Below are positions 1 through 64,000 of a stretch of DNA of 64,000 nt, piece after piece; the stretch's first letter is position 1; each line of letters starts with the position of its first letter. The notes under the pieces were generated by a model. That model was not told the origin of the DNA and did not search any database. It saw only the letters and a program-made list of their open reading frames with translations. The DNA is from Massilia sp. H-1. GTDB lineage: Bacteria; Pseudomonadota; Gammaproteobacteria; Burkholderiales; Burkholderiaceae_D. The stretch covers positions 2,170,001 through 2,234,000 of the forward strand of contig CP087969.1 in assembly GCA_024703915.1 (NCBI GenBank). The letters are read 5' to 3'. The translations under genes and the position numbers were made by a program.

Positions 1-43
1 GCGGCGCAAGGCGATAGTGGGGGCTGACCAGCACGGAGACTTG

Positions 44-901
44 TCATTGTTGCATTTGTTTTAATGCATGTTCCCGGGCTGCACGCAAGTCCGCCAGCGC
101 CCTGGGATCGAGCGGAAACAGGCGGCCGCGCTTGCCGATGGTGCCGCCCTGATTGAGCACGGGCGCGAGCAGCCGGTCGGCCAGGGCCCAGCGTTCGCGC
201 TCGAGCGCCAGCATGCCGCCCAGCACATGCTGGCCGAAATAAGTCTGATGGTTCCAGGTGCCGCACATGAGCGGGTCCTCGCTATGCCCTTCCATGTCCG
301 AGACCCCGCCCAGCACCAGCTGCAGGGCCGCGTCCGGCTGGTCCAGCCATTCGCACCAGGGCACGATCTGCGACTGGGCCAGCAGCAGCACTTGCGCGAT
401 GCACTGCTCGAGCCCCTCGCCGGACGGGCCGATCGGCCAGATATGGGGCGGGCTTTTCTTGTCGCGCTGGGGTTTGTAGATCGATTTGCGGATGTGGCAC
501 TGCTCGGGCATCGGCTCGCGCTGGCCGCGGTGCCAGCGCACCGGATTGCCGGGGTCGCGCGGCGGCACGAACACGTAATAGCGGCCCACGTGCAGGGACG
601 GCGAATGGGCGCTGGTCTGGGGCGAGCGGATGAACTGGATCTGGACCACGTCCACCCATTGGTCGGCGCGGCGCCACGCGGTCCCGTTCGAAAAGCGGCC
701 GAAGCCGACCGGCTGCAGGAGCGGCTGCAAGCCTTCCACCAGGCCGGCGCACACTTCCTTGCGCATCTGGCGCAGCTCGGGCCCGGTCAATTCCTCGATC
801 TCGGGCCCGGCAGGTCCCCCCGTTAGCAGGGACTGCAAGCGGTCAAGCAGGCTATGCATGAACGGACTGGGCGGAACGGGCGTGGTCGGGGGCGGATGCA
901 T
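44..901 (-). CDS. hypothetical protein, 285 aa
   Basis: An uninterrupted frame of 285 codons on the minus strand with good codon bias. I do not recognise the family. The first 14 residues are proline-rich (MHPPPTTPVPPSPF), and a second Met (MHSLLDRLQS) lies at about 859, so the true start may be internal. The middle is rich in Trp, Tyr and His (QWVDVVQIQF, GRYYVFVPP). The C-terminal third looks helical (LALERERWALADRLLAPVL). No signal peptide or membrane segment is visible. The gene is divergent from the thiopeptide cluster and separated from it by about 400 bases, so it is probably not part of it. Confidence 0.6.
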   Translation of the reverse strand: MHPPPTTPVPPSPFMHSLLDRLQSLLTGGPAGPEIEELTGPELRQMRKEVCAGLVEGLQPLLQPVGFGRFSNGTAWRRADQWVDVVQIQFIRSPQTSAHSPSLHVGRYYVFVPPRDPGNPVRWHRGQREPMPEQCHIRKSIYKPQRDKKSPPHIWPIGPSGEGLEQCIAQVLLLAQSQIVPWCEWLDQPDAALQLVLGGVSDMEGHSEDPLMCGTWNHQTYFGQHVLGGMLALERERWALADRLLAPVLNQGGTIGKRGRLFPLDPRALADLRAAREHALKQMQQ

Positions 902-1172
902 GCGGCACCCGGGCCGCCTGGGCCCGGTGCGAAAAAGGTCGGTTGCTCGGTCATTGTTTGTGGGGAAGCGGCGCCAGCAGCGCGCCTCCGGACATCGTCA
1001 TATCCGTGAAAGGTTAGCCTACTTTTGCAACTTTAGCAACAGAGCCCACACGCGTCCCGATGGAAAGCCGCATGAATAGGTTCACGGAAGGTCGCCGCCA
1101 ATCCCTCGCAGAACAAATATACAAATAAATTCATCATTTTATGCGTGCTGCATTAAAGACAAGGTTGAGTCG
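902..1172. other. Non-coding upstream region, AT-richer
   Basis: Together with the promoter and leader at 1173-1319 this makes about 420 bases without a gene. Base composition turns distinctly AT-richer from about 1080, with runs such as aaatatacaaataaattcatcattttatg. I see no ORF with credible coding character. It holds the divergent control region between the hypothetical gene on the left and the thiopeptide operon on the right. Confidence 0.6.
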
Positions 1173-1202
1173 TTGACAACATGTTTTCGCACACGCTAGT
1201 AT
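1173..1202 (+). promoter_or_regulatory. sigma70-type promoter of the thiopeptide operon
   Basis: A perfect -35 box TTGACA (1173-1178) is followed after 18 bases by TAGTAT (1197-1202), a good -10 box. Transcription would start near 1209, leaving a leader of about 110 nt before the precursor gene. This is the only strong promoter I can point to upstream of the 19-kb gene train. Confidence 0.6.
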
Positions 1203-1260
1203 TTACTCGGCTCTGCGAAATGAGTAGTTCTGATCAGCATATCGGAGTAGTCGGGCGGTA

Positions 1261-1280
1261 CGCCGAAATGATTATCGGCG
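1261..1280 (+). promoter_or_regulatory. Small hairpin in the 5' leader of the precursor mRNA
   Basis: CGCCGA (1261-1266) can pair with TCGGCG (1275-1280) around an 8-nt loop. It lies in the predicted leader, about 40 nt before the precursor start. It may stabilise the mRNA; the function is only inferred. Confidence 0.3.
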
Positions 1281-1308
1281 CGCGGCCATGTTATTAACTC
1301 AACCAACC

Positions 1309-1314
1309 AAGGAG
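1309..1314 (+). promoter_or_regulatory. Ribosome binding site of the precursor peptide gene
   Basis: AAGGAG lies 5 nt before the ATG at 1320. It decides the start, because another ATG at 1316 is out of frame and closes quickly. Confidence 0.75.
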
Positions 1315-1319
1315 TATGT

Positions 1320-1484
1320 ATGCAAGACGTAATGATTGATCTGTCGATCGAAGGCCTGGAAATCGAAGAACTGAACATGTCCGACTTCGTCGCCGATGCC
1401 GCCGAAGGCAAAAGCGTTTCCAAAGTAATGTCCGCATCCTGCACCACTTGCGTCTGCACTTGCAGCTGCATCCTGCCGGTGTAA
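1320..1484 (+). CDS. Thiopeptide precursor peptide, 54 aa
   Basis: Encodes a leader of 39 residues and a core of 15. The leader (MQDVMIDLSIEGLEIEELNM...) is acidic and Leu/Ile-rich, as in thiopeptide leaders, and ends KVMSA before the core SCTTCVCTCSCILPV. Core positions 1-11 are identical to the thiocillin/micrococcin core. By analogy Ser1 and Ser10 would be dehydrated and joined into the central pyridine, giving a 26-membered ring. The cysteines at 2, 5, 7, 9 and 11 would become thiazoles and the Thr residues dehydrobutyrines. The tail Ile-Leu-Pro-Val differs from the Cys-Thr-Thr tail of thiocillin. The gene lies first in the operon behind a strong RBS. Recognition rests on this direct match and on the enzymes downstream. 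Confidence 0.95.
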   Translation: MQDVMIDLSIEGLEIEELNMSDFVADAAEGKSVSKVMSASCTTCVCTCSCILPV

Positions 1485-1509
1485 TGGCGACAGGTTAATA
1501 CGATTTGAA

Positions 1510-1533
1510 GAGTGCGTGGCTTACCGCGCACTC
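1510..1533 (+). terminator. Intercistronic hairpin after the precursor gene (attenuator or processing site)
   Basis: GAGTGCGTGG (1510-1519) pairs with CCGCGCACTC (1524-1533) around a CTTA tetraloop: 10 pairs, one of them G-U. It lies 26 nt after the precursor stop and no T-run follows, so full termination is unlikely. Such a stem between a RiPP precursor and its enzymes would raise precursor mRNA over enzyme mRNA. Confidence 0.5.
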
Positions 1534-1697
1534 CGGATGATCAGCCAGAGCATATGTATTCTGCATAGCCAGCGAATATATTTCCGCAGTCGAATAGTGA
1601 AACAAGTCCCTCCCCCAATTATGTTCCGCGCTATTAACTCTTATCCGCTTGATTCCGATGCATTAGCTGGCAATTCCCCGTCTTTTATTCCTGCCGC

Positions 1698-4324
1698 ATG
1701 AAACGGGAACACATCACAGGATCGCACCGGTATGCGATCGGGCTTGAGCGCCGCTGCAACCTGTCGTGGGCCGAGGTCGCCCCGGCCAGCGCCAGCGAAG
1801 CGCTCGCCCGGGCCGCCGCCGCCGCCGCCGCGGCCGCCCGCCGCCGCGCGGACGGGGACGCGCTGCACCAGCGCCTGCACGCCTTCGGCAGCCACGCCGA
1901 TCCCGCCATCAGCCGTGCGGCCCTGCGCCTGCGCCGCGACTTGTTCAATCAGCGGGTGCCCGGCCAGACCGATCCGCAGTTGCAGGACGCCCTGGACGCG
2001 GCCAGCGCCGCCGCGCTGGCCCGGTGGCGCGCCAGTGTGGCAGCCGAACAAAGCCTGGTAAGCGCCATGCTGCCAGCTTCCAGGACGCCGTGCAGCGCGC
2101 CCGCCTCTGTTTTGCTTAAGCCTGATCCTGGACAATCAGGATTTCGCCTGCGGCCTGCAAACGGCCAACCGCCGCGTGTACGCCCAGGCCCGCAGCTACG
2201 CCGAGGCGGTGCGCAGCCAGCTGCGCGCCTGGACAAGAAACTGCGCAGCACCGAAGACCGGATCGCCAGCTTCGTCTACAAGGTCGTCTCCAAGCCTTCG
2301 CCGTTCGCCTCCTTCGCCACCATCGTCCCGAGCGGCCCGGCCGCCGCCGGCCTGGACAGCGCCCGGCGCGACGTGCGCATCGCGCGCGACCTGCTGCTGT
2401 GGATGGAAGCGCAATGCGTGGCGCTGGCCGCGACGCTGGCCGACGCACTGCCCCTGCGCCTCAATAACACGGTCCGCACCGAGGACGGGCGGGTTCGCCT
2501 GTTCACGCGCGGCAAAGACGGCACGCCGGACATGCTGCATGCCGAGCGCTTCATCGAACTGAAACATTCGCCCGCCCTGAGCGCGGTACTGGACGCCTTC
2601 GGCGGCGCCGCCCCCACCCTGCCCGAACTGAGCGCGCGCCTGTGCGGTCCCGGGCGCGACCCGCAGCCGGGCCGCGCCTACCTGGACACGCTGCTCAAGG
2701 CGGGACTGATCGAGCGCGACTTCGGCATTCCCGACCAGGCTCCCGACTTTGCCGCGCGCCCGCGCAGCTGCTCACCGGCCTGCCGGACGGACGGGGCGCG
2801 CCGTTCGATGCCATCTTCGGCGACATCGCCCGGATCGAAAGCGCGCTGAGCGACACCCGCAGCGCGGCCGAACGCACGCCCTTGACGGCCGCCCTGTTCG
2901 CCTGCTTCCGGCGCTTCGCCGAGGCGCTCTCGATCCCGCCCGACGCGCTGATGGCAGTGCGCGACATCTACTATGAAGACGTGGGCGGCATCGCCCATCG
3001 GCGCCAGCCCGGCCCCGTTGCTGGCGCCTGACGAACAGCTGGCCCTGGACCGGCTCACGCCCCTGCTGATGCTGTTCGACAGCCAGCTCACGTCGCGCCT
3101 GTCCCTGCACAGCATCTTCCGCGAACTGTACGGCGCCATGCGCTCCGCGGTCAGCCTGCTGGACTTCTACCAGGCTTACCGCGCGCTGCCGAAGGAAGAC
3201 CTGTTCGCCCGCCTCACGGGCGCGCGCGACCCGGCCATCGCCCGCATCGACGCCTTGCGCAAGCAGTTCGCCGCCCTCGCGGCGCGGGCTTGCGCCGGCG
3301 CCTCGACGGCCAGGCCGATCTGGGCCAGGGCGAAGTGGCGGCCTGGATCGACACGCTGGCGCCGCAGCTCGATGCGCGCTCGGTCAGCTTCTTCCTGCAA
3401 GACCTGGAAGGCGGCGCCCACAGCAAAATCCTCAACAACGCCTAAGCACCGGCTTCGGTAGCGCCATGTCGCGCTTTGCTTAAGCCTGTTCGACGGACCG
3501 CGCGCATCGCTGGCCGGGGTCCTGGCGGACCTGCTGACGCAAGTGTGCGCGGACGCCGACGTGTTCGACATCGGCGCCGTGCTGGCCGCGAACTCCAATC
3601 TGCATCCCGCCATCGCGCCCGGTGAACTGATGTATCCGGGCGCACGCCGCCGCGGCCAAGGCGGTCCCGCGCTCAGCCTGGCCGCGATCGAGGTGGTCAG
3701 CCAGGACGGCCAGTTGCGGCTGCGCCATGCGGGCAGCAGGCGGCCGATCGAGTTCGTCTCCCACAACTTCATTCACCCGGGGGCCGGACCGGCGCTGTAC
3801 CGCTTCCTGCACCTGTTCAGCAAGCACTGGATCTACCGCGCCCAGGATTTGCTCGACGCCGTGGCTGGCGCGGCCGGTCCCCAGGCCTAAGCAATCCGCG
3901 CCTTTGCTTCGGACCGATCGTGCTGTGCTTAGGCGGGTCGTCGCCTTCGACGCCGCCGCGATCCAGCAAGCCGCCGCCGCGCGAGGACGACTACGCCAGC
4001 TTCCTCGGCCTCAATGCCTGGCGCGAGCGGATGCAGCTGCCGCGCATCGTGTTCTTCCGCGCCCAGGCGCTGGCGCCGCTCCAGGACGGCGGCACCGAAC
4101 TGGCGCTCGAGCGGATCCTGGCGCTGCGCCGCGGCCGCCTGCGCAAGCCGCACGTGCTCGATTTCCACAATCCCTTCCTGGTCCGCGTTTTCCTCAAGCA
4201 GGTCGCTTCGCTCGCCCCTGGCGACACGGTCCAGCTGCAAGAATCGCTGCCCGACTTCAACCGCGCCCCCGAGGGCGCCGCGCCGGTGCGCGAACTGATC
4301 GTACAGGCCGACCATGTCCGCTGA
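1698..4324 (+). CDS. Thiopeptide dehydratase, glutamylation protein (Lant_dehydr_N, TclK/TbtB-like)
   Basis: Family role: it transfers glutamate from tRNA-Glu to Ser/Thr of the azoline-containing core, the first half of dehydration. At about 870 codons it has the usual length of split LanB N-terminal proteins. Recognisable segments are DKKLRSTEDRIASFVYKVVSKPSPFASF (about 2235-2320), LPLRLNNTVR, and after repair NNAGTGFGSAMSRFAGLF (3433-3490) and GNPRLCFGPIVLCRRVV (3888-3950). Scars at 3440, 3478, 3885 and 3927 break the frame, and GCCGGC at each restores it. Further indels lie near 2060-2230, 2750 and 3000-3300. The N-terminus has an Ala/Arg-rich stretch from a GCC/GCG run. No clear RBS precedes 1698, so the start is uncertain. 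The end overlaps the next gene by 11 nt. Confidence 0.85.
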
Positions 4325-5289
4325 CGGCCTGCACTGGATCGCCCTGCACGCCCACGTCGGCAAGCACGAAGACGGGCTGCTGCGCGACGTGGTGGCGCCG
4401 CTGCTGGCGGCCGTCCCGGTGGCGCCTGAGCGTTTCTTCTTCCTGCGCTACTGGAGCGGCGGGCCGCATTTGCGCCTGCGCTTTCTGTGCGCGCCGGACG
4501 CGGCGCCGGCGCTGCGCGCCGCGTTTGCCGCGCGCTTCGCCGCCTGGGCCGCCACGGTCGGCGACTGGGGCGACACCCCGCACCTGGACGACAGCGCCCG
4601 CCTGGCCAGCCTGGAAGGGGCCGGGGTCGAAGCGTGGATCACGCCCCCGGCGCTGCTGGACGCGCCGTATGCGCCGGAGCTGGGCAAATACGGCGGCCCG
4701 CAGGGCGTGCGCACGGCCGAGCGCCTGTGGGCCGCGAGCACGCAGCTGGCGCTGGCCGCCAACGCCAGGGGGATGCTGCAAGGGACGGCGCGCCTGACGG
4801 CCGAAGCTTCGACATGGCGCTGGTCGGCGTGCGCGCCTTCGGCCTGGAGCTGGAAGCGGCCATCGCCTGGTTCCTGATGCCAGCGCCGCGATCTGGCAGC
4901 GCTACTGTCCGGGTGCGGGAACGGGCAGCTTCGACGCCCGCCTGGCGCAGCAGGGCACGCGCCTGGTGCCACCGCCGCCGCGCCTGTGGCAGGGGCCGCC
5001 CGGCCGGACACCCTGGTCGGCGCCTGGGGCGCGGCGTTGGCCGGCTGCGCTGCCGATGGTGGCGCAGCTGGCGCCATTGCTGCCAAGCGCCGCGCTGCCG
5101 GGCGACGCCCGAACGGCGGCCCACGATTACCTGCTGGCGCAGTACATGCACACCCACCACAACCGCTTCGGCATTGCCCCGGTCGACGAATGGTATCTGG
5201 CGCGCCTGGCCGGACAGGCCCTGCGCGCGTATGGCGCCGCGCAATCGAAGATCACATCGGACCACACCTCACTTTCGGAGCCCGCATGA
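4314..5289 (+). CDS. Thiopeptide dehydratase, glutamate-elimination protein (SpaB_C domain, TclL/TbtC-like)
   Basis: Family role: it eliminates the glutamyl group to leave dehydroalanine or dehydrobutyrine. The N-terminus has the family pattern: a Trp-His start (LHWIALHAHVGKHEDGLL), then FFFLRYWSGGPHLRLRF at about residues 43-59. The C-terminus has LLAQYMHTHHNRFGIAPVDEWYLARL, the usual ending with H-x-x-x-NR-x-G. The length, about 320 residues, fits. Frameshifts lie near 4805 and 4880-4960. The start at 4314 is set by the ATGTCCGCTGA overlap with the preceding gene, which indicates translational coupling. The stop overlaps the next ATG (ATGA). Confidence 0.85.
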
Positions 5290-6364
5290 ACAGCGCCTCG
5301 CCGCACGATGTGCGCTATCCCGCCAACTTCCTGGCCGTGGCCAGCGCCGCCGACGAAGACCGCCTGCTGCGCCTGTGCGCCAGCGCGGTGCTGGAACGCT
5401 ACTCGACGCCGACTGCTATTTCAACCGCTACCGGGCGCACGGCGCGCGGGCGTTTCTGCTGCACTTTCGCAGCACCCACAACATGCAGGAGCTGCTGCGC
5501 GCGGTCAGCGCGGGCGCCGCTGCCGATCCGCGCCCATTCGCGGCCGACTTCCTCCCCATCGTGCTCGATCCGAAAGCGGCGCTCGGCGACGTGTTCGGCG
5601 GAGTCGACAGCCTGGCCGTCTACGCCGCCTTCAGCTTCGACAGCGCGCCCCTGCTGTGGCGCTGGAGCGCCCAGGGCATGGCCGCGCCCGCGCCTGCCCT
5701 GCTTAGGCGGCGGCCGAAGTGCTGGTTCACTACATGTACCTCACCCGCAGCCGCTTCGACCACAAGTCGCACAACGCCTACCCGGGCCTGTTCGTGTCGT
5801 TCCGTTCCCATTACGAGGGCTTCGCCGCCTCGCTCGACGACCCGGGCGCCGCGCTGCGCGCCTTCGGGCAGCGCTACGCGGCCGTGAACCCGCTGCTGGC
5901 CACGCTGGCCGCGCGCCACGAGCACCATCCCGGCGCGCCCTGGCTGGCCGAGTGGCAGCAGCTGATCGAACGCGCCTTCGACGACATCCTGGAACGCGTG
6001 CGCCGTCACACCCTGGTTACGGGCATGACGGCCGACTACAGCGGCGGCGGAAAAAATCTGCTGGCCAGCAGCTTCCACGAAAAGATCGTCAGCACCAAGG
6101 AGTACACCGAGCATGCCATGAAGGAGCCGGTATTCCAGGCCAACCGCATCCTGCTCGGCCTGGTGTATCTGAGCCTGTTCCGGCTCGGTCTGCCGCTGAT
6201 TGAACGCTACTTCCTGTGCTACGCGATCAGCCGCTTCATCGAAGAGCGCCATGGCGTCAGCGCCGAACAGGCGTTCGACCGGGGCGTGGCGCGCACCGGC
6301 CCATGCGCGGCGCTGGTCCTGGCTGTTCAAACACCTCTCCTCCCAACAAGGCGCACCCCGATGA
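5286..6364 (+). CDS. Putative pyridine synthase ([4+2] cyclisation, TclM/TbtD-like)
   Basis: About 355 residues after repair. It is distantly SpaB_C-like: YFNRYRAHGARAFLLHFRSTHNM near the start, HKSHNAYPGLFVSFRSHYEGF in the middle and LSLFRLGLPLIERYFLCYAISRFIEE near the end. In characterised thiopeptide clusters the third member of this series joins two dehydroalanines and expels the leader. Here it directly follows the two dehydratase genes, and no other candidate exists in the window. A scar at about 5700 is cured by GCCGGC (PALPAAAEVLVHYMY). Other indels lie near 5400 and 6305. The expected ending WSWLFKHLSSQQGAPR stops at 6364 with an ATGA overlap. The apparent read-through into the ABC gene comes from the last indel. 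The assignment rests on position plus weak similarity. Confidence 0.65.
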
Positions 6365-7373
6365 TCAATGCAATCGAAACCCGCTCCGTCAGCAAGGTTT
6401 ACCGCACGGCGATGGAGACCAGCGTCGGCCTGCATGACCTGAGCATGGAGATCGGCGCCAACCAGTTCGCGGCCCTGGTCGGCCCGAACGGCGCCAAGCA
6501 AGACGTCCGCCATCAAGCTGATCGCCACGCTGGCCCGGCCGACCACCGGGCGCGTAACCGTGTTCAGGGCACGACGTCGTGCGCGAGGGCCAGGCCGTAC
6601 GCCGCCTGATCGGCTATGCGGGCCAGGAAACCTCGACCGACCTGTATGCGACGCCGCTGGAAAACATCCGCCACCACGCCACCATGTACGGCCTGACCAG
6701 CGGCGAGGCCAGGGCCAGCGCCGCCGAACTGCTCGACACCTTCGGCCTGCACCAGCAGGCGGGCATGGAAGTGCGGCGCCTGTCGGGCGGTCAGCGGCGC
6801 CGCCTCGACATCGCGCTGTCGATGGTGCACCGCCCGCGCCTGCTGATTCTCGACGAGCCGACCGTCAACCTCGACCCGGACGGGCGTCATGCTACTGTGG
6901 GACATCCTGTGCTTAGGCTGCGCGCCGAACGCGACCTGACGATCCTGTTTTCCACCCACTACCTGGACGAAGCCGATGGCTACGCCGACAAGGTGATTTT
7001 TGTCGACAAGGGCCGCTGCGTCATGTGGCGCACAGTCGACGAACTGAAGGCGAGCCTGGGCGGCGAATGCCTGGTGCTGCAATTCGACGACGGCGACCAT
7101 GCGATGCGCGCCGCGCGCCGCCTGACGCCGACCGAACAGTTCAAGGATGCGATGGTGGCAGGCGAGCGCATCGTCACGGCCTGTTCCACCACCGAGCACA
7201 TCACGGCGATCCTCAATTTCCTGGCCGAGCGCGATCTGGCGCCGAAAAGCGTCACGCTGTCGCGTCCCTCGCTCGACGATGTGTATATCCGCCTGACGGG
7301 GGCCTCGTTCGAACAAGTCAACATTGACGCCCAGAACAGCCGTCACCAACGCCTTGCATGGAGCTGGCTATGA
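6361..7373 (+). CDS. ABC transporter ATP-binding protein (product export or immunity)
   Basis: Classical ATPase of about 330 residues. The Walker A motif GPNGAGKTS is visible after repair of GCCAAGC at 6493 to GCCGGC. The signature is LSGGQRRRLDIALS (about 6780-6820), Walker B is LLILDEPTVNLDPDGR, and the H-loop is FSTHYLDEADG. The C-terminal part resembles DrrA-type exporter ATPases. A scar at 6908 and an indel near 6886 disturb the Walker B to D-loop region. The gene starts and ends in ATGA overlaps, so it is translated with its neighbours. With the next gene it should form an exporter for the mature thiopeptide; the substrate is inferred from context. Confidence 0.9.
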
Positions 7374-8139
7374 TTACCGATACCGTGCGCCTGGCGCGCC
7401 GCCTGATTCGCGCCCAGCTGAAAAAGCCGTTCTACATTCTGCTGTCGGTCAGCCAGCCGCTGATGTACCTGGTGTTTTTCGGCGCGATGTTTTCCAACAT
7501 GCCCGGCATGAGCCAGGACCAGCAGTCGTACATTTACTTCCTGACCCCGGGCATGGTGGTCATGGCCGCGCTGTTCGGATCGGCCTACCTGTCGGCTCTA
7601 GCACCCTGGCCGACGCCGACCGCGCCCTGTTCGACAGCATCGTCATCTCGCCGGTCAACCGCCTGTCGATCTCGATGTCGTACGTGTTCGCCAACTTGGT
7701 CGCGGTGATGCTGCAGATGCTGACCATCGCCGTGGCCGGGGTGCTGCTGGGCGGCTATCCAGTAGGCAGGCATGCCGCATGGGCCTGATCGCCCTGCTGC
7801 TGATCGGGACCCTGACCGGCATCGCCTTCGGCTGCGTCTCGAACACGGCTAAGCTTCCTGGTCAGGAAGGCGCAGCACGTCCTGTCGGCCATGAACTTCC
7901 TGGTCATGCCGCTGATGTTCATCTCGGGCATGATGCTGTCGATCCGGAACATGCCGGTCTGGATGCAGGAACTGGCCCGTTTCAATCCCGTGCACTGGGC
8001 CGTCACCGGGGCCCAGGCCGCCTACATGGGCAGCTGGAGCGGCGCGGCCCTGGCCAGCCTGTCGGCCCTGCTGCTGTTTACCGTGGTCATGGTGGGCGCC
8101 ATGCACCTGACCTTCGTCCGTTTCCTGGCGCGCCGCTAG
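7370..8139 (+). CDS. ABC-2 type transporter permease
   Basis: Integral membrane partner of the preceding ATPase, about 255 residues. Hydrophobic segments include PFYILLSVSQPLMYLVFFGAM, FLTPGMVVMAALFGSAYL, LVAVMLQMLTIAVAGVLLGG, GLIALLLIGTLTGIAFGCV and a C-terminal LLLFTVVMVGAMHL. The conserved ABC-2 stretch SAMNFLVMPLMFISGMMLSIRNMPVWMQELARFNPVHW is present. The frame is broken near 7598 and 7760 and at the scar GCTAAGC (about 7849), where GCCGGC gives NTAGFLVRKAQHVLS. The start overlaps the ATPase stop; an in-frame ATG at 7358 is the alternative. Confidence 0.9.
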
Positions 8140-8169
8140 GCGCCCCGCATCCTTCATCTGGAGAACCGC

Positions 8170-9861
8170 GTGGACCAACAACGCATTCGCATTCACGCCG
8201 ACGTCTACTTCCTGGAAGTGGTAAGCGGCGCCGTCATCCGTAACCGCAACGGCGCGCTCGAACTGTCCGGCGCCAGAAGCGTGTACCAGCTGCTGGCCTG
8301 GATCTTCAAGTCCTTCGACGGCTCGCGCAGCTACGCCGACACGGTCAAGGCGATTCCCGCCGCGCTCGAAAAGCATGCGCGCGCCATCGTCACGCGCCTG
8401 GTCGAACGCTCGTTCGCGCGCGTGCTCGACGAACAGCAGGAAGCGGTGGTGGCGCCGTTTCGTGCCCGCTTCCCTGAACTGAACAACATGCTCGAGTACC
8501 GCACCGCCTCGCCCGCCCAGGCCTGGCAGCGGATCGATGCGGCCAGGCTGGCGATCGACGCCGACGGCCCGTTCGGCGCCGCCCTGCGCGAAGCGCTGCC
8601 GCAGTATGGCTTGCAGGTGGCCGCTGGGGCGGCTGCATTGCGCATCGTCGCGGCTTAAGCACGCCGGAAAGCTGGACCGGCCTGGCCGCCACGGGCGCCG
8701 CGCCGCATGGGGCCGCGCTGTCTTAAGCACGGCGACGCGCTGTTCGTGCTGGTCCCCGGCGAACGGTCAAGCCCCTGCCGGGCACGCCCGACTTTCCCGC
8801 GCTCGTGACGCCTACGGCGCCGCCGCGGCGGCCACCGGCCTGCACGCGCCGGCCGCCCTGGCGATCGCCGTCCATGCCCTGTGCCTGGCCCTGTTCGAGC
8901 GCGTGGCGCTGGGGCAGGCGCACAACCAGGACCGTCTGCTGACGGTCGACGATGCCACGCTGACCCTGGGCAGTCACGCGCTCACGCCGTACGCGGTGCC
9001 GCGCCGCGACTGGCAGCCGCCGGGCACGCCGCTGAGCGCGGCACAGTGCGGCGCGGGGCTGCGCCAGGATCTGGGCGGATCGCTGCTGCCGGACGCGGGC
9101 GTGGCCGAACTGAATGCCATCGCGCGCTCGGTGCAGGCGCTGACCGACGAGCGCACCGGCCCGCTGGCGCGGGCCGACGACGGCGACCTGTTCCAGCTGC
9201 CGCTGGCCTCCTGCCTGGCCCATGCCGGCGCCGGATCGCGCGTGCTGATGCTGGGCCTGTCGGCGCGCGAGACGCGCAACCACGCCGCGCTGTGGGCCCT
9301 GGAGCAGCGCCTGGCGCACAACGGCCCGGCCCATGCGGGTGCCCATGCGGCATCGGCTGGAACCGCTGCGAGGCGCTGCTGCGCGCCGGCCGCCGCCTGT
9401 TTGAACACGAGGCGCGCGCACCGCACGCGGACCCGCAGGCGCGCGCGCTGGCCGACCTGCTTAGGCCAGCGCCGAGCTGGCCTACCTGGCCGAACTGCAC
9501 GACGACGCCGCACAGGCACGCTGGGTACGCAACGACTGCGGCTGGTTCGTGGCCAGCCATCCGGCCATGCCGCCGGGCGCGCCGGTCGCTCCTTTCGGCG
9601 TGGGCATCCTGCCCGAACTGGCGCTGGCCGATCTGTTCATCAAGCTGGCCTTTGTGCGCTACTACGACAGCGCCGCCTTCGACGCGGGCGCGGCGGTGCT
9701 GGTGCGCCTGGGCCTGGACGACGCCGCGCTCGGAACGCGCTGGCAGCGGCCATGGCCTAAGCTGCGAGGCGGCCGAACTGGCATTGCCGTGGCTGCCGGA
9801 GGCGCCCGCCGTGCGGCAGCCGGTCACCGTCGTGCTGCGCCGCGCCGCAGGACCGCGCTGA
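8170..9861 (+). CDS. Ocin-ThiF-like leader-binding partner of the YcaO cyclodehydratase (TclI/TbtF-like)
   Basis: GTG start with a GGAG box 6 nt upstream. The first 90 residues look like a PqqD-type RiPP recognition element (YFLEVVSGAVIRNRNGALELSGARSVYQLLAWIFKSFDG), which binds the leader peptide. The rest of about 560 residues resembles the truncated E1-like ocin-ThiF proteins that deliver the substrate to YcaO. One segment reads VASHPAMPPGAPVAPFGVGILPELALADLFIKLAFVRYYDSAAF. Scars at about 8655, 9459 and 9757 break the frame; GCCGGC at 9459 gives DLPASAELAYLAELHDDAAQARWV. The stop overlaps the next start in TGATG. The family assignment is by architecture and context. Confidence 0.7.
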
Positions 9862-11641
9862 TGGACGGCTGCGACTACATCGTCGAAAACGCCAGCGCGG
9901 CCGCGCTGGCGCAGCAGGTGCGCACGCTGGCCCATGCGCGCCGCCCATGTGCGCGCGCTTAGGCCAGGATCCGCATCGGCTCGCCGCAATTCGTGGTCGG
10001 CGGCGGCCGCGAACAGGGCGAGACGGTCAGCGTCTGGCGCCTGGCCAACCTCGCCTTCGCGCTGCGTGCCAATGACGGCGCCGCCATGGCACGGACGCGC
10101 TGCAGCATGCGGCCAGCCGCCACGCGCGCAACAGCACCTGGGCGCTGACGCCGCCCGGCGCGCCCCGCATCGTCCAGCATTTCGGTTTCGACTCGCCCCA
10201 GCAAAGCGTGCTGGCCGCGGTCCTGGTGCTGCGCGCGCTCGGCCATGCCAGCCGGCACGCTGGCCTGGGTGGACCTCGACAGCGGCGCGGCCTCGTCCGC
10301 GCACGCCGCGCCGCAGCCATGCGCGCGGCGCCGGACGCCGACCATTCCCCCATGCGCCACCTGAGCCTGGACGTGGTGGGCCCGCGCGTGCTGCGCCACG
10401 CGGCCGCCCCCTATTCGGGCCTGATCGGGCAGCCGGCCGCCGACCTGGACGCGCCCACGCCAAGCTGCGCGGCGGCCCTGCGTTTCGAAGGCATGCCCGA
10501 CATTATCACGCTGGGACGCGCCCGCACCTACCGCCAGGCGGCGTACGTCGCCGCGCTCGAAGCCTGCGAGCGCCACGCCACCTGAGCGGCGCCCACTATG
10601 CCAGCAGCTGGAAGGCGCGCTACCGCGATATCGACGAAGCCAAGCTCGATCCGCGCAGCACCGGCCTGCATCTGGCCAGCAGCCACGCCACGCCGGGCTT
10701 CGGCTATGTCGCCTTCGACGACGGCCTGGAACTGGACTGGGTGCGCGCACGGGACCTGACGACCGGGGCTAGGCATTGCAGGTGCTTAGCCTGCATGGCG
10801 TACTACGGCGGCACCACCGCAATGCCCGCCAGGCGCCTGGCCTACGACACCTCGAACGGCTGCGCCATCGGCACCTCGCTCGAGGAGGCGAGCCTGCACG
10901 CCCTGCTCGAACTGATCGAACGCGACGCCTTCCTGCTGGCCTGGTACCGTTCCCGCTCCCTGCCCGACATCACGGCGGCGCTGGCACGCCAGCCTAAGCA
11001 CTGCGCTGGACCATCGCCAAGCTCGAACTGCTGACCGGGATGCGCGTGAAGATCCTCGATTCGAGCGCCGAACACGGCATTCCGAGCGTGATCTGCGTGG
11101 CCCTGGGCGACGGCTTCCCGGCCACTGCGCTTTCAGTAGGCTGCGCCTTCAGCCATGCCGAGGCGGCGCTGTCGGCACTGGCCGAGTTGAGCGGACATTG
11201 CCTGTTCCTCAAGCAGCGCGCCGCCGATCCGGCCGTCATCGAACGCGCGCGCCATGTTCGCCGATCCGCTGCTGGTCAGCTCGATGGAAGACCATGGCTA
11301 CCTGAACGCGCTGCCGGAAAGCCGCGAACGGATCGCGGTCATGCTCGGTCAGGCCGCCGAACTGGCGCCAGCCGTCCCCGCCGCGGAGCAGCCGCGCAGC
11401 GTGCGCGCCAGTCTCGACTGGGTGCTCGCGCGCCTGCGCGCGGCCAGCTTGCGGGCGATCGCGGTCGAACAGCGCGTGCCGTCGCTGGAAGGGCCCGGCC
11501 TGGAAGTGCGTCAAGATGATCTGCCCCGGCCTGTTGCCGATGACGTTCGGCCATGTCAACCGCCGTCCCACCCTGGCGCGGATTGGCGACGGCGCCGCCC
11601 TCGCCGCCGCTGCGGCCAGGCCGCCGCACCCATTCATGTAA
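9861..11641 (+). CDS. YcaO-domain azoline-forming cyclodehydratase (TclJ/TbtG-like)
   Basis: ATP-dependent enzyme that turns core cysteines into thiazolines. The YcaO ATP-site motif SNGCAIGTSLEEASLHALLELIERDAFLLAWY lies at about 10855-10950. The C-terminus after repair reads KMICPGLLPMTFGHVNRRPTL... and ends RPPHPFM, close to the proline-rich PxPxP tail of azoline-forming YcaO proteins. The upstream part (VVGPRVLRHAAAPYSGLIGQ, GRARTYRQAAYVAALEACERH) also fits. At least six indels break the frame; scars lie at about 9957, 10768, 10788 and 10993. The start is fixed by the TGATG overlap with the preceding gene, its expected partner. Confidence 0.9.
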
Positions 11642-11653
11642 CAGGCGAACTCC

Positions 11654-13140
11654 ATGATCTCTCACGCCCTCGACGACTTCTCCACCTTCGCCCGCGTCCT
11701 GCACGGCAGGCCGGAAGGCCTCGGCGTGCGGCCGCTGCTTAGCCCCGCGCGCCGTCCCGCGTGCTACCAGCCGGCCCCCCCTGCCACTCGCTGCCGCTGA
11801 GCGGCGCCGGTCTGCCGCCCCTGCTCGCCGATCTGGGCCGCGTGCTGTGGCGTACGCTCGGCTATACCCAGTTGCGCATCGACGCCGCCACCCAGGAAAT
11901 CGCGGCGCGGCGTCCGCTCGCTTCCGGCGGCGCGCGCTATCCGGCCGACCTGAGCATGGTGGTCGCCCCCGGCACGGGCGGCGCGCTGGGCGCCGTGGCC
12001 GGGCGCGTCCTGCACTACGCGCCGCAGTACCACCGGCTGTTCCTCGACACCGATGGCGACGCCGTCACCGCAGCGGCGCTGGGACTTGACGCGCTGGCGC
12101 CCGGCACGCTGCTGCTGGTGGTGCGCATCGACTTTCTGCGCACCTGGGAAAAGTACGGCGACTTCGCCTACCGTCTGAGCGCAGGTCGACACGGGCCTCG
12201 TGACCGGACGTCTGGCCGCGCTGGCCGCGCGCATGGGCGAGCTTGCCATCGATGTCGACTTCGACGGCCCGCAGCTCGACCGGGCATTGGGGCTGGATGA
12301 AGAAACCCAGGCCAGCTACTGTGTGCTGCGCCTGGTGCCGCGCGGGGCGAAGCGGGAGCGCCGTTCGTTCCCGCAGGCGCACGCGCTCGCGCGCGCCGGT
12401 CCTGGCGCGCAGCGAGCGCCTGTCGCGCCGCCTGCGCGAAGCGCACCGGCTGGCGCACGCGCGGCCCCGCGGCCGCGCAGGACGGACCGGCGGCCCCGTT
12501 CCTGGCATTTCGCGACGCGCCCGAGCTAGGCCTGGATCGCCCTGCCCGAGGCGGCCGCCGGTGCCGACACCGAAGAACAGGCGATCGCCGCGCGCACCTC
12601 GCGCGCCCACGCCTTTACCGGTCAGGCGCTGCCCGCCAGCACGCTGCGCGCCTGCCTCGACCGGGTCAGGCACAGCCTGGCGGCGCTGCAGGACGCCAGC
12701 GCGGCGGCGCTGGAACTGCCGCAGCTGCTGGTGTGCTGCCTGAACGTGCAGGGCGTGGCGGCGGGCGCCTACGCGCTGGCCGACGATGGCGCCGCACTGC
12801 GCCTGATCGCGCCCGGCCCCACCGGCGCGGCATTGTCCGAGGGCGCTGCTGCTGCAGTCGCTCGACATCCGGAAATCGGCGTTCGTGCTGCACGTGGTGG
12901 GCCGCACCTGGCAGCGCGACGCGGCGCGCGCGCGCGGGCGGGCGTACCGGATCGCCCAGATGCTGGCCGGCGCCGCGCTGGACGCGGCCACCCTGGCCGT
13001 GAGCGCGCCCGGCGTCAGCGCGCACGCCTATCTGGGCTTCGACGCGGCCCGCCTGGCCGCGCTGTACCGGGCTGGCGCCGGGCAGCACGGTGGGCGCGCA
13101 GCTGTGCGTGGGGGCAACCGCCATGCGGCTGCAGAACTGA
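11654..13140 (+). CDS. SagB-type FMN-dependent azoline dehydrogenase (TclN/TbtE-like)
   Basis: Oxidises thiazolines to thiazoles with FMN. The family hallmarks are LASGGARYPADLSMVV (about 11920-11965) and, after repair, RTWEKYGDFAYRLSAVDTGLVTGRL (12139-12210). The latter corresponds to the Trp-Lys-Tyr-Gly...Tyr-Arg motif of SagB proteins. The length of about 495 residues and a second nitroreductase-like half (AFVLHVVGRTWQRDAARARGRAYRIAQMLAGAAL) match the two-lobed thiopeptide members. Scars lie at about 11740 and 12526. The end GSTVGAQLCVGATAMRLQN at 13140 is inferred from the best-conserved frame. The RBS is weak. Confidence 0.85.
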
Positions 13141-13168
13141 CCCGCAGCCTCGCTTGCGCGGGCGCACA

Positions 13169-14405
13169 ATGATCGCCGTGCTTAGGCCCACGTACCGCGC
13201 GAAACGCGTGCGCGACATCGACATCTACGCCCTCGACGGCGCGCCGGACGAGCATCAGCGTTCGCTCAAGGCCCTGCATCCGGCCGATGGCGCGCGCCTG
13301 TACTGGACACCGCGCAACGGCGGGCACTGGGTGGTCACGCGCAGCGATCTGATCGAACGCGTGCTGACCGACCACACGCATTTCTCGTCGCGCTACGTGA
13401 CCGTGCTTAAGCCTGCCACAATCCCGATCCGCCGATCGCCCCGCTGCAGCTCGATCCGCCCGAGAACGGCAAGTACCGCGCGCTGCTCATCGGCGCCATG
13501 TCGGCCCGCGCGGCGACCAGCCTCGGCACCAGCATCGCGCCGCTGGCGCAAGAGCTGGCCGCCGGTCTGCGTGCGCGCGGCCGCTGCGAGTTCATCGGCC
13601 AGTTCGCGCGCCACCTGCCGATCGCCACCTTCCTTCACATGTGCGGCCTGCCAAGCCCCGCCGACCGCGAGCGGCTGGTGGCGATCGCCGCCCTCCAGCT
13701 GGCCGCGGGGAAGCCTGCGGCCCAGGCCGAAGGCTACCGCCGCATGGGGCAGTATCTGATGCAGCACATCCAGGCGCGCCGCAGCGCCGCCGCGACGATC
13801 TGATCAGCGAACTGATCGCGGCCCGGATCGACGGCGAGCCGCTCGGCGATTACCGCCTGTTCGGTCTGATCAACATGCTGCTCATCGCCGGACTCGACAC
13901 CGTCAGTTCCTCGCTCAGGGGGCGATCGCGCGCTTCCTGGCCGGTCACCCGGAACACCAGGCCCAGCTGCGCGCCAATCCCAAGCTGATCGCGCGCGGTC
14001 GAGGAATTGCTGCGCCGCTTCCCGATGTTTACCGCCGCCCGCGTGGCGACCCGCGATGCGCTGTGCGAAGGCGCGTGGATCAAGGCGGGCGACATGGTGG
14101 TCGCGCCCACCGCCCTGTACGGCCTGGACGACGAACGCTTTCCCCGATCCGCTGACGGTGGACTTCACGCGCAGCGGCGCGCGCCACGCCAGCTTCGGCC
14201 TGGGCGCGCACCAGTGCCCGGGCGCCACCCTGGCGCGGGTCGAACTGCGGGTGTTTCTCGAAACCTGGCTCACGCGCATGCCCCCGTTCGCGCTCGACCC
14301 GGACGCCACCGTGCAGGCTGGGCGCCAGCCCCCGTCGCATCGATGCTCAGCCTGCCACTGGTGTGGCAGGCCGACCAATTCACGTTCAACCATCCAAAGG
14401 AGTGA
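13169..14405 (+). CDS. Cytochrome P450, tailoring enzyme of the thiopeptide cluster
   Basis: Soluble bacterial P450 of about 405 residues. The I-helix is MLLIAGLDTVSSSL (about 13875-13915) with the acid-Thr pair, and the heme loop is FGLGAHQCPGATLARVEL (about 14195-14250) with the cysteine ligand. An ExxR-type segment is VEELLRRFPMFTAAR. There is no N-terminal anchor, so it probably uses ferredoxin, which I do not see nearby. Frameshifts lie at 13180 and 13406 (scars) and near 13790, 13920 and 14150. It follows the dehydrogenase by 28 nt. The target is unknown; oxidation of Val6 or of the Ile-Leu-Pro-Val tail is a guess from other thiopeptides. Confidence 0.85.
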
Positions 14406-14412
14406 GACCCGC

Positions 14413-14692
14413 ATGCCGATTCAAATCCAACTTCCCGGCTCGCTGCGCCGTTTTGCCGACGGCAGCGCCCAGATTTCCGTCGAAGCGGCCAGCGTGGCCG
14501 AGGCGCTCGGCGCGCTCAGTGAGCGCTTCCCGCGCCTGGGCGGACATTTGCTGGCGGCCGACGGCAAGGTCCGGGGCTTCGTCAACGTATTCGTCAACAG
14601 CCGCGATATCCGCCATCTCGACAGCGAGCGCACCGTGCTCGCCAGCGGGGACGTGATCGCGCTGATGCTTACCAGCCATCGCGGGAGGCTGA
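14413..14692 (+). CDS. MoaD/ThiS/CysO-like sulfur carrier protein
   Basis: About 92 residues with the ubiquitin-like carrier fold pattern: MPIQIQLPGSLRRFADG, SVAEALGALSERFP and GFVNVFVNSRDIRHLDS. Read directly, the frame runs into the next gene. With one extra base removed near 14670 (cttaccagcc from ctgccagcc) the protein ends LPAIAGG, the diglycine tail of CysO-type sulfur carriers. The stop is at 14692, and the next ATG follows at 14695. The tail would be adenylated by the next protein and loaded as thiocarboxylate. In this cluster it probably supplies sulfur to the YcaO-TfuA pair. Confidence 0.8.
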
Positions 14693-14694
14693 AC

Positions 14695-15840
14695 ATGACA
14701 TTTCCACCACTGGCGGGAATCGGCAGGGAGCTGGGCCCGCAGGAGCGCCAGTACTACGGACGCCATCTGCTGCTGCCGGAAATCGGCGCCAGCGGCCAGC
14801 GCCGCCTGGCCGCCGCGCGTGCTGATGATCGGCGCCGGCGGGGCCTCGGTTCGCCGCTCGGCCTGTACCTGGCCGCAGCCGGCTGTCGGCACGCTCGGCA
14901 TCGTCGAATTCGACACGGTCGAAGCGAGCAACCTGCACCGCCAGGTCCTGTACGGCGTGGCGCAGATCGGCCAGCCGAAACTGGCCAGCGCCGCAGCAGC
15001 CCTGCGCGGGCTCAATCCCCATATCCAGATTGTCGAGCATGCCGTCCGGCTGGCGCCGGAGAACGCGCTGGCGCTGTTCGAAGGCTACGACCTGGTGGTC
15101 GACGGCACCGACAATTTCCCCACCCGCTATCTGATCAACGACGCTTGCGTGATGCTCGACAAACCCTATGTGCACGCGGCCATCGCCGCCTTCGAGGGCC
15201 AGCTGTCGGTGGTGTGGCCGGGGCGCGGTCCCTGCTACCGCTGCCTGTATCCGGAACCGCCGCCGCCCGGCCTGATGCCTTCCTGCGCCGAAGGCGGCGT
15301 GCTCGGGGTGCTGCCGGGCATCATGGGCTCGCTGCAGGCGAACGAAGTGATCAAGCTGCTCACCGGTGTCGGCGCGCCGCTGGTCGGACGTCTGCTGCAG
15401 TTCGACGCGCTGCAAATGCGGTTCCAGGAATTCAGAAACGCGCCGCCATGCTTAGCTGCGCGGTCTGCGGCGACACCCCGTCCCAGACCGAGCTGATCGA
15501 TTACGCGCAGTTCTGCGGCAGCGCCAGCGCATGGGCGCCGGACGAGGAAATCTCGGCCGCCGAAGTCGAGGCCTTGCTGGCCGGGGACGCGCCGCCCGCG
15601 CTGCTGGACGTGCGCGACGAACACGAGTGGCAGCGCCTGCGCATCGCGGGCGCCTCCCACCTGCCGCTGGCGCGCCTGGCCGAAGCCGGCGCCGCGCTCG
15701 ACGTCCACACGCCGGTCATCTGCTACTGCCAGTCGGGCCTGCGTTCGCGGCGCGCGGCCGCCATCCTGCGCGCGCAGGGCATGCGCAACGTCAGGAGCAT
15801 GCGCGGCGGGATCAACGCATGGAACGGGAGCGTGCTGTGA
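14695..15840 (+). CDS. MoeB/ThiF-type adenylyltransferase with C-terminal rhodanese domain
   Basis: About 380 residues. The N-terminal E1-like domain has the nucleotide motif MIGAGGLGSPLGLYLAAAG (after repair near 14830), then DTVEASNLHRQVLYG and DGTDNFPTRYLINDA. Zinc-binding CxxC pairs are CYRC and CAVCG, the latter after curing the scar at 15450. The C-terminal rhodanese domain has LLDVRDEHEWQRLRIAGASHLPL and the active loop ICYCQSGLRSRRAA. This architecture, as in MoeZ, both activates a carrier protein C-terminus and passes persulfide sulfur to it. It lies 3 nt behind its probable substrate, the MoaD-like protein. Confidence 0.9.
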   Translation: MTFPPLAGIGRELGPQERQYYGRHLLLPEIGASGQRRLAAARADDRRRRGLGSPLGLYLAAAGCRHARHRRIRHGRSEQPAPPGPVRRGADRPAETGQRRSSPARAQSPYPDCRACRPAGAGERAGAVRRLRPGGRRHRQFPHPLSDQRRLRDARQTLCARGHRRLRGPAVGGVAGARSLLPLPVSGTAAARPDAFLRRRRRARGAAGHHGLAAGERSDQAAHRCRRAAGRTSAAVRRAANAVPGIQKRAAMLSCAVCGDTPSQTELIDYAQFCGSASAWAPDEEISAAEVEALLAGDAPPALLDVRDEHEWQRLRIAGASHLPLARLAEAGAALDVHTPVICYCQSGLRSRRAAAILRAQGMRNVRSMRGGINAWNGSVL

Positions 15841-17058
15841 CGCCGATTTCCGTCCACGGCACGCGCACGCCCAAGGGTTTCCGGGACGGCACCGAGCGCA
15901 CCCGCAGCCCGTCCGAAACGCTGGAAGCGAACCGCCGCTTCATGCCGCTGATGGGCATCACGCGGCTGGCCAATATCACCGGACTGGACCGGATCGGCCT
16001 GCCGGTCGTGATCGCCGTGCGTCCCAATTCGCGCGCCCTGGCCACCTCGCAGGGCAAGGGCGCCACGCTCGAGGCGGCCAAGGCGTCGGCCCTGATGGAA
16101 TCGATCGAGACCTGGCACGCCGAGCGCGTCAGCGGGCCGCTCCAGTTCGAGTCGTCACTCGGCGCTGCGCGAACGCGCCAGCGTGCTCGATCCGGCCCTG
16201 CTGACCGTGCGCGCGGATGCCCGCTTCTTTCCCGAACGCGCGATCGCCTGGATCGAAGGACGCGAGCTGTTCTCCGACACCGCCCAGTGGCTGCCTTACG
16301 AGAGCGTGAGCGTGAACACGGTGCGCCAGCCGGGTACCAGTCCGATCTTCCTGGGCAGCAGCAATGGCCTGGCGTCGGGCAATCACCGGATCGAAGCGGT
16401 GCTGCACGCCAGTTGCGAAGTCATCGAACGCGATGCGCTCAGCCTGTGGGAACTGGTGCCCGCGGCGCTGCGCCGCCAGCGCCAGCTGAATCTGGCCAGC
16501 ATCGAGGATCCGGCCCTGGCCGCCCTGCTCGACCTGCTCGACCGCAAGGGCTTCGCGATCGGCGTATGGGACATCACGACCGATGTCGGCATTCCCACCT
16601 ATACCTGCATCCTGGTCGAAGACCCCGCCCACAGCAGCTGGCGCAGCCACCACATGTTCAGCGGCCACGGCACCCACCTGTCGCCGGAAATCGCGCTCTC
16701 GCGCGCCATCCACGAGGCGATCCAGAGCCGGCTGACCGCGATCTCCGGCAGCCGCGACGACTTCCTGTTCGCGGAGTACCGGCGCGCCAGCGATCCGGAC
16801 GACCATGCCCACGTGCTGGCCACCATCCGCGGCACGCCGTGCACCCGCCTGTTTGGCCAGGTGCGCCCGCCGCTGGCGGCCACCTTCGAAGACGATCTCG
16901 GCACCGTCATGGCGTCACTGGCGCGCTGCGGCGTGCGCAGCCTGAACGCGGTCGACCTGACCCGGCCGGAAATCGGCATCCCGGTGGTCAAGGTCGTCAT
17001 CGCGGGCCTGGAGGGACCGCGTCTGCAATCCTATACGCCGGGCCTGCGCGCGCGCTGA
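15837..17058 (+). CDS. YcaO-domain protein paired with TfuA (predicted thioamide synthetase)
   Basis: Second YcaO of the cluster, about 405 residues. N-terminal TRTPKGFRDGTERTRSPSETLEANRRFMPLMGITRLANITGLDRIGLPV is typical of TfuA-associated YcaO proteins. The ATP-site helix is SNGLASGNHRIEAVLHASCEVIERDALSLW (about 16362-16445), followed by GHGTHLSPEIALSRAIHEAIQSRLTAISGSRDD. It lacks the proline-rich tail of the first YcaO and ends SYTPGLRAR. Only one clear indel is seen, near 16160. It overlaps the MoeB stop by 4 nt and is followed by tfuA. YcaO-TfuA pairs install backbone thioamides in known systems, so thioamidation of this thiopeptide is predicted. Confidence 0.9.
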
Positions 17059-17075
17059 CAAAGAAACCTCGCATC

Positions 17076-18429
17076 GTGAGCATTCTCATCTTCCTCGGTC
17101 CCAGCCTCGATCTGGACAGCGCGCGGCCTGTGCGACGCGACCTACCTGCCGCCTGCACGCATGGGCGACATCTACCGCGCCTGCGCCCGGCGTCCGCACG
17201 CCATCGGCCTGATCGACGGCCTGTTCAGAACATACACCGGCGGTGTGGCACAAGGAGATCCTGCATGCGCTCGCGCTCGGGATCCGGGTCTATGGCGGCT
17301 CCAGCATGGGCGCGCTGCGGGCAGCCGAACTGCATCCATTCGGGATGCGCGGTGTGGGGCGCATCTTCGGCGATTTCGCCAGCGGCGTTCTGGAAGACGA
17401 CGACGAGGTGGCATTGATCCATGGACCGGCCGATACGGCGTATGCCTGCCAGTCCGAAGCCATGGCCAATATCCGCTGCGCGCTCGAAGAGGCGGTACTG
17501 GCTTAGCGTGCTTGACGCGCAGCAGGTCCGCCACTGCGTCGCGGCGGCCAAGGCGCTGCACTACCCGGAACGTACTTGGCCGCAGGTATTCCGGCTCGCA
17601 CGGGCGGGCGGCATTGGCATGCCGGCGCCGTGGCGGCGCTGGAGAGCTACATTGCGCGCGAGCGGCCCAACCAGAAACGCGACGACGCCATCGCCACGCT
17701 GACCCTGATCGAGCAGGAACGTGCGGCTTAGGCCCGGGACCGGCGCCCGGGTTCACCTTCGAACACACCAGTTTCTGGGAAACACTGCGTTCGGAATGCG
17801 AACCGGCCGAACCGGATGTCCAGCAACCGGACGTGCGCGCCGACCGGCTTGCCAGCCACGCGCGGCTGTTCGCGACCGCGCCCGCGCCGCAGCGGCACGG
17901 CGCCTTGCTGCTGCACTTGGCGGCGCAGGAAGCGGCGCGTCTGCAGCTGCCCCTGCCCGCCCCCGACAGCATGCTCGATGCGCTGTATGCGCGGCGCGGC
18001 CGCACCACCCCGGCCGAGCGCGCCGCCTGGCTTGCCGAGAACAAGCTCGATGCGCAGGACGCGCTGGAGCTGGCGCGCCTTGAACATCAGCTGCTCGAAT
18101 GCGAGCGGCGCGCGCGCGCGCTGCTGCGCCCCCTCACGCTCAAGGCGCTCAAGCTGGGGGGCACCTACGCCCAAGCCAGGCGGCATGCGGGCGCCAAGTG
18201 GCGCGCCCTCGACAAGAACGCTTTCGACAGCTACACCCAGGCCGACATCGCCCCGCTGGAGCAGGTGCTGGCCTGGTACGGCGAACGGCACGGCGCGCCC
18301 GGCGCCGACCTGGCCGGGTTCGCGGCGCGCCTCGGCTTCGACACGCTGCGCGAACTGATCACCGAGCTCAATGCCGAATACCTGTACCAGCGCATCGACG
18401 CCGATACCGCATCCACCACTTCATTCTGA
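17076..18429 (+). CDS. tfuA: TfuA-like protein, thioamidation partner of YcaO
   Basis: GTG start: VSILIFLGPSLDLDSAR is the TfuA N-terminus. Next come IGLIDGLF, VWHKEILHALALGIRVYGGSSMGALRAAELHPFGMRGVGRIFGDFASGVLEDDDEVALIHGPAD and MANIRCALEEAVL, all diagnostic. The scars at 17502 and 17726 change to GCCGGC and give VLAGVLDAQQVRHC and ERAAGPGPAPGFTFEHTSFWE, joining the pieces into one protein of about 450 residues. The C-terminal half (17760-18429) is helical and acidic, and I know no motif in it. TfuA is thought to help YcaO by recruiting or releasing sulfide. Other indels lie near 17130, 17225 and 17615. Confidence 0.85.
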
Positions 18430-18442
18430 CACGAGGGACCAC

Positions 18443-18934
18443 ATGAAAATCATCGCAAGCAAGCAGTCCAAGAAGGACAAGTACGACACGCTGCGCTGCA
18501 TCCGGCGCGACGGCAGCGAAACGACGGCCCAGATGCCGCGCCAGGGCGTGCTGCCGCACGATCTGATTCACTACGTGGTGGAATCGGCGCTCGGCTACGA
18601 TCACGGCTTTCTGGGCCTGGTGGCCAAGGGCGCGGACATCGGTTTCGCCATGGAGCAGACGCACGACATCGGCAACCGCGAGGTGGCCGACCAGGCCACC
18701 CATGCCGAAGCGATCGTCGAAAGCCTGCAGGCGCAGATCTGGTGCGGCGCCTTCGACGAGAGCGCTTTCATGGACGGCCTGGAAGCGGCCTGCGCGATGC
18801 GCGAGCGGGCCGCGCCCGCCCTCGACGGCCTGGACCTGGAACAAAACCTGTTCGGCGCCGTGATGGAACTGGGCCAGCGCTGGCAGCAGGTTCCGTTCTA
18901 TGGCTCGCTCGAACTGGAAATGAAGAACGTCTGA
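18443..18934 (+). CDS. Conserved protein of unknown function in the thiopeptide operon
   Basis: Intact frame of 163 residues with a GAGGGA box 7 nt before ATG. It begins MKIIASKQSKKDKYDTLRCIRRDGSE, then LPHDLIHYVVESALGYDHGFLGLVAKGADIGF. I recall the His-Asp-Leu...His-Tyr-x-Val-Glu pattern from a widespread bacterial family without assigned function. There is no signal peptide. It lies 13 nt behind tfuA and just before the exporter, so it is very likely co-transcribed. It may be a tailoring or immunity factor, but nothing in the sequence tells which. Confidence 0.8.
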   Translation: MKIIASKQSKKDKYDTLRCIRRDGSETTAQMPRQGVLPHDLIHYVVESALGYDHGFLGLVAKGADIGFAMEQTHDIGNREVADQATHAEAIVESLQAQIWCGAFDESAFMDGLEAACAMRERAAPALDGLDLEQNLFGAVMELGQRWQQVPFYGSLELEMKNV

Positions 18935-18944
18935 GGAGCGCGCC

Positions 18945-20347
18945 GTGAAAGACACCAAGGATCTGACGCGGGGCCCGATCCGCGGGCACTTGATCGCCAT
19001 GGCGCTGCCGATGGCGGTCGGCATGGGCGTGCAAATGCTGTACTACCTGATCGATCTGTATTTTGTCGCCCGCCTCGGCCACGACGCGCTGGCCGGGGTC
19101 GGCGCGGCCTAAGCAATGCCGCGCTGATCATCCTCGGCCTGACCCAGATCCTGAGCGTGGGCACCGTGGCGCTGACCTCGCACGCGGTCGGACGCCAGGA
19201 CGACGCCGCCGCCAGCGACGTGTTTTACCAGTCGCTGCTGATCGGCTGTGGCGCCGCGCTGGTCACGCTGCTGGCGGGGTACGCCATCATGATGACTACA
19301 TGCGCCAGATCTCGGCCAATGCCAGCATCAGCCGGCCTGGGCGCCACCTATCTGTACTGGTACCTGCCGGGCATGGCGCTGCAGTTCGTGCTGACCGCGC
19401 TCGGCTCGTCGCTGCGCAGGGGTAGGCCTCCTTGCAGCAGCAGCTACCATGATGGTCCAGCTGCTCACGGTGGTGATCAACATCGTGCTGGCGCCGGTCC
19501 TGATCATCGCTGGGGCACGGGACATCCGATGGGAGTGGTAGGCGCGGCGCTGGCCAGTACAGTCTCGGTGACGGCCGGGGCGCTGCTGTTGCTGCGCTAC
19601 TGCATGCGCCATCAGTCGTTCATGCGGATCGACCTGGCACGCCTGCGTCCGCGCCTGGCGACCTGGGGCAGCATCCTGAAAATCGGCCTGCTTAGGCGGG
19701 GAGGCGAATACCTGCTGATGTTCGCGTTCAGCGCCTTCGTGTACCTGATGCTGCGCGACTTCGGTGCCGCCGCGCAGGCCTGGCTTCGGCATCGGCACCC
19801 GCGTGCTGCAGGTGGTATTCCTGCTTAGGCGGCGGCTGGGGTTCGCCGTGCTTAAGCAGTGGCGGGACAGAACTACGGAGCGGGACTGGGCCAGCGCGTG
19901 CGCGAGACGCTGCGCACCGCGCTGCTGATGGAGGCGTTCATCATGGTGGTGCTGACCATCGTCTGCCAGGCGAGCCCCGGCGCGCTGCTCGGCATGTTTT
20001 CGTCCGACCAGCAGGTACTCGCGTTCGGCACCACGTTCCTGACCTACACTTCGTGGAACTTCCTCGCTTCCGGCATCGTGTTTGCCTGTTCCGGCCTGTT
20101 CCAGGCAATGGGCAATACCTGGCCTAAGCCCTGCTGTGCGCGGCGATGCGGGTCCTGACTTTCATGCTGCCGCTGGCGTGGCTGTCGCGTCAGAGCGGCT
20201 TTGAAGTGACGACCATCTGGAAGCTGTCGGTCGCCACTGTCGCCCTGCAAGCCTGCCTGGCCTTGCTTCTGGTGCACTGGCAAATGAAGAAGCGCCTGCT
20301 TAGGCAAGCGACGAGGCGCGCGCCCCGCTGGGCGCCATGCTGCCTAG
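18945..20347 (+). CDS. MATE-family efflux pump
   Basis: GTG start behind GAGGAG. It begins LTRGPIRGHLIAMALPMAVGMGVQMLYYLIDLYFVARLGHDALAGVGAAGNAAL, a typical MATE N-terminal repeat. The protein is about 455 residues with a dozen hydrophobic segments. VPAVAGQNYGAGLGQRVRETLRTALLMEAF marks the second repeat. Scars at 19107, 19683, 19825, 19854, 20126 and 20299 all give continuous MATE sequence when read as GCCGGC. Other indels lie near 19300, 19425 and 19515. The exact stop is unsure, because another possible scar (CCTAG) lies at 20343. It probably exports the thiopeptide or protects the producer. It converges with the minus-strand gene behind it. Confidence 0.85.
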
Positions 20348-20351
20348 ACAC

Positions 20352-20880
20352 TCAGTCGATTGTGCCGCGCTCGGCGATGGCGCGGCGCAGCGCTTCGAGG
20401 CGGGTGATCTTGGCTTCGACTTTCGCAATCTCTTCGGGCGCGATGCCTAGCCGTGCGGGCCCGTTCGACATCCGAGCGCAGGCGCGGCAGCTCGCTGTCG
20501 ACCGCGGCCGCGTAGGAGGCCATCAGCTTCGCCTGGCGTCCCTGCTCGAATCCCGCATACGCGGCCGGGTCGGCCAGCTGGGCCGGGCTGGGCGCGGTCT
20601 CGCGCGGCGCGGCCGGCGCCAGCGGCGGCGCCCTGTCGTCGCCATGCTCGCGCGCCGCGGCCATGCTTTGCCAGGCTAGCACCGGCACCGGCCCCGTCTC
20701 GGGCAAGGCCGACATCCATTGCGTACCTGGCGCCTGCGCAGCCGCGCACAGGCTAACAGGCAGCAGGCAGCCGCGCAGGGGGGCCATCGGCGGCGTGCTT
20801 TCCAGCGGTGGCAGCGGCGGCCACAGGACCACGACGGCGGCGGCCGCCACGGCCAGCGCGAGTGCGAGCCGCCCCGTCAT
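20352..20880 (-). CDS. Hypothetical membrane-anchored protein, about 175 aa
   Basis: The N-terminus MTGRLALALAVAAAAVVVLWPPLPPLE is a single membrane anchor or signal, followed by a Pro-rich linker. The rest is helical: DPAAYAGFEQGRQAKLMASYAAAVDSELPRLRSDVERAR and, after curing the scar GCTAGGC at 20446, TAGIAPEEIAKVEAKITRLEALRRAIAERGTID. The ATG overlaps the stop of the upstream PpiC-type gene in ATGA, so the two are coupled. The length and layout resemble small accessory factors of secreted enzymes, but I do not recognise the family. Confidence 0.65.
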
Positions 20881-22208
20881 GCCTGCGCTCCCGGCGCCAT
20901 GACGATGCGCGCCCTGGCCTGCAGCGTGCGCCGCAGGTCGGCCAACTGGGCCGCTGCCGCCTGGCGCGCCAGTGCGCGGCTGGCCACGTAGCGCACCGAT
21001 TCCGAATCGGCTAGGCTGGTAGCCCTGCACCCGCTTCTCGACCAGCACGATTTCCCAAGCGGCTAGACTGGTCCGGCCCGACCGCGGTGCGCACCGGCGG
21101 CGAGACTTCGCCCTCCGCTTGCGCGAACAGCAGCTGCGCCAGCCAGCCGGGCGCGCTGTCATGCGGCACCCAGCCAAGGGCGCCGCCCCGTGCCGCGTCC
21201 GGCGCGACCGACAGGCGGCGCGCGGTGGCGGCAAAGTCGGCGCCGGACGCGAGCGCGGCTGCGGCTTTGTGCGCGCTCTCCTCGTCCGGCAGACGGATAT
21301 GCCGTGCGCGCACCCGCTCGATGCGCGTGAACTGCTCGCGGTGATCGCGATAGTAGGCGCGCACCGCATCTTTGCCGACCTGCGCGGCGAGCCGGTCGAG
21401 CAAGGCACTGTCGCCATGCCCGTCGTCGCCCACACCATGCATGCGCATCAGGGCGCGGGCGTCGGACTGGTCCGCCAGCACCCTGCGCAAATCGTCGACC
21501 GCCGCCGCGCCGAAGCGCTGCTTACCCCAGTGCAGCACGTACTGCGCGGCCACGTGCTGCCTGGCCTGCTGCAGCATGAAGTCCACGTCGCGCGAGAATG
21601 GCGACCCTGCCCTGCACATTCTGGCGCAGGTAAATGTCGGCCACGGTGACGGTCGCCTCGGCGTCACCGTCCGGCAGCACGTAGCGCAGCAGCGCCAGCT
21701 TGCGCGCCGCCTCCAGCTGGCTTAAGCACTGAAGGCGGTTTCAAGCCGCAGCATGCCCGCCTTGCCCGTCACGCCATCGAGCGCGGCATCGTCCGGCCTT
21801 GCCAGCGGGCGCACCAGCGCGTCGATGCCGCTTAGCCAGCCGGGACAGGTCGGCCTCCATCCTGGCGCCGTACAGCATGCGCAGCGCCCCGACCAGTTGT
21901 TCGTCGAACCCGACCTCGCGCGGGAACGCGACCCGGGCCCCGCTGGTCAGCGCCGCCTCGCCGTAACGCTCGCGCGCGCGCGCGCCAGCAGACGATCGTC
22001 GACCAGCTTGTCGAGCACCGCCTTGCGCTGCGCCCTGGGGTCCTCTGCCAGCGCCATGCGCCACGCCGCGTCGACACTGAAGCCGTACAGCGGCGCGCCG
22101 TCGATCCGCGCCGCCACGGCAGGCGCGGGCGGAGCCGCCTCCGCCGCGGACAGCAGCAGCGCCAGCATCAGCGCACCAGCCAACAAACGCAGGAAGGCGG
22201 CTTAGCAT
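20877..22208 (-). CDS. Periplasmic PpiC-type peptidyl-prolyl isomerase
   Basis: After repair of GCTAAGC at 22202 the protein starts MPAAFLRLLAGALMLALLLSAAEAAPP, a clear Sec signal peptide. A SurA-like N-terminal region follows (AARIDGAPLYGFSVDAAWRMALAEDPRAQRKAVLDKLVDDRLLA). The parvulin domain reads TRIERVRARHIRLPDEESAHKAAAALASGADFAATARRLSVAPDAARGGALGWV and ends WEIVLVEKRVQGYQP. It is about 440 residues, broken at about seven places, with scars at about 21010, 21062, 21720 and 21834. The start overlaps the stop of the phospholipase-like gene (TGATG), so it may help fold that secreted enzyme. Confidence 0.8.
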
Positions 22209-23233
22209 CACATCGCCAGGCGCTCGGCGGCGCGGTTAAGCACGTGCACCACCATCGCGATCGAATGCGGGATCATCTTGCGCGCCACGGTGCGGCGGTC
22301 GGCATGATCGGTGGACGAGAGCACGATGCCGCCGTTTGCATACGAGTAGGTGCCGCCTTGCGTGAGCAGGGAGCGGATGTCGGTGGCGCTGGCGCCGACC
22401 GGCGTGAAGTCGGCCAGCGCGCTGCGCACCAGGGCGCCATCGGCCAGCTGCTCGCTGTCGTAGTAATCGCTGACCCACTGCTCCCAGCCCGAGTGGTTGT
22501 TGCCGGACGTGCTCCAGGAATGGTGCGGCTGCACGATGTCGGTGCTGTGCAGCGCGAAGCCGAGCGACTGCGCGGTCGGGCGTGCGAGGAACTGGCCGAA
22601 CCAGTACTGCGCCAGGTTGTCGACCGGCTGGAACGGCGCCGATTCGAAGTCGGCGTACTGCTGCGGCGTCGAGTAGCTGCCATGGCGGTAGTGGGCTTCG
22701 GTCACGCCAAAGCTGTTGTACTTGCTGCTGTCGCCGAACCAGCCTTTCAGGCCGGAGGCACCGTCGTCGAGATAGTCGCCCACCAGCCAGGCCGCGGCCA
22801 GCTTGTCGACATCGCCGCGGTTGACCACCTTGGCGTAGTTGTAGCCGCCAAAGGCATTGCCGTGCACGTCGCGGCCGCTGGCGTGGTTCTGAAAATGCCA
22901 GTAGGAGGTGTAGTTGGCGATGCCCGATCCGAGGCCCCACAGCGGCGCCATCACGCAGCTGCCGGTGGTCGCGCCGCACAGATAGGTGTCGGCGAAATCG
23001 TCGACATCGTAGGCGCCCTGACCCACGGCCTGCGCGAACTGTTCCATCGTGTAGCTTACCCGGGTGACGCCTGCTTCAAGCTTGGCGTAATTGGTGAGCG
23101 AGGGATTGTTCTTCATGAAGGTGACGGCATCTTGCACGATACGCTTGTGGGTATCCTGTTTCCAGGCATAGGCGGGTGCGCTTACGACAATTGCTACAGC
23201 GAGGCTTGTGGCCAGCAGTCCGTTTTTCATCAA
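22208..23233 (-). CDS. Secreted zinc-dependent phospholipase C-like protein
   Basis: Intact frame of 341 residues. The signal peptide MMKNGLLATSLAVAIVVSAPAYA is followed at once by WKQDTHKRIVQDAVTFMKNNP. A tryptophan at the mature N-terminus followed by a His motif is typical of the zinc PLC/P1-nuclease fold. Further metal-binding candidates are YDVDDFADTYL, YTSYWHFQNHASGRDVHG, AAWLVGDYLDD, FALHSTDIVQPHHSW and NNHSGWEQWVSDYY. It probably cleaves phospholipid head groups outside the cell. The isomerase and small anchored protein downstream are overlapped or coupled, forming a secretion cassette. Confidence 0.75.
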   Translation of the reverse strand: MMKNGLLATSLAVAIVVSAPAYAWKQDTHKRIVQDAVTFMKNNPSLTNYAKLEAGVTRVSYTMEQFAQAVGQGAYDVDDFADTYLCGATTGSCVMAPLWGLGSGIANYTSYWHFQNHASGRDVHGNAFGGYNYAKVVNRGDVDKLAAAWLVGDYLDDGASGLKGWFGDSSKYNSFGVTEAHYRHGSYSTPQQYADFESAPFQPVDNLAQYWFGQFLARPTAQSLGFALHSTDIVQPHHSWSTSGNNHSGWEQWVSDYYDSEQLADGALVRSALADFTPVGASATDIRSLLTQGGTYSYANGGIVLSSTDHADRRTVARKMIPHSIAMVVHVLNRAAERLAM

Positions 23234-23326
23234 TTCTCCAAAGTGGATGTGCGGTTCGGTTGAGAACCGCTGAATGTAAACATCATTTGTGACGCCGCCG
23301 TTACGGCGCCGTGACAGCGCATCGGA

Positions 23327-24307
23327 TCAGCCGCGGCAACTGGCGTTCGGCGTGGGCGCCACCACGAACGAGAAATGCGCGCCGTATTCGCCGTGGATAG
23401 CCTGGGTGCCGGACGCGCCCGCGTTGGGGCCGATGATGTAGGTGTTGGCCTTGGCGATGCCGCCGTCGGCGTAGGCCGCGATGTCGGTGCTGGCGTTGCC
23501 GTAGGCGCGGATGATGTTCAGGCCGACCGTGTTGCGCAGATAGCGCACGTAGTCGGTCTTGAACTGCTGGGTATCGGGCGGAATCGGACCGCCGCCGTAA
23601 GGGTTCGAATGATAGTGCCACTGGCCGATGTTCTTGATGCCCAGCCATTCGCGGCCATCCTTGGTGACCCAGTACGGCCGCGCCGTCAGGAAGATGACCT
23701 GGTAGCCTTTCTGGCGATACGCGTTGACCACTTCCGGCGCGTAGTAATAGGCGGTGGCGGTCTTGACGCCCGCGTAATCGGCCCAGGATTCGAAGTCATT
23801 GATGGTGAGCGTGCCGTCGATGTCGAACAGGACCGCGTCGCGCCCCGGATCGACCACGCTCACATAGCCCGAGGTCGAGCTGAGGTCGCCCTCGACGACA
23901 AAGCGCACCACGTAGTCGCCCACCGCGCGCGCGCCGAGCGGCACGCTGATCTTGCCGTCGCTGTTGGTCTGGTAGCTGCCCAGGTACTGCCACTGCGTCA
24001 TGCCGGTGCCGTACAAATAGGCGTGCACCTTTTCGCCTTCCAGATCCTTGTGCAGCACGGCGTCGTAGTCGAACTTGGCTTCGATCGACGCCGCCTTGCT
24101 TACTTGGCGATCACGTCGTGCGCCATGTGCCACGGCTTGTACCAGCTCGCGAGCACGGTGCTGCCGAAGTGGGAGAAGGATTTTTTGGCCGGTCCGGCCA
24201 GGGCGGGCGGATTGGCGGCGGTGAGGTAATCGGGACAGGCAGCGATTGCTTGCAACGCGGAAAAAGCAGTTACGGAAATCACGCATTTGGCAGCGTTTTT
24301 TTAACAT
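23327..24307 (-). CDS. Secreted lipin/LNS2-type HAD phosphatase
   Basis: About 325 residues. The catalytic motif is VLFDIDGTLTINDFESWADYAG (the DxDxT motif of phosphatidate phosphatases), followed by YRQKGYQVIFLTARPYWVTKDGREWL and NTVGLNIIRAYGNASTDIAAYADGGIAKANTYIIGPNAG. The N-terminal part reads VISVTAFSALQAIAACPDYLTAANPP, a probable signal peptide once two small indels (24110-24300) are repaired. A beta-sandwich region precedes the HAD domain (VHAYLYGTGMTQWQYLGSYQTNSDGKISVP). With the phospholipase-like gene it suggests extracellular phospholipid degradation. The start at 24307 follows a GAGAGAAA box. Confidence 0.8.
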   Translation of the reverse strand: MLKKRCQMRDFRNCFFRVASNRCLSRLPHRRQSARPGRTGQKILLPLRQHRARELVQAVAHGARRDRQVSKAASIEAKFDYDAVLHKDLEGEKVHAYLYGTGMTQWQYLGSYQTNSDGKISVPLGARAVGDYVVRFVVEGDLSSTSGYVSVVDPGRDAVLFDIDGTLTINDFESWADYAGVKTATAYYYAPEVVNAYRQKGYQVIFLTARPYWVTKDGREWLGIKNIGQWHYHSNPYGGGPIPPDTQQFKTDYVRYLRNTVGLNIIRAYGNASTDIAAYADGGIAKANTYIIGPNAGASGTQAIHGEYGAHFSFVVAPTPNASCRG

Positions 24308-24563
24308 CAATTTCTCTCCTGAAAAGAATTGAACGGCATTAAAACCACAGGGCACAATTGATCGATTCTAGACAGCAATCGTGACATTGTCGTGAAACAA
24401 ATTGACCATTTGCATACATGCCGCATGTGGCCCGCAAAAGCCAAGAAACCGCAGCGCAATCGACCAAAACCGGGCACCGCACACGGGGGCGCAAATACCG
24501 CTTTCCGTCGGCGGCGCCCTGCGTTACATTCATTGCTTGCCAGCGCAATCGAGGGAGAACGTG
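24308..24563. promoter_or_regulatory. Divergent promoter region between LNS2 phosphatase and P450 genes
   Basis: About 255 AT-richer bases between two divergently read genes; both promoters must lie here. I see no convincing -35/-10 pair, only AT-rich tracts near 24340-24420. Confidence 0.4.
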
Positions 24564-26012
24564 ATGAGCCAAGAGGTCTTGCAGTCATTCGCATCGCCGC
24601 CTTCGCGTACCGTGGACAGCCTGCCCGGTCCGCGCGGCATCCCGCTGTTCGGCAATGCGCTGCAAATCGATTCGGAGCAGATGCATCTGCAGCTCGAAGC
24701 GTGGGCCAGGCAGTTCGGTTCCATTTACCAGATGCGCATCGGCCCGCGCCGCCTGATGGTGGTGGCCGATCACAAGATCATCGGCACCCTGATGCGCGAC
24801 CGGCCGGAAGGCTTCAGCCGCTCGAACCAGCTGGCAAAAATCTGGAAAGAAATGGGCATGCCGAGCGGCGTGTTCGGCGCCAACGGCGAGGAATGGAAAC
24901 GCCAGCGGCGCATGGTGATGGCCTTCTCGACCCGGCCCACGTCAAGCGCTATTTCCCGGCGCTCAAGGAAGTCGCCCAGCACCTGACCACGCGCTGGACC
25001 AGGGCGGCCGAGGCGCATACCAGCGTCGACCTGCAGGCCGACCTGATGCGCTTCACGGTCGACACGATCGCGGGCCTGGCCTTCGGCGCCAAGGTCAACA
25101 CGCTCGAGTCCGACGGCGACGTCATCCAGCGCCACCTGGACAAGATCTTCCCTGCCCTGTTCAAGCGGATCTTCGCGCCCTTCCCCGTCTGGCACTGGTA
25201 CCGCACGCGCGCCGACCGCGAACTGGCCGCCGCCGTCACCGAAGTGCTGGGCGCCGTGGACGGCTTCGTGGTCCAGGCCCGCGCGCGCATGGCGCGCCAG
25301 CCCGAGCTGCGCGCGCAGCCCGAGAATCTGCTGGAAGCGATGATCGCGGCGGCCGACCAGCCCGACAGCGGCATCGACGACAGCCAGGTTGCTTAAGCAA
25401 CGTGCTGACCATGCTGCTGGTCGGCTGAAGACACCACCGCCAACACGCTGGCCTGGATGATTCACCTGCTGTGGATCAATCCCGATGCCCTGGCCAAGGC
25501 CGTGGCCGAAGTGCGCACCGTGTGCGGCGACGCGCGCGACCTGACCATCGAGCAGATGGGCCAGCTCGACTACATCGACGCCTGCGCCAACGAGACGATG
25601 CGCCTGGAAGCCGGTCGCCACCAATCTCGGTTTCCAGACGCTGCACGACACCCAGGTGGCCGACGTGCAGGTCCCGGCCGGGACCATGATCATTGCCGTG
25701 ATGCGCCACGATTCCGTGAGCGAGGAGCACGTGCGCAACGCGGCCGCGTTCTCGCCCGAGCGCTGGCTCGAAGAGAACAACCCCGCGCTCAACGCGACCT
25801 CGGCCAAGCGCGTGTCGATGCCCTTTGGCGGCGGGCCGCGCATCTGCCCGGGCCGCTACCTGGCGCTGCTGGAAATGAAGATGGCGATGGCCACGCTGCT
25901 CGGGCGCTTCGACATCGTGAGCCTCGATACGCCCGACGGCAAACCGGCGCGCGAGAAAATGGCGTTCACCATGACGCCGGTGGGCTTGCGGATGCGGGTG
26001 CGCTGCCGCTGA
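24564..26012 (+). CDS. Cytochrome P450 (second, outside the thiopeptide cluster)
   Basis: About 480 residues with a GAGGGAG box before ATG. The N-terminus has LPGPRGIPLFGNALQIDSEQ, the proline-rich hinge without a membrane anchor. The I-helix after curing the scar at 25391 reads AGNVLTMLLV(A)GEDTTANTLAW. The ExxR helix is ANETMRLKPV (one base too many at about 25608). The heme loop is MPFGGGPRICPGRYLALLEMKMAMA. Other indels lie near 24945 and 25425. It resembles CYP102/CYP4-like fatty-acid or hydrocarbon hydroxylases in layout, but no reductase domain is attached. It stands alone, divergent from the LNS2 gene. Confidence 0.9.
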
Positions 26013-26101
26013 AGTGCTTTTTTCAGTTCATGGCTGCGACTGGACCAGGCACACACCGAGCTGCTTCCAGGCGGACGCTTAGCGCTGCGGCGAATTCGGT
26101 C

Positions 26102-26960
26102 TCACTTCGCGCCACGCGCGATCTGCAGCAGCTTCCTGCGGGTCCGGTTGAACAATTCCAGCGCTTGCGGGTCTAGCCCGTCACCGAGATGATCGCGGTA
26201 GTCCGCGTGGATGCATTGTCCGAAGATGGCGCATACCTCGGCGCTTTGAACGCCGCCCACGCAGGCATCGAGCAGCTCGCACACGGCAGCCGAAGTCGCG
26301 TGAGCGGAACACGTCATCATTGGCGCCATTGGCGAACACGGGGTCGATAGCGCTTACCAGGTAAGGCGCGTCCGCTTCCAGCGTGATGGCGACCAGATAG
26401 GGGTCGCCCAAGGCCTGCGCCCGCGCGTAAGCACGTTGCGCATCCTGTGCGGAACGGGCCATTGAAGGAATGCCATCCGGCGCCAGAACGTCAAGCGCCC
26501 CGCGCGGGCCAGCTTGATCGCCCGCATGAAGCCAGCTTCGTCCGGGAATTGCCCCGCCACGCTGGCGCGCAGCGCTGCTCGTATCCCTCCCACGCCTGCA
26601 CGGCCGCGGCGCGCACGGCGCCGTCATGCCGGCCCACTTTGCCTCCACCGGCGGCGCTGCGCGCTTGCAGCGATGGAAGGCGAGCGTGGCGTAGAACAGG
26701 CCACCCTCGTCGGGTCGCTGCATGGCATCCTGGATGAAGGCGGCGTAATTGTCCGTTTTTCGAAGCGGGCACGCATGCGCGCCGATGGCTGGCTTGGTGC
26801 CGCGGTTACCGCTTGCGGCCTGGCGACTGGCGACGGCGCGGCTGCCGAAGGTCTGGGCGCCAAGCCCGACAGGCGGCAGCGCCGGATCGGGCCACAGCAC
26901 CAGCAGCCCAATACCCATCGCGGCCACGCTGGCGAACAGCGCAAGCCGGGCCGGGGTCAT
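26102..26960 (-). CDS. Hypothetical membrane-anchored or secreted protein
   Basis: The N-terminus MTPARLALFASVAAMGIGLLVLWPDPALPP is a signal anchor. The body is helical with several cysteines (FYATLAFHRCKRAAPPVEAKW, FPDEAGFMRAIKLARAGALDVLAPDGIPSMARSAQDAQRAYARAQALGDPYLVAITLEADAPYLV, CELLDACVGGVQSAEVCAIFGQCIHADYRDHLG). The frame shifts near 26320, 26490 and 26600. The start overlaps the DinB stop (ATGA). I do not recognise the family. The repeated Cys pattern suggests disulfides in the periplasm. Confidence 0.6.
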
Positions 26961-27456
26961 TGCCGTCCCGCGGCGTCGAACGCGCCCATCAGCCAGTGCA
27001 GGCTTAGGCCAGGTGCTGCTGGTCATGGCTGCACAGGTAGTGCGCCAGTCCCCTGACCGTGACCGGTCCATAGCCTTCGAACTCGCCGCGGCGCTGCCAC
27101 TGCGCGTCGGTCAGCGATGCGAGCAGGCGCACGGTCTCTGCGCGGGCCGCCCGGAAATCGGCGAACACTTGTGCGGCCGGGGCGTCGGGATAGGCGCGTT
27201 CGCGCGCCACCGCGTAGCTGTCGATCGACACGAGGACGGGCGCGGTTTCCGTGAGCAGGCGCCGGAAGCGCAAGTGATAGCCGTCGATTTCGATATCGCG
27301 GATGTGGCAGACTTGCTCGATGGCCGTGAAGGTCTCGCTGGGAATGCCCTCCCACGACGGCGGCGTCCAGTACGCGCAGGGCGCGGCGACGGTGGCGTAC
27401 AGCTGCTCGAGCTGGTCGGGAAAGCTGCGCAAGGAAGACAGAATCGATGACTGCAT
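26957..27456 (-). CDS. DinB-family metalloprotein
   Basis: About 166 residues of the DinB four-helix bundle: FPDQLEQLYATVAAPCAYWTPPSW, TAIEQVCHIRDIEIDGYHLRFRRLL and TVRGLAHYLCSHDQQHLAGLHWL. The three histidines of the metal site are visible in HIRD, HDQQH and nearby positions. A scar at 27002 (GCCTAAGC) creates a false stop after HLA; GCCGGC extends it to GLHWLMGAFDAAGRQ and an ATGA overlap with the next gene. The function of most DinB proteins is unknown; some are thiol-S-transferases. Confidence 0.8.
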
Positions 27457-27485
27457 CGTGTACTCCAAAGTGTGTGCCGCCCGCC

Positions 27486-27834
27486 TCAGGCCAGCGGTCC
27501 GACATCCATGCCGTCGTAGCTTAGCCAGCGCGTGCTGCGCGGCGAAGGCTTCGAGCTCGCCATTGAGGCGGTGCAGCGACGCGGGCGTGTGCACCTCTTC
27601 GCGCTCGACGTGCAGAACGTAGAATTCGGCCTCGCCCTCTTCCAGGTCGGGCACGAAGATCTTCACGGTGCGAAAGCCCAGGTCTTCCAGGCCGTAGGAG
27701 GCGTCGCCCAGCTTTTCAGCGGACGGATCGTAGAAAAAATACCCCCACAGCTTTGGCTGCGTCATGTCCCAGCCTGCGCCGTGGTCGATGTTGTCGAACA
27801 TCTCTTGCATTGCTTCCAGCGTCAGGTGGCCCAT
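27486..27834 (-). CDS. RraB-family protein (RNase E inhibitor-like)
   Basis: About 116 residues: MFDNIDHGAGWDMTQPKLWGYFFYDPSAEKL, LGFRTVKIFVPDLEEGEAEFYVLHVEREEVHTPASLHRLNGELEAFAAQHALA and, after curing the scar at 27521, GYDGMDVGPLA. The acidic character and the final YDGxDVG match the RraB/DUF695-like fold. In E. coli RraB binds RNase E and alters mRNA decay. Here the role is by homology only. Confidence 0.75.
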
Positions 27835-27848
27835 GCTTGTCTCCTTGG

Positions 27849-28362
27849 TCAGCAGTCAAATCCGCTGTTGCGACGATAAAACTCGACGTCCGCTTTCGGC
27901 ATCGTCTTGAACGAGGCGCAGGTCGTGTAGTTGCCGACCTGATGGCCATCCTTGCAGGTAGCCCCAGTCCGCCACGTCGTCCCGGGTGAAGCGGATGCGC
28001 TGGCTTCTACCTTGACGCCCTTGAGCACGGCCGGATCGCTGGCCAGCGTCCCCTCGAAGCCATCGCCGGACGACGCGAACGGCGTGACCCAGAAATGCTC
28101 GCTCAATTCGCCCTCCTGCAGCGCGACCTTGAGCTTGAAGTCTTGCGCAGCCGGCGCCTGGCGCGGCTGCCGCAGCGAGAAAGGTGTCGAGCGTGCCGCG
28201 CGCCTGGCGAATGGCATCGACCATGTCCGGGTTGCCGCTGACCGCCTTGAACACCTTGTCGCCATCGCCCAATCGGCCACAAGCGGACAGCAGAAATAAC
28301 AAAGCTGCACAAACGATAATCCTTGACGTCGTGCCTTCTGGATTGGGAGAAATCAAAAACAT
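27849..28362 (-). CDS. DUF2314-domain lipoprotein
   Basis: Signal peptide with lipobox: RIIVCAALLFLLSAC. The mature part has DFKLKVALQEGELSEHFWVTPFASSGDGFEGTL, then GVKVEGQRIRFTRDDVADWGYLQ(D)GHQVGNYTTCASFKTMPKADVEFYRRNSGFDC, the DUF2314 signature. About 170 residues. Indels lie near 28000 (one base lost), 27960 and 28165. The function is unknown; it is likely anchored in the outer or inner membrane. Confidence 0.8.
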
Positions 28363-28457
28363 AGGTGAAGAACTCTGGCTAAGAAAACCAATCGCAGGCC
28401 GTGTTTAGCGTCCGCCACTGGAAAGGAGTAAATACAAAGGCGGACTTATGACTATCA

Positions 28458-28733
28458 CTATCCCGAAGACCATGCGAAGCAAATCAGTCTGCGGGAAAAT
28501 AGGAGTCGCCTACGAACTGCCAATATGGTTGCGGCGAGCAGTGCAACAGTTATTACAACAACACCAAACCAGTAACTGACCACACAAATGACGGCCAAGA
28601 GAATGGCCTCGCCACCACCTCCATACCTTCGCATCTCTAAAATTAGCACTGCTGATAGCGCAGCTGCGAGAGCAAACGGTATGCCCCCTACCAAAATCAT
28701 TCTTTCAATGCGTTTCGACCAAATCGTTTCCAT
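28458..28733 (-). CDS. Small membrane protein, 91 aa
   Basis: Intact short frame with two hydrophobic segments (MILVGGIPFALAAALSAVLIL and ILLAVICVVSYWFGVVVITVALLAATIL) and a basic C-terminal end. It lies at the edge of an AT-richer segment with codon use unlike the flanking genes. Family not recognised. Confidence 0.5.
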   Translation of the reverse strand: METIWSKRIERMILVGGIPFALAAALSAVLILEMRRYGGGGEAILLAVICVVSYWFGVVVITVALLAATILAVRRRLLFSRRLICFAWSSG

Positions 28734-28807
28734 ACACCTCCCGAAACCAGCTTTGTCGCGCGCTCGACAATAAATTCTGGTTCAAAATTCAGTAGGCCCC
28801 GTGGCGT

Positions 28808-29380
28808 CTAATTTATCTTCAACATAGAACTCATAGCCGACCCCGCGTCAAACCAATTCAACTTCCACAGGCATTTCGACTGTTGAGCAACGGCCAATGC
28901 GAGCGTTGCCCTCGATTGCAACACTTTCTGATTGAGAAACTCTTCTACAAGGGTGATGCGCGCACCCGCGTTCTGGAATTCCCACACACTCAGCATCATT
29001 TTCGGGCCGTTGGTGCTACCAAACATTAAGTGAGTACGGAAAGAATCTTCTGTGATTGTGGACAGAAAAGGAAATCCTTGCGTGGAAAATTCCAGTACCT
29101 CGGTTTGCGGATGAGAGGGACTGGAAACCGTGCCACGGGCTGACGCAAACAGGGCGGAAACCTGCTCGACATATTCATTGGGAACCTCGACCCTCAAGAA
29201 ATTTTTAGGATCACGCACGGTGTCCGTCCACAAAAACTTCCGCTGGGCATCATTCAGATTGTTTGCGTCGACTGTACGACGATCACCTTCCACCAGTTTT
29301 CGCAGTTCCGCAGGAAGTGGCTGTCCTCCGACTTGGGGCACATTCGACACGAGTACCAAAGCGAAGATCAAATTTCTCAT
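28808..29380 (-). CDS. Secreted hypothetical protein, 190 aa
   Basis: Signal peptide MRNLIFALVLVSNVPQVGG, then a mature protein with no motif I know (LPAELRKLVEGDRRTVDANNLNDAQRKFLW, YVEQVSALFASARGTVSSPSHPQTEVLEF). Lower GC than its surroundings. It overlaps the stop of the upstream gene by 4 nt, so the two probably act together. Confidence 0.6.
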   Translation of the reverse strand: MRNLIFALVLVSNVPQVGGQPLPAELRKLVEGDRRTVDANNLNDAQRKFLWTDTVRDPKNFLRVEVPNEYVEQVSALFASARGTVSSPSHPQTEVLEFSTQGFPFLSTITEDSFRTHLMFGSTNGPKMMLSVWEFQNAGARITLVEEFLNQKVLQSRATLALAVAQQSKCLWKLNWFDAGSAMSSMLKIN

Positions 29381-30003
29381 CGATTGAACAATCCCATTCC
29401 CAATCCCCAGCTCTGAAGATTACAGTCTTCAGCGACGGTGGGCGCAAGTTCGCCAGTTGCCTTCGTTACAGGGTCATAGAACCAATGGTAACCACGCACC
29501 CGATAGCCACCATACGTAGAATCCCAGGCCGATCGATTTTCAACAATTTCTGGTACGCCACCTCGCGCACTAAAAAGCACACCGCGATTAGCATAATACG
29601 GCGCAAAGTATGGATCTGCTTTCATCTGATCCGCAATGGTTTCTGCAGTCCAGTCTGGACTGCTTCATGCGTGCAATGCAACATACTTGTTGTAGTCAGG
29701 CGAGTAAATATTTGCCATGAAACCATACACAACGGATGTCGCGTAAAGATAATATCGTGCACGGGCTGCATCGACTGTCAACGATTCTAGAACCCACCAT
29801 TTCTTCTTTTCTTCCAGCGACGCATCTGGTAGCCCAAGAACACTTTGCGGAGCCCCAATAGCGTAGAAAAAGCGAGCGGCAACCTCCTGCACGCCAAAAC
29901 TGGCGGAGAGATTGGAAAAGCGGCAGGCGCAGCTTACACCGTCCAATGCATTCGCGTTGGACGAGCCGAACGATAGGGCAACGTACAGAAAAAGCGCAAG
30001 CAA
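29377..30003 (-). CDS. Secreted hypothetical protein with an in-frame TGA
   Basis: Two frames in the same phase, 30003-29665 and 29664-29377, are separated only by a TGA. Read through, the product is about 208 residues: signal MLALFLYVALSFGSSNANA, then VSCACRFSNLSASFGVQEVAARFFYAIGAPQSVLG, YSPDYNKYVALHA(stop)SSPDWTAETIADQMKADPYFAPYYANRG and WDSTYGGYRVRGYHWFYDP. Either a one-base error or a true nonsense mutation explains this. It belongs to the AT-richer segment with its neighbours; no family is recognised. Confidence 0.5.
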
Positions 30004-30010
30004 GTCTTCA

Positions 30011-30592
30011 TTAACTTTTGGTCCTACTTTTCATCAGTTGGCGGCCGCGGCGTAGGATTCCTTGGGGGCGGCGGTGTAAGCCCCCCTCTACGGATGGATA
30101 CACGGCGACTGGCCTGAAAGCGATGGTGGCCCAGAAGGGAGAGATTTGATCATGGGATATTGTCGGGCACTGGGAGCATAGATCGCCTCCGCCCCCGATA
30201 CTCCATGCGACTCCCATCAAGCTTCGGGTGGAATTTGAATACTCAACTACCAAATTGCCGGTGTCGGTGATACGCAGCTGAGCTTGAAACGGGCAACAAT
30301 TGGCAGTCTTTGACGACCAAAGAACGTTACTCCCGTTGAACTCCACGAAATTCCCGTCTTGCTGCATCATGGCATACGTGCCATGTTTCTCCATGCGATA
30401 TCGGACGCTGCCATCGCGGCGGTACATCACAAGACTTCCGTCCGCCTGCATTATCAGCTTGTAGAGGCCGTTGGGCGACTCGATATATTGATTATTGGAA
30501 AGCGTTTGACCGGGATACAGAATATCCGCAGCAAACGCTGAGCTTAAGAAAGAAAGCATGCGCAGGCGAAAACAACTATTTCGCAGAAACAA
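30011..30592 (-). CDS. Secreted bulb-type (B-) lectin domain protein
   Basis: The N-terminus MLSFLSSAFAADILYPGQTLSNNQYIESPNG is a signal peptide followed by the start of a B-lectin domain. The repeated mannose-binding-like pattern is visible: LIMQADGSLVMYRRDG and MMQQDGNFVEFNGSNVLWSS, then LRITDTGNLVVEYSNST. Only two of the usual three QxDxNxVxY motifs are close to consensus. The C-terminal 40 residues may be out of frame: one alternative frame gives a Pro-rich tail (LTPPPPRNPTPRPP). Probably secreted and carbohydrate-binding. Confidence 0.7.
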   Translation of the reverse strand: MFLRNSCFRLRMLSFLSSAFAADILYPGQTLSNNQYIESPNGLYKLIMQADGSLVMYRRDGSVRYRMEKHGTYAMMQQDGNFVEFNGSNVLWSSKTANCCPFQAQLRITDTGNLVVEYSNSTRSLMGVAWSIGGGGDLCSQCPTISHDQISPFWATIAFRPVAVYPSVEGGLHRRPQGILRRGRQLMKSRTKS

Positions 30593-30731
30593 TTATGACG
30601 CGCTCTTTTTCCCAAAATTGCTCCTATGGCAGGATCGGAGTGACCACTGGTCGAGCACGAGATTATGTCATAATTTTATTAATACGGCAATATTTCCCTT
30701 TATGCAAATATTGTTCATCTTGTCATCAGCC

Positions 30732-31518
30732 CTAAGAGAAGCGCAAAAAATCAGGCTTGCGCTTCTCGAAGAAGGCGGTGAACGCTTCCTTCGCTTCCGG
30801 TGCCAGCAGCATCGCGCCGAACAGCTGGTTTTCGGCAGCCATGGTGTCGTTGATCGGACCGGTGCGGGCACGCTTCATCAGTGCCTTGGTGGTGCGGATC
30901 GATGCGGTAGAAGCAGGGCCACCAGCTTGGCGGCCTGCTTGTGTGCGAATTCGCGCAGTTCGGCAGCCTAAGCACCACTTTCGATACCAGGCCCATGTCC
31001 AGCGCTTCTGCCGCCAGGAAGGCTTCGCCGAGCAGCAGTTTTTCGGCCGCGCGCGGGTAGCTTAGCCAGCTGCGGCAGCAGCAGCGAGGACGCGAATTCC
31101 GGGCACAGGCCCAGCTGCGAGAACGGCATCGAGAATTTGGCGTTGTCGGCGGCGTACACCAGGTCGCAGTGCATCAAGAGCGTGGTGCCGATGCCGACCG
31201 CGGCGCTTAGCCCACGGCGGCCACCACCGGCTTGGTGCTGCCCGACAGGGCGCGCATGAACTGGAATACGGGACGCGCTTCGGCAGGAACGCCTTCGACC
31301 GGAGCCGAGTTTTTCATGAAGTCGTCCAGGTCGTTACCGGCCGTGAAAATCTCGGGTTTGCCGACGATCAGGATGGCGCGCACGGCGGCATCGCCTTCGG
31401 CTTCGACCAGCGCATCGGCCATGGCCTGGTACATCACGCCGGTGATCGCGTTCTTGCGTTCCGGGCGGTTGAATTCGAGGGTCAATATGCCGTCGGCCTT
31501 GGTGGTGAGAATATCCAT
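30732..31518 (-). CDS. Enoyl-CoA hydratase
   Basis: Crotonase of about 260 residues. It starts [41 protein letters not shown]. The oxyanion-hole segments are [10 protein letters not shown] and [37 protein letters not shown]. The C-terminus ends [13 protein letters not shown]. Scars at 31207, 31061 and 30966 break it; GCCGGC gives [19 protein letters not shown] and [20 protein letters not shown]. It is the last gene of the beta-oxidation operon, hydrating trans-2-enoyl-CoA. Confidence 0.9.
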
Positions 31519-31593
31519 GCAGTGCTCCGAAAAAGTGAAAAGGGCGCCGAGGTAATCCACGACGCCCTTGATGGCATTATTTTAACCGAACGT

Positions 31594-32792
31594 TTATACG
31601 CGTTCGAAGATACCTGCCGCGCCCATGCCGGTGCCGACGCACATGGTGACCATGCCGTACTTGAGGTTATTGCGGCGCAGCGCGTGGATCACGGTCGCGG
31701 CGCGGATCGCACCGGTCGCGCCCAGCGGGTGGCCGAGCGCGATCGCGCCGCCCATCGGATTGACCTTGGCCGGATCCAGACCCAGGTCGCCCATCACAGC
31801 CAGTGCCTGCGCTGCGAATGCTTCGTTCAGTTCGATCCAGTCCAGCTGGTCCTGGGTGATGCTTATGGCCGCCTGCAGGCTGCAGGAATCGCCACTTTAG
31901 GACCGATGCCCATGATTTCCGGTGGTACGCCTTTGACGGCGAACGAGGAGAACTTGGCCAGCGGGGTCAGGTTGTGCTCGCGCAGGATTTTTTTCGCTGA
32001 CGATCAGCAGCGCAGCTTGGCTGCCGTCCGACATCTGCGAGCTGTTGGCGGCGGTGACGGTGCCCTTGGCAGCGAATACCGGCTTCCAGTTTGCCCAGCG
32101 ACTCGACGGTCGAATCGGCGCGCGCCTTCGTCGGTGTCGACGGTGCGGGTCTTGATGTCGATCTGGCCGGTGGCCAGGTTCGGGGTGCGGGTGATGATTT
32201 CAACCGGGGTGGTCTCGTCCTTGAAGAAGGCCTGCTGCGCGGCGATGGCGCGGCGGTGCGATTCGACCGAGAACGCGTCCTGCTGCTCGCGCGTCACTTT
32301 CCATTGCTTGGCCACGTTTTCCGCGGTCAGGCCCATGCCGTATGCCATGCCGACGTTTTCGTCGGTGAACATCTCGAGGTTCATCGATGGGTGGTGGCCC
32401 ATCATCGGTACCATCGACATCGATTCGACGCCGCCGATGATCATCACGTCGGCTTCGCCCACGCGGATGCGGTCAGCTGCCATCGCGATGGCGGTGATGC
32501 CGGACGCGCAGTAACGGTTGACGGTCACGCCGCCGACGGTCTTTGGCAGGCCTGCCAGCAGAACCGACATACGGGCGATGTTGAAACCTTGTTCTGCTTC
32601 CGGGAACGAGCAGCCGATGATGGCGTCGTTGATCAGCGCTGGATCGAGGCCAGGCGCTTGCGCCATGGCCGATTGCAGCACGCGCACCAGCAGGTCGTCC
32701 GGGCGCGTCGTTTTGAACATGCCGCGCGGCGCCTTGCCGATCGGGGTGCGGGTTGCGGAGACGATGTATGCGTCTTGAAGTTGTTTGCTCAT
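31594..32792 (-). CDS. Acetyl-CoA C-acyltransferase (thiolase)
   Basis: About 398 residues. The N-terminus is [26 protein letters not shown], the nucleophile lies in [21 protein letters not shown], and the C-terminal motifs are [21 protein letters not shown] and [16 protein letters not shown] with the catalytic His and Cys. Indels lie near 31865, 31995, 32083 and 32125. It cleaves 3-ketoacyl-CoA in the last step of each beta-oxidation cycle, next to the bifunctional enzyme upstream. Confidence 0.92.
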
Positions 32793-32835
32793 GGTTGCTC
32801 TCTCAAAAATTCTGTGGTTCGTAGGGACGATTCGA

Positions 32836-33334
32836 TTACCGTTTTTCGGACAAATACCAGTCGACCTGCACCTGTGCCGCCAGGGTCCCGTGTTCGTCGA
32901 AGACATCGACTTCAACCGGGAATGCCACCTTGCCCTCAAGCTTGAGCTGCGCCTTGAGGGCCGCGATATCGCCCGGAACGCGGCCGCTGGCGCGTCGTCG
33001 CGCCCTTGGCCACTTTCTGGTACTGGATGCGCGACTCCTTGGCCACCGGACGCAGACCGAGGATCAGGTCGGCAAAGCCGCCTGCCATGGCCGCGCCGGA
33101 CGCCGTTTCGGCCAGCGTGAACAGGGCCCCGGCGTGCGAGGTGCCGAGGTGGTTGTTCAGTTTTGGGTCGGCTGGCATCGACACCTCGGAGGTGCCGTTG
33201 CCAATCGCGTCGATCTTGATCCCCAGCAGCTGCACAAACGGCAGCGTGTCCATCATTTGCTGCTTGATACGGTCATACACCATGGAAGGCCTCACTCGCA
33301 GTAACAGTTTGAACGCTAAGGTCGCGATCGACAT
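32836..33334 (-). CDS. Hotdog-fold thioesterase (PaaI/DUF4442-like)
   Basis: About 165 residues. The core MVYDRIKQQMMDTLPFVQLLGIKIDAIGNGTSEVSMPADPKLNNHLGTSHAGALFTLAETASGAAM carries the usual His-Ala-Gly and Glu of hotdog thioesterases. The C-terminus after one indel near 32990 is EGKVAFPVEVDVFDEHGTLAAQVQVDWYLSEKR. The start may be 33334 or the Met at 33283. In this operon it could hydrolyse dead-end acyl-CoA and recycle CoA. Confidence 0.75.
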
Positions 33335-33343
33335 ATCGGTCTA

Positions 33344-35742
33344 TCAGTTGCGAACCGGTTTACCGGTCTGCATCATGCCCATGATCCGTTCCTGCGATTT
33401 CGGATGGTTCAGGAGCTCCAGGAAGGCCTTGCGTTCCATGTCGAGGAACCACTGCTCCGATACCACGCTGCCCTGATCCACGTTACCGCCCGAGACGATC
33501 TCGGCGATCATCTCGCCCAGCTTGAAGTCGTGCGCCGAAATGAAGCCGCCGTCGCGCATGTTGACCAGCTGCGCCTTGATCGTGCCGTAGCCGTAGCGGC
33601 CCACGACCGTCACAGGACGGCGCATTGGCGGACGGTAGTTTAACGTCGAACATGGCGCGCTTCGACTTTCGCCACGTGCAGCAGTTCGTACGGGTTGAAG
33701 ACGATGACGTCGTCTTCTTTCAGGTAGCCCATCGCTTTCGCTTCCAGTGCCGACTTCGACACATTGGCGGTGGCCGCGTTGGTGAAACCGGTTTTCAGGA
33801 ATTGCAGAATGTCGGTGCCCTTGGCTTCGTTCGAAGCGCGTACTGCCGCTTCTTTCAGACCGCCGCCGCAGCAGGAATCAGGCCCACGCCCACTTCGACC
33901 AGACCGATGTAGGATTCGATCGATGCCACGCGCTTGGAAGCGTGCAGCGCCATTTCGCAGCCGCCGCCCAGTGCCAGGCCAGCTACCGCGGCCACCACCG
34001 GCACGTTCGAGTATTTCATCGCCATGAAGGTGTCTTGCAGCAGTGCGATGCCTGGCTCCATGGCCTTGGCGCCGCCTTGCATGAACAGTGGCAGTGCCGA
34101 CTGCAGATCGGCGCTGGCCGAGAACGCGCCGCCGTCAGCTGCGTCGCTGTTCCAGATGACCAGACCCTTGAAGTTCTTGGCTGCTTCTTCCTGGGCCATG
34201 ATCAGGCCACGGATGACGCCTTCGCCGATCACGTGCATCTTGGTCTTGAGCGAGATGATCAGCACATCGTCGTTCTGGTGCCAGATGCGGACCGAGTCGT
34301 CTTCGTGGAAGGTCACGCTCATGGTCTTGCCGTCGATGGCGCCCGAACCGAGTACCGGTGCGCGGAAGGCCTGGCGGTCGTACACGGCCAGCGACGAACG
34401 CGGCACGTAGCTGTTGCTAGTGGCCGAATACGAACCTTCTGGCGTGTGCACGCCTTTTCAGCGACCTGGCCTTCGAAGACCCAGGCTGGCAGCGGTGCAT
34501 TGCACAGCGCGGTACCGGCATCGATGTCTTCCTTGACCCAGGTGGCGATCTGCGACCAGCCTGCGGCTTGCCAGGTTTCGAACGGGCCCACGGCCCAGCC
34601 GAAGCCCCAGCGCATCGCGAAGTCGACGTCGCGTGCGTTGTCGGCGATCGAACCCAGATGCACGGCGATGTAGTGGAAGGCGTCGCGGAAGATCGCCCAC
34701 AGGAACTGCGCCTGTGGATTGGTCGATTCGCGCAGGGCCTTGAACTTCTTGACCGGATCCTTTTCTTTCAGGATGCGGGCCACGATGTCGGCCGCCTTGC
34801 CGCCATGCGATGACGTATTCGCCGCTAGCGAAGTCGATGCGCTGGATGTCCTTGCCCACCTTTTTGTAAAAACCCGCGCCAGCTTTTTGACCCAGCGCGC
34901 CTGCAGCGATCAGCTTGGCCAATGCGTCCGGCGTCTTGTAGACGGAGAAGAACGGATCGTCAGCCAGGTTGTCCTGCATGGTCTTGATCACGTGGCCCAT
35001 CGTATCCAGACCGACGACGTCGGCGGTACGGAAGGTGCCCGACTTGGCGCGGCCCAGTTTGGCGCCGGTCAGGTCGTCGACCACGTCCACGGACAGGCCG
35101 AATTTTTCGGCTTCGTGGATGGTCGCCAGCATGCCGAAAATACCGACACGGTTGGCGATGAAATTCAGGGGTGTCCTTGGCGCGTACAACGCCTTTGCCC
35201 AGGGTCGTGGTCAGGAAGCCTTCGAGCTGGTCGGAGATTTCAGGACGGGTCGACGCGGTCGGGATGATCTCGACCAGGTGCATGTAGCGCGGAGGATTGA
35301 AGAAGTGCACGCCGCAGAAGCGTGCTTTCAGGTCGGCGTCGAAGCCTTCGGACAGCTTGGTGATCGACAGGCCGGACGTGTTGGTGGCGAAGATCGCGTT
35401 AGGGGCGATGTGCGGCGCGACCTTCTTGTACAGGTCGTGCTTCCAGTCCATGCGCTCGGCGATGGCTTCGATGATCAGGTCGCAGCCAGCCAGGGCTTCG
35501 AGGTTGTCTTCGTAGTTGGCCACTTCGATCAGGGCCGCGTCGTCCTTGTTGCCGAGCGGTGCAGGCGACAGTTTTTTCAGGTTCTCGATGGCGCGCAGAA
35601 CGATGCCGTTCTTCGGACCTTCTTTTGCTTAAGCAGGTCGAACAGCACGACCGGTACCTTGGCGTTGATGCAGTGCGCAGCAATCTGCGCACCCATCACG
35701 CCCCGCCGAGAACGGCGACTTTTTAACGATGAAATTGGTCAT
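33344..35742 (-). CDS. 3-Hydroxyacyl-CoA dehydrogenase / enoyl-CoA hydratase, bifunctional
   Basis: About 800 residues. The N-terminal NAD-binding domain is MTNFIVKKVAVLG-GVMGAQIAAHCINAKVPV, then ANYEDNLEALAGCDLIIEAIAERMDWK, FATNTSGLSITKLSEGFD and FCGVHFFNPPRYMHLVEIIP. The C-terminal hydratase-like domain has [51 protein letters not shown]. This order (dehydrogenase first) is that of the large proteobacterial FadB-like proteins. Indels lie near 35630, 35170, 34805, 34450, 33860 and 33640. It lies between the acyl-CoA dehydrogenase and thioesterase genes. Confidence 0.92.
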
Positions 35743-35770
35743 GGCTTTCCTTTGTAGGGGCACGAAATAA

Positions 35771-37564
35771 TTAGAACAAGTCGGCGTCGAGCGCCAGCAG
35801 GTTGGCCGAACCGGAACGGGCCTGACGGATCAGCATCGCGGTCTCAGGCTGCAGACGGGCGAAGTAGAAGCGTGCGGTTGCCAGTTTCGCTTTGTAGAAG
35901 GTGTCGCCCGAATCTTCTTTCGCCAGCGCGATCTTCGCCATTTGCGCGAAGAAGTAGCTGTAGATCAGGTGGCCGACCACGCGCAGGTAAGGCACCGCTG
36001 CGGCGCCCACTTCGTCCGGATTCTGGAACGCTTTCATGCCGATTTCCATGGTCAGCTTGGTGACTTTGTCGCCCAGGTCGCCCAGCGGGGTGATGAACTC
36101 GGACATCGCTTCGTCGGTACCGTTGTCTTCCACGAAGGCCTTGATCTTCTCGCCGAACTTGCGCAGCTTGGCGCCGTTGTCCATCAGGACTTTGCGGCCC
36201 AGCAGGTCGAGCGACTGGATGGTGTTGGTGCCTTCGTAGATCAGGTTGATACGGGCGTCGCGCACATACTGTTCCATGCCCCATTCGGAGATGAAGCCGT
36301 GGCCGCCGTAGACCTGCATCGCTTCCGACGTCGCCACCCAGGCGTTGTCGGTGATGAAGGCCTTGATGACCGGGGTCAGCAGCGCCACTTCGTCGGCCGC
36401 TTCCTTGCGCACGTCTTCGTCAGGGTGGTTCAGTTCGCGGTCGATCTGCAGCGCGACGTAGGACGAGAAGGCGCGCGCCTTCGGCGTAGGCTTTGCCGGT
36501 CAGCAGCATGCGGCGCACGTCGGCGTGCACGATGATCGGGTCGGCTTGTTTTTCAGGGGCTTTCACGCCCGACAGGCTGCGCATCTGGATGCGGTCCTTG
36601 GCGTACACCAGCGCGTTCTGGTACGACACTTCGGTCAGACCCAGCGACTGCATGCCCACGCCCAGGCGGGCCGCGTTCATGAACACGAACATGGCGTTCA
36701 AGCCCTTGTTCGGCTGGCCGATGATCCAGCCCTTGGCGCCGTCCAGATTCATCTGGCAGGTCGAGTTACCGTGGATGCCCATTTTTTCTTCGATCGCGCC
36801 GCAGGTGATGGCATTGCGCTCGCCGATCAGAACCGTCCGCGTTCGGCAGGAACTTCGGCACCAGGAACAGCGAAATGCCTTTCGAGCCTTCCGGTGCGTC
36901 CGGCACGCGGGCCAGCACCAGGTGCAGGATGTTTTCGCTCATGTCGTGCTCATGCTTAGCCGAGATGAAGATCTTCGAGCCGGTGATCGACCACGAACCG
37001 TCGGTCTGCGGCAGCGCTTTCGAGCGCAGCATGCCGAGGTCGGTACCTGCAATGCGATTCGGTCAGGCACATGGTGCCGGTCCAGGCGCCGGAAACGAGT
37101 TTCGGCAGATAGGTTTTTTTCTGTTCGTCGGTGCCGTGCTCGAGCAGGCACTCGTAGGCGCCGTGCGACAGGCCTGGGTACATCGACCAGGCCTGGTTGG
37201 ACGAGTTGAGCATCTCGTAGAACGAGTTGTTCACGACGATAGGCAAGCCCTGGCCGCCGTATTCCGGATCGCACGCCAGCGCAGCCCAGCCGCCATCGAC
37301 GTACTGCTTGTAGGCTTCCTTGAAGCCTTTCGGGGTCGTCACGGACTTGGTGGCCGCGTCGTAGTGGCAGCCTTCACGGTCGCCGGAGTGGTTCAGCGGG
37401 AACAGCACGTTCTGCGTGAATTTGGCGCCTTCTTCCAGCACCTGGTTGATGACGTCGGTGTCGACATCTTCGAACTTCGGCATCTGCTTCAATTCGTCGG
37501 TGACGTTGAGGAATTCGTGCAACAAAAAGTGCATATCCCGAAGTGGCGCGACGTACTGACCCAT
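35771..37564 (-). CDS. Acyl-CoA dehydrogenase, long form
   Basis: About 597 residues. It begins [31 protein letters not shown]. It has the FAD-site segments GTMCLTESH(C)GTDLGML and [23 protein letters not shown], then [44 protein letters not shown] with the catalytic acid region. The C-terminal helical extension ends [14 protein letters not shown]. Indels lie at about 37050, 36835 and 36480. First step of beta-oxidation and first structural gene behind the TetR regulator. Confidence 0.93.
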
Positions 37565-37664
37565 GATTTTCTCCTGACGAACGTATGATTGAACACCCTG
37601 CTTAAGCAAAGGTGCCGGTGCGGGCAAAATTATTCCTGCGATTGCTTTTTCGGATTCTGGTAAT

Positions 37665-38270
37665 TCATGATGAGGCGCTCAGAAACCGGTACGCGCGATC
37701 GACGCTGCCCGGCATGCGCAGGAAGCGCGCATCGTGGTGCAGTGCCAGGATCAGGCCGTACATTTCGTAGACCATCTGCTGGGCATCGGTATCGGGCTTG
37801 AGGTCACCGATCTCGATCGATTGCTGCACGCAGCGCAGCAGCGCGCCCTGCCAGGCGCGCACCATCGAGACCAGTTCCTCGCGGATCGGTCCCGGACGGT
37901 CGTCGTACTCCACCGCGCCACTGATATAGATGCAGCCCGATGCGATTTCGACGCTCACGCGCTTGATCCAGCGCGCGTACATCGACATCAGGCGGGCGAT
38001 GCCGCGCACTTCCTTCATACTCGGGAAAAACACCTCTTGCTCGAAGCGGTGATGGTAGAGTTTGAGCACTTCCATCTGCAGGTCTTCCCGCGAACCGAAG
38101 TGCGCGAAAACACCGGATTTGCTCATGTTCATTTTGTCGGCGAGAAGGCCAATGGTCAGGCCTTCCAGACCATCGCGGCTGGCGAGGTCGAGTGCGACAT
38201 CCAGGATTGCGGCTCTGGTGAGCTCGCCCTTGCGCATGAATTTGACGGAAGTGTTGATAACAGTACCCAC
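37665..38270 (-). CDS. TetR/AcrR-family regulator of the beta-oxidation operon
   Basis: Intact, 201 residues. The N-terminal helix-turn-helix is RAAILDVALDLASRDGLEGLTIGLLADKMNMSKSGVFAHFGSREDLQMEVL. The C-terminal ligand domain ends PGSVDRAYRFLSASS. It lies 100 nt upstream of the acyl-CoA dehydrogenase on the same strand, so it probably responds to acyl-CoA and controls the operon and itself. A Met at 38237 (MRKGELTRAAIL) is a plausible alternative start. Confidence 0.88.
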   Translation of the reverse strand: MGTVINTSVKFMRKGELTRAAILDVALDLASRDGLEGLTIGLLADKMNMSKSGVFAHFGSREDLQMEVLKLYHHRFEQEVFFPSMKEVRGIARLMSMYARWIKRVSVEIASGCIYISGAVEYDDRPGPIREELVSMVRAWQGALLRCVQQSIEIGDLKPDTDAQQMVYEMYGLILALHHDARFLRMPGSVDRAYRFLSASS

Positions 38271-38403
38271 GATGTAAGTTGGAATGAGCGCCCGTATGAA
38301 TTGAAATCTGAACGCTCGTACTATTATCCACTACCGGATAAATGTCAAACGGGAATCTAGAAGCGTTGTTCTATTGGTGCGACGCACCAAAAACCCCGGT
38401 TTT

Positions 38404-38787
38404 TCACTCTATTGGCTCGCCTTGCTGAGCGCGCGCCGGTCGCGTTTTGTCGGCTAGGCCTTTGATGGTGGTTCCCGGTTCGCGGTAGAGCTTGCGCGCC
38501 TCCTGGTCGTTTTCGCGCCTGGCCATGCTGCTGCAGGGTCTCTTCATACAGCAGACGGGCTTGCAGGGGCCGGGCCCCGGTGGTCGGAGATGGCCACCAC
38601 CAGGATTTCCCAGACCTCGGCGCCATTGTCGACCAGCAGCTTGTCGCCCAGTTTGACGGCCCCGCAGCCGCTTGATCCGCTCCCCGTCCAGGCGCACCCG
38701 GCCGGTGTCGACGGCGTCGGTGGCCAGCGAACGGGTCTTGAAAAAGCGGGCTGCCCACAGCCATTTGTCGATGCGGATATTGTCCAT
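38404..38787 (-). CDS. hslR: Hsp15-like S4-domain RNA-binding protein
   Basis: About 130 residues. The S4 domain is [40 protein letters not shown]. An indel near 38665 shifts the frame, and the alternative frame continues [40 protein letters not shown]. The tail is basic. Hsp15 binds 50S subunits carrying stalled nascent chains. It lies 8 nt upstream of clsB on the same strand in this window. Confidence 0.85.
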
Positions 38788-38794
38788 GTGTTGT

Positions 38795-39969
38795 TTAAGC
38801 GTAACCGATCGCGAAGATGCGCATTGTCATTTTATATACGAAATAGGCGGCTTCGTAACCGGCGCGGCGCACCCAGCCCACGTTGTCGAAGTCGGCCGCG
38901 TGAATCGGCACGGCGTCGGCGATGCCTTTCAGAATGTGTTCGCGCATGGTGCGGGCGAAGTCCTCGTCCTTGACCACGATGTTGGCTTCCTGGTTCAGGA
39001 ACAGGGACAGGCCATCGCAGTTGCTCGAGCCAACCGTGGACCAGTCGTCGTCGACCACCGCCACCTTGGCGTGCAGCTGGGTCTTGCGGTACTCGTAGAC
39101 CTTGACGCTTACCCCGCCAGCAGCTTGGGATAGAAGGAGCGCGCGACCATGTCTTGCAACCAGATCTCCCCTACCCCGATCAGCAACTGCACCTCGACCC
39201 CGCGCTGGCTTAGCCACCACCGCGAGCGCCTTGCGGAACTTGTGGCCGGGCGCGAAGTACGGATTGACCAGCAGCACGCTCCTCTTGGCGCGGCCGATCG
39301 CCTGCAGGTAGGCGCGCTGGATCGTGTGGCGGTTGCGCAGGCTGTCGCGCACGACAAAGGCCGCTTGCACCGGCTTGTCGCCGTCCGGCAGCGGCTGCTT
39401 GCGCATTTCATGCGGAACAGGCCGATCCGCTTCATCAGGCCGAGCTAAGCCCACGCGCGCCCACTGGGCCTGCGCCTCGTGATGGATGGTGGCCACCAGC
39501 GGACCGGTCACCTGCACCGCGAAATCCCAGCGCGGCAGCCTAAGCAGACGCTTGGCCGCGTCGTAATCGCAGAACCAGTCGTCATTGATATTGATGCCGC
39601 CGACAAAGGCGACCAGGCGGTCGACCACGGTGACCTTGCGGTGGGTGCGCACCACGCCGCGCCGGAACCAGGAATTGAAGGCGCGAAAATGCACGCCATC
39701 CGCATGGCGAAGGCGGCCCGCAATTGCTGGCAGCGGGCGTTGCCGGTCCCGAACCAGTCGGTGACGACGCGCACCTTGACCCCGCGCCGGGCGGCCTGGA
39801 TCAACGCGCCTTCGACCGCGCGGCCGGTGTCATCGTCGGCGAAGATATAGGTTTCGAAATAGATGTCGTACTGCGCATCCTCGATCGCCGCTATCATCGT
39901 GGGAAACAGTTCGATACCGCTTTCGAGCAGGGTGACGTCGTTCTGGGCTATGAGATTGACCGCGCGCAT
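38795..39969 (-). CDS. clsB: Cardiolipin synthase B-like phospholipase D protein
   Basis: About 390 residues with two PLD motifs: [23 protein letters not shown] and [35 protein letters not shown]. The N-terminus [49 protein letters not shown] fits ClsB. Breaks lie near 39690, 39540, 39445, 39410 and 39210, several at scars. It makes cardiolipin by transferring phosphatidyl groups. It is followed 22 nt away by the EEP gene, as commonly seen in betaproteobacteria. Confidence 0.88.
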
Positions 39970-39990
39970 AGGCTGGAAGTGGTGGCGACC

Positions 39991-40808
39991 TCAGGCCAGC
40001 TTGAGGTTGGCCACGATCGGGGCATGATCGGACAGTTTAGCCCACAAGGTCCCGTGCAGCACTTGCGCCGTGTCCACCTTGAAGCCGCGCACATAAATGC
40101 GGTCGAGGCGGAACCAGGGCAGCGCGGCCGGGAAGGTGCGCGCTTACACCACCGGCCGCTCGCGCCCGGCCAGGTTGCGCACCAGGTCGCCGATCTTCGA
40201 GCGCGAACCGAGTTCGTCGAACACTTCGACCACGCCGAGGGCGTTGCGCAACTTGTCGCTGAGGGTATTGCGCCAGTCGTTGAAGTCATGCTTAAGCAAT
40301 GATGACCGGTTCGCCGTCGGGCGCCGACTTGTTGACGCAATCGATCAAGGCCTGGTTCTGGCGGCCGCGGCCGGATTCGAACAGGCCCAGGTGCACCACG
40401 AAACAGTGGATCGGACAGGTATCGGTATTGATCACGCAATGCAGGATACCGCGTTGCTCGTAAGCATGGTCGGACACGTCGTGGTTGTGCGAATTTCCGA
40501 TCGGGTAGGCCGACAGCAGCGCATTGCCATGGTGGCCATGGTCGTACACCGCGTTCATGCCATAGGCCGAATGGTGGGAGTCGCTTCATGAAAAATTCGT
40601 GCTGGGCCGATTCCGGCCAGTGGCGGTGGCCGCGGCTTTCCTCGCCAAATTTGTCGAGGTAGCGGTCATGGCGCCCCTGCACTTCCTGCAGGAACACGAC
40701 GTCGGCGTCGAACTGGGCGATGGCCTTTTTGAGGGCGACCACGCGCGGAGTGCTCCGGATCGAGGAGACGCCTTTGTGGATGTTGTAGGTGGCGACGCGA
40801 ATCTTCAT
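39991..40808 (-). CDS. Endonuclease/exonuclease/phosphatase (EEP) family protein
   Basis: About 270 residues: MKIRVATYNIHKGVSSIRSTPRVVALKKAIAQFDADVVFLQEVQG (metal-binding Asn and Glu), HHGNALLSAYPIGNSHNHDVSD, CFVVHLGLFESGRGRQNQALIDC, VIIAGDFNDWR and the final SDHAPIVANLKLA with catalytic Asp-His. Scars near 40291 and 40145, and other indels at about 40590, break the frame. Pairing with clsB suggests a role in membrane lipid or phosphodiester metabolism, but the substrate is unknown. Confidence 0.85.
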
Positions 40809-40882
40809 GGGAACATTCTAACCCCATCCATGCCGTTCCTGCGCACACGCTTGAGACAGTCTGAAAATGTTGCGCCTTTGCG

Positions 40883-41623
40883 CTAGCGGCCCGCGCCGTA
40901 GTTGTATTTGCGGTCGATCGCGGCGATCGTGCCGTCGCCGACCATCGCTTGCAGCGCCGCGCTCATCCGGGCGACCAGGGTATCGGGGACATCGTTGTTG
41001 CAGGCCAGGTAAAGCCCCGTCTCGCGGAAGGTCAGGACCGGCACGATCTTGCCGCTCCAGCCATTGGCGGCCACGATCGGACCGCCGGTCTGGGTGCTCG
41101 ACACCCACAAGTCGATCCGGTCCAGCATCAGCTTGCGCGGATTGGCCAGGCGCTCGTGCACCGTGTCGACGGTAAAGCCCTGGGCGATCAGGGTTTCGCC
41201 GCGCACGTCGCCGAAATAGGCGCCGATCCGGTATTTGCGCGTCTTCGATCGTGGTCAGCTTGTAATCGTGGCCGCTGCGCCCAAACAGGGTCCAGTCGCT
41301 GGTATTGATCGGGCCTATCCATTTGAACAGCTTTTCGCGCTCGGGGATCCGGCTGACCGAGTAGATGCAGGTGTCGCTGCGGGACTGGGCCAGGAACCAG
41401 GCGCGCTTCCAGGGGAGGATCTCGATCTCGTAGTCGATCGCCGCACGGGCCAGCACTTCCTGGACTTTTTCGGCCGCGAAGCCGACCAGTTTGCCGTTCT
41501 CCAGTATCGTTGCTTAAGCGCCCCCACTTCGGTCAGGATATTCAGGTGCGCGCGGCTCATCGCATGGCGGCGCACGGGCTAAGCCAGCGCCAGAATCACG
41601 GCGATGTACAACAGCGTCTTCAT
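40883..41623 (-). CDS. Periplasmic solute-binding protein, SBP_bac_3-like (copy 1 of 3)
   Basis: About 245 residues: signal MKTLLYIAVILALA, then LARAAIDYEIEILPWKRAWFLAQSRSDTCIYSVSRIPEREKLFKWIGPINTSDWTLFGR, RGETLIAQGFTVDTVHERLANPRKLMLDRIDLWVSSTQTGGPIVAANGWSGKIVPVLTFRETGLYLACNNDVP and a final IDRKYNYGAGR. Scars at 41580 and 41513 and an indel at 41240 break it. Closely related to the two genes upstream; no permease or ATPase lies near. Confidence 0.85.
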
Positions 41624-41676
41624 GCAATAAGGATAGCGCACCGCCCGCCGCACAGCCAGTTTGCGCGGTGCGCGGC

Positions 41677-42431
41677 TCAGGGCACGGGCAGCGGCGCCGT
41701 CTGCAAATGTTCGAAGCGCTGCTCGATCGCCTTGTAGCTGCCGTCGGCCTCCATCGCGCGCAGCGCCGTTCATGCGGGCGATGTCGACCACCGGCATGGC
41801 CGCATTGCAGGCGAGGTAGAGCTTGACGAGCTGGTAGGTATGCACCGGGACCACCTTGCCGGTCAGCCCGGTGCGGGCCAGCACGGCGCGCGACGAGCGG
41901 GTGCTGTTGACCCACAGGTCGATCCGGTCGAGCATCAGCTTTTTGGGATTGGAGTCGTCGTTCTGCGCGAACTCCACGTTCAGGCCCCGGGCCTTGAGGA
42001 ACTCGCCGCGCACGTCGCCGTTGTAGGCGCCGATGCGCAGGCCGCGCGCGTCGTCCAGGGTGCGGATCTCGAAGTGGCGGTCGGCGCGCCCGAACAGCAC
42101 CCAGTCCGCCTGCGAGATCGGGCCGATCCAGTGGAACCAGGTTTCGCGTTCCGGCGTGCGGGTGGTCATGAAGACGCAGGTGTGGTGTTGCGTGTGCGCC
42201 AGCGTGAGCGCGCTTCCAGGGCATCAGCGCCATCGTGTACGGCAGGCCGGCGCGGCGCATGATCTCGTGGACTTTTTCGGCGGCGTGGCCGGTGATGCGG
42301 CCCTGCTCGAGCATGACGGCGGGGACGGTCGATTCGGCGGTGATGGTGATGCTGGCGTGCGCCGCCGCGCATTGCAGCGCGCCGCCTACCAGCAAGGCCA
42401 GGAAGCTAGCGGCGGACGGCGCTGCCCGCAT
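41677..42431 (-). CDS. Periplasmic solute-binding protein, SBP_bac_3-like (copy 2 of 3)
   Basis: Signal MRAAPSAASFLALLVGGALQCAAAHA, then ITITAESTVPAVMLEQGRITGHAAEKVHEIMRRAGLPYTMALMPWKRA, CVFMTTRTPERETWFHWIGPISQADWVLFGRADRHFEIRTLDDARGLRIGAYNGDVRGEFL and LMLDRIDLWVNSTRSSRAVLARTGLTGKVVPVHTYQLVKLYLACN. It overlaps copy 3 by 26 nt. Indels lie near 42210 and 41770. Proteins of this type bind amino acids or similar solutes. Confidence 0.85.
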
Positions 42432-43156
42432 AATTGTATTTGCGCTCGATAGCGGCCGATACGCCTTCGTTGTTCATGTCCTTGAGCACCGCGTTCATCT
42501 TGGCGATCAGGGCGTCCGGCACGGCCAGATTGCAGGCCAGGTATTGCTCGGTGCGTTTGAAGGTCAGCACCGGCACGATCTGCCCGCTCCAGCCATTCTC
42601 GGCGATCGTGGCATTGCCGATGCGCGTGCTGGTGACCCACAGGTCGATCCGGTTGACCATCAGCTTGCGCGGGTTGGACAGTTTGTCGTGGACCGTGTCG
42701 ACGATGTAGCCCTGGGCCAGCAGCAGCTCGCTGCGCACGTCGCCCAGCAGGCCGCCGATGCGGTAGGGACGCGCGTCGTCGATCTTCGTGGAAGCGGAAG
42801 TTGCGGTCGGCGCGGGCGAACAGGGTCCAGTCGTTTTCGTGGGTGGGGCCGACCCACTTGAACTGCGTCTCGCGCTCCGGAATGCGGGTGGTCGAGTAGA
42901 TGCAGGCATTGGCCTGGGTCTGGGCCAGCATGAAGGCGCGCTTCCAGGGCAGCACTTCGATCTCGTAGTCGATCTCGGCGCGCTCCATGATGACGCGCAC
43001 CTTGTCGGTGGCGAACCCTGTCAGCTGGCCGTCGACCTGCATCGATGAGGGGGTCGACAGCTCGGTGCCGATGTAAAGACGCGGACGGGCCTGGGCTGCG
43101 GCGGCGGCGAGCAGCCCGGCCAGAAGCAGGGGGAAAAGGCGCGCGGTTCGATTCAT
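42406..43156 (-). CDS. Periplasmic solute-binding protein, SBP_bac_3-like (copy 3 of 3)
   Basis: Signal MNRTARLFPLLLAGLLAAAAAQA, then RLYIGTELSTPSSMQVDGQLTGFATDKVRVIMERAEIDYEIEVLPWKRAFMLAQTQANACIYSTTRIPERETQFKWVGPTHENDWTLFARADRNFRFH. It ends AAIERKYNYAGSAVRR. One indel at about 42788. Nearest to copy 1 in the shared motifs EIDYEIEVLPWKRAF and NPRKLMVNRIDLWVTSTRIG. Confidence 0.87.
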
Positions 43157-43160
43157 GCGT

Positions 43161-43641
43161 TCAAGCATAGCGCATGAAAAAGCCGCAGGCTAGCGGAATT
43201 GCGCGCTGAGGCAGCTGCAGGATGGCTTCGGCGTTGGACGAGGAGAAGCAGCGGTCGGCCGCTTCCATCCAGGGCAGCCAGGCGTACTGCAGGTGCTCGC
43301 GCGGACTGAGGACCACCTTGACGTCGCGCGGGGACGCAGACGCCGAAGACGTGTTCCGTGTTGTGGGTGACGCCGGGGGCGTAGCGATGCCGCCAGACGG
43401 GGTAGATTTCATAGATGTTGGAGAGCTGCCAGTCGCGCAGGACGATGGCGCTGCCGTCGGCGATGATGCCGGTTTCCTCGCGCAGTTCGCGCGTGGCGGT
43501 GTCGATCAGGGCTTCGTCCGGAGCGTCCAGCGAGCCGGTCACCGACTGCCAGAAGCCGGGGCGGTCGGCGCGCTCGATGAGCAGGACGTCCAGGTCGGCG
43601 GTGTGGATGACGACCAGGACTGATTCGGGGATTTTGTGCAA
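43161..43641 (-). CDS. nudB: Dihydroneopterin triphosphate diphosphatase-like Nudix hydrolase
   Basis: About 160 residues: MHKIPESVLVVIHTADLDVLLIERADRPGFWQSVTGSLDAPDEALIDTATRELREETGI, the Nudix box with its Glu residues, then SNIYEIYPVWRHRYAPGVTHNTEHVFGV. After an indel near 43337 it continues DVKVVLSPREHLQYAWLPWMEAADRCFSSSNAEAIL and ends ACGFFMRYA. NudB acts in folate synthesis. The gene lies downstream of aspS on the same strand, a common order in proteobacteria. Confidence 0.88.
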
Positions 43642-43699
43642 ATCGGCTCCTTCGGTAACTCGTGCGAAGGTGCGGTCGCATGCGACCGCCCCATGGCGC

Positions 43700-43755
43700 T
43701 GCTCCGAAGTCGGTAGCGTGCCATGGGCCCCCGCCTGCGCGAGGGCGACGTTAAA
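43700..43755. repeat. REP-like dispersed repeat, copy A
   Basis: The stretch GTGCCATGGGCCCCCGCCTG (43718-43737) with the following CGCGAGGGCGACGTTA is closely similar to the inverted element at 54360-54435. In both places the same peptide MGPRLREGDV can be read, a common sign of this dispersed repeat rather than of a gene. It lies between nudB and aspS. Confidence 0.5.
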
Positions 43756-43797
43756 GGGTTTTACCTTTTAATCGCTCGCGCAGTTCCTGCAATCGCC

Positions 43798-45604
43798 TCA
43801 GGCGATTTTTGGTTCGGCGTTACGCAAACGGATGTGCAGTTCGCGCAGCTGCTTCTCGTCCACTTCCGACGGCGCGTTGGTCAACAGGCACTGCGCGCCT
43901 GGGTTTTCGGGAAGGCGATCACGTCGCGGATCGAATCGGAACCGGTCATCATGGTCACGATGCGGTCCAGGCCGAAGGCCAGGCCACCGTGCGGCGGCGC
44001 GCCGTATTGCAGCGCGTCGAGCAGGAAGCCGAACTTGAGCTGGGCTTCTTCGGCATCGATCTTGAGCGCGCGGAATACCTTGCTCTGGACTTCTTCGCGG
44101 TGGATACGGATCGAACCGCCGCCCAGTTCCCAGCCGTTCAAGACCATGTCGTAGGCCTTGGCGATACAGGCGCCAGGGTTCGTTTCGAGCATGTCTTCGT
44201 GGCCGTCTTTCGGGGCCGTGAACGGGTGGTGGGTCGTGGTCCAGCGGTCCGACTCTTCGTCGTAGTCGAACATCGGGAAGTCGACCACCCACAATGGGGC
44301 CCACACGTCGTTGAACAGGCTTAGGCCTTCTTGCCGAATTCGGAGTGGCCGATCTTGACGCGCAGCGCGCCGATGGCGTCGTTGACAACCTTGGCTTTGT
44401 CGGCGCCGAAGAAGATCAGGTCGCCGTCCTGGGCGCCGGTCGCTTCGAGGATCTGGGCCAGCACTTCGGGCGGCAGGAACTTGACGATCGGCGACTGCAG
44501 GCCGTCAGCGCCCTTGGCCTTCTCGTTGACCTTGATGTAAGCGAGACCCTTGGCGCCGTAGATGGCGACGAACTGGGTGTACGCGTCGATTTCCAGAACG
44601 CGGCATGCTGCCGCCTTGCGGTACGCGCATGCCGACCACGCGGCCGCCTGCCATGTTGGCGGCGCCGTTGAAGACCTTGAACTCGACCGACTTCATCATC
44701 TCGGTCAGGTCGGTGAATTCGAGCTTGACGCGCATGTCCGGCTTGTCCGAACCGTACAGACCCATCGCGGTGGCGAAGTCCATGACCGGGAACGGGTTCG
44801 GCAGGTCGATGTCGAGCGTGTTCTTGAAGACGATGCGGATCATGTCTTCGAACAGATCGTGGATTTCCTGTTCGGTCAGGAACGAGGTTTCGCAGTCGAT
44901 CTGGGTGAATTCAGGCTGGCGGTCGGCGCGCAGATCTTCGTCGCTGGAAGCACTTGGTGATCTGGTAGTAGCGGTCGAAGTTGGCCACCATCAGCAGCTG
45001 CTTGAACAGCTGTGGCGATTGCGGCAGCGCGAAGAAGTTACCGGCGTTGACACGCGACGGCACCAGGTAGTCGCGCGCCTTCCGGGGTCGACTTGGTCAG
45101 CATCGGGGTTTCGATGTCGATGAAGCCGAGCGCGTCGAGGTACTTGCGCACTTCCATGGTGACCTTGTAGCGCAGGCGCAGGTTGTTCTGCATTTGCGCG
45201 CGGCGCAGATCGAGCACGCGGTGGGTCAGGCGGGTCGTTTCCGACAGGTTGTCGTCGTCCAGCTGGAACGGCACCGGCACCGACGCGTTGAGCACTTCAA
45301 CGGTGCTGGCCACGACTTCGATCTTGCCCGACTTGAGGTTGTCGTTGACGGTGGTGGCCGAACGGGCGGTGACGACGCCGGTGATGCGCAGGCAGAATTC
45401 GTTGCGCACGCCTTCGGCGACCTTGAACATTTCGGCCTGATCGGTATCGCACACCACCTGCACCAGACCTTCGCGGTCGCGCAGATCGATGAAGATCAGC
45501 TTGCCGTGGTCGCGGCGACGGTGAACCCAGCCGCACAGGCTGACGGTTTGGCCCAGCAATTCTTCAGTGACGAGGCCGCAGTAGTTGGAACGCATCGAGG
45601 ACAT
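43798..45604 (-). CDS. aspS: Aspartate-tRNA ligase
   Basis: About 600 residues. The N-terminal OB-fold is [53 protein letters not shown]. Class II motifs are [77 protein letters not shown] and [29 protein letters not shown]. It must be functional in a living cell, yet shows about six indels. One is the scar at 44319, where GCCGGC gives [16 protein letters not shown]. Others lie near 45075, 44945, 44625, 44598 and 43895. This is the clearest proof that the breaks are not biological. Confidence 0.97.
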
Positions 45605-45625
45605 AGGATTTTCAGTCTAGGTTAA

Positions 45626-46228
45626 TTATTTGGTTGGCAAACTCTCGGGGGCAACGACACCCATCGAGACAATATATTTCAGGGCGGCGTCGACAGTCAT
45701 GTCGAGCTCGATGACTTTGCTGCGTTCCATCATCAGGAAAAAACCCGAGGTCGGGTTCGGCGTGGTCGGCACATACACGCTGATAAAGTCGCCGTGCAGG
45801 TGGTTCTTCACATCGCCGCCCGGCACGCCGGTCAGGAAAGCGATGGTGTAGCTGTCGGCGTGCGGATACGGAATCAGCACGGCCTTGCGGAAGGCATTGC
45901 CGGACGACGAAAACAGGGTGTCGGACACTTGCTTGACGCTGCCGTAGAGCGAGCTGACCACCGGAATGCGGTGCAGCAGGCGCTCCCACAGGCGCACCAG
46001 GTAGTTGCCGATCAAATTATTGGTCAGCAAGCCGGTCAGGAACACGATGGCGAACGTCAGAATCGTGCCCAGGCCCGGAATCCGGTAGCCGATCAGATTC
46101 TCGGGACGCCATTGTTGCGGCAAGAGCAGCAGCGACTGATCCATCGTATTGATCACCAGACTGAGGACCCACACCGTGATGGCGATGGGAACCAGAATCA
46201 GCAATCCGGTAATGAAATATTTACGCAT
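45626..46228 (-). CDS. DUF502 membrane protein
   Basis: Intact, 200 residues. Two membrane segments: YFITGLLILVPIAITVWVLSLVI and ILTFAIVFLTGLLTNNLIG, then the DUF502 core RIPVVSSLYGSVKQVSDTLFSSSGNAFRKAVLIPYPHADSYTIAFLTG and VYVPTTPNPTSGFFLMMERSKVIELDMTVDAALKYIVSMG. It lies 21 nt upstream of aspS on the same strand, the usual order in Burkholderiales. Function unknown. Confidence 0.93.
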   Translation of the reverse strand: MRKYFITGLLILVPIAITVWVLSLVINTMDQSLLLLPQQWRPENLIGYRIPGLGTILTFAIVFLTGLLTNNLIGNYLVRLWERLLHRIPVVSSLYGSVKQVSDTLFSSSGNAFRKAVLIPYPHADSYTIAFLTGVPGGDVKNHLHGDFISVYVPTTPNPTSGFFLMMERSKVIELDMTVDAALKYIVSMGVVAPESLPTK

Positions 46229-46258
46229 TTAACTCTCGGTGATGGTGGTCGGAGCCGA

Positions 46259-46579
46259 TCAGCTGGTGCCGGTGCCAGGCGTCGCAGGGGCGGCCGGGGC
46301 CATGCGCGCGGACGTGCTCTCGCCCGAGGAAGCCGGTGCAGCAGGCGCGGCAGGCGTCTCGACCGGGCCGCTGGCCGTGCCGGTGGACGGCGGCGTGCCG
46401 CCCCGGAAATCGGTGGCGTACCAGCCGGTGCCCTTGAGCTGGAAGCCCGCGGCAGTGAGCTGCTTCTTGAAAGACGGCTTTCCGCAAGCGAGGCAAACCG
46501 TCAGGACCGGGTCCGACACCTTCTGCAACACATCTTTGGCAAAACCGCATTCATCGCAGCGGTAGGCGTAAATCGGCAT
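46259..46579 (-). CDS. FmdB-family zinc ribbon protein
   Basis: Intact, 106 residues. The zinc ribbon MPIYAYRCDECGFAKDVLQKVSDPVLTVCLACG shows two CxxC pairs and the family start. It continues FKKQLTAAGFQLKGTGWYATDFRGG and ends in a long Pro/Ala/Ser/Thr tail without structure. It stands before DUF502 and aspS as in many betaproteobacteria and is a possible regulatory protein. Confidence 0.93.
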   Translation of the reverse strand: MPIYAYRCDECGFAKDVLQKVSDPVLTVCLACGKPSFKKQLTAAGFQLKGTGWYATDFRGGTPPSTGTASGPVETPAAPAAPASSGESTSARMAPAAPATPGTGTS

Positions 46580-46740
46580 TAATTACTCCGCAAAAATCGT
46601 CAAAACCCTGAATTATAAGCCTTTTTTAAGTTTGCTTACATAAAGTCCCTCCCTCAGTTGATGCATTGTCTTCACAAACTGGTAAGATGCGTCCCTGCTG
46701 CATCGGCATGAGCCGGGCTAACTTTAAAAGGAATCTAACG

Positions 46741-47649
46741 ATGTTGATGAAGTCCCGCGTTTTGATCATTGGCGCCGCCTCCGTGCTGGCCCTGTCGGCC
46801 TGTACGAAAAAGACACCACCACCGTGACCACGCCAAGCGCGACCGGTGCCAAAGAAACCGTTGTGGCAACCGTCAATGGCACCCCGATTTACTCGGGCGT
46901 GGTTGACATGATGGTCAAGGAACGCACCGCCCAGGGCCAGCCTGACAGCCCGGAACTGCGCAAGATGATCATCGAAAACCTGGCCATGCAATCGATGGTC
47001 GCTGGCGAAGCGTCCAAAAAGGTCTGGACAAGTCGCCTGGAAGTGACGCGCCAGATGGACATGCTGCGCCAGTCGCTGCTGGCCAATGCCTTCGTGCAAG
47101 ACTACATCAAGAGCAACCCTGTGACCGACGAGATGGTCAAGGCCGAGTACGACAAGATGAACAGCAAAGTCGGCGGCGACGAATTCAAGGCGCGCCACAT
47201 CCTGGTCAAGACCGAAGCCGAAGCCAAGGACATCATCGCCAAGCTCAAGAAAGACATGAAGCAGTTCGGCGCGATCGCCAAGGACAAATCGCAGGATCCG
47301 GGTTCGAAAGTGAACGGCGGCGACCTGGGCTGGTTCAATCCAGCCTAAGCATGGTGCCTGAGTTCGGCGCGGCCGTGAAAGCCCAGAAAAAGGCGACGTG
47401 TCGGAAGCGCCGGTCAAGTCGCAATTCGGCTTCCACGTGATCGTGGTGGACGATTCGCGTCCGATCACCCCGCCGCCACTGGAACAAGTCAAGGAACAGC
47501 TCAAGCAGCAGGTCCAGCGCGAGAAGCTCAAAGCCTTCTTCGACGACCTGAAAGCCAAGGCCAAGATCGACATCGTCGGCGAAGCCAAGCCAGCGGCAGC
47601 AGCAAGAGCAGCACCGACCCAGTCGCCACTGGTTGAAGAGAAGAAATAA
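46741..47649 (+). CDS. PpiC-type peptidyl-prolyl isomerase lipoprotein
   Basis: About 300 residues. Signal with lipobox: VLIIGAASVLALSACTKK. SurA-like N-terminal helices (ETVVATVNGTPIYSGVVDMMVKER) are followed by the parvulin domain DEFKARHILVKTEAEAKDIIAKLKKDMKQFGAIAKDKSQDPGSKVNGGDLGWFNPAGMVPEFGAAV and VKSQFGFHVIVVDDSRPITPPP. The scar at 47343 becomes GCCGGC (NPAGMVPEF); other indels lie near 46815, 47025 and 47390. It folds outer-membrane or secreted proteins. A strong terminator follows. Confidence 0.93.
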
Positions 47650-47665
47650 TCAGCACCATGCAAGC

Positions 47666-47694
47666 AAAGACCCGCAGCGATGCGGGTCTTTTTT
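47666..47694 (+). terminator. Rho-independent terminator after the PpiC lipoprotein gene
   Basis: AAAGACCCGCA (47666-47676) pairs with TGCGGGTCTTT (47681-47691) around GCGA, followed by TTT. The stem has 11 pairs and lies 17 nt behind the stop. The A-tract on the other side may let it also serve the convergent regulator gene. Confidence 0.9.
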
Positions 47695-47703
47695 GTCTGG
47701 CGT

Positions 47704-48172
47704 TTAAGCGGCGGCTAGGCTGGTCCGGCTCGAACCAGAGGCCGTACTTGTCGCCCTGCCAGTTCAGCAGCATGAACAGATAGGCATTGGCCAGCATGAT
47801 CAGGCCGCCCTCGAGCGCCGCCCGGTTGACCAGGCCGAGCAGGCAGAAGGCAAAGCCCGCCACGTGGGACATCAGCGCGATGCGGCGGCCGGTCTGGCGG
47901 GCCGGACGCAATTGCAAAAAGTTCAAGGCAAAACACCACTTTATCAGCACGGGCAATTGTTGCCAGTTATCGGAACGCTTATCGATCATGAATTTCTCCT
48001 GGTTCAGGGTTGGGACATCGACTTCCAACACTGCAGCGAGGCATTTCAACGATTCCACACTGGCCTTGTGGCCGCTTTCGATGCGCTGGATGGTGCGCAC
48101 ATTCAGACCGGACATGGTCGCCAATTGCTCCTGAGAAAGATGGCGGCTGAGGCGTAGTTGCTTAAGAATCAT
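47704..48172 (-). CDS. XRE-family regulator with C-terminal 2TM domain
   Basis: About 155 residues. The N-terminal helix-turn-helix is LKQLRLSRHLSQEQLATMSGLNVRTIQRIESGHKASVESLKCLAAVL. The C-terminal part has two membrane segments (ALMSHVAGFAFCLLGLVNRAALEGGLIMLANAYLFMLL). The scar at 47713 becomes GCCGGC and gives the end WFEPDQPAAA at 47704. HTH proteins with 2TM domains are membrane-linked regulators of unknown signal. Confidence 0.85.
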
Positions 48173-48321
48173 TGCAGTATCCCGTTACGGTGAACCATGA
48201 TTGTTCATCGGAGATGGCGCTGTCGGTGACGAAAACGACCCGACAAAGACCCGACAAGGACCCGGCAGTGGCTGCTGGCGGGCGGTGGCGTCAGGCTTGC
48301 CGCCCGGAAAGGCGGTGGGGG

Positions 48322-48410
48322 GCGTTGGGGGTCAGGTCTGACATCCGGACACGGGCTCAACCGCCTTGCGGTTGAGCCCGTGTCCGGATGTCAGACCTGA
48401 CCCCCAACGC
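48322..48410. repeat. Perfect 43-bp inverted repeat with 3-nt loop (REP/BIME type)
   Basis: The left arm 48322-48364 (begins GCGTTGGGGGTCAGGTCTGA) and right arm 48368-48410 are exact reverse complements around CTT. It fills the gap between the convergent ends of two genes' surroundings, where no ORF exists. The words GGGGTCAGGTCTGACATC recall REP elements mobilised by RAYT transposases; none is in the window. Confidence 0.9.
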
Positions 48411-48414
48411 AGAC

Positions 48415-49378
48415 TCAAGCGCCGCCACCATGATCGAGATCCGGCCGGTGCCACGGGTCGACATGGGTCATCAGCGACAGCACGCGATGGCGCTGCATCA
48501 CATTGCGGCGGGCGGCGACGGCAATGTCGTGCCCGGCTTCGACCGTCATCGTGGAGTCCACCTCGAGGTGGGCATCGACCACGATCAGGTCGCCCATCTT
48601 GCGCGTGCGCACGTCGTGCACCCCCATCACGCCCGGCGTGTCGGCCAGGGTGCGGGTAATGGCGGCAACTTCTTCTTCATCGATGCCGCGGTCCATCAAT
48701 TCGTGCAGGGCCACCCAGGAAAATTCCCAGCCCATCTTGGCGATCATCAACCCGACAATCAGGGCGGCAATCGGATCGAGCAAGGGGTAGCTTAGCCAGA
48801 TTGCTTAAGCAATGCCGATCCCGACCACCAGCGAGGACGCGGCATCGGAGCGCGCATGCCAGGCATTGGCCACCAGCATGCTCGACTTGAGCCGGGTCGC
48901 GATCCGCAGCATGTAGCGGAAAAGCAACTCTTTCGACACCAGGGCCACCCCGGCCACGGCCAGCGCAATGCCATGCACTTCGGCGATGCTGCCCGGATCT
49001 TGTAGTTTGCCGATGGCCGACCAGGCCATGCCCACACCCACCGCCAGCAGCAGCATGCCCACCGCCAGCGAGGCCGCGTTTTCGAAGCGCTGGTGGCCAT
49101 AGGGGTGGTCGGCGTCGGCTTCCTTGGCGCCGTGGTGGCTGGCGAACAGGACGACAAAGTCGGCAATCAGGTCCGACAGGGAGTGGATCCCGTCGGCCAC
49201 CAGGCCCTGCGACTTGGCCAGCACGCCGACCGCGATCTGCACGCCGCTCAACACGATATTGACCGCCACGCTGACCCAGGTGCTGCGCGACGCGGCCGCC
49301 GCCCGTTCGGCTAGGCGTGTGCTCGGTGTCTTCGGGGTCGTCGCCGAGGTCGCTGATGTTCTCTGTATGTTTGATCAA
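48415..49378 (-). CDS. Cation diffusion facilitator (CDF) metal transporter
   Basis: About 320 residues: VSVAVNIVLSGVQIAVGVLAKSQGLVADGIHSLSDLIADFVVLFASHHGAKEADADHPYGHQRFENAASLAVGMLLLAVGVGMA, the CDF signature with metal-site Asp/His residues. A second His/Asp pair is in VANAWHARSDAASSLVV. The cytoplasmic domain ends VLSLMTHVDPWHRPDLDHGGGA. TTG start at 49378 with acidic N-terminus. Scars lie at 49312, 48801 and 48790. Exports zinc or similar ions. Confidence 0.92.
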
Positions 49379-49396
49379 GGTATCGACTTCTATGGT

Positions 49397-50002
49397 TTAG
49401 GAAAGCGCCGTGCCGCGTCGCTGCCAGATCTTCCAGCGCTCCTTGCTTAAGCGAAAAACGGGAATCGAGTCGGCCACGGGCGCGTCCTCAATGCACACAA
49501 AATCGGGCGCGAGCAGCGTCCAGCGCCTGCGGCGAGATGCCGAACGGCGGCCCCTTGGCCGCATCGTCAAAGAAGAAATAGCCTGCCAGCAGCGCGCATG
49601 GCGGCAGCAGATCGGCCCAGCGTTGCGCCACTTTGGGCCACATGGCACGCGGCATCGCGCACAGGAACGCGCTCGTAAATGAGGTCCAACGGCTGGGTGG
49701 GCTGCCAGGCGAAAAAATCGGCCTGCTCGACCTTGTGCGCCCACTGGCCGACCGCCGCCTTGGCGGTGGCCACGGCGGCAGGTGAAAAATCGATCGCCGT
49801 GGCGTCCCAGCCGAAGCATCGCACAGCAGGGCCAGTTCGTAGGCGGCGCCGCAGCCGGGAATCAGGGTGCGCAGCAGCGCGCGCCTACAAAGGCGCGCAA
49901 CTGCTCGGGCACGCCGCCCCGGTCCCAGGGCGTGAACCCCTGCGCGAAGCGCTCGTCCCAGAAGGACGGGCTGTTCGGGTCCCGGCTCGAAAATTCCGGC
50001 AT
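49397..50002 (-). CDS. TPMT-like S-adenosylmethionine methyltransferase
   Basis: About 200 residues: MPEFSSRDPNSPSFWDERFAQGFTPWDRGGVPEQLRAF, LRTLIPGCGAAYELALLCD (SAM loop), GWDATAIDFSPAAVATAKA, DLIYERAFLCAMPRAMWPKVAQRWADLLPPCALLAGYFFFDDAAKGPPFG. These are hallmarks of thiopurine S-methyltransferase-like enzymes. Indels lie near 49885, 49815, 49665, 49510 and 49446. Natural substrates are likely selenium, tellurium or thiol compounds. Confidence 0.85.
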
Positions 50003-50004
50003 GC

Positions 50005-51573
50005 CTACACCTGGAACCAGCGCATGTAGACCTCGAAGGCCAGCAAGGCCACGCCCGATGCGGCAACAAAATACACGAGGAAGGCCAGCATGCGGTTGGT
50101 GCGCTGCTGCTCGATCACGAGCAGTTTGACCAGTTCATCATTGTTCGAATGCGATTCCGAGGCATTCAGCAATACCCGGTGCACCAGGCGCGGCAGTTGC
50201 GGAATGATGTGGGTGAAGCGCGGCGCCTCGTCCTTGAGGCGTTCGATCATGCCGGGAATGCCGACCTGCTCGCCCATCCAGCGCTCGAGGTAAGGCTTGG
50301 CGGTTTTCCACAGATCGAGGTCGGGATCGAGCTGGCGGCCCAGGCCTTCGATGTTGAGCAGCGTCTTTTGCAGCAGCACCAGCTGCGGCTGGATCTCGAC
50401 ATTGAAACGGCGCGAGGTCTGGAACAGGCGCAGCAGGATCTGGCCGAAGGAAATGTCCTTGAGCGGCCGGTCGAAGATCGGTTCGCAGGTGGCGCGCACG
50501 GCCGACTCGAGCTCGTCGACGCGGGTGTCGCGCGGCGCCCAGCCGGACTCGATGTGCGCTTCGGCCACGCGCTTGTAGTCGCGGCGGAAGAAGGCCAGGA
50601 AGTTTTGCGACAGGTAATCCTTGTCGAAATCGTTGAGCGTGCCGACGATGCCGAAGTCGAGCGCGATGTAGCGGCCCATGGTTTCCGGCGCGACCGACAC
50701 CAGGATATTCCCTGGGTGCATATCAGCGTGGAAAAAGCCGTCACGAAATACTTGGGTGAAAAAAATTTCCACGCCATCGCTGGAGAGCTTCTTGAGGTCG
50801 ACCCCGGCCGCGGCCAGGCGGTCGATCTGCGACACGGGAATGCCGTGCATGCGCTCCATGACGATCACGCTGCTCGCGCAATAGTCCCAGTACATTTCCG
50901 GCACCATCAGGAGGTTCGATCCGGCAAAGTTGCGGCGCAGCTGGCTGGCGTTGGCCGCTTCGCGCATCAGATCGAGTTCATCGTGCAGGTATTTGTCGAA
51001 CTCGGCCACGACCTCTTTCGGCTTGAGGCGCTTGCTGTCGGCCCAGACGCGCCCGATCAGATCGGCGGCAATGTGCATCAGCGCCACGTCCTCGTCGATC
51101 GATTTCTTCATGCCCGGGCGCAGCACCTTGACCGCCACTTCCTTGCCATCCTTGAGCGTGGCGAAGTGGACTTGCGCGATCGATGCGGACGCGACCGGCG
51201 TGCGTTCGAAGGTGGCGAACAATTGATCGGGGTGGGCGCGCAGGGATTTGGTGATCTGGGCGATCGCCAGTTCCGAGCTGAACGGCGGCACGCGGTCTTG
51301 CAGGCGCGCCAGTTCATCGGCGATATCGGGCGGCATCAGGTCGCGTCGGGTGGACAGCACCTGGCCGAACTTGACGAAGATCGGGCCCAGCTCTTCGAGC
51401 GCCATGCGCAGGCGTTCGCCGCGCGGCGCGGAAATGTCGCGCCAGAAAATGACGGTGTCGATCAGCTTGGCCGTGCGCGGCACCTTGAGGCTGGAAATGG
51501 CAATCTCGTCGAGCCCATACTTGACGGCGACGCGAATGATTTTAAACAGGCGCTGAAATTTCAATATCATCAA
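50005..51573 (-). CDS. ubiB: Ubiquinone biosynthesis protein UbiB
   Basis: Intact, 522 residues. ADCK-type kinase-like motifs: [37 protein letters not shown] (KxGQ), [42 protein letters not shown] and [12 protein letters not shown]. Two C-terminal membrane helices: [23 protein letters not shown]. Required for aerobic coenzyme Q synthesis. The start overlaps the ubiJ stop (ATGA). Confidence 0.97.
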
Positions 51574-52216
51574 AGATCCAAATCTTGTTGCCCGGCGTTG
51601 CGGGGAGTCGTGTCGGGCCTGGCGCCAAGCGGCGCCTGCTTGACTGCCAGTGCCGCTTCCAGTTTCGCGATCCGCTTGGCGGCGCGTTCGACGTCGTCGC
51701 GCAGGCGGCTCACTTCACTGGCAAAGTCTTCCACCACCACCGGGCGGATCAGCAGCGGCTTTTCTTCGAGAAAATATTCGGCCACGTTTTCCGCGACCTT
51801 TTGCTGGCCCGCCATGGCGGCGCCGAACACCGACCTGGCGCCGTCGACCAGGCGGGTGGCCGCGATCGGGCCCATGAAGCGCTCGAGGTCGTGCTCGGCT
51901 TCCCAGCGCAGCCCCTTGCTCAGCTGGGAAATCGTGTTGGCGAATTCGGCGTCACCCTCGATCTTGACGTAGGAAAAGGCGCGCTCGCGGTTCTGGGCGA
52001 TCAGCGGCAGGTCGGCCAGCTTGACCCGGATCGTCACACTGGCCGCCTGGTCCGCATTGCCGGTCTCGACCATGCCGTCGGCGGTGACGCGCATGCGCAG
52101 GGCGATGCCGCTCGCGTCGATGCAGGCTTCCTTGCTTAAGCGTGCATGGCGAGCGCATCCCGCGCCCAGGCTTCCTGGGCCAGCAGATGGTTGATCGCGG
52201 CAACGGCGGGCGCCAT
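51570..52216 (-). CDS. ubiJ: Ubiquinone biosynthesis accessory factor UbiJ
   Basis: About 213 residues. The SCP2 lipid-binding domain is [88 protein letters not shown]. The coiled-coil end is [23 protein letters not shown]. The scar at 52134 becomes GCCGGC and gives [14 protein letters not shown], joining the N-terminal piece [22 protein letters not shown]. UbiJ binds ubiquinone intermediates in the Ubi complex. It lies between ubiE and ubiB. Confidence 0.9.
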
Positions 52217-52275
52217 CAACGCGGACTGGGGGTAAATGAGGTCGAAGGTGGCATTCTCGGGGCTAAATTCAAAGC

Positions 52276-52302
52276 AAAACCGCCCTGGAAGCGGGCGGTT
52301 TT
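52276..52302 (-). terminator. Hairpin terminator downstream of ubiE (possibly bidirectional)
   Basis: AAAACCGCCC (52276-52285) pairs with GGGCGGTTTT (52293-52302) around TGGAAGC. It is symmetric, with A and T tracts, so it could stop transcription in both directions. It lies 64 nt behind ubiE and before ubiJ. Confidence 0.8.
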
Positions 52303-52365
52303 GATCTTACCAGTTTGGCGCCTGTATTTCCGGTAACACAAGAAAATCAGAGGGTTATTTGCATC

Positions 52366-53100
52366 TTACATCTTGATGCCGGTGTGCAATGCCGCCACGC
52401 CAGCCGTCAGGTTGAAGTACTCGACCCGTTCCAGGCCTAAGCATCCTGCATCATCGTCTTGAGCGTTTCCTGGTCCGGGTGCATGCGGATCGATTCGGCC
52501 AGATAGCGGTAGCTGTCAGCGTCATGATCTTCTGGCCCAGCCATGGCAGCACCGAGAACGAATACACGTCGTACGGCTTTTGCAGCGGCGCGGCCACCTT
52601 GGAAAACTCGAGCACCAGCAACTTGCCGCCCGGCTTGAGCACGCGCCGCATTTCGGCCAGCGCCTGGTCCTTGTGGGTCATGTTGCGCAGGCCGAAGGCG
52701 ACGCTGACGCGGTCGAAGTAATTGTCCGGGAATGGCAGTTTTTCCGCGTCGCACAGCAAGGTTGGCGTGACCAGGCCCTTGTTGAGCAGACGGTCGCGGC
52801 CGACGCGCAGCATCGACTCGTTGATGTCGGTGAGCCACACTTCGCCCGTTTTGCTTAGGCCTGCTTGGCAAACGCCTTGGCCAGGTCGCCCGTGCCGCCC
52901 GCGATATCGAGCACCTTGAAGCCGGGGCGCACACCCGCGTTGGCAATGGTAAAGGTCTTCCACAGGCGGTGCAGGCCGCCGGACATCAGGTCGTTCATGA
53001 CGTCGTACTTGGAGGCGACCGAATGGAAAACCTTGGCGACTTCATGGACCTTGTCGTCTTCCGAAACCGTCTTGTAGCCGAAGTGGGTGCTGTTTGTCAT
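52366..53100 (-). CDS. ubiE: Ubiquinone/menaquinone methyltransferase UbiE
   Basis: About 243 residues: [48 protein letters not shown], the SAM loop [72 protein letters not shown] and the end [15 protein letters not shown]. The scars at 52853 and 52435 become GCCGGC (KQAGKTGEV and [15 protein letters not shown]). One more indel lies near 52520. Methylates the quinone ring. Confidence 0.96.
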
Positions 53101-53202
53101 AGTGGGGTGGGCCGGTTGAACTGCAAGCATTATACAAGCGCGCGCTTGGCAGGCGGACACAACAGTGCCATGATATGCGGCAGACCCGCCACGGAGCCAT
53201 TC

Positions 53203-54332
53203 ATGCCCGCTTACCGCGATCCCAAACGCACCACCTGGCTGCTCTCGCTGTTCGTCCCCGCCTCGCTCGTGCTCGGCCCCCTGCTCTATCTCTGGCATCA
53301 CGCGGCCTGGCGCCTGTGGATCCCGGTCGCCATCACCTATTTCCTCATTCCCCTGCTCGACGCCTGGGTCGGCGAGGACCGCAGCAATCCGCCCGAAGAC
53401 GCCGTGCTTAGGCTGCTGGAAGCGGACCATTACTACCGCTGGATCACGTACGCGCTGGTGCCGGTCATGTGGGTGTGCATCATCTTCGCGGCCTGGTTCG
53501 TGGCGACCCAGGCGGTGCCCGCGCACGGCATTCTGGCCGTGACCATCAGCACCGGGATGATGGGCGGATTCTGCATCAATGTCGGCCATGAGCTCGGGCA
53601 CAAGCGCACCTTCCTCGAACAGACGCTGGCCAAGCTGGTGCTGGCGCCCACGGCCTACGGACACTTTTACGTGGAACACAACCGCGGCCACCACCGCGAC
53701 GTGGCCACGCTTCTACCGATCCGGCTTCGTCCCGGATGGGCGAATCGATTTATGCGTTTGCCTGCCGCGAGCTGCCGGGCGCCTGGAAGCGTGCGTGGGG
53801 GCTGGAACGGCAGCGCCTGGGCGGCGCGCCGTGGCAATGGCGCAACGAGGTGCTGCAGCCGCTGGCGCTGACCGTGGTGCTGTGGACGGTGCTGGCGATC
53901 TGGCTGGGGCCGCGCGTCCTGCCTTTCATGATCGTGATGTCGTTCTGGGCCAATTTCCAGCTGACGCTGGCGAACTACATCGAACACTACGGGCTGCTGC
54001 GCCGCGTCGGCGAGAATGGCAAGCCGGAAGCCTGCCGTCCGCATCACTCGTGGAACAGCAATCACATGGTGACCAACTGGATGCTGTTTCACCTGCAGCG
54101 GCATTCCGACCACCATGCGCACGCCTCGCGCCGCTATCAAGCGCTGCGCAATTTCGCCGATGTGCCGACCCTGCCGAACGGTTACTTCGGGATGTTCTTG
54201 CTGGCGTATTTTCCGCCGCTGTTTTTCAGGGTGATGAATCCGCGCCTGCTGGCAGCGGTGGGAAGCGATCCGGAACGGATCAACTTCCAGCCATCAAAAC
54301 GCGAGCGACTGATACAACAGTACGCGTTATGA
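53203..54332 (+). CDS. alkB: Alkane 1-monooxygenase (AlkB-like)
   Basis: About 376 residues of membrane-bound non-heme di-iron hydroxylase. Histidine boxes are GHELGHKR (53588-53610), [12 protein letters not shown] (about 53674-53710) and [15 protein letters not shown] (about 54094-54138). Hydrophobic helices precede each box. Indels near 53710-53730 break the frame just after the second box. The CTTAGG at 53409 is in frame here and reads [10 protein letters not shown]. It oxidises medium- to long-chain alkanes to alcohols, whose acids could enter the beta-oxidation operon in this window. No rubredoxin gene lies near. Confidence 0.9.
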
Positions 54333-54349
54333 CACCGCAGCATGCGTAA

Positions 54350-54437
54350 TGACACGTCGCCCTCGCGAAGGCGGGGGCCCATAGCACGCCTCCGAATTCG
54401 GAAGCGTGCTATGGTTCCCCGCCTTCGCGAGGACGAT
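54350..54437. repeat. REP-like inverted repeat, copy B
   Basis: CCTCGCGAAGGCGGGG...CCATAGCACGC (from 54360) is an imperfect inverted repeat of GCGTGCTATGG...CCCCGCCTTCGCGAGG (to about 54433), around CTCCGAATTCGGAA. It lies between the convergent ends of alkB and DUF971. Related to the half element at 43700-43755. Confidence 0.75.
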
Positions 54438-54460
54438 GTAGGGGCGTCGGTTCGTGCGGC

Positions 54461-54877
54461 TTAGTGCTTGTGGCCGCAGCCCTTGGCTGCCGTAGGAACG
54501 CCCGGCAGCACCGCGCCCGGCTCGCGGCCGGTGTCGCCTTCAAAACCTGCAGCATGCAGGCGCGCCAGGTAATCCTTCCACAGGGTTTCCTGATCGTTCC
54601 CCAGTTTGTACAGGTAATCCCACGAGAACAAGCCCGTGTCATGCCCATCGGTGAACATCGGCTGGATCGCGTAATTGCCGACCGGGGCGACACCGCTGAT
54701 GCCGACCTCGCGCTTGCCCAGCTGGAGCACTTCCTGCCCCTGCCCGTGGCCGCGCACTTCGGCCGACGGCGAATACACGCGCAGCAGTTCGAACGGAATG
54801 GAAAACTCCTTGCCATCGTCAAAGGCGATGTCGAGGACGCGGGATTTCTGGTGAACGGTCAGTGCGGTCGGATTCAT
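54461..54877 (-). CDS. DUF971 (GBBH-like N-terminal domain) protein
   Basis: Intact, 138 residues: MNPTALTVHQKSRVLDIAFDDGKEFSIPFELLRVYSPSAEVRGHG, VGISGVAPVGNYAIQPMFTDGHDTGLFSWDYLYKLG. These are the DUF971 landmarks. It ends with a metal-binding-like GCGHKH. In betaproteobacteria it normally lies next to HIT and ubiE genes, as here. The start overlaps the HIT stop (ATGA). Confidence 0.92.
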   Translation of the reverse strand: MNPTALTVHQKSRVLDIAFDDGKEFSIPFELLRVYSPSAEVRGHGQGQEVLQLGKREVGISGVAPVGNYAIQPMFTDGHDTGLFSWDYLYKLGNDQETLWKDYLARLHAAGFEGDTGREPGAVLPGVPTAAKGCGHKH

Positions 54878-55309
54878 GCTTTACCCAGGCGCCGCACGAT
54901 GTCGGCGGCCAGTTTCGGCAGCAGCGCACGGCGCGCCGCCAGGATCGGTTCTTCGGTGGTGCGCACGGCAGCCGTCCACACCGGGTTCGGGAAGTGCGCG
55001 TCGTCGGCGAAGCGCGGGATCACGTGCCAGTGCAAATGCGGCACCACGTTGCCCAGGCTGGCCACGTTGACCTTCCCCGGCTTCATCACCTCGCGCAGTG
55101 CCAGCTCCACGTGCCAGACGACGTCGTTGAGCCGCATGCGGTCCCTTCGGCGCCAGGTCGCTCATTTCCTTGACGTGGTCATTCCAGATCACGCGGCAAA
55201 AACCCGGGTAAGCCGCATCGTCGACCATGATGACGGACAGCTTGTCGTCACGGTAGATGGGCGCGACCGCCAGATTGCACAGTTCACATTGCGGTGCCGC
55301 ACCACTCAT
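54874..55309 (-). CDS. HIT-family nucleotide hydrolase
   Basis: About 144 residues: CELCNLAVAPIYRDDKLSVIMVDDAAYPGFCRVIWNDHVKEMSDLAP, then MRLNDVVWHVELALREVMKPGKVNVASLGNVVPHLHWHVIPRFADDAHFPNPVW with the HLHWHVIPR triad. One indel near 55140. Acts on nucleotide phosphoramidates or dinucleotides. Coupled to DUF971. Confidence 0.93.
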
Positions 55310-58300
55310 ACCAATACCCTCTCGATACCACCGGCATTGGCGCGCGCCACGTACTCAGGCAGCCAGTTCTCGCCCAGCAGATGTTTGGCGATTTCGATGA
55401 CAATGTAGTCGGCCGTCGTGCCCGAATCATCGTTGTAGCAGCGACAGACCCTGCAGGCAGGACGGGCAGCTGGTGAGGATCTTGACCTCGCCGTCGAAAC
55501 CGTCTTCGCGCAGCTTGTCGGCGCCTTTGACCATCTCGCCTTCCTTGCGGTAGCGAACCTGGGTCGCGATGTCCGGACGCGACACGCCGAAGGTGCCGGA
55601 CTCGCCGCAGCAGCGGTCGTTCTTTTCGATCTTGACGTTGTCCACGGTCGATACCAGCGCATTGACGGTCTTGACCGAATCCTGCAGCTTCATCGGATTG
55701 TGGCAAGGCTCGTGGTACATGTAGCGGGTCCCGTTCACGCCTTGCAGCTTGACGTTCTTTTCGAGCAGATACTCGTGGATGTCCATGATGCGGCAGCCAG
55801 GGAAGATCTTGTCGAATTCATAGGTCGCCAGCTGGTCGTAGCAGGTGCCGCACGAAACCAGCACCGTCTTGATGTCGAGGTAATTGAGCGTGTTGGCCAT
55901 GCGGTGGAACAGCACGCGGTTATCGGTCATCATCTTGTCGGCCTTGTCGTACTGGTAGTAAGCGCCGCGCTGCGGATAACCGCAGCACAGGTAACCCGGC
56001 GGCAGCACGGTTTGCACGCCCACTTCCCACAGCATCGCCTGGGTCGCCAGGCCAACCTGCGAGAATAATCGCTCCGAGCCGCAGCCAGGGAAGTAGAACA
56101 CCGCTTCCGTATCGGCCGTCGTCACCTTCGGATTGCGGATGATCGGAATGATCTTGTCGTCTTCGATGTCGAGCAGCGCGCGGTCTTCTTGGGCAGGTTC
56201 CCCGGCATCTTCTTGTTGATGAAGTGGATCACCTGTTCGCGCACCGGCGGCTTGCCGGTGGTCGGCAGCGGCGCCTTGGTCTGCTTCTTGGCGAATTTGC
56301 GCAGAACGCGGTTGCCCAGACGCTGCGCCTTGTACGACCACTCGATCATCACCTTGCGCGTAGCGTTGATGGTGGTCGGATCGGTCGCGTTCAGGAAGAA
56401 CATGCTTAAGCCGCGGTGGACGGGTTGAAGCTCTTCTTGTTCATCTTGCGCAGCAAGTTACGCATGTTCATCGACACGTCGCCGAAGTCGATATTGACCG
56501 GGCAAGGCGTGACGCACTTGTGGCATACCGTGCAGTGGTCGGCCACGTCTTCGAATTCTTCCCAGTGCTTGATCGAGACGCCGCGCCGGGTCTGCTCTTC
56601 GTACAGGAAGGCTTCGATCAGCGAGGACGTCGCGAGGATCTTGTCGCGCGGCGAATACAGCAGGTTCGCGCGCGGCACGTGGGTGGTGCACACCGGTTTG
56701 CATTTACCGCAGCGCAGGCAATCCTTGACGCTGTTGGCGATCTCGCCAATATCGCTCTGCTGCATGATCAGCGATTCGTGGCCCATCAGGCCGAACGACG
56801 GCGTGTAGGCGTTGCGCAGGTCGGCGCCAAATTCCGGCAGATTGAGCAGCTTGCCCTTGTTGAAGCGGCCTTCCGGATCGATGCGCAGCTTGTAGTCGCG
56901 GAAGTCGCCGATCTCTTCTTCGGTCAGGAATTCCAGCTTGGTGATGCCGATCCCGTGTTCGCCGGAGATCACGCCGTCCAGCGAACGGGCCAGCTTCATG
57001 ATGCGGCCGACGGCGCCATGCGCGTCCTGCAGCATCGCGTAGTCGTCCGAATTGACCGGCAAGTTGGTGTGCACATTGCCGTCAGCCGTGCGTGCATGTG
57101 CAGCGCCACGAACACGCGCGAACGCAAGATGCGCTGGTGGTGCGCGGTGCACTCGTCGAGAATGAGCTTGAAGGCGGCGCCGTTGAAGATCTGGCGCATC
57201 TGGGCCCGGATCTCCTGCTTCCACGATACGCGCACGGTGCGGTCCTGCACCACGTCGAACAGCGTGGCGCCGGGCTGCTGTTCCAGGCGCGCGTCGAACA
57301 CGACCGCCAGGCGTTCCATGCCCAGACCATACAGCGTCTCGCGCGATTCATCGAGGCGGCGGTCCAGATTGGCCAGCAAATAGGTCCAGCGCGCGGCGTG
57401 GCGTTCAGAACATCGAGCGCCTGCAGGTACGCGGTCGCCCAGCATTTCTTCGGAGCCGATCGATTCGCCGGAGGCGTCGTCGCTCTTGCCCACCGGGAGA
57501 TGGCTCTAAGCATCGAAGAAGGCGATCAGGTCGTCCGCCAGCTGCAGCTTGTTCTTGATCGACAGCTCGATGTTGATGCGCTCGATGCCGTCGGTGTACT
57601 CGCCCATGCGGTTCAGTGGAATGACGACGTCTTCATTGATCTTGAAGGCGTTGGTGTGCTTGGCGATGGCGGCGGTCCGGGCGCGGTCGAGCCAGAACTT
57701 CTTGCGCGCTTCCGGGCTGACGGCGACGAAGCCCTCGCCCACGCGCTATTCGCAATGCGCACCACTTCGGACGCGGCCTGGGCGACGGCATTCTCGTCGT
57801 CGCCGACGATGTCGCCGAACAGCGCCATTTTCGGCAGCACGCCGCGCTTGGATTTGGTGGCATAGCCGACCGCACGCAGATAGCGTTCATCGAGGTGTTC
57901 CAGACCCGCCAGGCGGATCGTGGAAAACGCCGGACCGCCCTTGGCTAAAGCAAGCCGTCCAGGTAGTCCTTGATTTCGACGATCGACGGAATCGCGTCGC
58001 GCGCCTGGCCGAAGAACTCCAGGCAGACGGTGCGCGCGTAGGTGGCAGCAGCTTGTGCAGGATCCAGCGCGCCGACGTGATCAGGCCGTCGCAGCCCTCT
58101 TTTGAATGCCCGGCAGACCGGCCAGGAATTTGTCGGTGACGTCCTTGCCCAGACCTTCCTTGCAGGAAGCGGCGGCCTAAGCAATTTCCAGCATCTCGGT
58201 CTTGAACGGCGCGCCCTTCGATTCGCCGCGCGCATTCGGATGCGTCCATTCGAGCTTGAACTTGGCTACTGGCGCATCGTGGATCTTGGACAGATTGTGT

Positions 58301-59340
58301 TCGAGGCGGGTCACTTCCAGCCAGTCGCCGTTCGGGGTCGACCATCTTCCAGGAAGCGAGGTTGTCGAGCGCGGTGCCCCACAGGACCGCCTTTTCCCGC
58401 CCGCGTTCATGGCGATATTGCCGCCGATGCAGGACGCCTCGGCGGAGGTCGGGTCGACCGCGAACACGAAGCCAAGCCTTGTCGGCGGCGTCGGACACGC
58501 GCTTGGTGACCACGCTTATGGCGCCCGAGTAGATGGTCGCGTATTCGCGGTCCACGCCGGGCAGCATCGTCATTTCGACGGCGCCGAGGTCGATCAGTTT
58601 TTCGGTGTTGATCACGGCCGACATCGGCGTGAGCGGAATCGCGCCGCCGGTGTAACCGGTGCCGCCGCCGCGCGGAATGATGGTCAGCCCCAGTTCGATA
58701 CAGCCTTTGACGAGACCGGCCATTTCATCTTCGGTGTCGGGCGTGAGGACCACGAACGGATACTCCACGCGCCAGTCGGTCGCGTCGGTTACGTGGGCCA
58801 CGCGCTTCATGCCGTCGAAGCAGATATTGTGTTTTTCCGTGTAGCGGCCAAGGACCTTGGTGGCGCGCTTGCGCAAGTCCCAGGTGGCGCGGAATTCGGC
58901 GCCGAAATCTTCGACCGCCTTGCTGGCCGCCTTGAGCAGTTTTTCCACGTTCGCGCTGCGGGCGCGGGGCGGCGTCGTCTTCCTCAGCCGCGTCGACCGT
59001 CTGGCGGCGCTTGTCGACTTCTGCCAGCCGGTGGTGCAGCGCGTCGATCAGTTCCTGGCGCCGCTTGGGGTTGTCCAGCATGTCGTCTTGCAGGTAGGGG
59101 TTGCGGCGCACCACCCAGATATCGCCCAGCACTTCATACAGCATGCGGGCTGAACGCCTGGTCTGACGCGCACCGCGCAATTCGTCGAGCAATGCCCATG
59201 ATTCTTCGCCCAGCAGCCGGATCACGATTTCGCGGTCCGAGAATGAGGTGTAGTTATATGGAATTTCAGCGCAGGCGCGTTGCTGCGTGGCCGTTCGGCG
59301 TTTCCACGAGCAAGGCGGTGATTTGTGCTGGGGCGTTCAT
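55306..59340 (-). CDS. Large FAD-linked oxidase / Fe-S oxidoreductase (DUF3683 type)
   Basis: About 1,345 residues. Order of domains: DUF3683 ([27 protein letters not shown]), FAD-binding ([47 protein letters not shown]), FAD-oxidase C-terminal region ([21 protein letters not shown]), two 4Fe-4S clusters ([11 protein letters not shown] and [13 protein letters not shown]), and cysteine-rich CCG domains ([40 protein letters not shown]). It resembles D-lactate or glycolate dehydrogenases with GlpC-like tail. Broken about fifteen times, with scars at 58177, 57947 and elsewhere. Gene length equals that of intact family members. Confidence 0.9.
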
Positions 59341-59558
59341 GTATGCGTTTCGACCGGTTTGACTGACCCTAAGGAAGGCCATTCTAGCGTATTGCGGTGC
59401 ACCACGCAGGGGAAGGCCAGGGTTTTCAACTCTGACGGGGCCGAATTTTATTGTGGAATGATTGGCGAAATGCCGATTTCACCAAATTAATTTTACAAAC
59501 TAACGGGTCATGGCATGGATAAAACGACGATATAGCCGCAGGGCAAACAATATGAACG

Positions 59559-60315
59559 CTATGCCTGCATACGCGCAGCAGCAGCGTCAATGTAGCGTTC
59601 ACTGACCGGCACCCGGGCCCCGCAGCGCAAATGCAGGCGGTAAGTTTCGTCGGCGATCGCTTCGAGCGTGGAGAATTGCTCGACACGCACGATGGCGCCC
59701 CGGTGCACCTGCATGAACGCGGCCGGATCGAGCCGCTGCGCCAGTTTGCCGATCGGCGCGCGGTGCATCAGGCGGCGCGGCCCCAGGTGCAGCTGAACGT
59801 AGTTGCCGCATGCTTCGATCCACTGCACGTCGGCCAGCTGCACGCAGTCCACCCGCCCCACCGACTTGACGCTGAGCTGCTGCAGGTACTGGCCCTGGTC
59901 GGCCACGTAGCCGCGCACGGCGCGCCCGTAGGCGGCGCGCTGGCGCTGGTCCAGCATGGCGGCCGCGCGCGACCGACCGTCCGCCAGGCGCGCATCGTTG
60001 ACGGGCTTGAGCAGGTAGTCGAGCGCATGCACTTCGAAGGCGTCCACCCCGAAGGCGCTGTGCGCGGTCACAAAAATGATCAGCGGCGGATTGGGCAGCG
60101 CAGCCAGGCTTAGCCGCCAGCACCAGCCCGGATTCGCCCGGCATCTGGATGTCGAGGAAAACCACGTCGGCTTCCTGGGTGGCCAGCACGGCGCGCGCTG
60201 CGGACGCGCTGGCGCATTCGGCCACCACCTGCCAGCCGGGATACTCGGCCAGCGCGCAGCGCAGGTTGACCCGGCCCGGCTCCTCGTCGTCGACGATCAG
60301 GGCGCGGATCGTCAT
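59559..60315 (-). CDS. LytTR-family response regulator
   Basis: About 250 residues. Receiver domain: MTIRALIVDDEEPGRVNLRCALAEYPGWQVV, DVVFLDIQMPGESGLVLA (phospho-Asp), IIFVTAHSAFGVDAFEVHALDYLLKPV. LytTR DNA-binding domain: VDCVQLADVQWIEACGNYVQLHLG and DPAAFMQVHRGAIVRVEQFSTLEA. A scar at 60112 breaks the receiver. The start overlaps the kinase stop (ATGA). Confidence 0.93.
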
Positions 60316-61374
60316 GCGGCCAGCGCGTGGCGGGGCATGCTGATGCCGACCATGAAGCGGCCATCTTCGACGCCCGCGCTGAGCGTGGCGGCATCGCCAT
60401 AGGCCAGATGCAGGCGCGCGCGAATGGCGCAAACCAAGGCCGAGTCCCGGATTGGGGGCGCTGCTTAAGCTGACCGGGTTCGACACGTGGATCGTCAGGC
60501 GCTCCTCGTCGCCGCCGAAGGCGAGCCGGATGTCGCTGGGCTGGTCATGGCAGTCGAGGTCGTGGCGCAGCGCGTTCTCGATCAGCGGCTGCAGCAGCAG
60601 CGGCGGAATCTGGCCATCGCAAGCGCCTTCGATGCCGACCTGCAGGCGCTCGCCGTAGCGCAGCTTTTGCAGGGCCAGGTAGTCGTCGACGAAGCGGCAT
60701 TCGTCGGCCAGGCTCACATGATCGCGCTCGCTGGCCTGCAGGGCGTAGCGCAGCAGATCGCTCAGATGGCTGATGCTTAGGCCAGCGCCAGCTTGCCGTC
60801 GCTCGAACGCACCAGCGCGCTGATCGCGTTGAGCGCGTTGAACAGGAAATGGGGATTCAGCTGCCCGCGCAAGGCCAGGATGCGCTGCTGTTCCAGCTCC
60901 AGGCGCAGGCCGAGATTCTCGGTCTGGGCGCGCAGCCAGGCTTTTCGCGCGCGGCTGTGGCGCGCATTGCACACGCCCACCACGGTGACGAACGCAAACG
61001 TCGTCCACGCGTATTCGAGGAACCAGTTAAAGCCGCTCGCCTGCGTGATCGAGCGGCCTTCGAGCGCTTCACGTACAGCATTTCGAGCGGCAGAAAAACG
61101 GCAATCGCCGCAACGTAGCGCAGCGCCAGCGGGCGCCAGCCGGACAGCAGCAGCTGGCTGCCGCAAGAACCAGGCGTACACCACGCAGCTGAACACCATC
61201 TCCAGCACATGCGCGCGCCACCAGCGCCACAGCATGTCGCCATAGCTGATCGGATTGGGACGCTGGAAGCGCATCGGCGTAGTTGCCGAGCGCGCCGATC
61301 GCGCACAGCACCGTCCAGACCAGGACGATGACGAGGACCGGGCGCAGCGCGTTCTTGAGTTCTTTGGTGTTCAT
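60312..61374 (-). CDS. LytS-like sensor histidine kinase
   Basis: About 350 residues with a membrane N-terminus (ALRPVLVIVLVWTVLCAIGALGNY and further hydrophobic segments to 61000). The phospho-His helix is QQRILALRGQLNPHFLFNALNAISALVRSSDGKLALA; then ISHLSDLLRYALQASERDHVSLADECRFVDDYLALQKLRYGERLQV, and the ATP site LLLQPLIENALRH and NPGLGLGL. Scars at 60776 and 60470 and indels at 61270 and 61160 break it. Partner of the LytTR regulator; the signal is unknown. Confidence 0.9.
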
Positions 61375-61538
61375 TGGGGAGCGAGAGGCCTCCAGCGCGA
61401 ATGGCCCGTTCCGGCGCCTCGCCGAGGACTCGTCACCGGGTTCCGGGGATTCGTCACATGCGCTCCCGCCGGGCCGCGCGGCGCGCGAAAATTGCGGTCC
61501 GCGCCCAGTGCGTAACACCTTCAATGCGACCGCCCCAC

Positions 61539-63634
61539 ATGACCCTGCAACGCCTGCTTAGCCCTGCCCGCCCTGTTCCTGCTTTCCCACGCAGGCGCCG
61601 CGCCGCCGGAGGCGCCGGTTCAAACGGTCGAAGTGAGCGGCAGCGCCGATACGCGCCGCACCGACCCGACCGGCAAGCTGTCGGTGACGCGGGCCGAGAT
61701 CGAACGCTACGGCGACAGCAATCTGTCGGCCGTGCTGCGGCGCCAGAGCGGGGTGACGGTAACCAATGGCGAAGTGCGCATGCGCGGCCTGGGGTCCGGC
61801 TACACCCAGTTTCTCGTCAACGGTGAACCGGTGCTAAGTACTTAAGCTTTTCGATCGACAGCATCGCACCGTCGCTGATCGACCGGATCGACATCCTGCG
61901 TACCGCGTCCGCCGAATTCGGCATCCAGGCCATCAGCCTAAGCACCATCAATATCATCCTGAAAAAAGCGGGCGGCGCCGTCCAGCGCGACCTGACGGCG
62001 GGCACCGGCCTGCGCGCTTACCGCCGCCAACCCGGCGGCCTCGCTGCGGCTTGGCGACCGGCTGGGCGCCGTGGCCTGGTCGCTGGGCGCGGACATCTCG
62101 CGCACCGTCACCGACTACGAAGCGCGGCTGGACGACAAGATCGACGGCCCCAACGCGGCGCGCCGTACTACCCTGGACCGCAGCGCCAGGACCATCACCC
62201 GCTTCGGCTTGTCGCCGCGCCTGACCTGGAAGATGGACGGCGGCGACAGCCTCGCCTGGCAGGCGCTCCTGGAGCGCGCACGCGACGACTCCCTGGGCGG
62301 CGCCAGCGAGACCCTGATCTCCGGTGTGCCCACGACCTACCCCGAGAATAATTTCTCGATTCATTCCACCATCGCGGCCGTACGCAGCGACCTGACCTGG
62401 ACCCACCAGGCGGGCGAGGACGGCAAGCTGCTGGTCAAGGCCTAAGCATCAACCGCAACAAGCGCGAGAACGCCTACCTGTTCCAGGGCTTCGGCCCGGC
62501 CACGCTGGTGCGCGCGGTCGACTCGGACGCCATCGACAACGCCGCCACCCTGAGCGGCAAATACCTGGCGCAGCTCGGCGCCAAGCCACAGTCTGGGCCT
62601 GGGCTGGGACGGCGGCCGCACCGAACGCAGCGAACGGCGCCTGCAGAACGACAGCACCGCCGACGGCCTGCCGCTCGGCTCCCTGGACGAAGACTACCGT
62701 GCCCGCGTGACCCGCATGGCGCTGTTCGCCCAGGACGAATGGGCCGTGACGGCGCGCCTGCAAGCCTATCTCGGCTTGCGCTGGGAAGGCCTGCGCACCA
62801 GCATCTCGGGCCGCACGCTGCCAGAGACGGGCGTACAGGGCCAGCGTGCCCGGTCCGATTGTCCAGCTGCTGTGGAAGCTGCCGGAGTCGGACAAGGACC
62901 AGCTTCGCCTGGCGCTGTCGCGCACCTACAAGGCGCCCACCTCGCGCCAGCTGGTGCCGCGCCGCTTCACCACCAACAATGGCAACGGGCCGACCAATCC
63001 TGACGCGCGCAAATCCCGCGCTGCGGCCCGAACTGGCGTGGGGGCTGGACGCGGGCTACGAACGCTATTTCGGCAAGAACGGTTCGTTCAGCGTGTCGGC
63101 CTACGCGCGCCGCATCGACGACGCGATCGTCAACGACCTGAGCGAGGATGCGCGCGGCTGGGTCGCCACGCCATTCAACAATGGCCGCGCCAGCACGGCT
63201 TAGCCTGGAATTCGACACCCGGATCGCGCTCGGTGCGCGCACCTGAACTGCGCGCCAATGCGGCGCGCAACTGGTCGCGGCTGGACGCGGTACCGGGCCC
63301 GGACAACCGGCTGGCCGACCAGGTCCGCGCCAGCGCCAATCTGGGTCTCGATTTCCGGGCGACGCCTACCCTGGACGACAGGCATGAATCTCAACCTGCA
63401 GTTCGGCGGCCCGGTGCAGGCGACACCGCTGCTGCGCACCTACACGGGCCCGGCGCGCCTGCTCGATCTGTACGGGGTGTGGAAGATCGATTCCGCAACC
63501 CAGCTGCGCCTGACCGTCACGGATGCCCTGCATCAGGACCGCATTAGCCGCCAGCAAGTTGCTTAGGCGAGGCGCGCAGCGGTGCCACGCTCGCGCGCAC
63601 GCTGGTCCGGCTGTCGCTGGAAATGAAACTCTAG
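61539..63634 (+). CDS. TonB-dependent outer-membrane receptor
   Basis: About 690 residues. Signal near MTLQRL...LPALFLLSHAGAAPPEA, plug domain RAEIERYGDSNLSAVLRRQSGVTVTNGEVRMRGLGSGYTQFLVNGEPV, and SIDSIAPSLIDRIDILRTASAEFGIQAI. Barrel strands follow (YLGLRWEGLRTSISGR, LSRTYKAPTSRQLVPRRF, GLDAGYERYFGKNGSFSVSAYARRIDDAIVNDLSE). It ends LVRLSLEMKL. Scars at 61557, 61846, 61939, 62444, 63198 and 63559, plus other indels, break it. Substrate unknown. It lies divergent from the LytS/LytTR pair. Confidence 0.9.
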
Positions 63635-64000
63635 CGCGGCCGTTCGACGCGCAGGGCGTAGCAGCCGTAGGTGGGAAAGCGGGCCAGCACGAAGGCGGCG
63701 CCGTGCTTAGCTGAACAGGCGCTCGAGCTGGGCACTGGCGTCAGCCGGTGTGCTCAGCACCGCGTCGACGATGCGCTCCTGGTCCGAATAAGCGCGCAGG
63801 ACGAAACTGGCGCCCAGGTAGGGCTGCTCGCCTTCCACCGGCAAGGCCGGCGGCGGCGCGCACGGCGCGTCGGGCTGCGCCAGCACGAACACGGGACCGT
63901 ATTCGCGGTAAGGCCCGGTGCGCTCAAAAGGACAGTAGCTGGCCAGGATCAGGGCTTCGCCCGGCCGCGCGCGCCGCAACGCATCGCGGCACGGCTCGCC
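63631..64000 (-). CDS. DUF1203 protein, truncated by the window end
   Basis: The visible C-terminal part reads RRARPGEALILASYCPFERTGPYREYGPVFVLAQPDAPC, SFVLRAYSDQERIVDAVL and, after curing the scar at 63708, AAFVLARFPTYGCYALRVERPR, typical of DUF1203. The start lies beyond 64000. Its stop overlaps the TonB-receptor stop on the other strand. Function unknown. Confidence 0.85.

Follow-up and report, generated by a model that had tools for sequence, protein, structure and literature searches.

A Probable Thiopeptide Biosynthetic Cluster with Predicted Thioamidation in a Burkholderiales-Like Chromosome

Gene Cluster and Host

Almost all known producers of thiopeptides, which are potent ribosome blockers, are Gram-positive. 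The 64,000-nucleotide stretch of DNA analyzed here (the window) carries a run of thiopeptide genes of ~19 kb (1320-20347) in the chromosome of a Gram-negative relative of Burkholderia and Cupriavidus. All the features described below lie on the forward (+) strand.

The first-pass annotation had stated that a Gram-negative host carries a complete set of thiopeptide genes at 1173..20347. The profile, fold and 16S data agree with this, and the boundaries are right, 1173 being the start of a promoter-like site, TTGACA-18-TAGTAT (1173..1202), which is a weak pattern match (one found, 1.0 expected in shuffled sequences). Pieces of every enzyme named in that annotation were found by profile, the ocin-ThiF partner being a weak match. 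Flanks from a Gram-positive genome, one of the two grounds for doubt that it raised, do not fit the 16S on the same contig: the 12 best of 525 matched records are all from Burkholderiales genera. Gene order and families are directly in hand, as are the retained position of a catalytic Tyr and the 16S affinity of the host. The region 1320-20347 is probably a thiopeptide biosynthetic cluster in a Burkholderiales-like Gram-negative chromosome, with a predicted thioamide-bearing, pyridine-centered and likely ribosome-binding product. A sulfur-rich, likely ribosome-blocking peptide is predicted because a thiopeptide precursor, thiopeptide enzymes and a YcaO-TfuA-ThiS-ThiF sulfur module are united in one run.

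The window's own frames are broken and most genes are split between frames; the broken pieces of LanB-N, SagB, SagD (NCBIfam), F and the synthase all score under the curated cut-offs. These breaks, the other ground for doubt, could be real, leaving a relic that no longer works. We find this very unlikely: the one-contig assembly has a completeness score of 48%, the error-like motif GCTTAAGCCTG (one mismatch allowed) occurs 12 times versus 0.67 expected, and near-identical database copies (92.7-100% identity, without breaks) are intact for the synthase and the second YcaO, the only two genes open to this check. From these two genes, we infer that the frame breaks are assembly errors.

Precursor Peptide

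The first gene (1320..1484) encodes a precursor of 54 aa with the core SCTTCVCTCSCILPV. It reaches 52.6 bits against NF033401 (cut-off 37.5), which identifies it as a Ser/Thr/Cys-rich thiazolylpeptide precursor, and 43.7 bits against TIGR03892 (cut-off 25). Both KVMSASCTTCVCTCSCI and the KVMSA preceding the core are invariant in the nine aligned precursor sequences, and leader cleavage is predicted before SCTT. Between the precursor and the first enzyme gene, fold prediction gives a 10-bp hairpin (1510..1533), a possible attenuator or processing site; the intergenic fold around it is, as a whole, not unusual (z = -1.0).

The core residues fit the label "thiocillin-type" of the first-pass annotation. 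The thiocillin core SCTTCVCTCSC and the pyridine predicted here are in common with thiocillin and micrococcin P1 of Bacillus and Staphylococcus. The label is incomplete, however, as the thioamidation module (TfuA at 124 bits, second YcaO) was overlooked. The tail differs as well (ILPV here, CTT in thiocillin and micrococcin P1), the host is Gram-negative, and TfuA-YcaO and ThiS-ThiF are additional; thiocillin clusters are not known to contain them. The thioamidated thiopeptides of Actinomycetota share the core pattern SCTTC[VI]CTCSC with this cluster, but the precursors of their TfuA loci end in CSS, whereas this one ends in CILPV. The core SCTTCICTCSCSS of the thiopeptin/saalfelduracin subfamily is not present in the precursor.

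Pyridine Synthase

By sequence and structural model, the best-supported enzyme of the cluster is the putative [4+2] pyridine synthase (5286..6361), PbtD/TbtD-like and frameshifted. The intact near-copy P0131 maps to it as four pieces with 93.8-100% identity. Against NF045556, the window pieces score 94.2 bits and P0131 97.7 bits, both under the equivalog cut-off of 325. In the PDB, the sequence of the near-copy matches PbtD (5e-10), TbtD (9e-7) and TsrE (4e-6). With an AF2 model of the synthase (mean pLDDT 75.7), the 13 best Foldseek hits are chains of PbtD, TsrE/TsrL (7cww) and TbtD, with 16-21% identity over the structural alignments, followed by LanB dehydratases. The fold and the position of PbtD Tyr293 are thus common to this enzyme, GE2270 PbtD and thiomuracin TbtD. 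Structures 8ejz and 8ejy, judged by title, carry a change at this residue; its counterpart in P0131 is Tyr294, invariant in all nine aligned sequences. Sequence, fold and Tyr together point to a [4+2] aza-cyclase that falls short of the equivalog cut-off.

The same residues bear on the type of ring. A thiostrepton- or thiopeptin-like product would have a dehydropiperidine or piperidine ring and retain the pre-core VMSA. It would agree with the 9/9 conservation of KVMSA and with the resemblance of VMSASCTTCVCTCSC to the precursor end VASASCTTCICTCSCSS of Streptomyces tateyamensis (locus L034), whose thiopeptin carries a dehydropiperidine or piperidine according to PMC8498797. We nevertheless consider it unlikely, since the synthase keeps both the PbtD-type FRSH and the Tyr; it is not a TsrE-type cyclase devoid of this Tyr, as expected for thiopeptin and saalfelduracin. 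In all three readable cyclases of the TfuA-bearing actinobacterial loci, FRSH is missing and Asn occupies the Tyr position; the hosts of the Tyr-less cyclases include the saalfelduracin and thiopeptin species. A pyridine therefore remains the predicted ring.

Dehydration, Azole Formation and Transport

The dehydratase is of the split LanB type. Its glutamylation protein (LanB N; 1698..4318), frameshifted, matches PF04738 in one piece with 21.3 bits, under the cut-off of 28 on this fragment, and has 31-32% identity to counterparts in three of nine actinobacterial precursor loci. The elimination protein (4314..5290), also frameshifted, scores over the cut-off with PF14028 (83.1 bits) and reaches 61 bits against TIGR03891 (cut-off 48.45). 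The azoline-forming YcaO (9862..11640) is SagD-type, with 103.5 bits for PF02624 and 94.5 bits for TIGR03604, the latter under the cut-off. A putative SagB azoline dehydrogenase (11654..13139) gives a match on a fragment (TIGR03605, 39.8 bits, E 3e-10; cut-off of 78.4 unreached). The ocin-ThiF-like partner F (8152..9862) gives 18.4 bits against TIGR03693 (E 5e-4, under the curated cut-off); its top PDB match, PbtF, is non-significant (E 0.15). Its N-domain likely binds the leader.

Heterocyclization and dehydration enzymes identical in kind would also serve a goadsporin-like linear peptide of azoles and dehydroamino acids, with no macrocycle. A separate cyclase of the PbtD/TbtD fold adjoins the elimination protein, and we regard the linear product as scarcely credible beside the macrocyclic thiopeptide.

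A cytochrome P450 (13142..14405) is matched in its C-terminal piece (PF00067, 24.9 bits; cut-off 22.8). Three genes account for transport: an ABC transporter ATPase (6361..7370; PF00005, 49.8 bits), an ABC-2 permease (7370..8139; PF01061, 33.9 bits) and a MATE efflux transporter (18944..20347; PF01554, 49.3 bits; TIGR00797, 42.4 bits, under the cut-off). Upstream of the latter, a protein of 163 aa (18443..18934) belongs to an unknown family: it has no match in Pfam, NCBIfam or the plasmids, nor in the PDB below E 0.4, and its predicted structure (pLDDT 43.8) is uninformative.

Predicted Thioamidation Module

Four genes at 14413-18428, absent from the first-pass annotation, encode a ThiS, a ThiF-rhodanese, a second YcaO and a TfuA. 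The ThiS/ubiquitin-like sulfur carrier (14413..14692) scores 33.8 bits with PF02597 (cut-off 22.5) and 40.6 bits with the SAMP1 model, whose cut-off of 60 is unreached; the frame adjoining the match terminates in Ala-Ile-Ala-Gly-Gly-stop. An E1-like ThiF enzyme (214.9 bits) with a C-terminal rhodanese (66 bits) follows at 14695..15840. The second YcaO (15819..17076; PF02624, 225.7 bits) is predicted by homology to be of the thioamidation type. Its nearest PDB relative is MJ1094 (E 3e-27), and P0010 maps to it in two pieces (92.7 and 95.8%). It scores 151.4 bits against TIGR03266 and its intact copy 225, both under the cut-off of 365. The frameshifted TfuA-like protein (17076..18428) matches PF07812 over the piece 17213-17503 (124.2 bits; cut-off 30), so that YcaO and TfuA genes are adjacent, as in thioamidated RiPP clusters. 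Because this module joins the thiopeptide enzymes, a thioamidated pyridine thiopeptide is predicted. According to PMC13063428, thioamide YcaOs outside sulfide-rich settings tend toward thiocarboxylated ThiS homologues and TfuA.

The second YcaO-TfuA might instead act on another substrate, either a protein or with a different backbone change. YcaO enzymes are versatile, and a YcaO of Pseudomonadota thioamidates the ribosomal protein uL16; the same paper places no TfuA near the suspected uL16-modifying YcaOs (PMC13063428). In this cluster, the pair lies on the same strand as the other genes, within the run between the P450 and the MATE transporter. In addition, the genome records matched by relatives of the precursor, the second YcaO and the synthase appear to coincide in three cases, the identities for the second YcaO spanning only the matching quarter to third of the query. 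Action on another substrate thus seems quite improbable, and the thiopeptide is retained as the predicted substrate.

The known thioamidated thiopeptides saalfelduracin, thiopeptin and Sch 18640, from Gram-positive hosts (Actinomycetota), offer the closest comparison. At three of four TfuA-bearing loci, LanB N and C, cyclase, SagB, YcaO, second YcaO and TfuA are all matched in one neighborhood; at the fourth, from M. arborensis, SagB and the cyclase are unmatched. ThiS, ThiF and the rhodanese, present here, are matched in none of the four.

Proposed Pathway and Self-Resistance

In the pathway that we propose, the F protein would dock the leader, and the SagD-type YcaO and SagB would convert the five core cysteines to thiazoles. 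The split LanB would glutamylate Ser/Thr and then eliminate, yielding dehydroamino acids, from which the PbtD/TbtD-like enzyme would form the pyridine (core Ser1 and Ser10) and expel the leader. Sulfur would be loaded onto ThiS by the ThiF-rhodanese and released by TfuA, for the second YcaO to turn one backbone C=O into C=S. The P450 would hydroxylate a side chain, and the product would leave through the ABC and MATE pumps. By calculation, a product of the ILPV core with five thiazoles and a pyridine, and with every Thr left intact, would have an [M+H]+ of 1361.439 (1347.424 with IVPV), lowered by 18.011 for each dehydrated Thr and raised by 15.977 for each thioamide and 15.995 for each hydroxyl, two increments that lie 0.018 Da apart. 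Applied to micrococcin P1, this calculation yields 1144.217, as compared with the 1144.219 given in PMC8878052.

No target-based self-resistance was found in TSNR_N, L11 or the 23S 1067 region. The profile search of the genome gave no TSNR_N match. The N-terminal stretch of L11 is the same as in 9 of 14 congeners, the other five differing by one or two residues, and the 23S 1067-region pattern occurs five times with only the last base differing. Protection of the producer must therefore come from export or from some unrecognised feature. A Gram-negative bacterium that made such a compound while its L11 and 23S rRNA look ordinary would reveal how cytosolic synthesis can proceed without self-killing, and the in-cluster sulfur relay would make peptide thioamidation amenable to testing in a compact system. 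With confidence a little short of even, we tentatively propose a thiopeptide line native to Gram-negatives, the first to combine PbtD-type pyridine closure with thioamidation, in which an in-cluster ThiS-ThiF-rhodanese relay would operate and the producer would be shielded by export and the outer membrane, its ribosome unaltered.

Distribution of Related Clusters

The cluster had been called likely undescribed. The exact cluster was not met in our searches, but kindred precursors in TfuA clusters have already been mined, so that this kind of cluster was foreseen: the text and legends of PMC8120280 report thiazolylpeptide-like precursors in Rhizobium and Herbaspirillum, beside TfuA-YcaO, with MoeB, ThiS, P450 and F-RRE named in the legends. 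Compared on this basis, those precursors are berninamycin-like and the genera differ. Clusters of Janthinobacterium and Massilia have also been labelled "thiopeptide" automatically (PMC5080296, PMC7988111). The literature matches listed, subscription papers being outside their scope, include no characterised Gram-negative thiopeptide.

Among the genomes sampled at the level of genus, family, order, class and phylum (the last four covering part of larger groups), NF033401 matched only the cluster's own; it matched none of 14 control genomes and missed a precursor-like ORF of G113, so that divergent precursors may escape it. No close relative of the exact cluster was found in scans of genome contigs, from which near-relative records were possibly excluded: of 42 pattern matches to the precursor alignment, tblastn confirmed none, and the DNA pattern for SCTTC[VI]CTCSC gave nine loci, all Actinomycetota by title.

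NF045556 matches 15 of 392 family genomes, this one included, none over the cut-off. In 17 regions of the 14 others, weak matches to LanB, YcaO, ABC and, once, F were found (~26-42%), while precursor, SagB, P450, ThiS, ThiF and TfuA were unmatched at E <= 1e-4. These regions were rejected as the same cluster and taken for other RiPP clusters.

In plasmids, the precursor had no match, and the synthase matched two weak Streptomyces records. One Rhizobium plasmid region was examined and set aside, as it holds YcaO-TfuA without thiopeptide genes. The second YcaO matched 313 plasmid records, the best 20 of them at 35-47% identity; one record falls in the 60-80% band.

Gene Content and Precursor Peptide

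The window, bases 2,170,001-2,234,000, belongs to a single 5.84-Mb contig with a completeness score of 48%. Between 1320 and 20,347, a precursor gene and 15 others are encoded on the forward strand. The precursor gene (1320-1484) comes first and is followed by those for the LanB N-protein, the LanB C-protein and the pyridine synthase, and then, in order, by an ABC ATPase, an ABC-2 permease, an F-like protein, YcaO, SagB, a P450, ThiS, a ThiF-rhodanese protein, a second YcaO, TfuA, a 163-aa orphan (18,443-18,934) and a MATE pump, the last gene, ending at 20,347. The thiopeptide gene set recognized in the first-pass annotation is confirmed. A 10-bp hairpin (1510-1533) lies between the precursor and the first enzyme gene, placed as an attenuator or a processing site would be. 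The G+C content of the cluster is 0.695, versus 0.627 for the part of the window to its right, and dips over the ABC genes (0.641 at 6001-8000); from this contrast, the cluster is possibly acquired and of mosaic origin.

The precursor, MQDVMIDLSIEGLEIEELNMSDFVADAAEGKSVSKVMSASCTTCVCTCSCILPV, scores above the curated cut-offs of both NF033401 and TIGR03892. A search of 5.8 billion proteins returned eight relatives at E <= 0.001, and KVMSASCTTCVCTCSCI is invariant across the alignment of these proteins with the window reading. The closest of them (P0001, 96%), which may be the window's own protein, differs from the window reading at two residues, E for K31 and V for L52, reflecting either a strain difference or a base error.

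Frame Breaks

The majority of the cluster genes are divided between reading frames. For two of them, the cause could be checked against an intact database copy: when aligned to the window, the 358-aa pyridine synthase P0131 falls into four pieces spread over three frames (93.8-100% identity), and the second YcaO P0010 into two (92.7 and 95.8%). The motif GCTTAGGC/GCCTAAGC occurs 29 times in the window, and GCTTAAGCCTG, with one mismatch, 12 times versus 0.67 expected. This recurring motif (e.g., at 2114-2124, 3478-3488 and 13,405-13,415), which coincides with several frame breaks, is probably a base-calling artefact. Given the intact copies, the over-represented motif and the low completeness in one contig, the breaks in these two genes probably stem from assembly errors that were left uncorrected; by extension, the same would apply to the remaining ones.

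Pyridine Synthase

The defining enzyme of the cluster is the pyridine synthase. Querying the protein database with the 218-aa C-terminal piece of this enzyme yielded nine relatives, seven with 62-99% identity and two distant ones with 35-36%, one of the latter named Actinokineospora. In the PDB, the sequence of P0131 matches PbtD, TbtD and TsrE. A model built from a nine-row alignment (mean pLDDT 75.7) has chains of PbtD, TsrE/TsrL (7cww) and TbtD as its 13 best Foldseek matches, with moderate TM-scores of 0.53-0.64 by query, followed by the LanB dehydratases MadB, NisB and MibB. Tyr294 of P0131, invariant in all nine aligned sequences, pairs in the HMMER alignment with PbtD Tyr293, the residue changed in PDB entries 8ejz and 8ejy according to their titles. 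A point against this assignment is that the intact P0131 scores only 97.7 bits on NF045556, below the equivalog cut-off of 325.

Predicted Thioamide Module

TfuA is clearly identified by PF07812 (124.2 bits against a cut-off of 30). The nearest PDB sequence to the second YcaO is MJ1094 (E 3.4e-27), and its intact copy reaches 225 bits on the McrA-glycine thioamidation model TIGR03266, under the cut-off of 365. Genes for ThiS (33.8 bits) and ThiF-rhodanese (214.9 and 66 bits) adjoin this pair. The frame beside ThiS terminates in Ala-Ile-Ala-Gly-Gly-stop, immediately ahead of the ThiF start; a Gly-Gly tail is typical of ThiS-type sulfur carriers. Since ThiS, ThiF-rhodanese, the second YcaO and TfuA occur together, the cluster plausibly encodes a complete sulfur relay, which presumably acts on its own peptide. 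Thioamide YcaOs outside sulfide-rich settings are reported to show a tendency toward thiocarboxylated ThiS homologues, with TfuA as hydrolase (PMC13063428). Homologues of the second YcaO (44.7-47.3% identity) are also found on large Azospirillum plasmids, among the matches listed.

Comparison with Actinobacterial Loci

The DNA pattern SCTTC[VI]CTCSC was encountered in nine genome_contigs records, all actinobacterial by title, in a collection that may omit near relatives of this genome. Among them are A. saalfeldensis and S. tateyamensis, the species of saalfelduracin and thiopeptin, respectively (PMC9231227, PMC8498797). Eight of the nine genomes were searched with P0010: four gave strong matches (E <= 6e-47) and four weak ones only. 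Two stretches from each of the four strong-match genomes were compared with the window. TfuA is close to YcaO in all four loci, as in the window, and matches to the synthase and SagB are present in three. ThiS, ThiF and rhodanese have no match at E <= 1e-3 in any of the four. The three actinobacterial cyclases carry Asn at the place of the Tyr and lack the FRSH motif, unlike the window synthase; one of them is from Streptomyces sp. RPT161, for whose locus we know of no product. Thiopeptin is a dehydropiperidine/piperidine compound (PMC8498797). In the window, then, the thioamide module is paired with a cyclase of the pyridine type, and the kind of product that they yield is a prediction.

Self-Protection

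A profile search for a TSNR_N methyltransferase found none in the genome, the model matching 1 of 14 control genomes. The L11 N-terminal domain is the thiopeptide site. It was matched in 15 of 17 genus genomes, the own one included, and all 15 were compared: the own stretch is the same as in nine of 14 congeners, while one differs at the last residue shown and four at two residues. What we take to be the 23S 1067-region pattern occurs five times, the last base alone differing. For the 163-aa orphan, neither a family nor a plasmid match was obtained, PDB matches stayed below significance and modelling gave nothing usable; it may serve in immunity or in tailoring. As a remaining candidate, self-protection might rely on ABC and MATE export plus outer-membrane exclusion.

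Host and Distribution

The 16S gene on the same contig gave no sign of a Gram-positive host: the best 12 of 525 matching records are all Burkholderiales replicons (91.0-91.7%). The comparison was with a collection of plasmids, from which close records may be missing. NF033401 matches the own genome only, in overlapping samples that each include it (1/17 genus, 1/392 family, 1/399 order and 1/398 phylum genomes), and none of the 14 control genomes. The synthase alignment likewise matched 1 of 340 class genomes, the own one included. Database relatives of the precursor, second YcaO and synthase share longest-contig values of 23,620 (P0001, P0010, P0131), 244,222 (P0005, P0013, P0137) and 20,412 (P0007, P0016, P0135), and those of the precursor and synthase only, 7192 (P0003, P0134); each such set probably comes from one contig.

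The first-pass annotation considered a full thiopeptide set in a Gram-negative host unusual and likely undescribed, which is correct as far as it goes; with the thioamide module, the case is more unusual still. In PMC8120280, TfuA clusters with thiazolylpeptide-type precursors are reported from Proteobacteria, those of Rhizobium and Herbaspirillum being berninamycin-like, and figure legends name MoeB, ThiS, P450 and a thiopeptide F-RRE. Two further papers mention a thiopeptide-lantipeptide call in J. agaricidamnosum (PMC5080296) and a Massilia thiopeptide call with NTF2-family and OsmC/YcaO proteins as core genes (PMC7988111). The kind of cluster was therefore already foreseen by genome mining. 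No characterised Gram-negative thiopeptide was found in the open-licence literature, among the matches listed.

Another RiPP-like cluster is present in G113, a genome of the same family (regions L035, 13,794-14,054 and 15,713-19,546, and L036). It comprises a short ORF rich in Cys and Ser, an ABC ATPase, a YcaO-like match and a 1278-aa open frame, whose C-part scores 200.8 bits on NF045556, under the cut-off.
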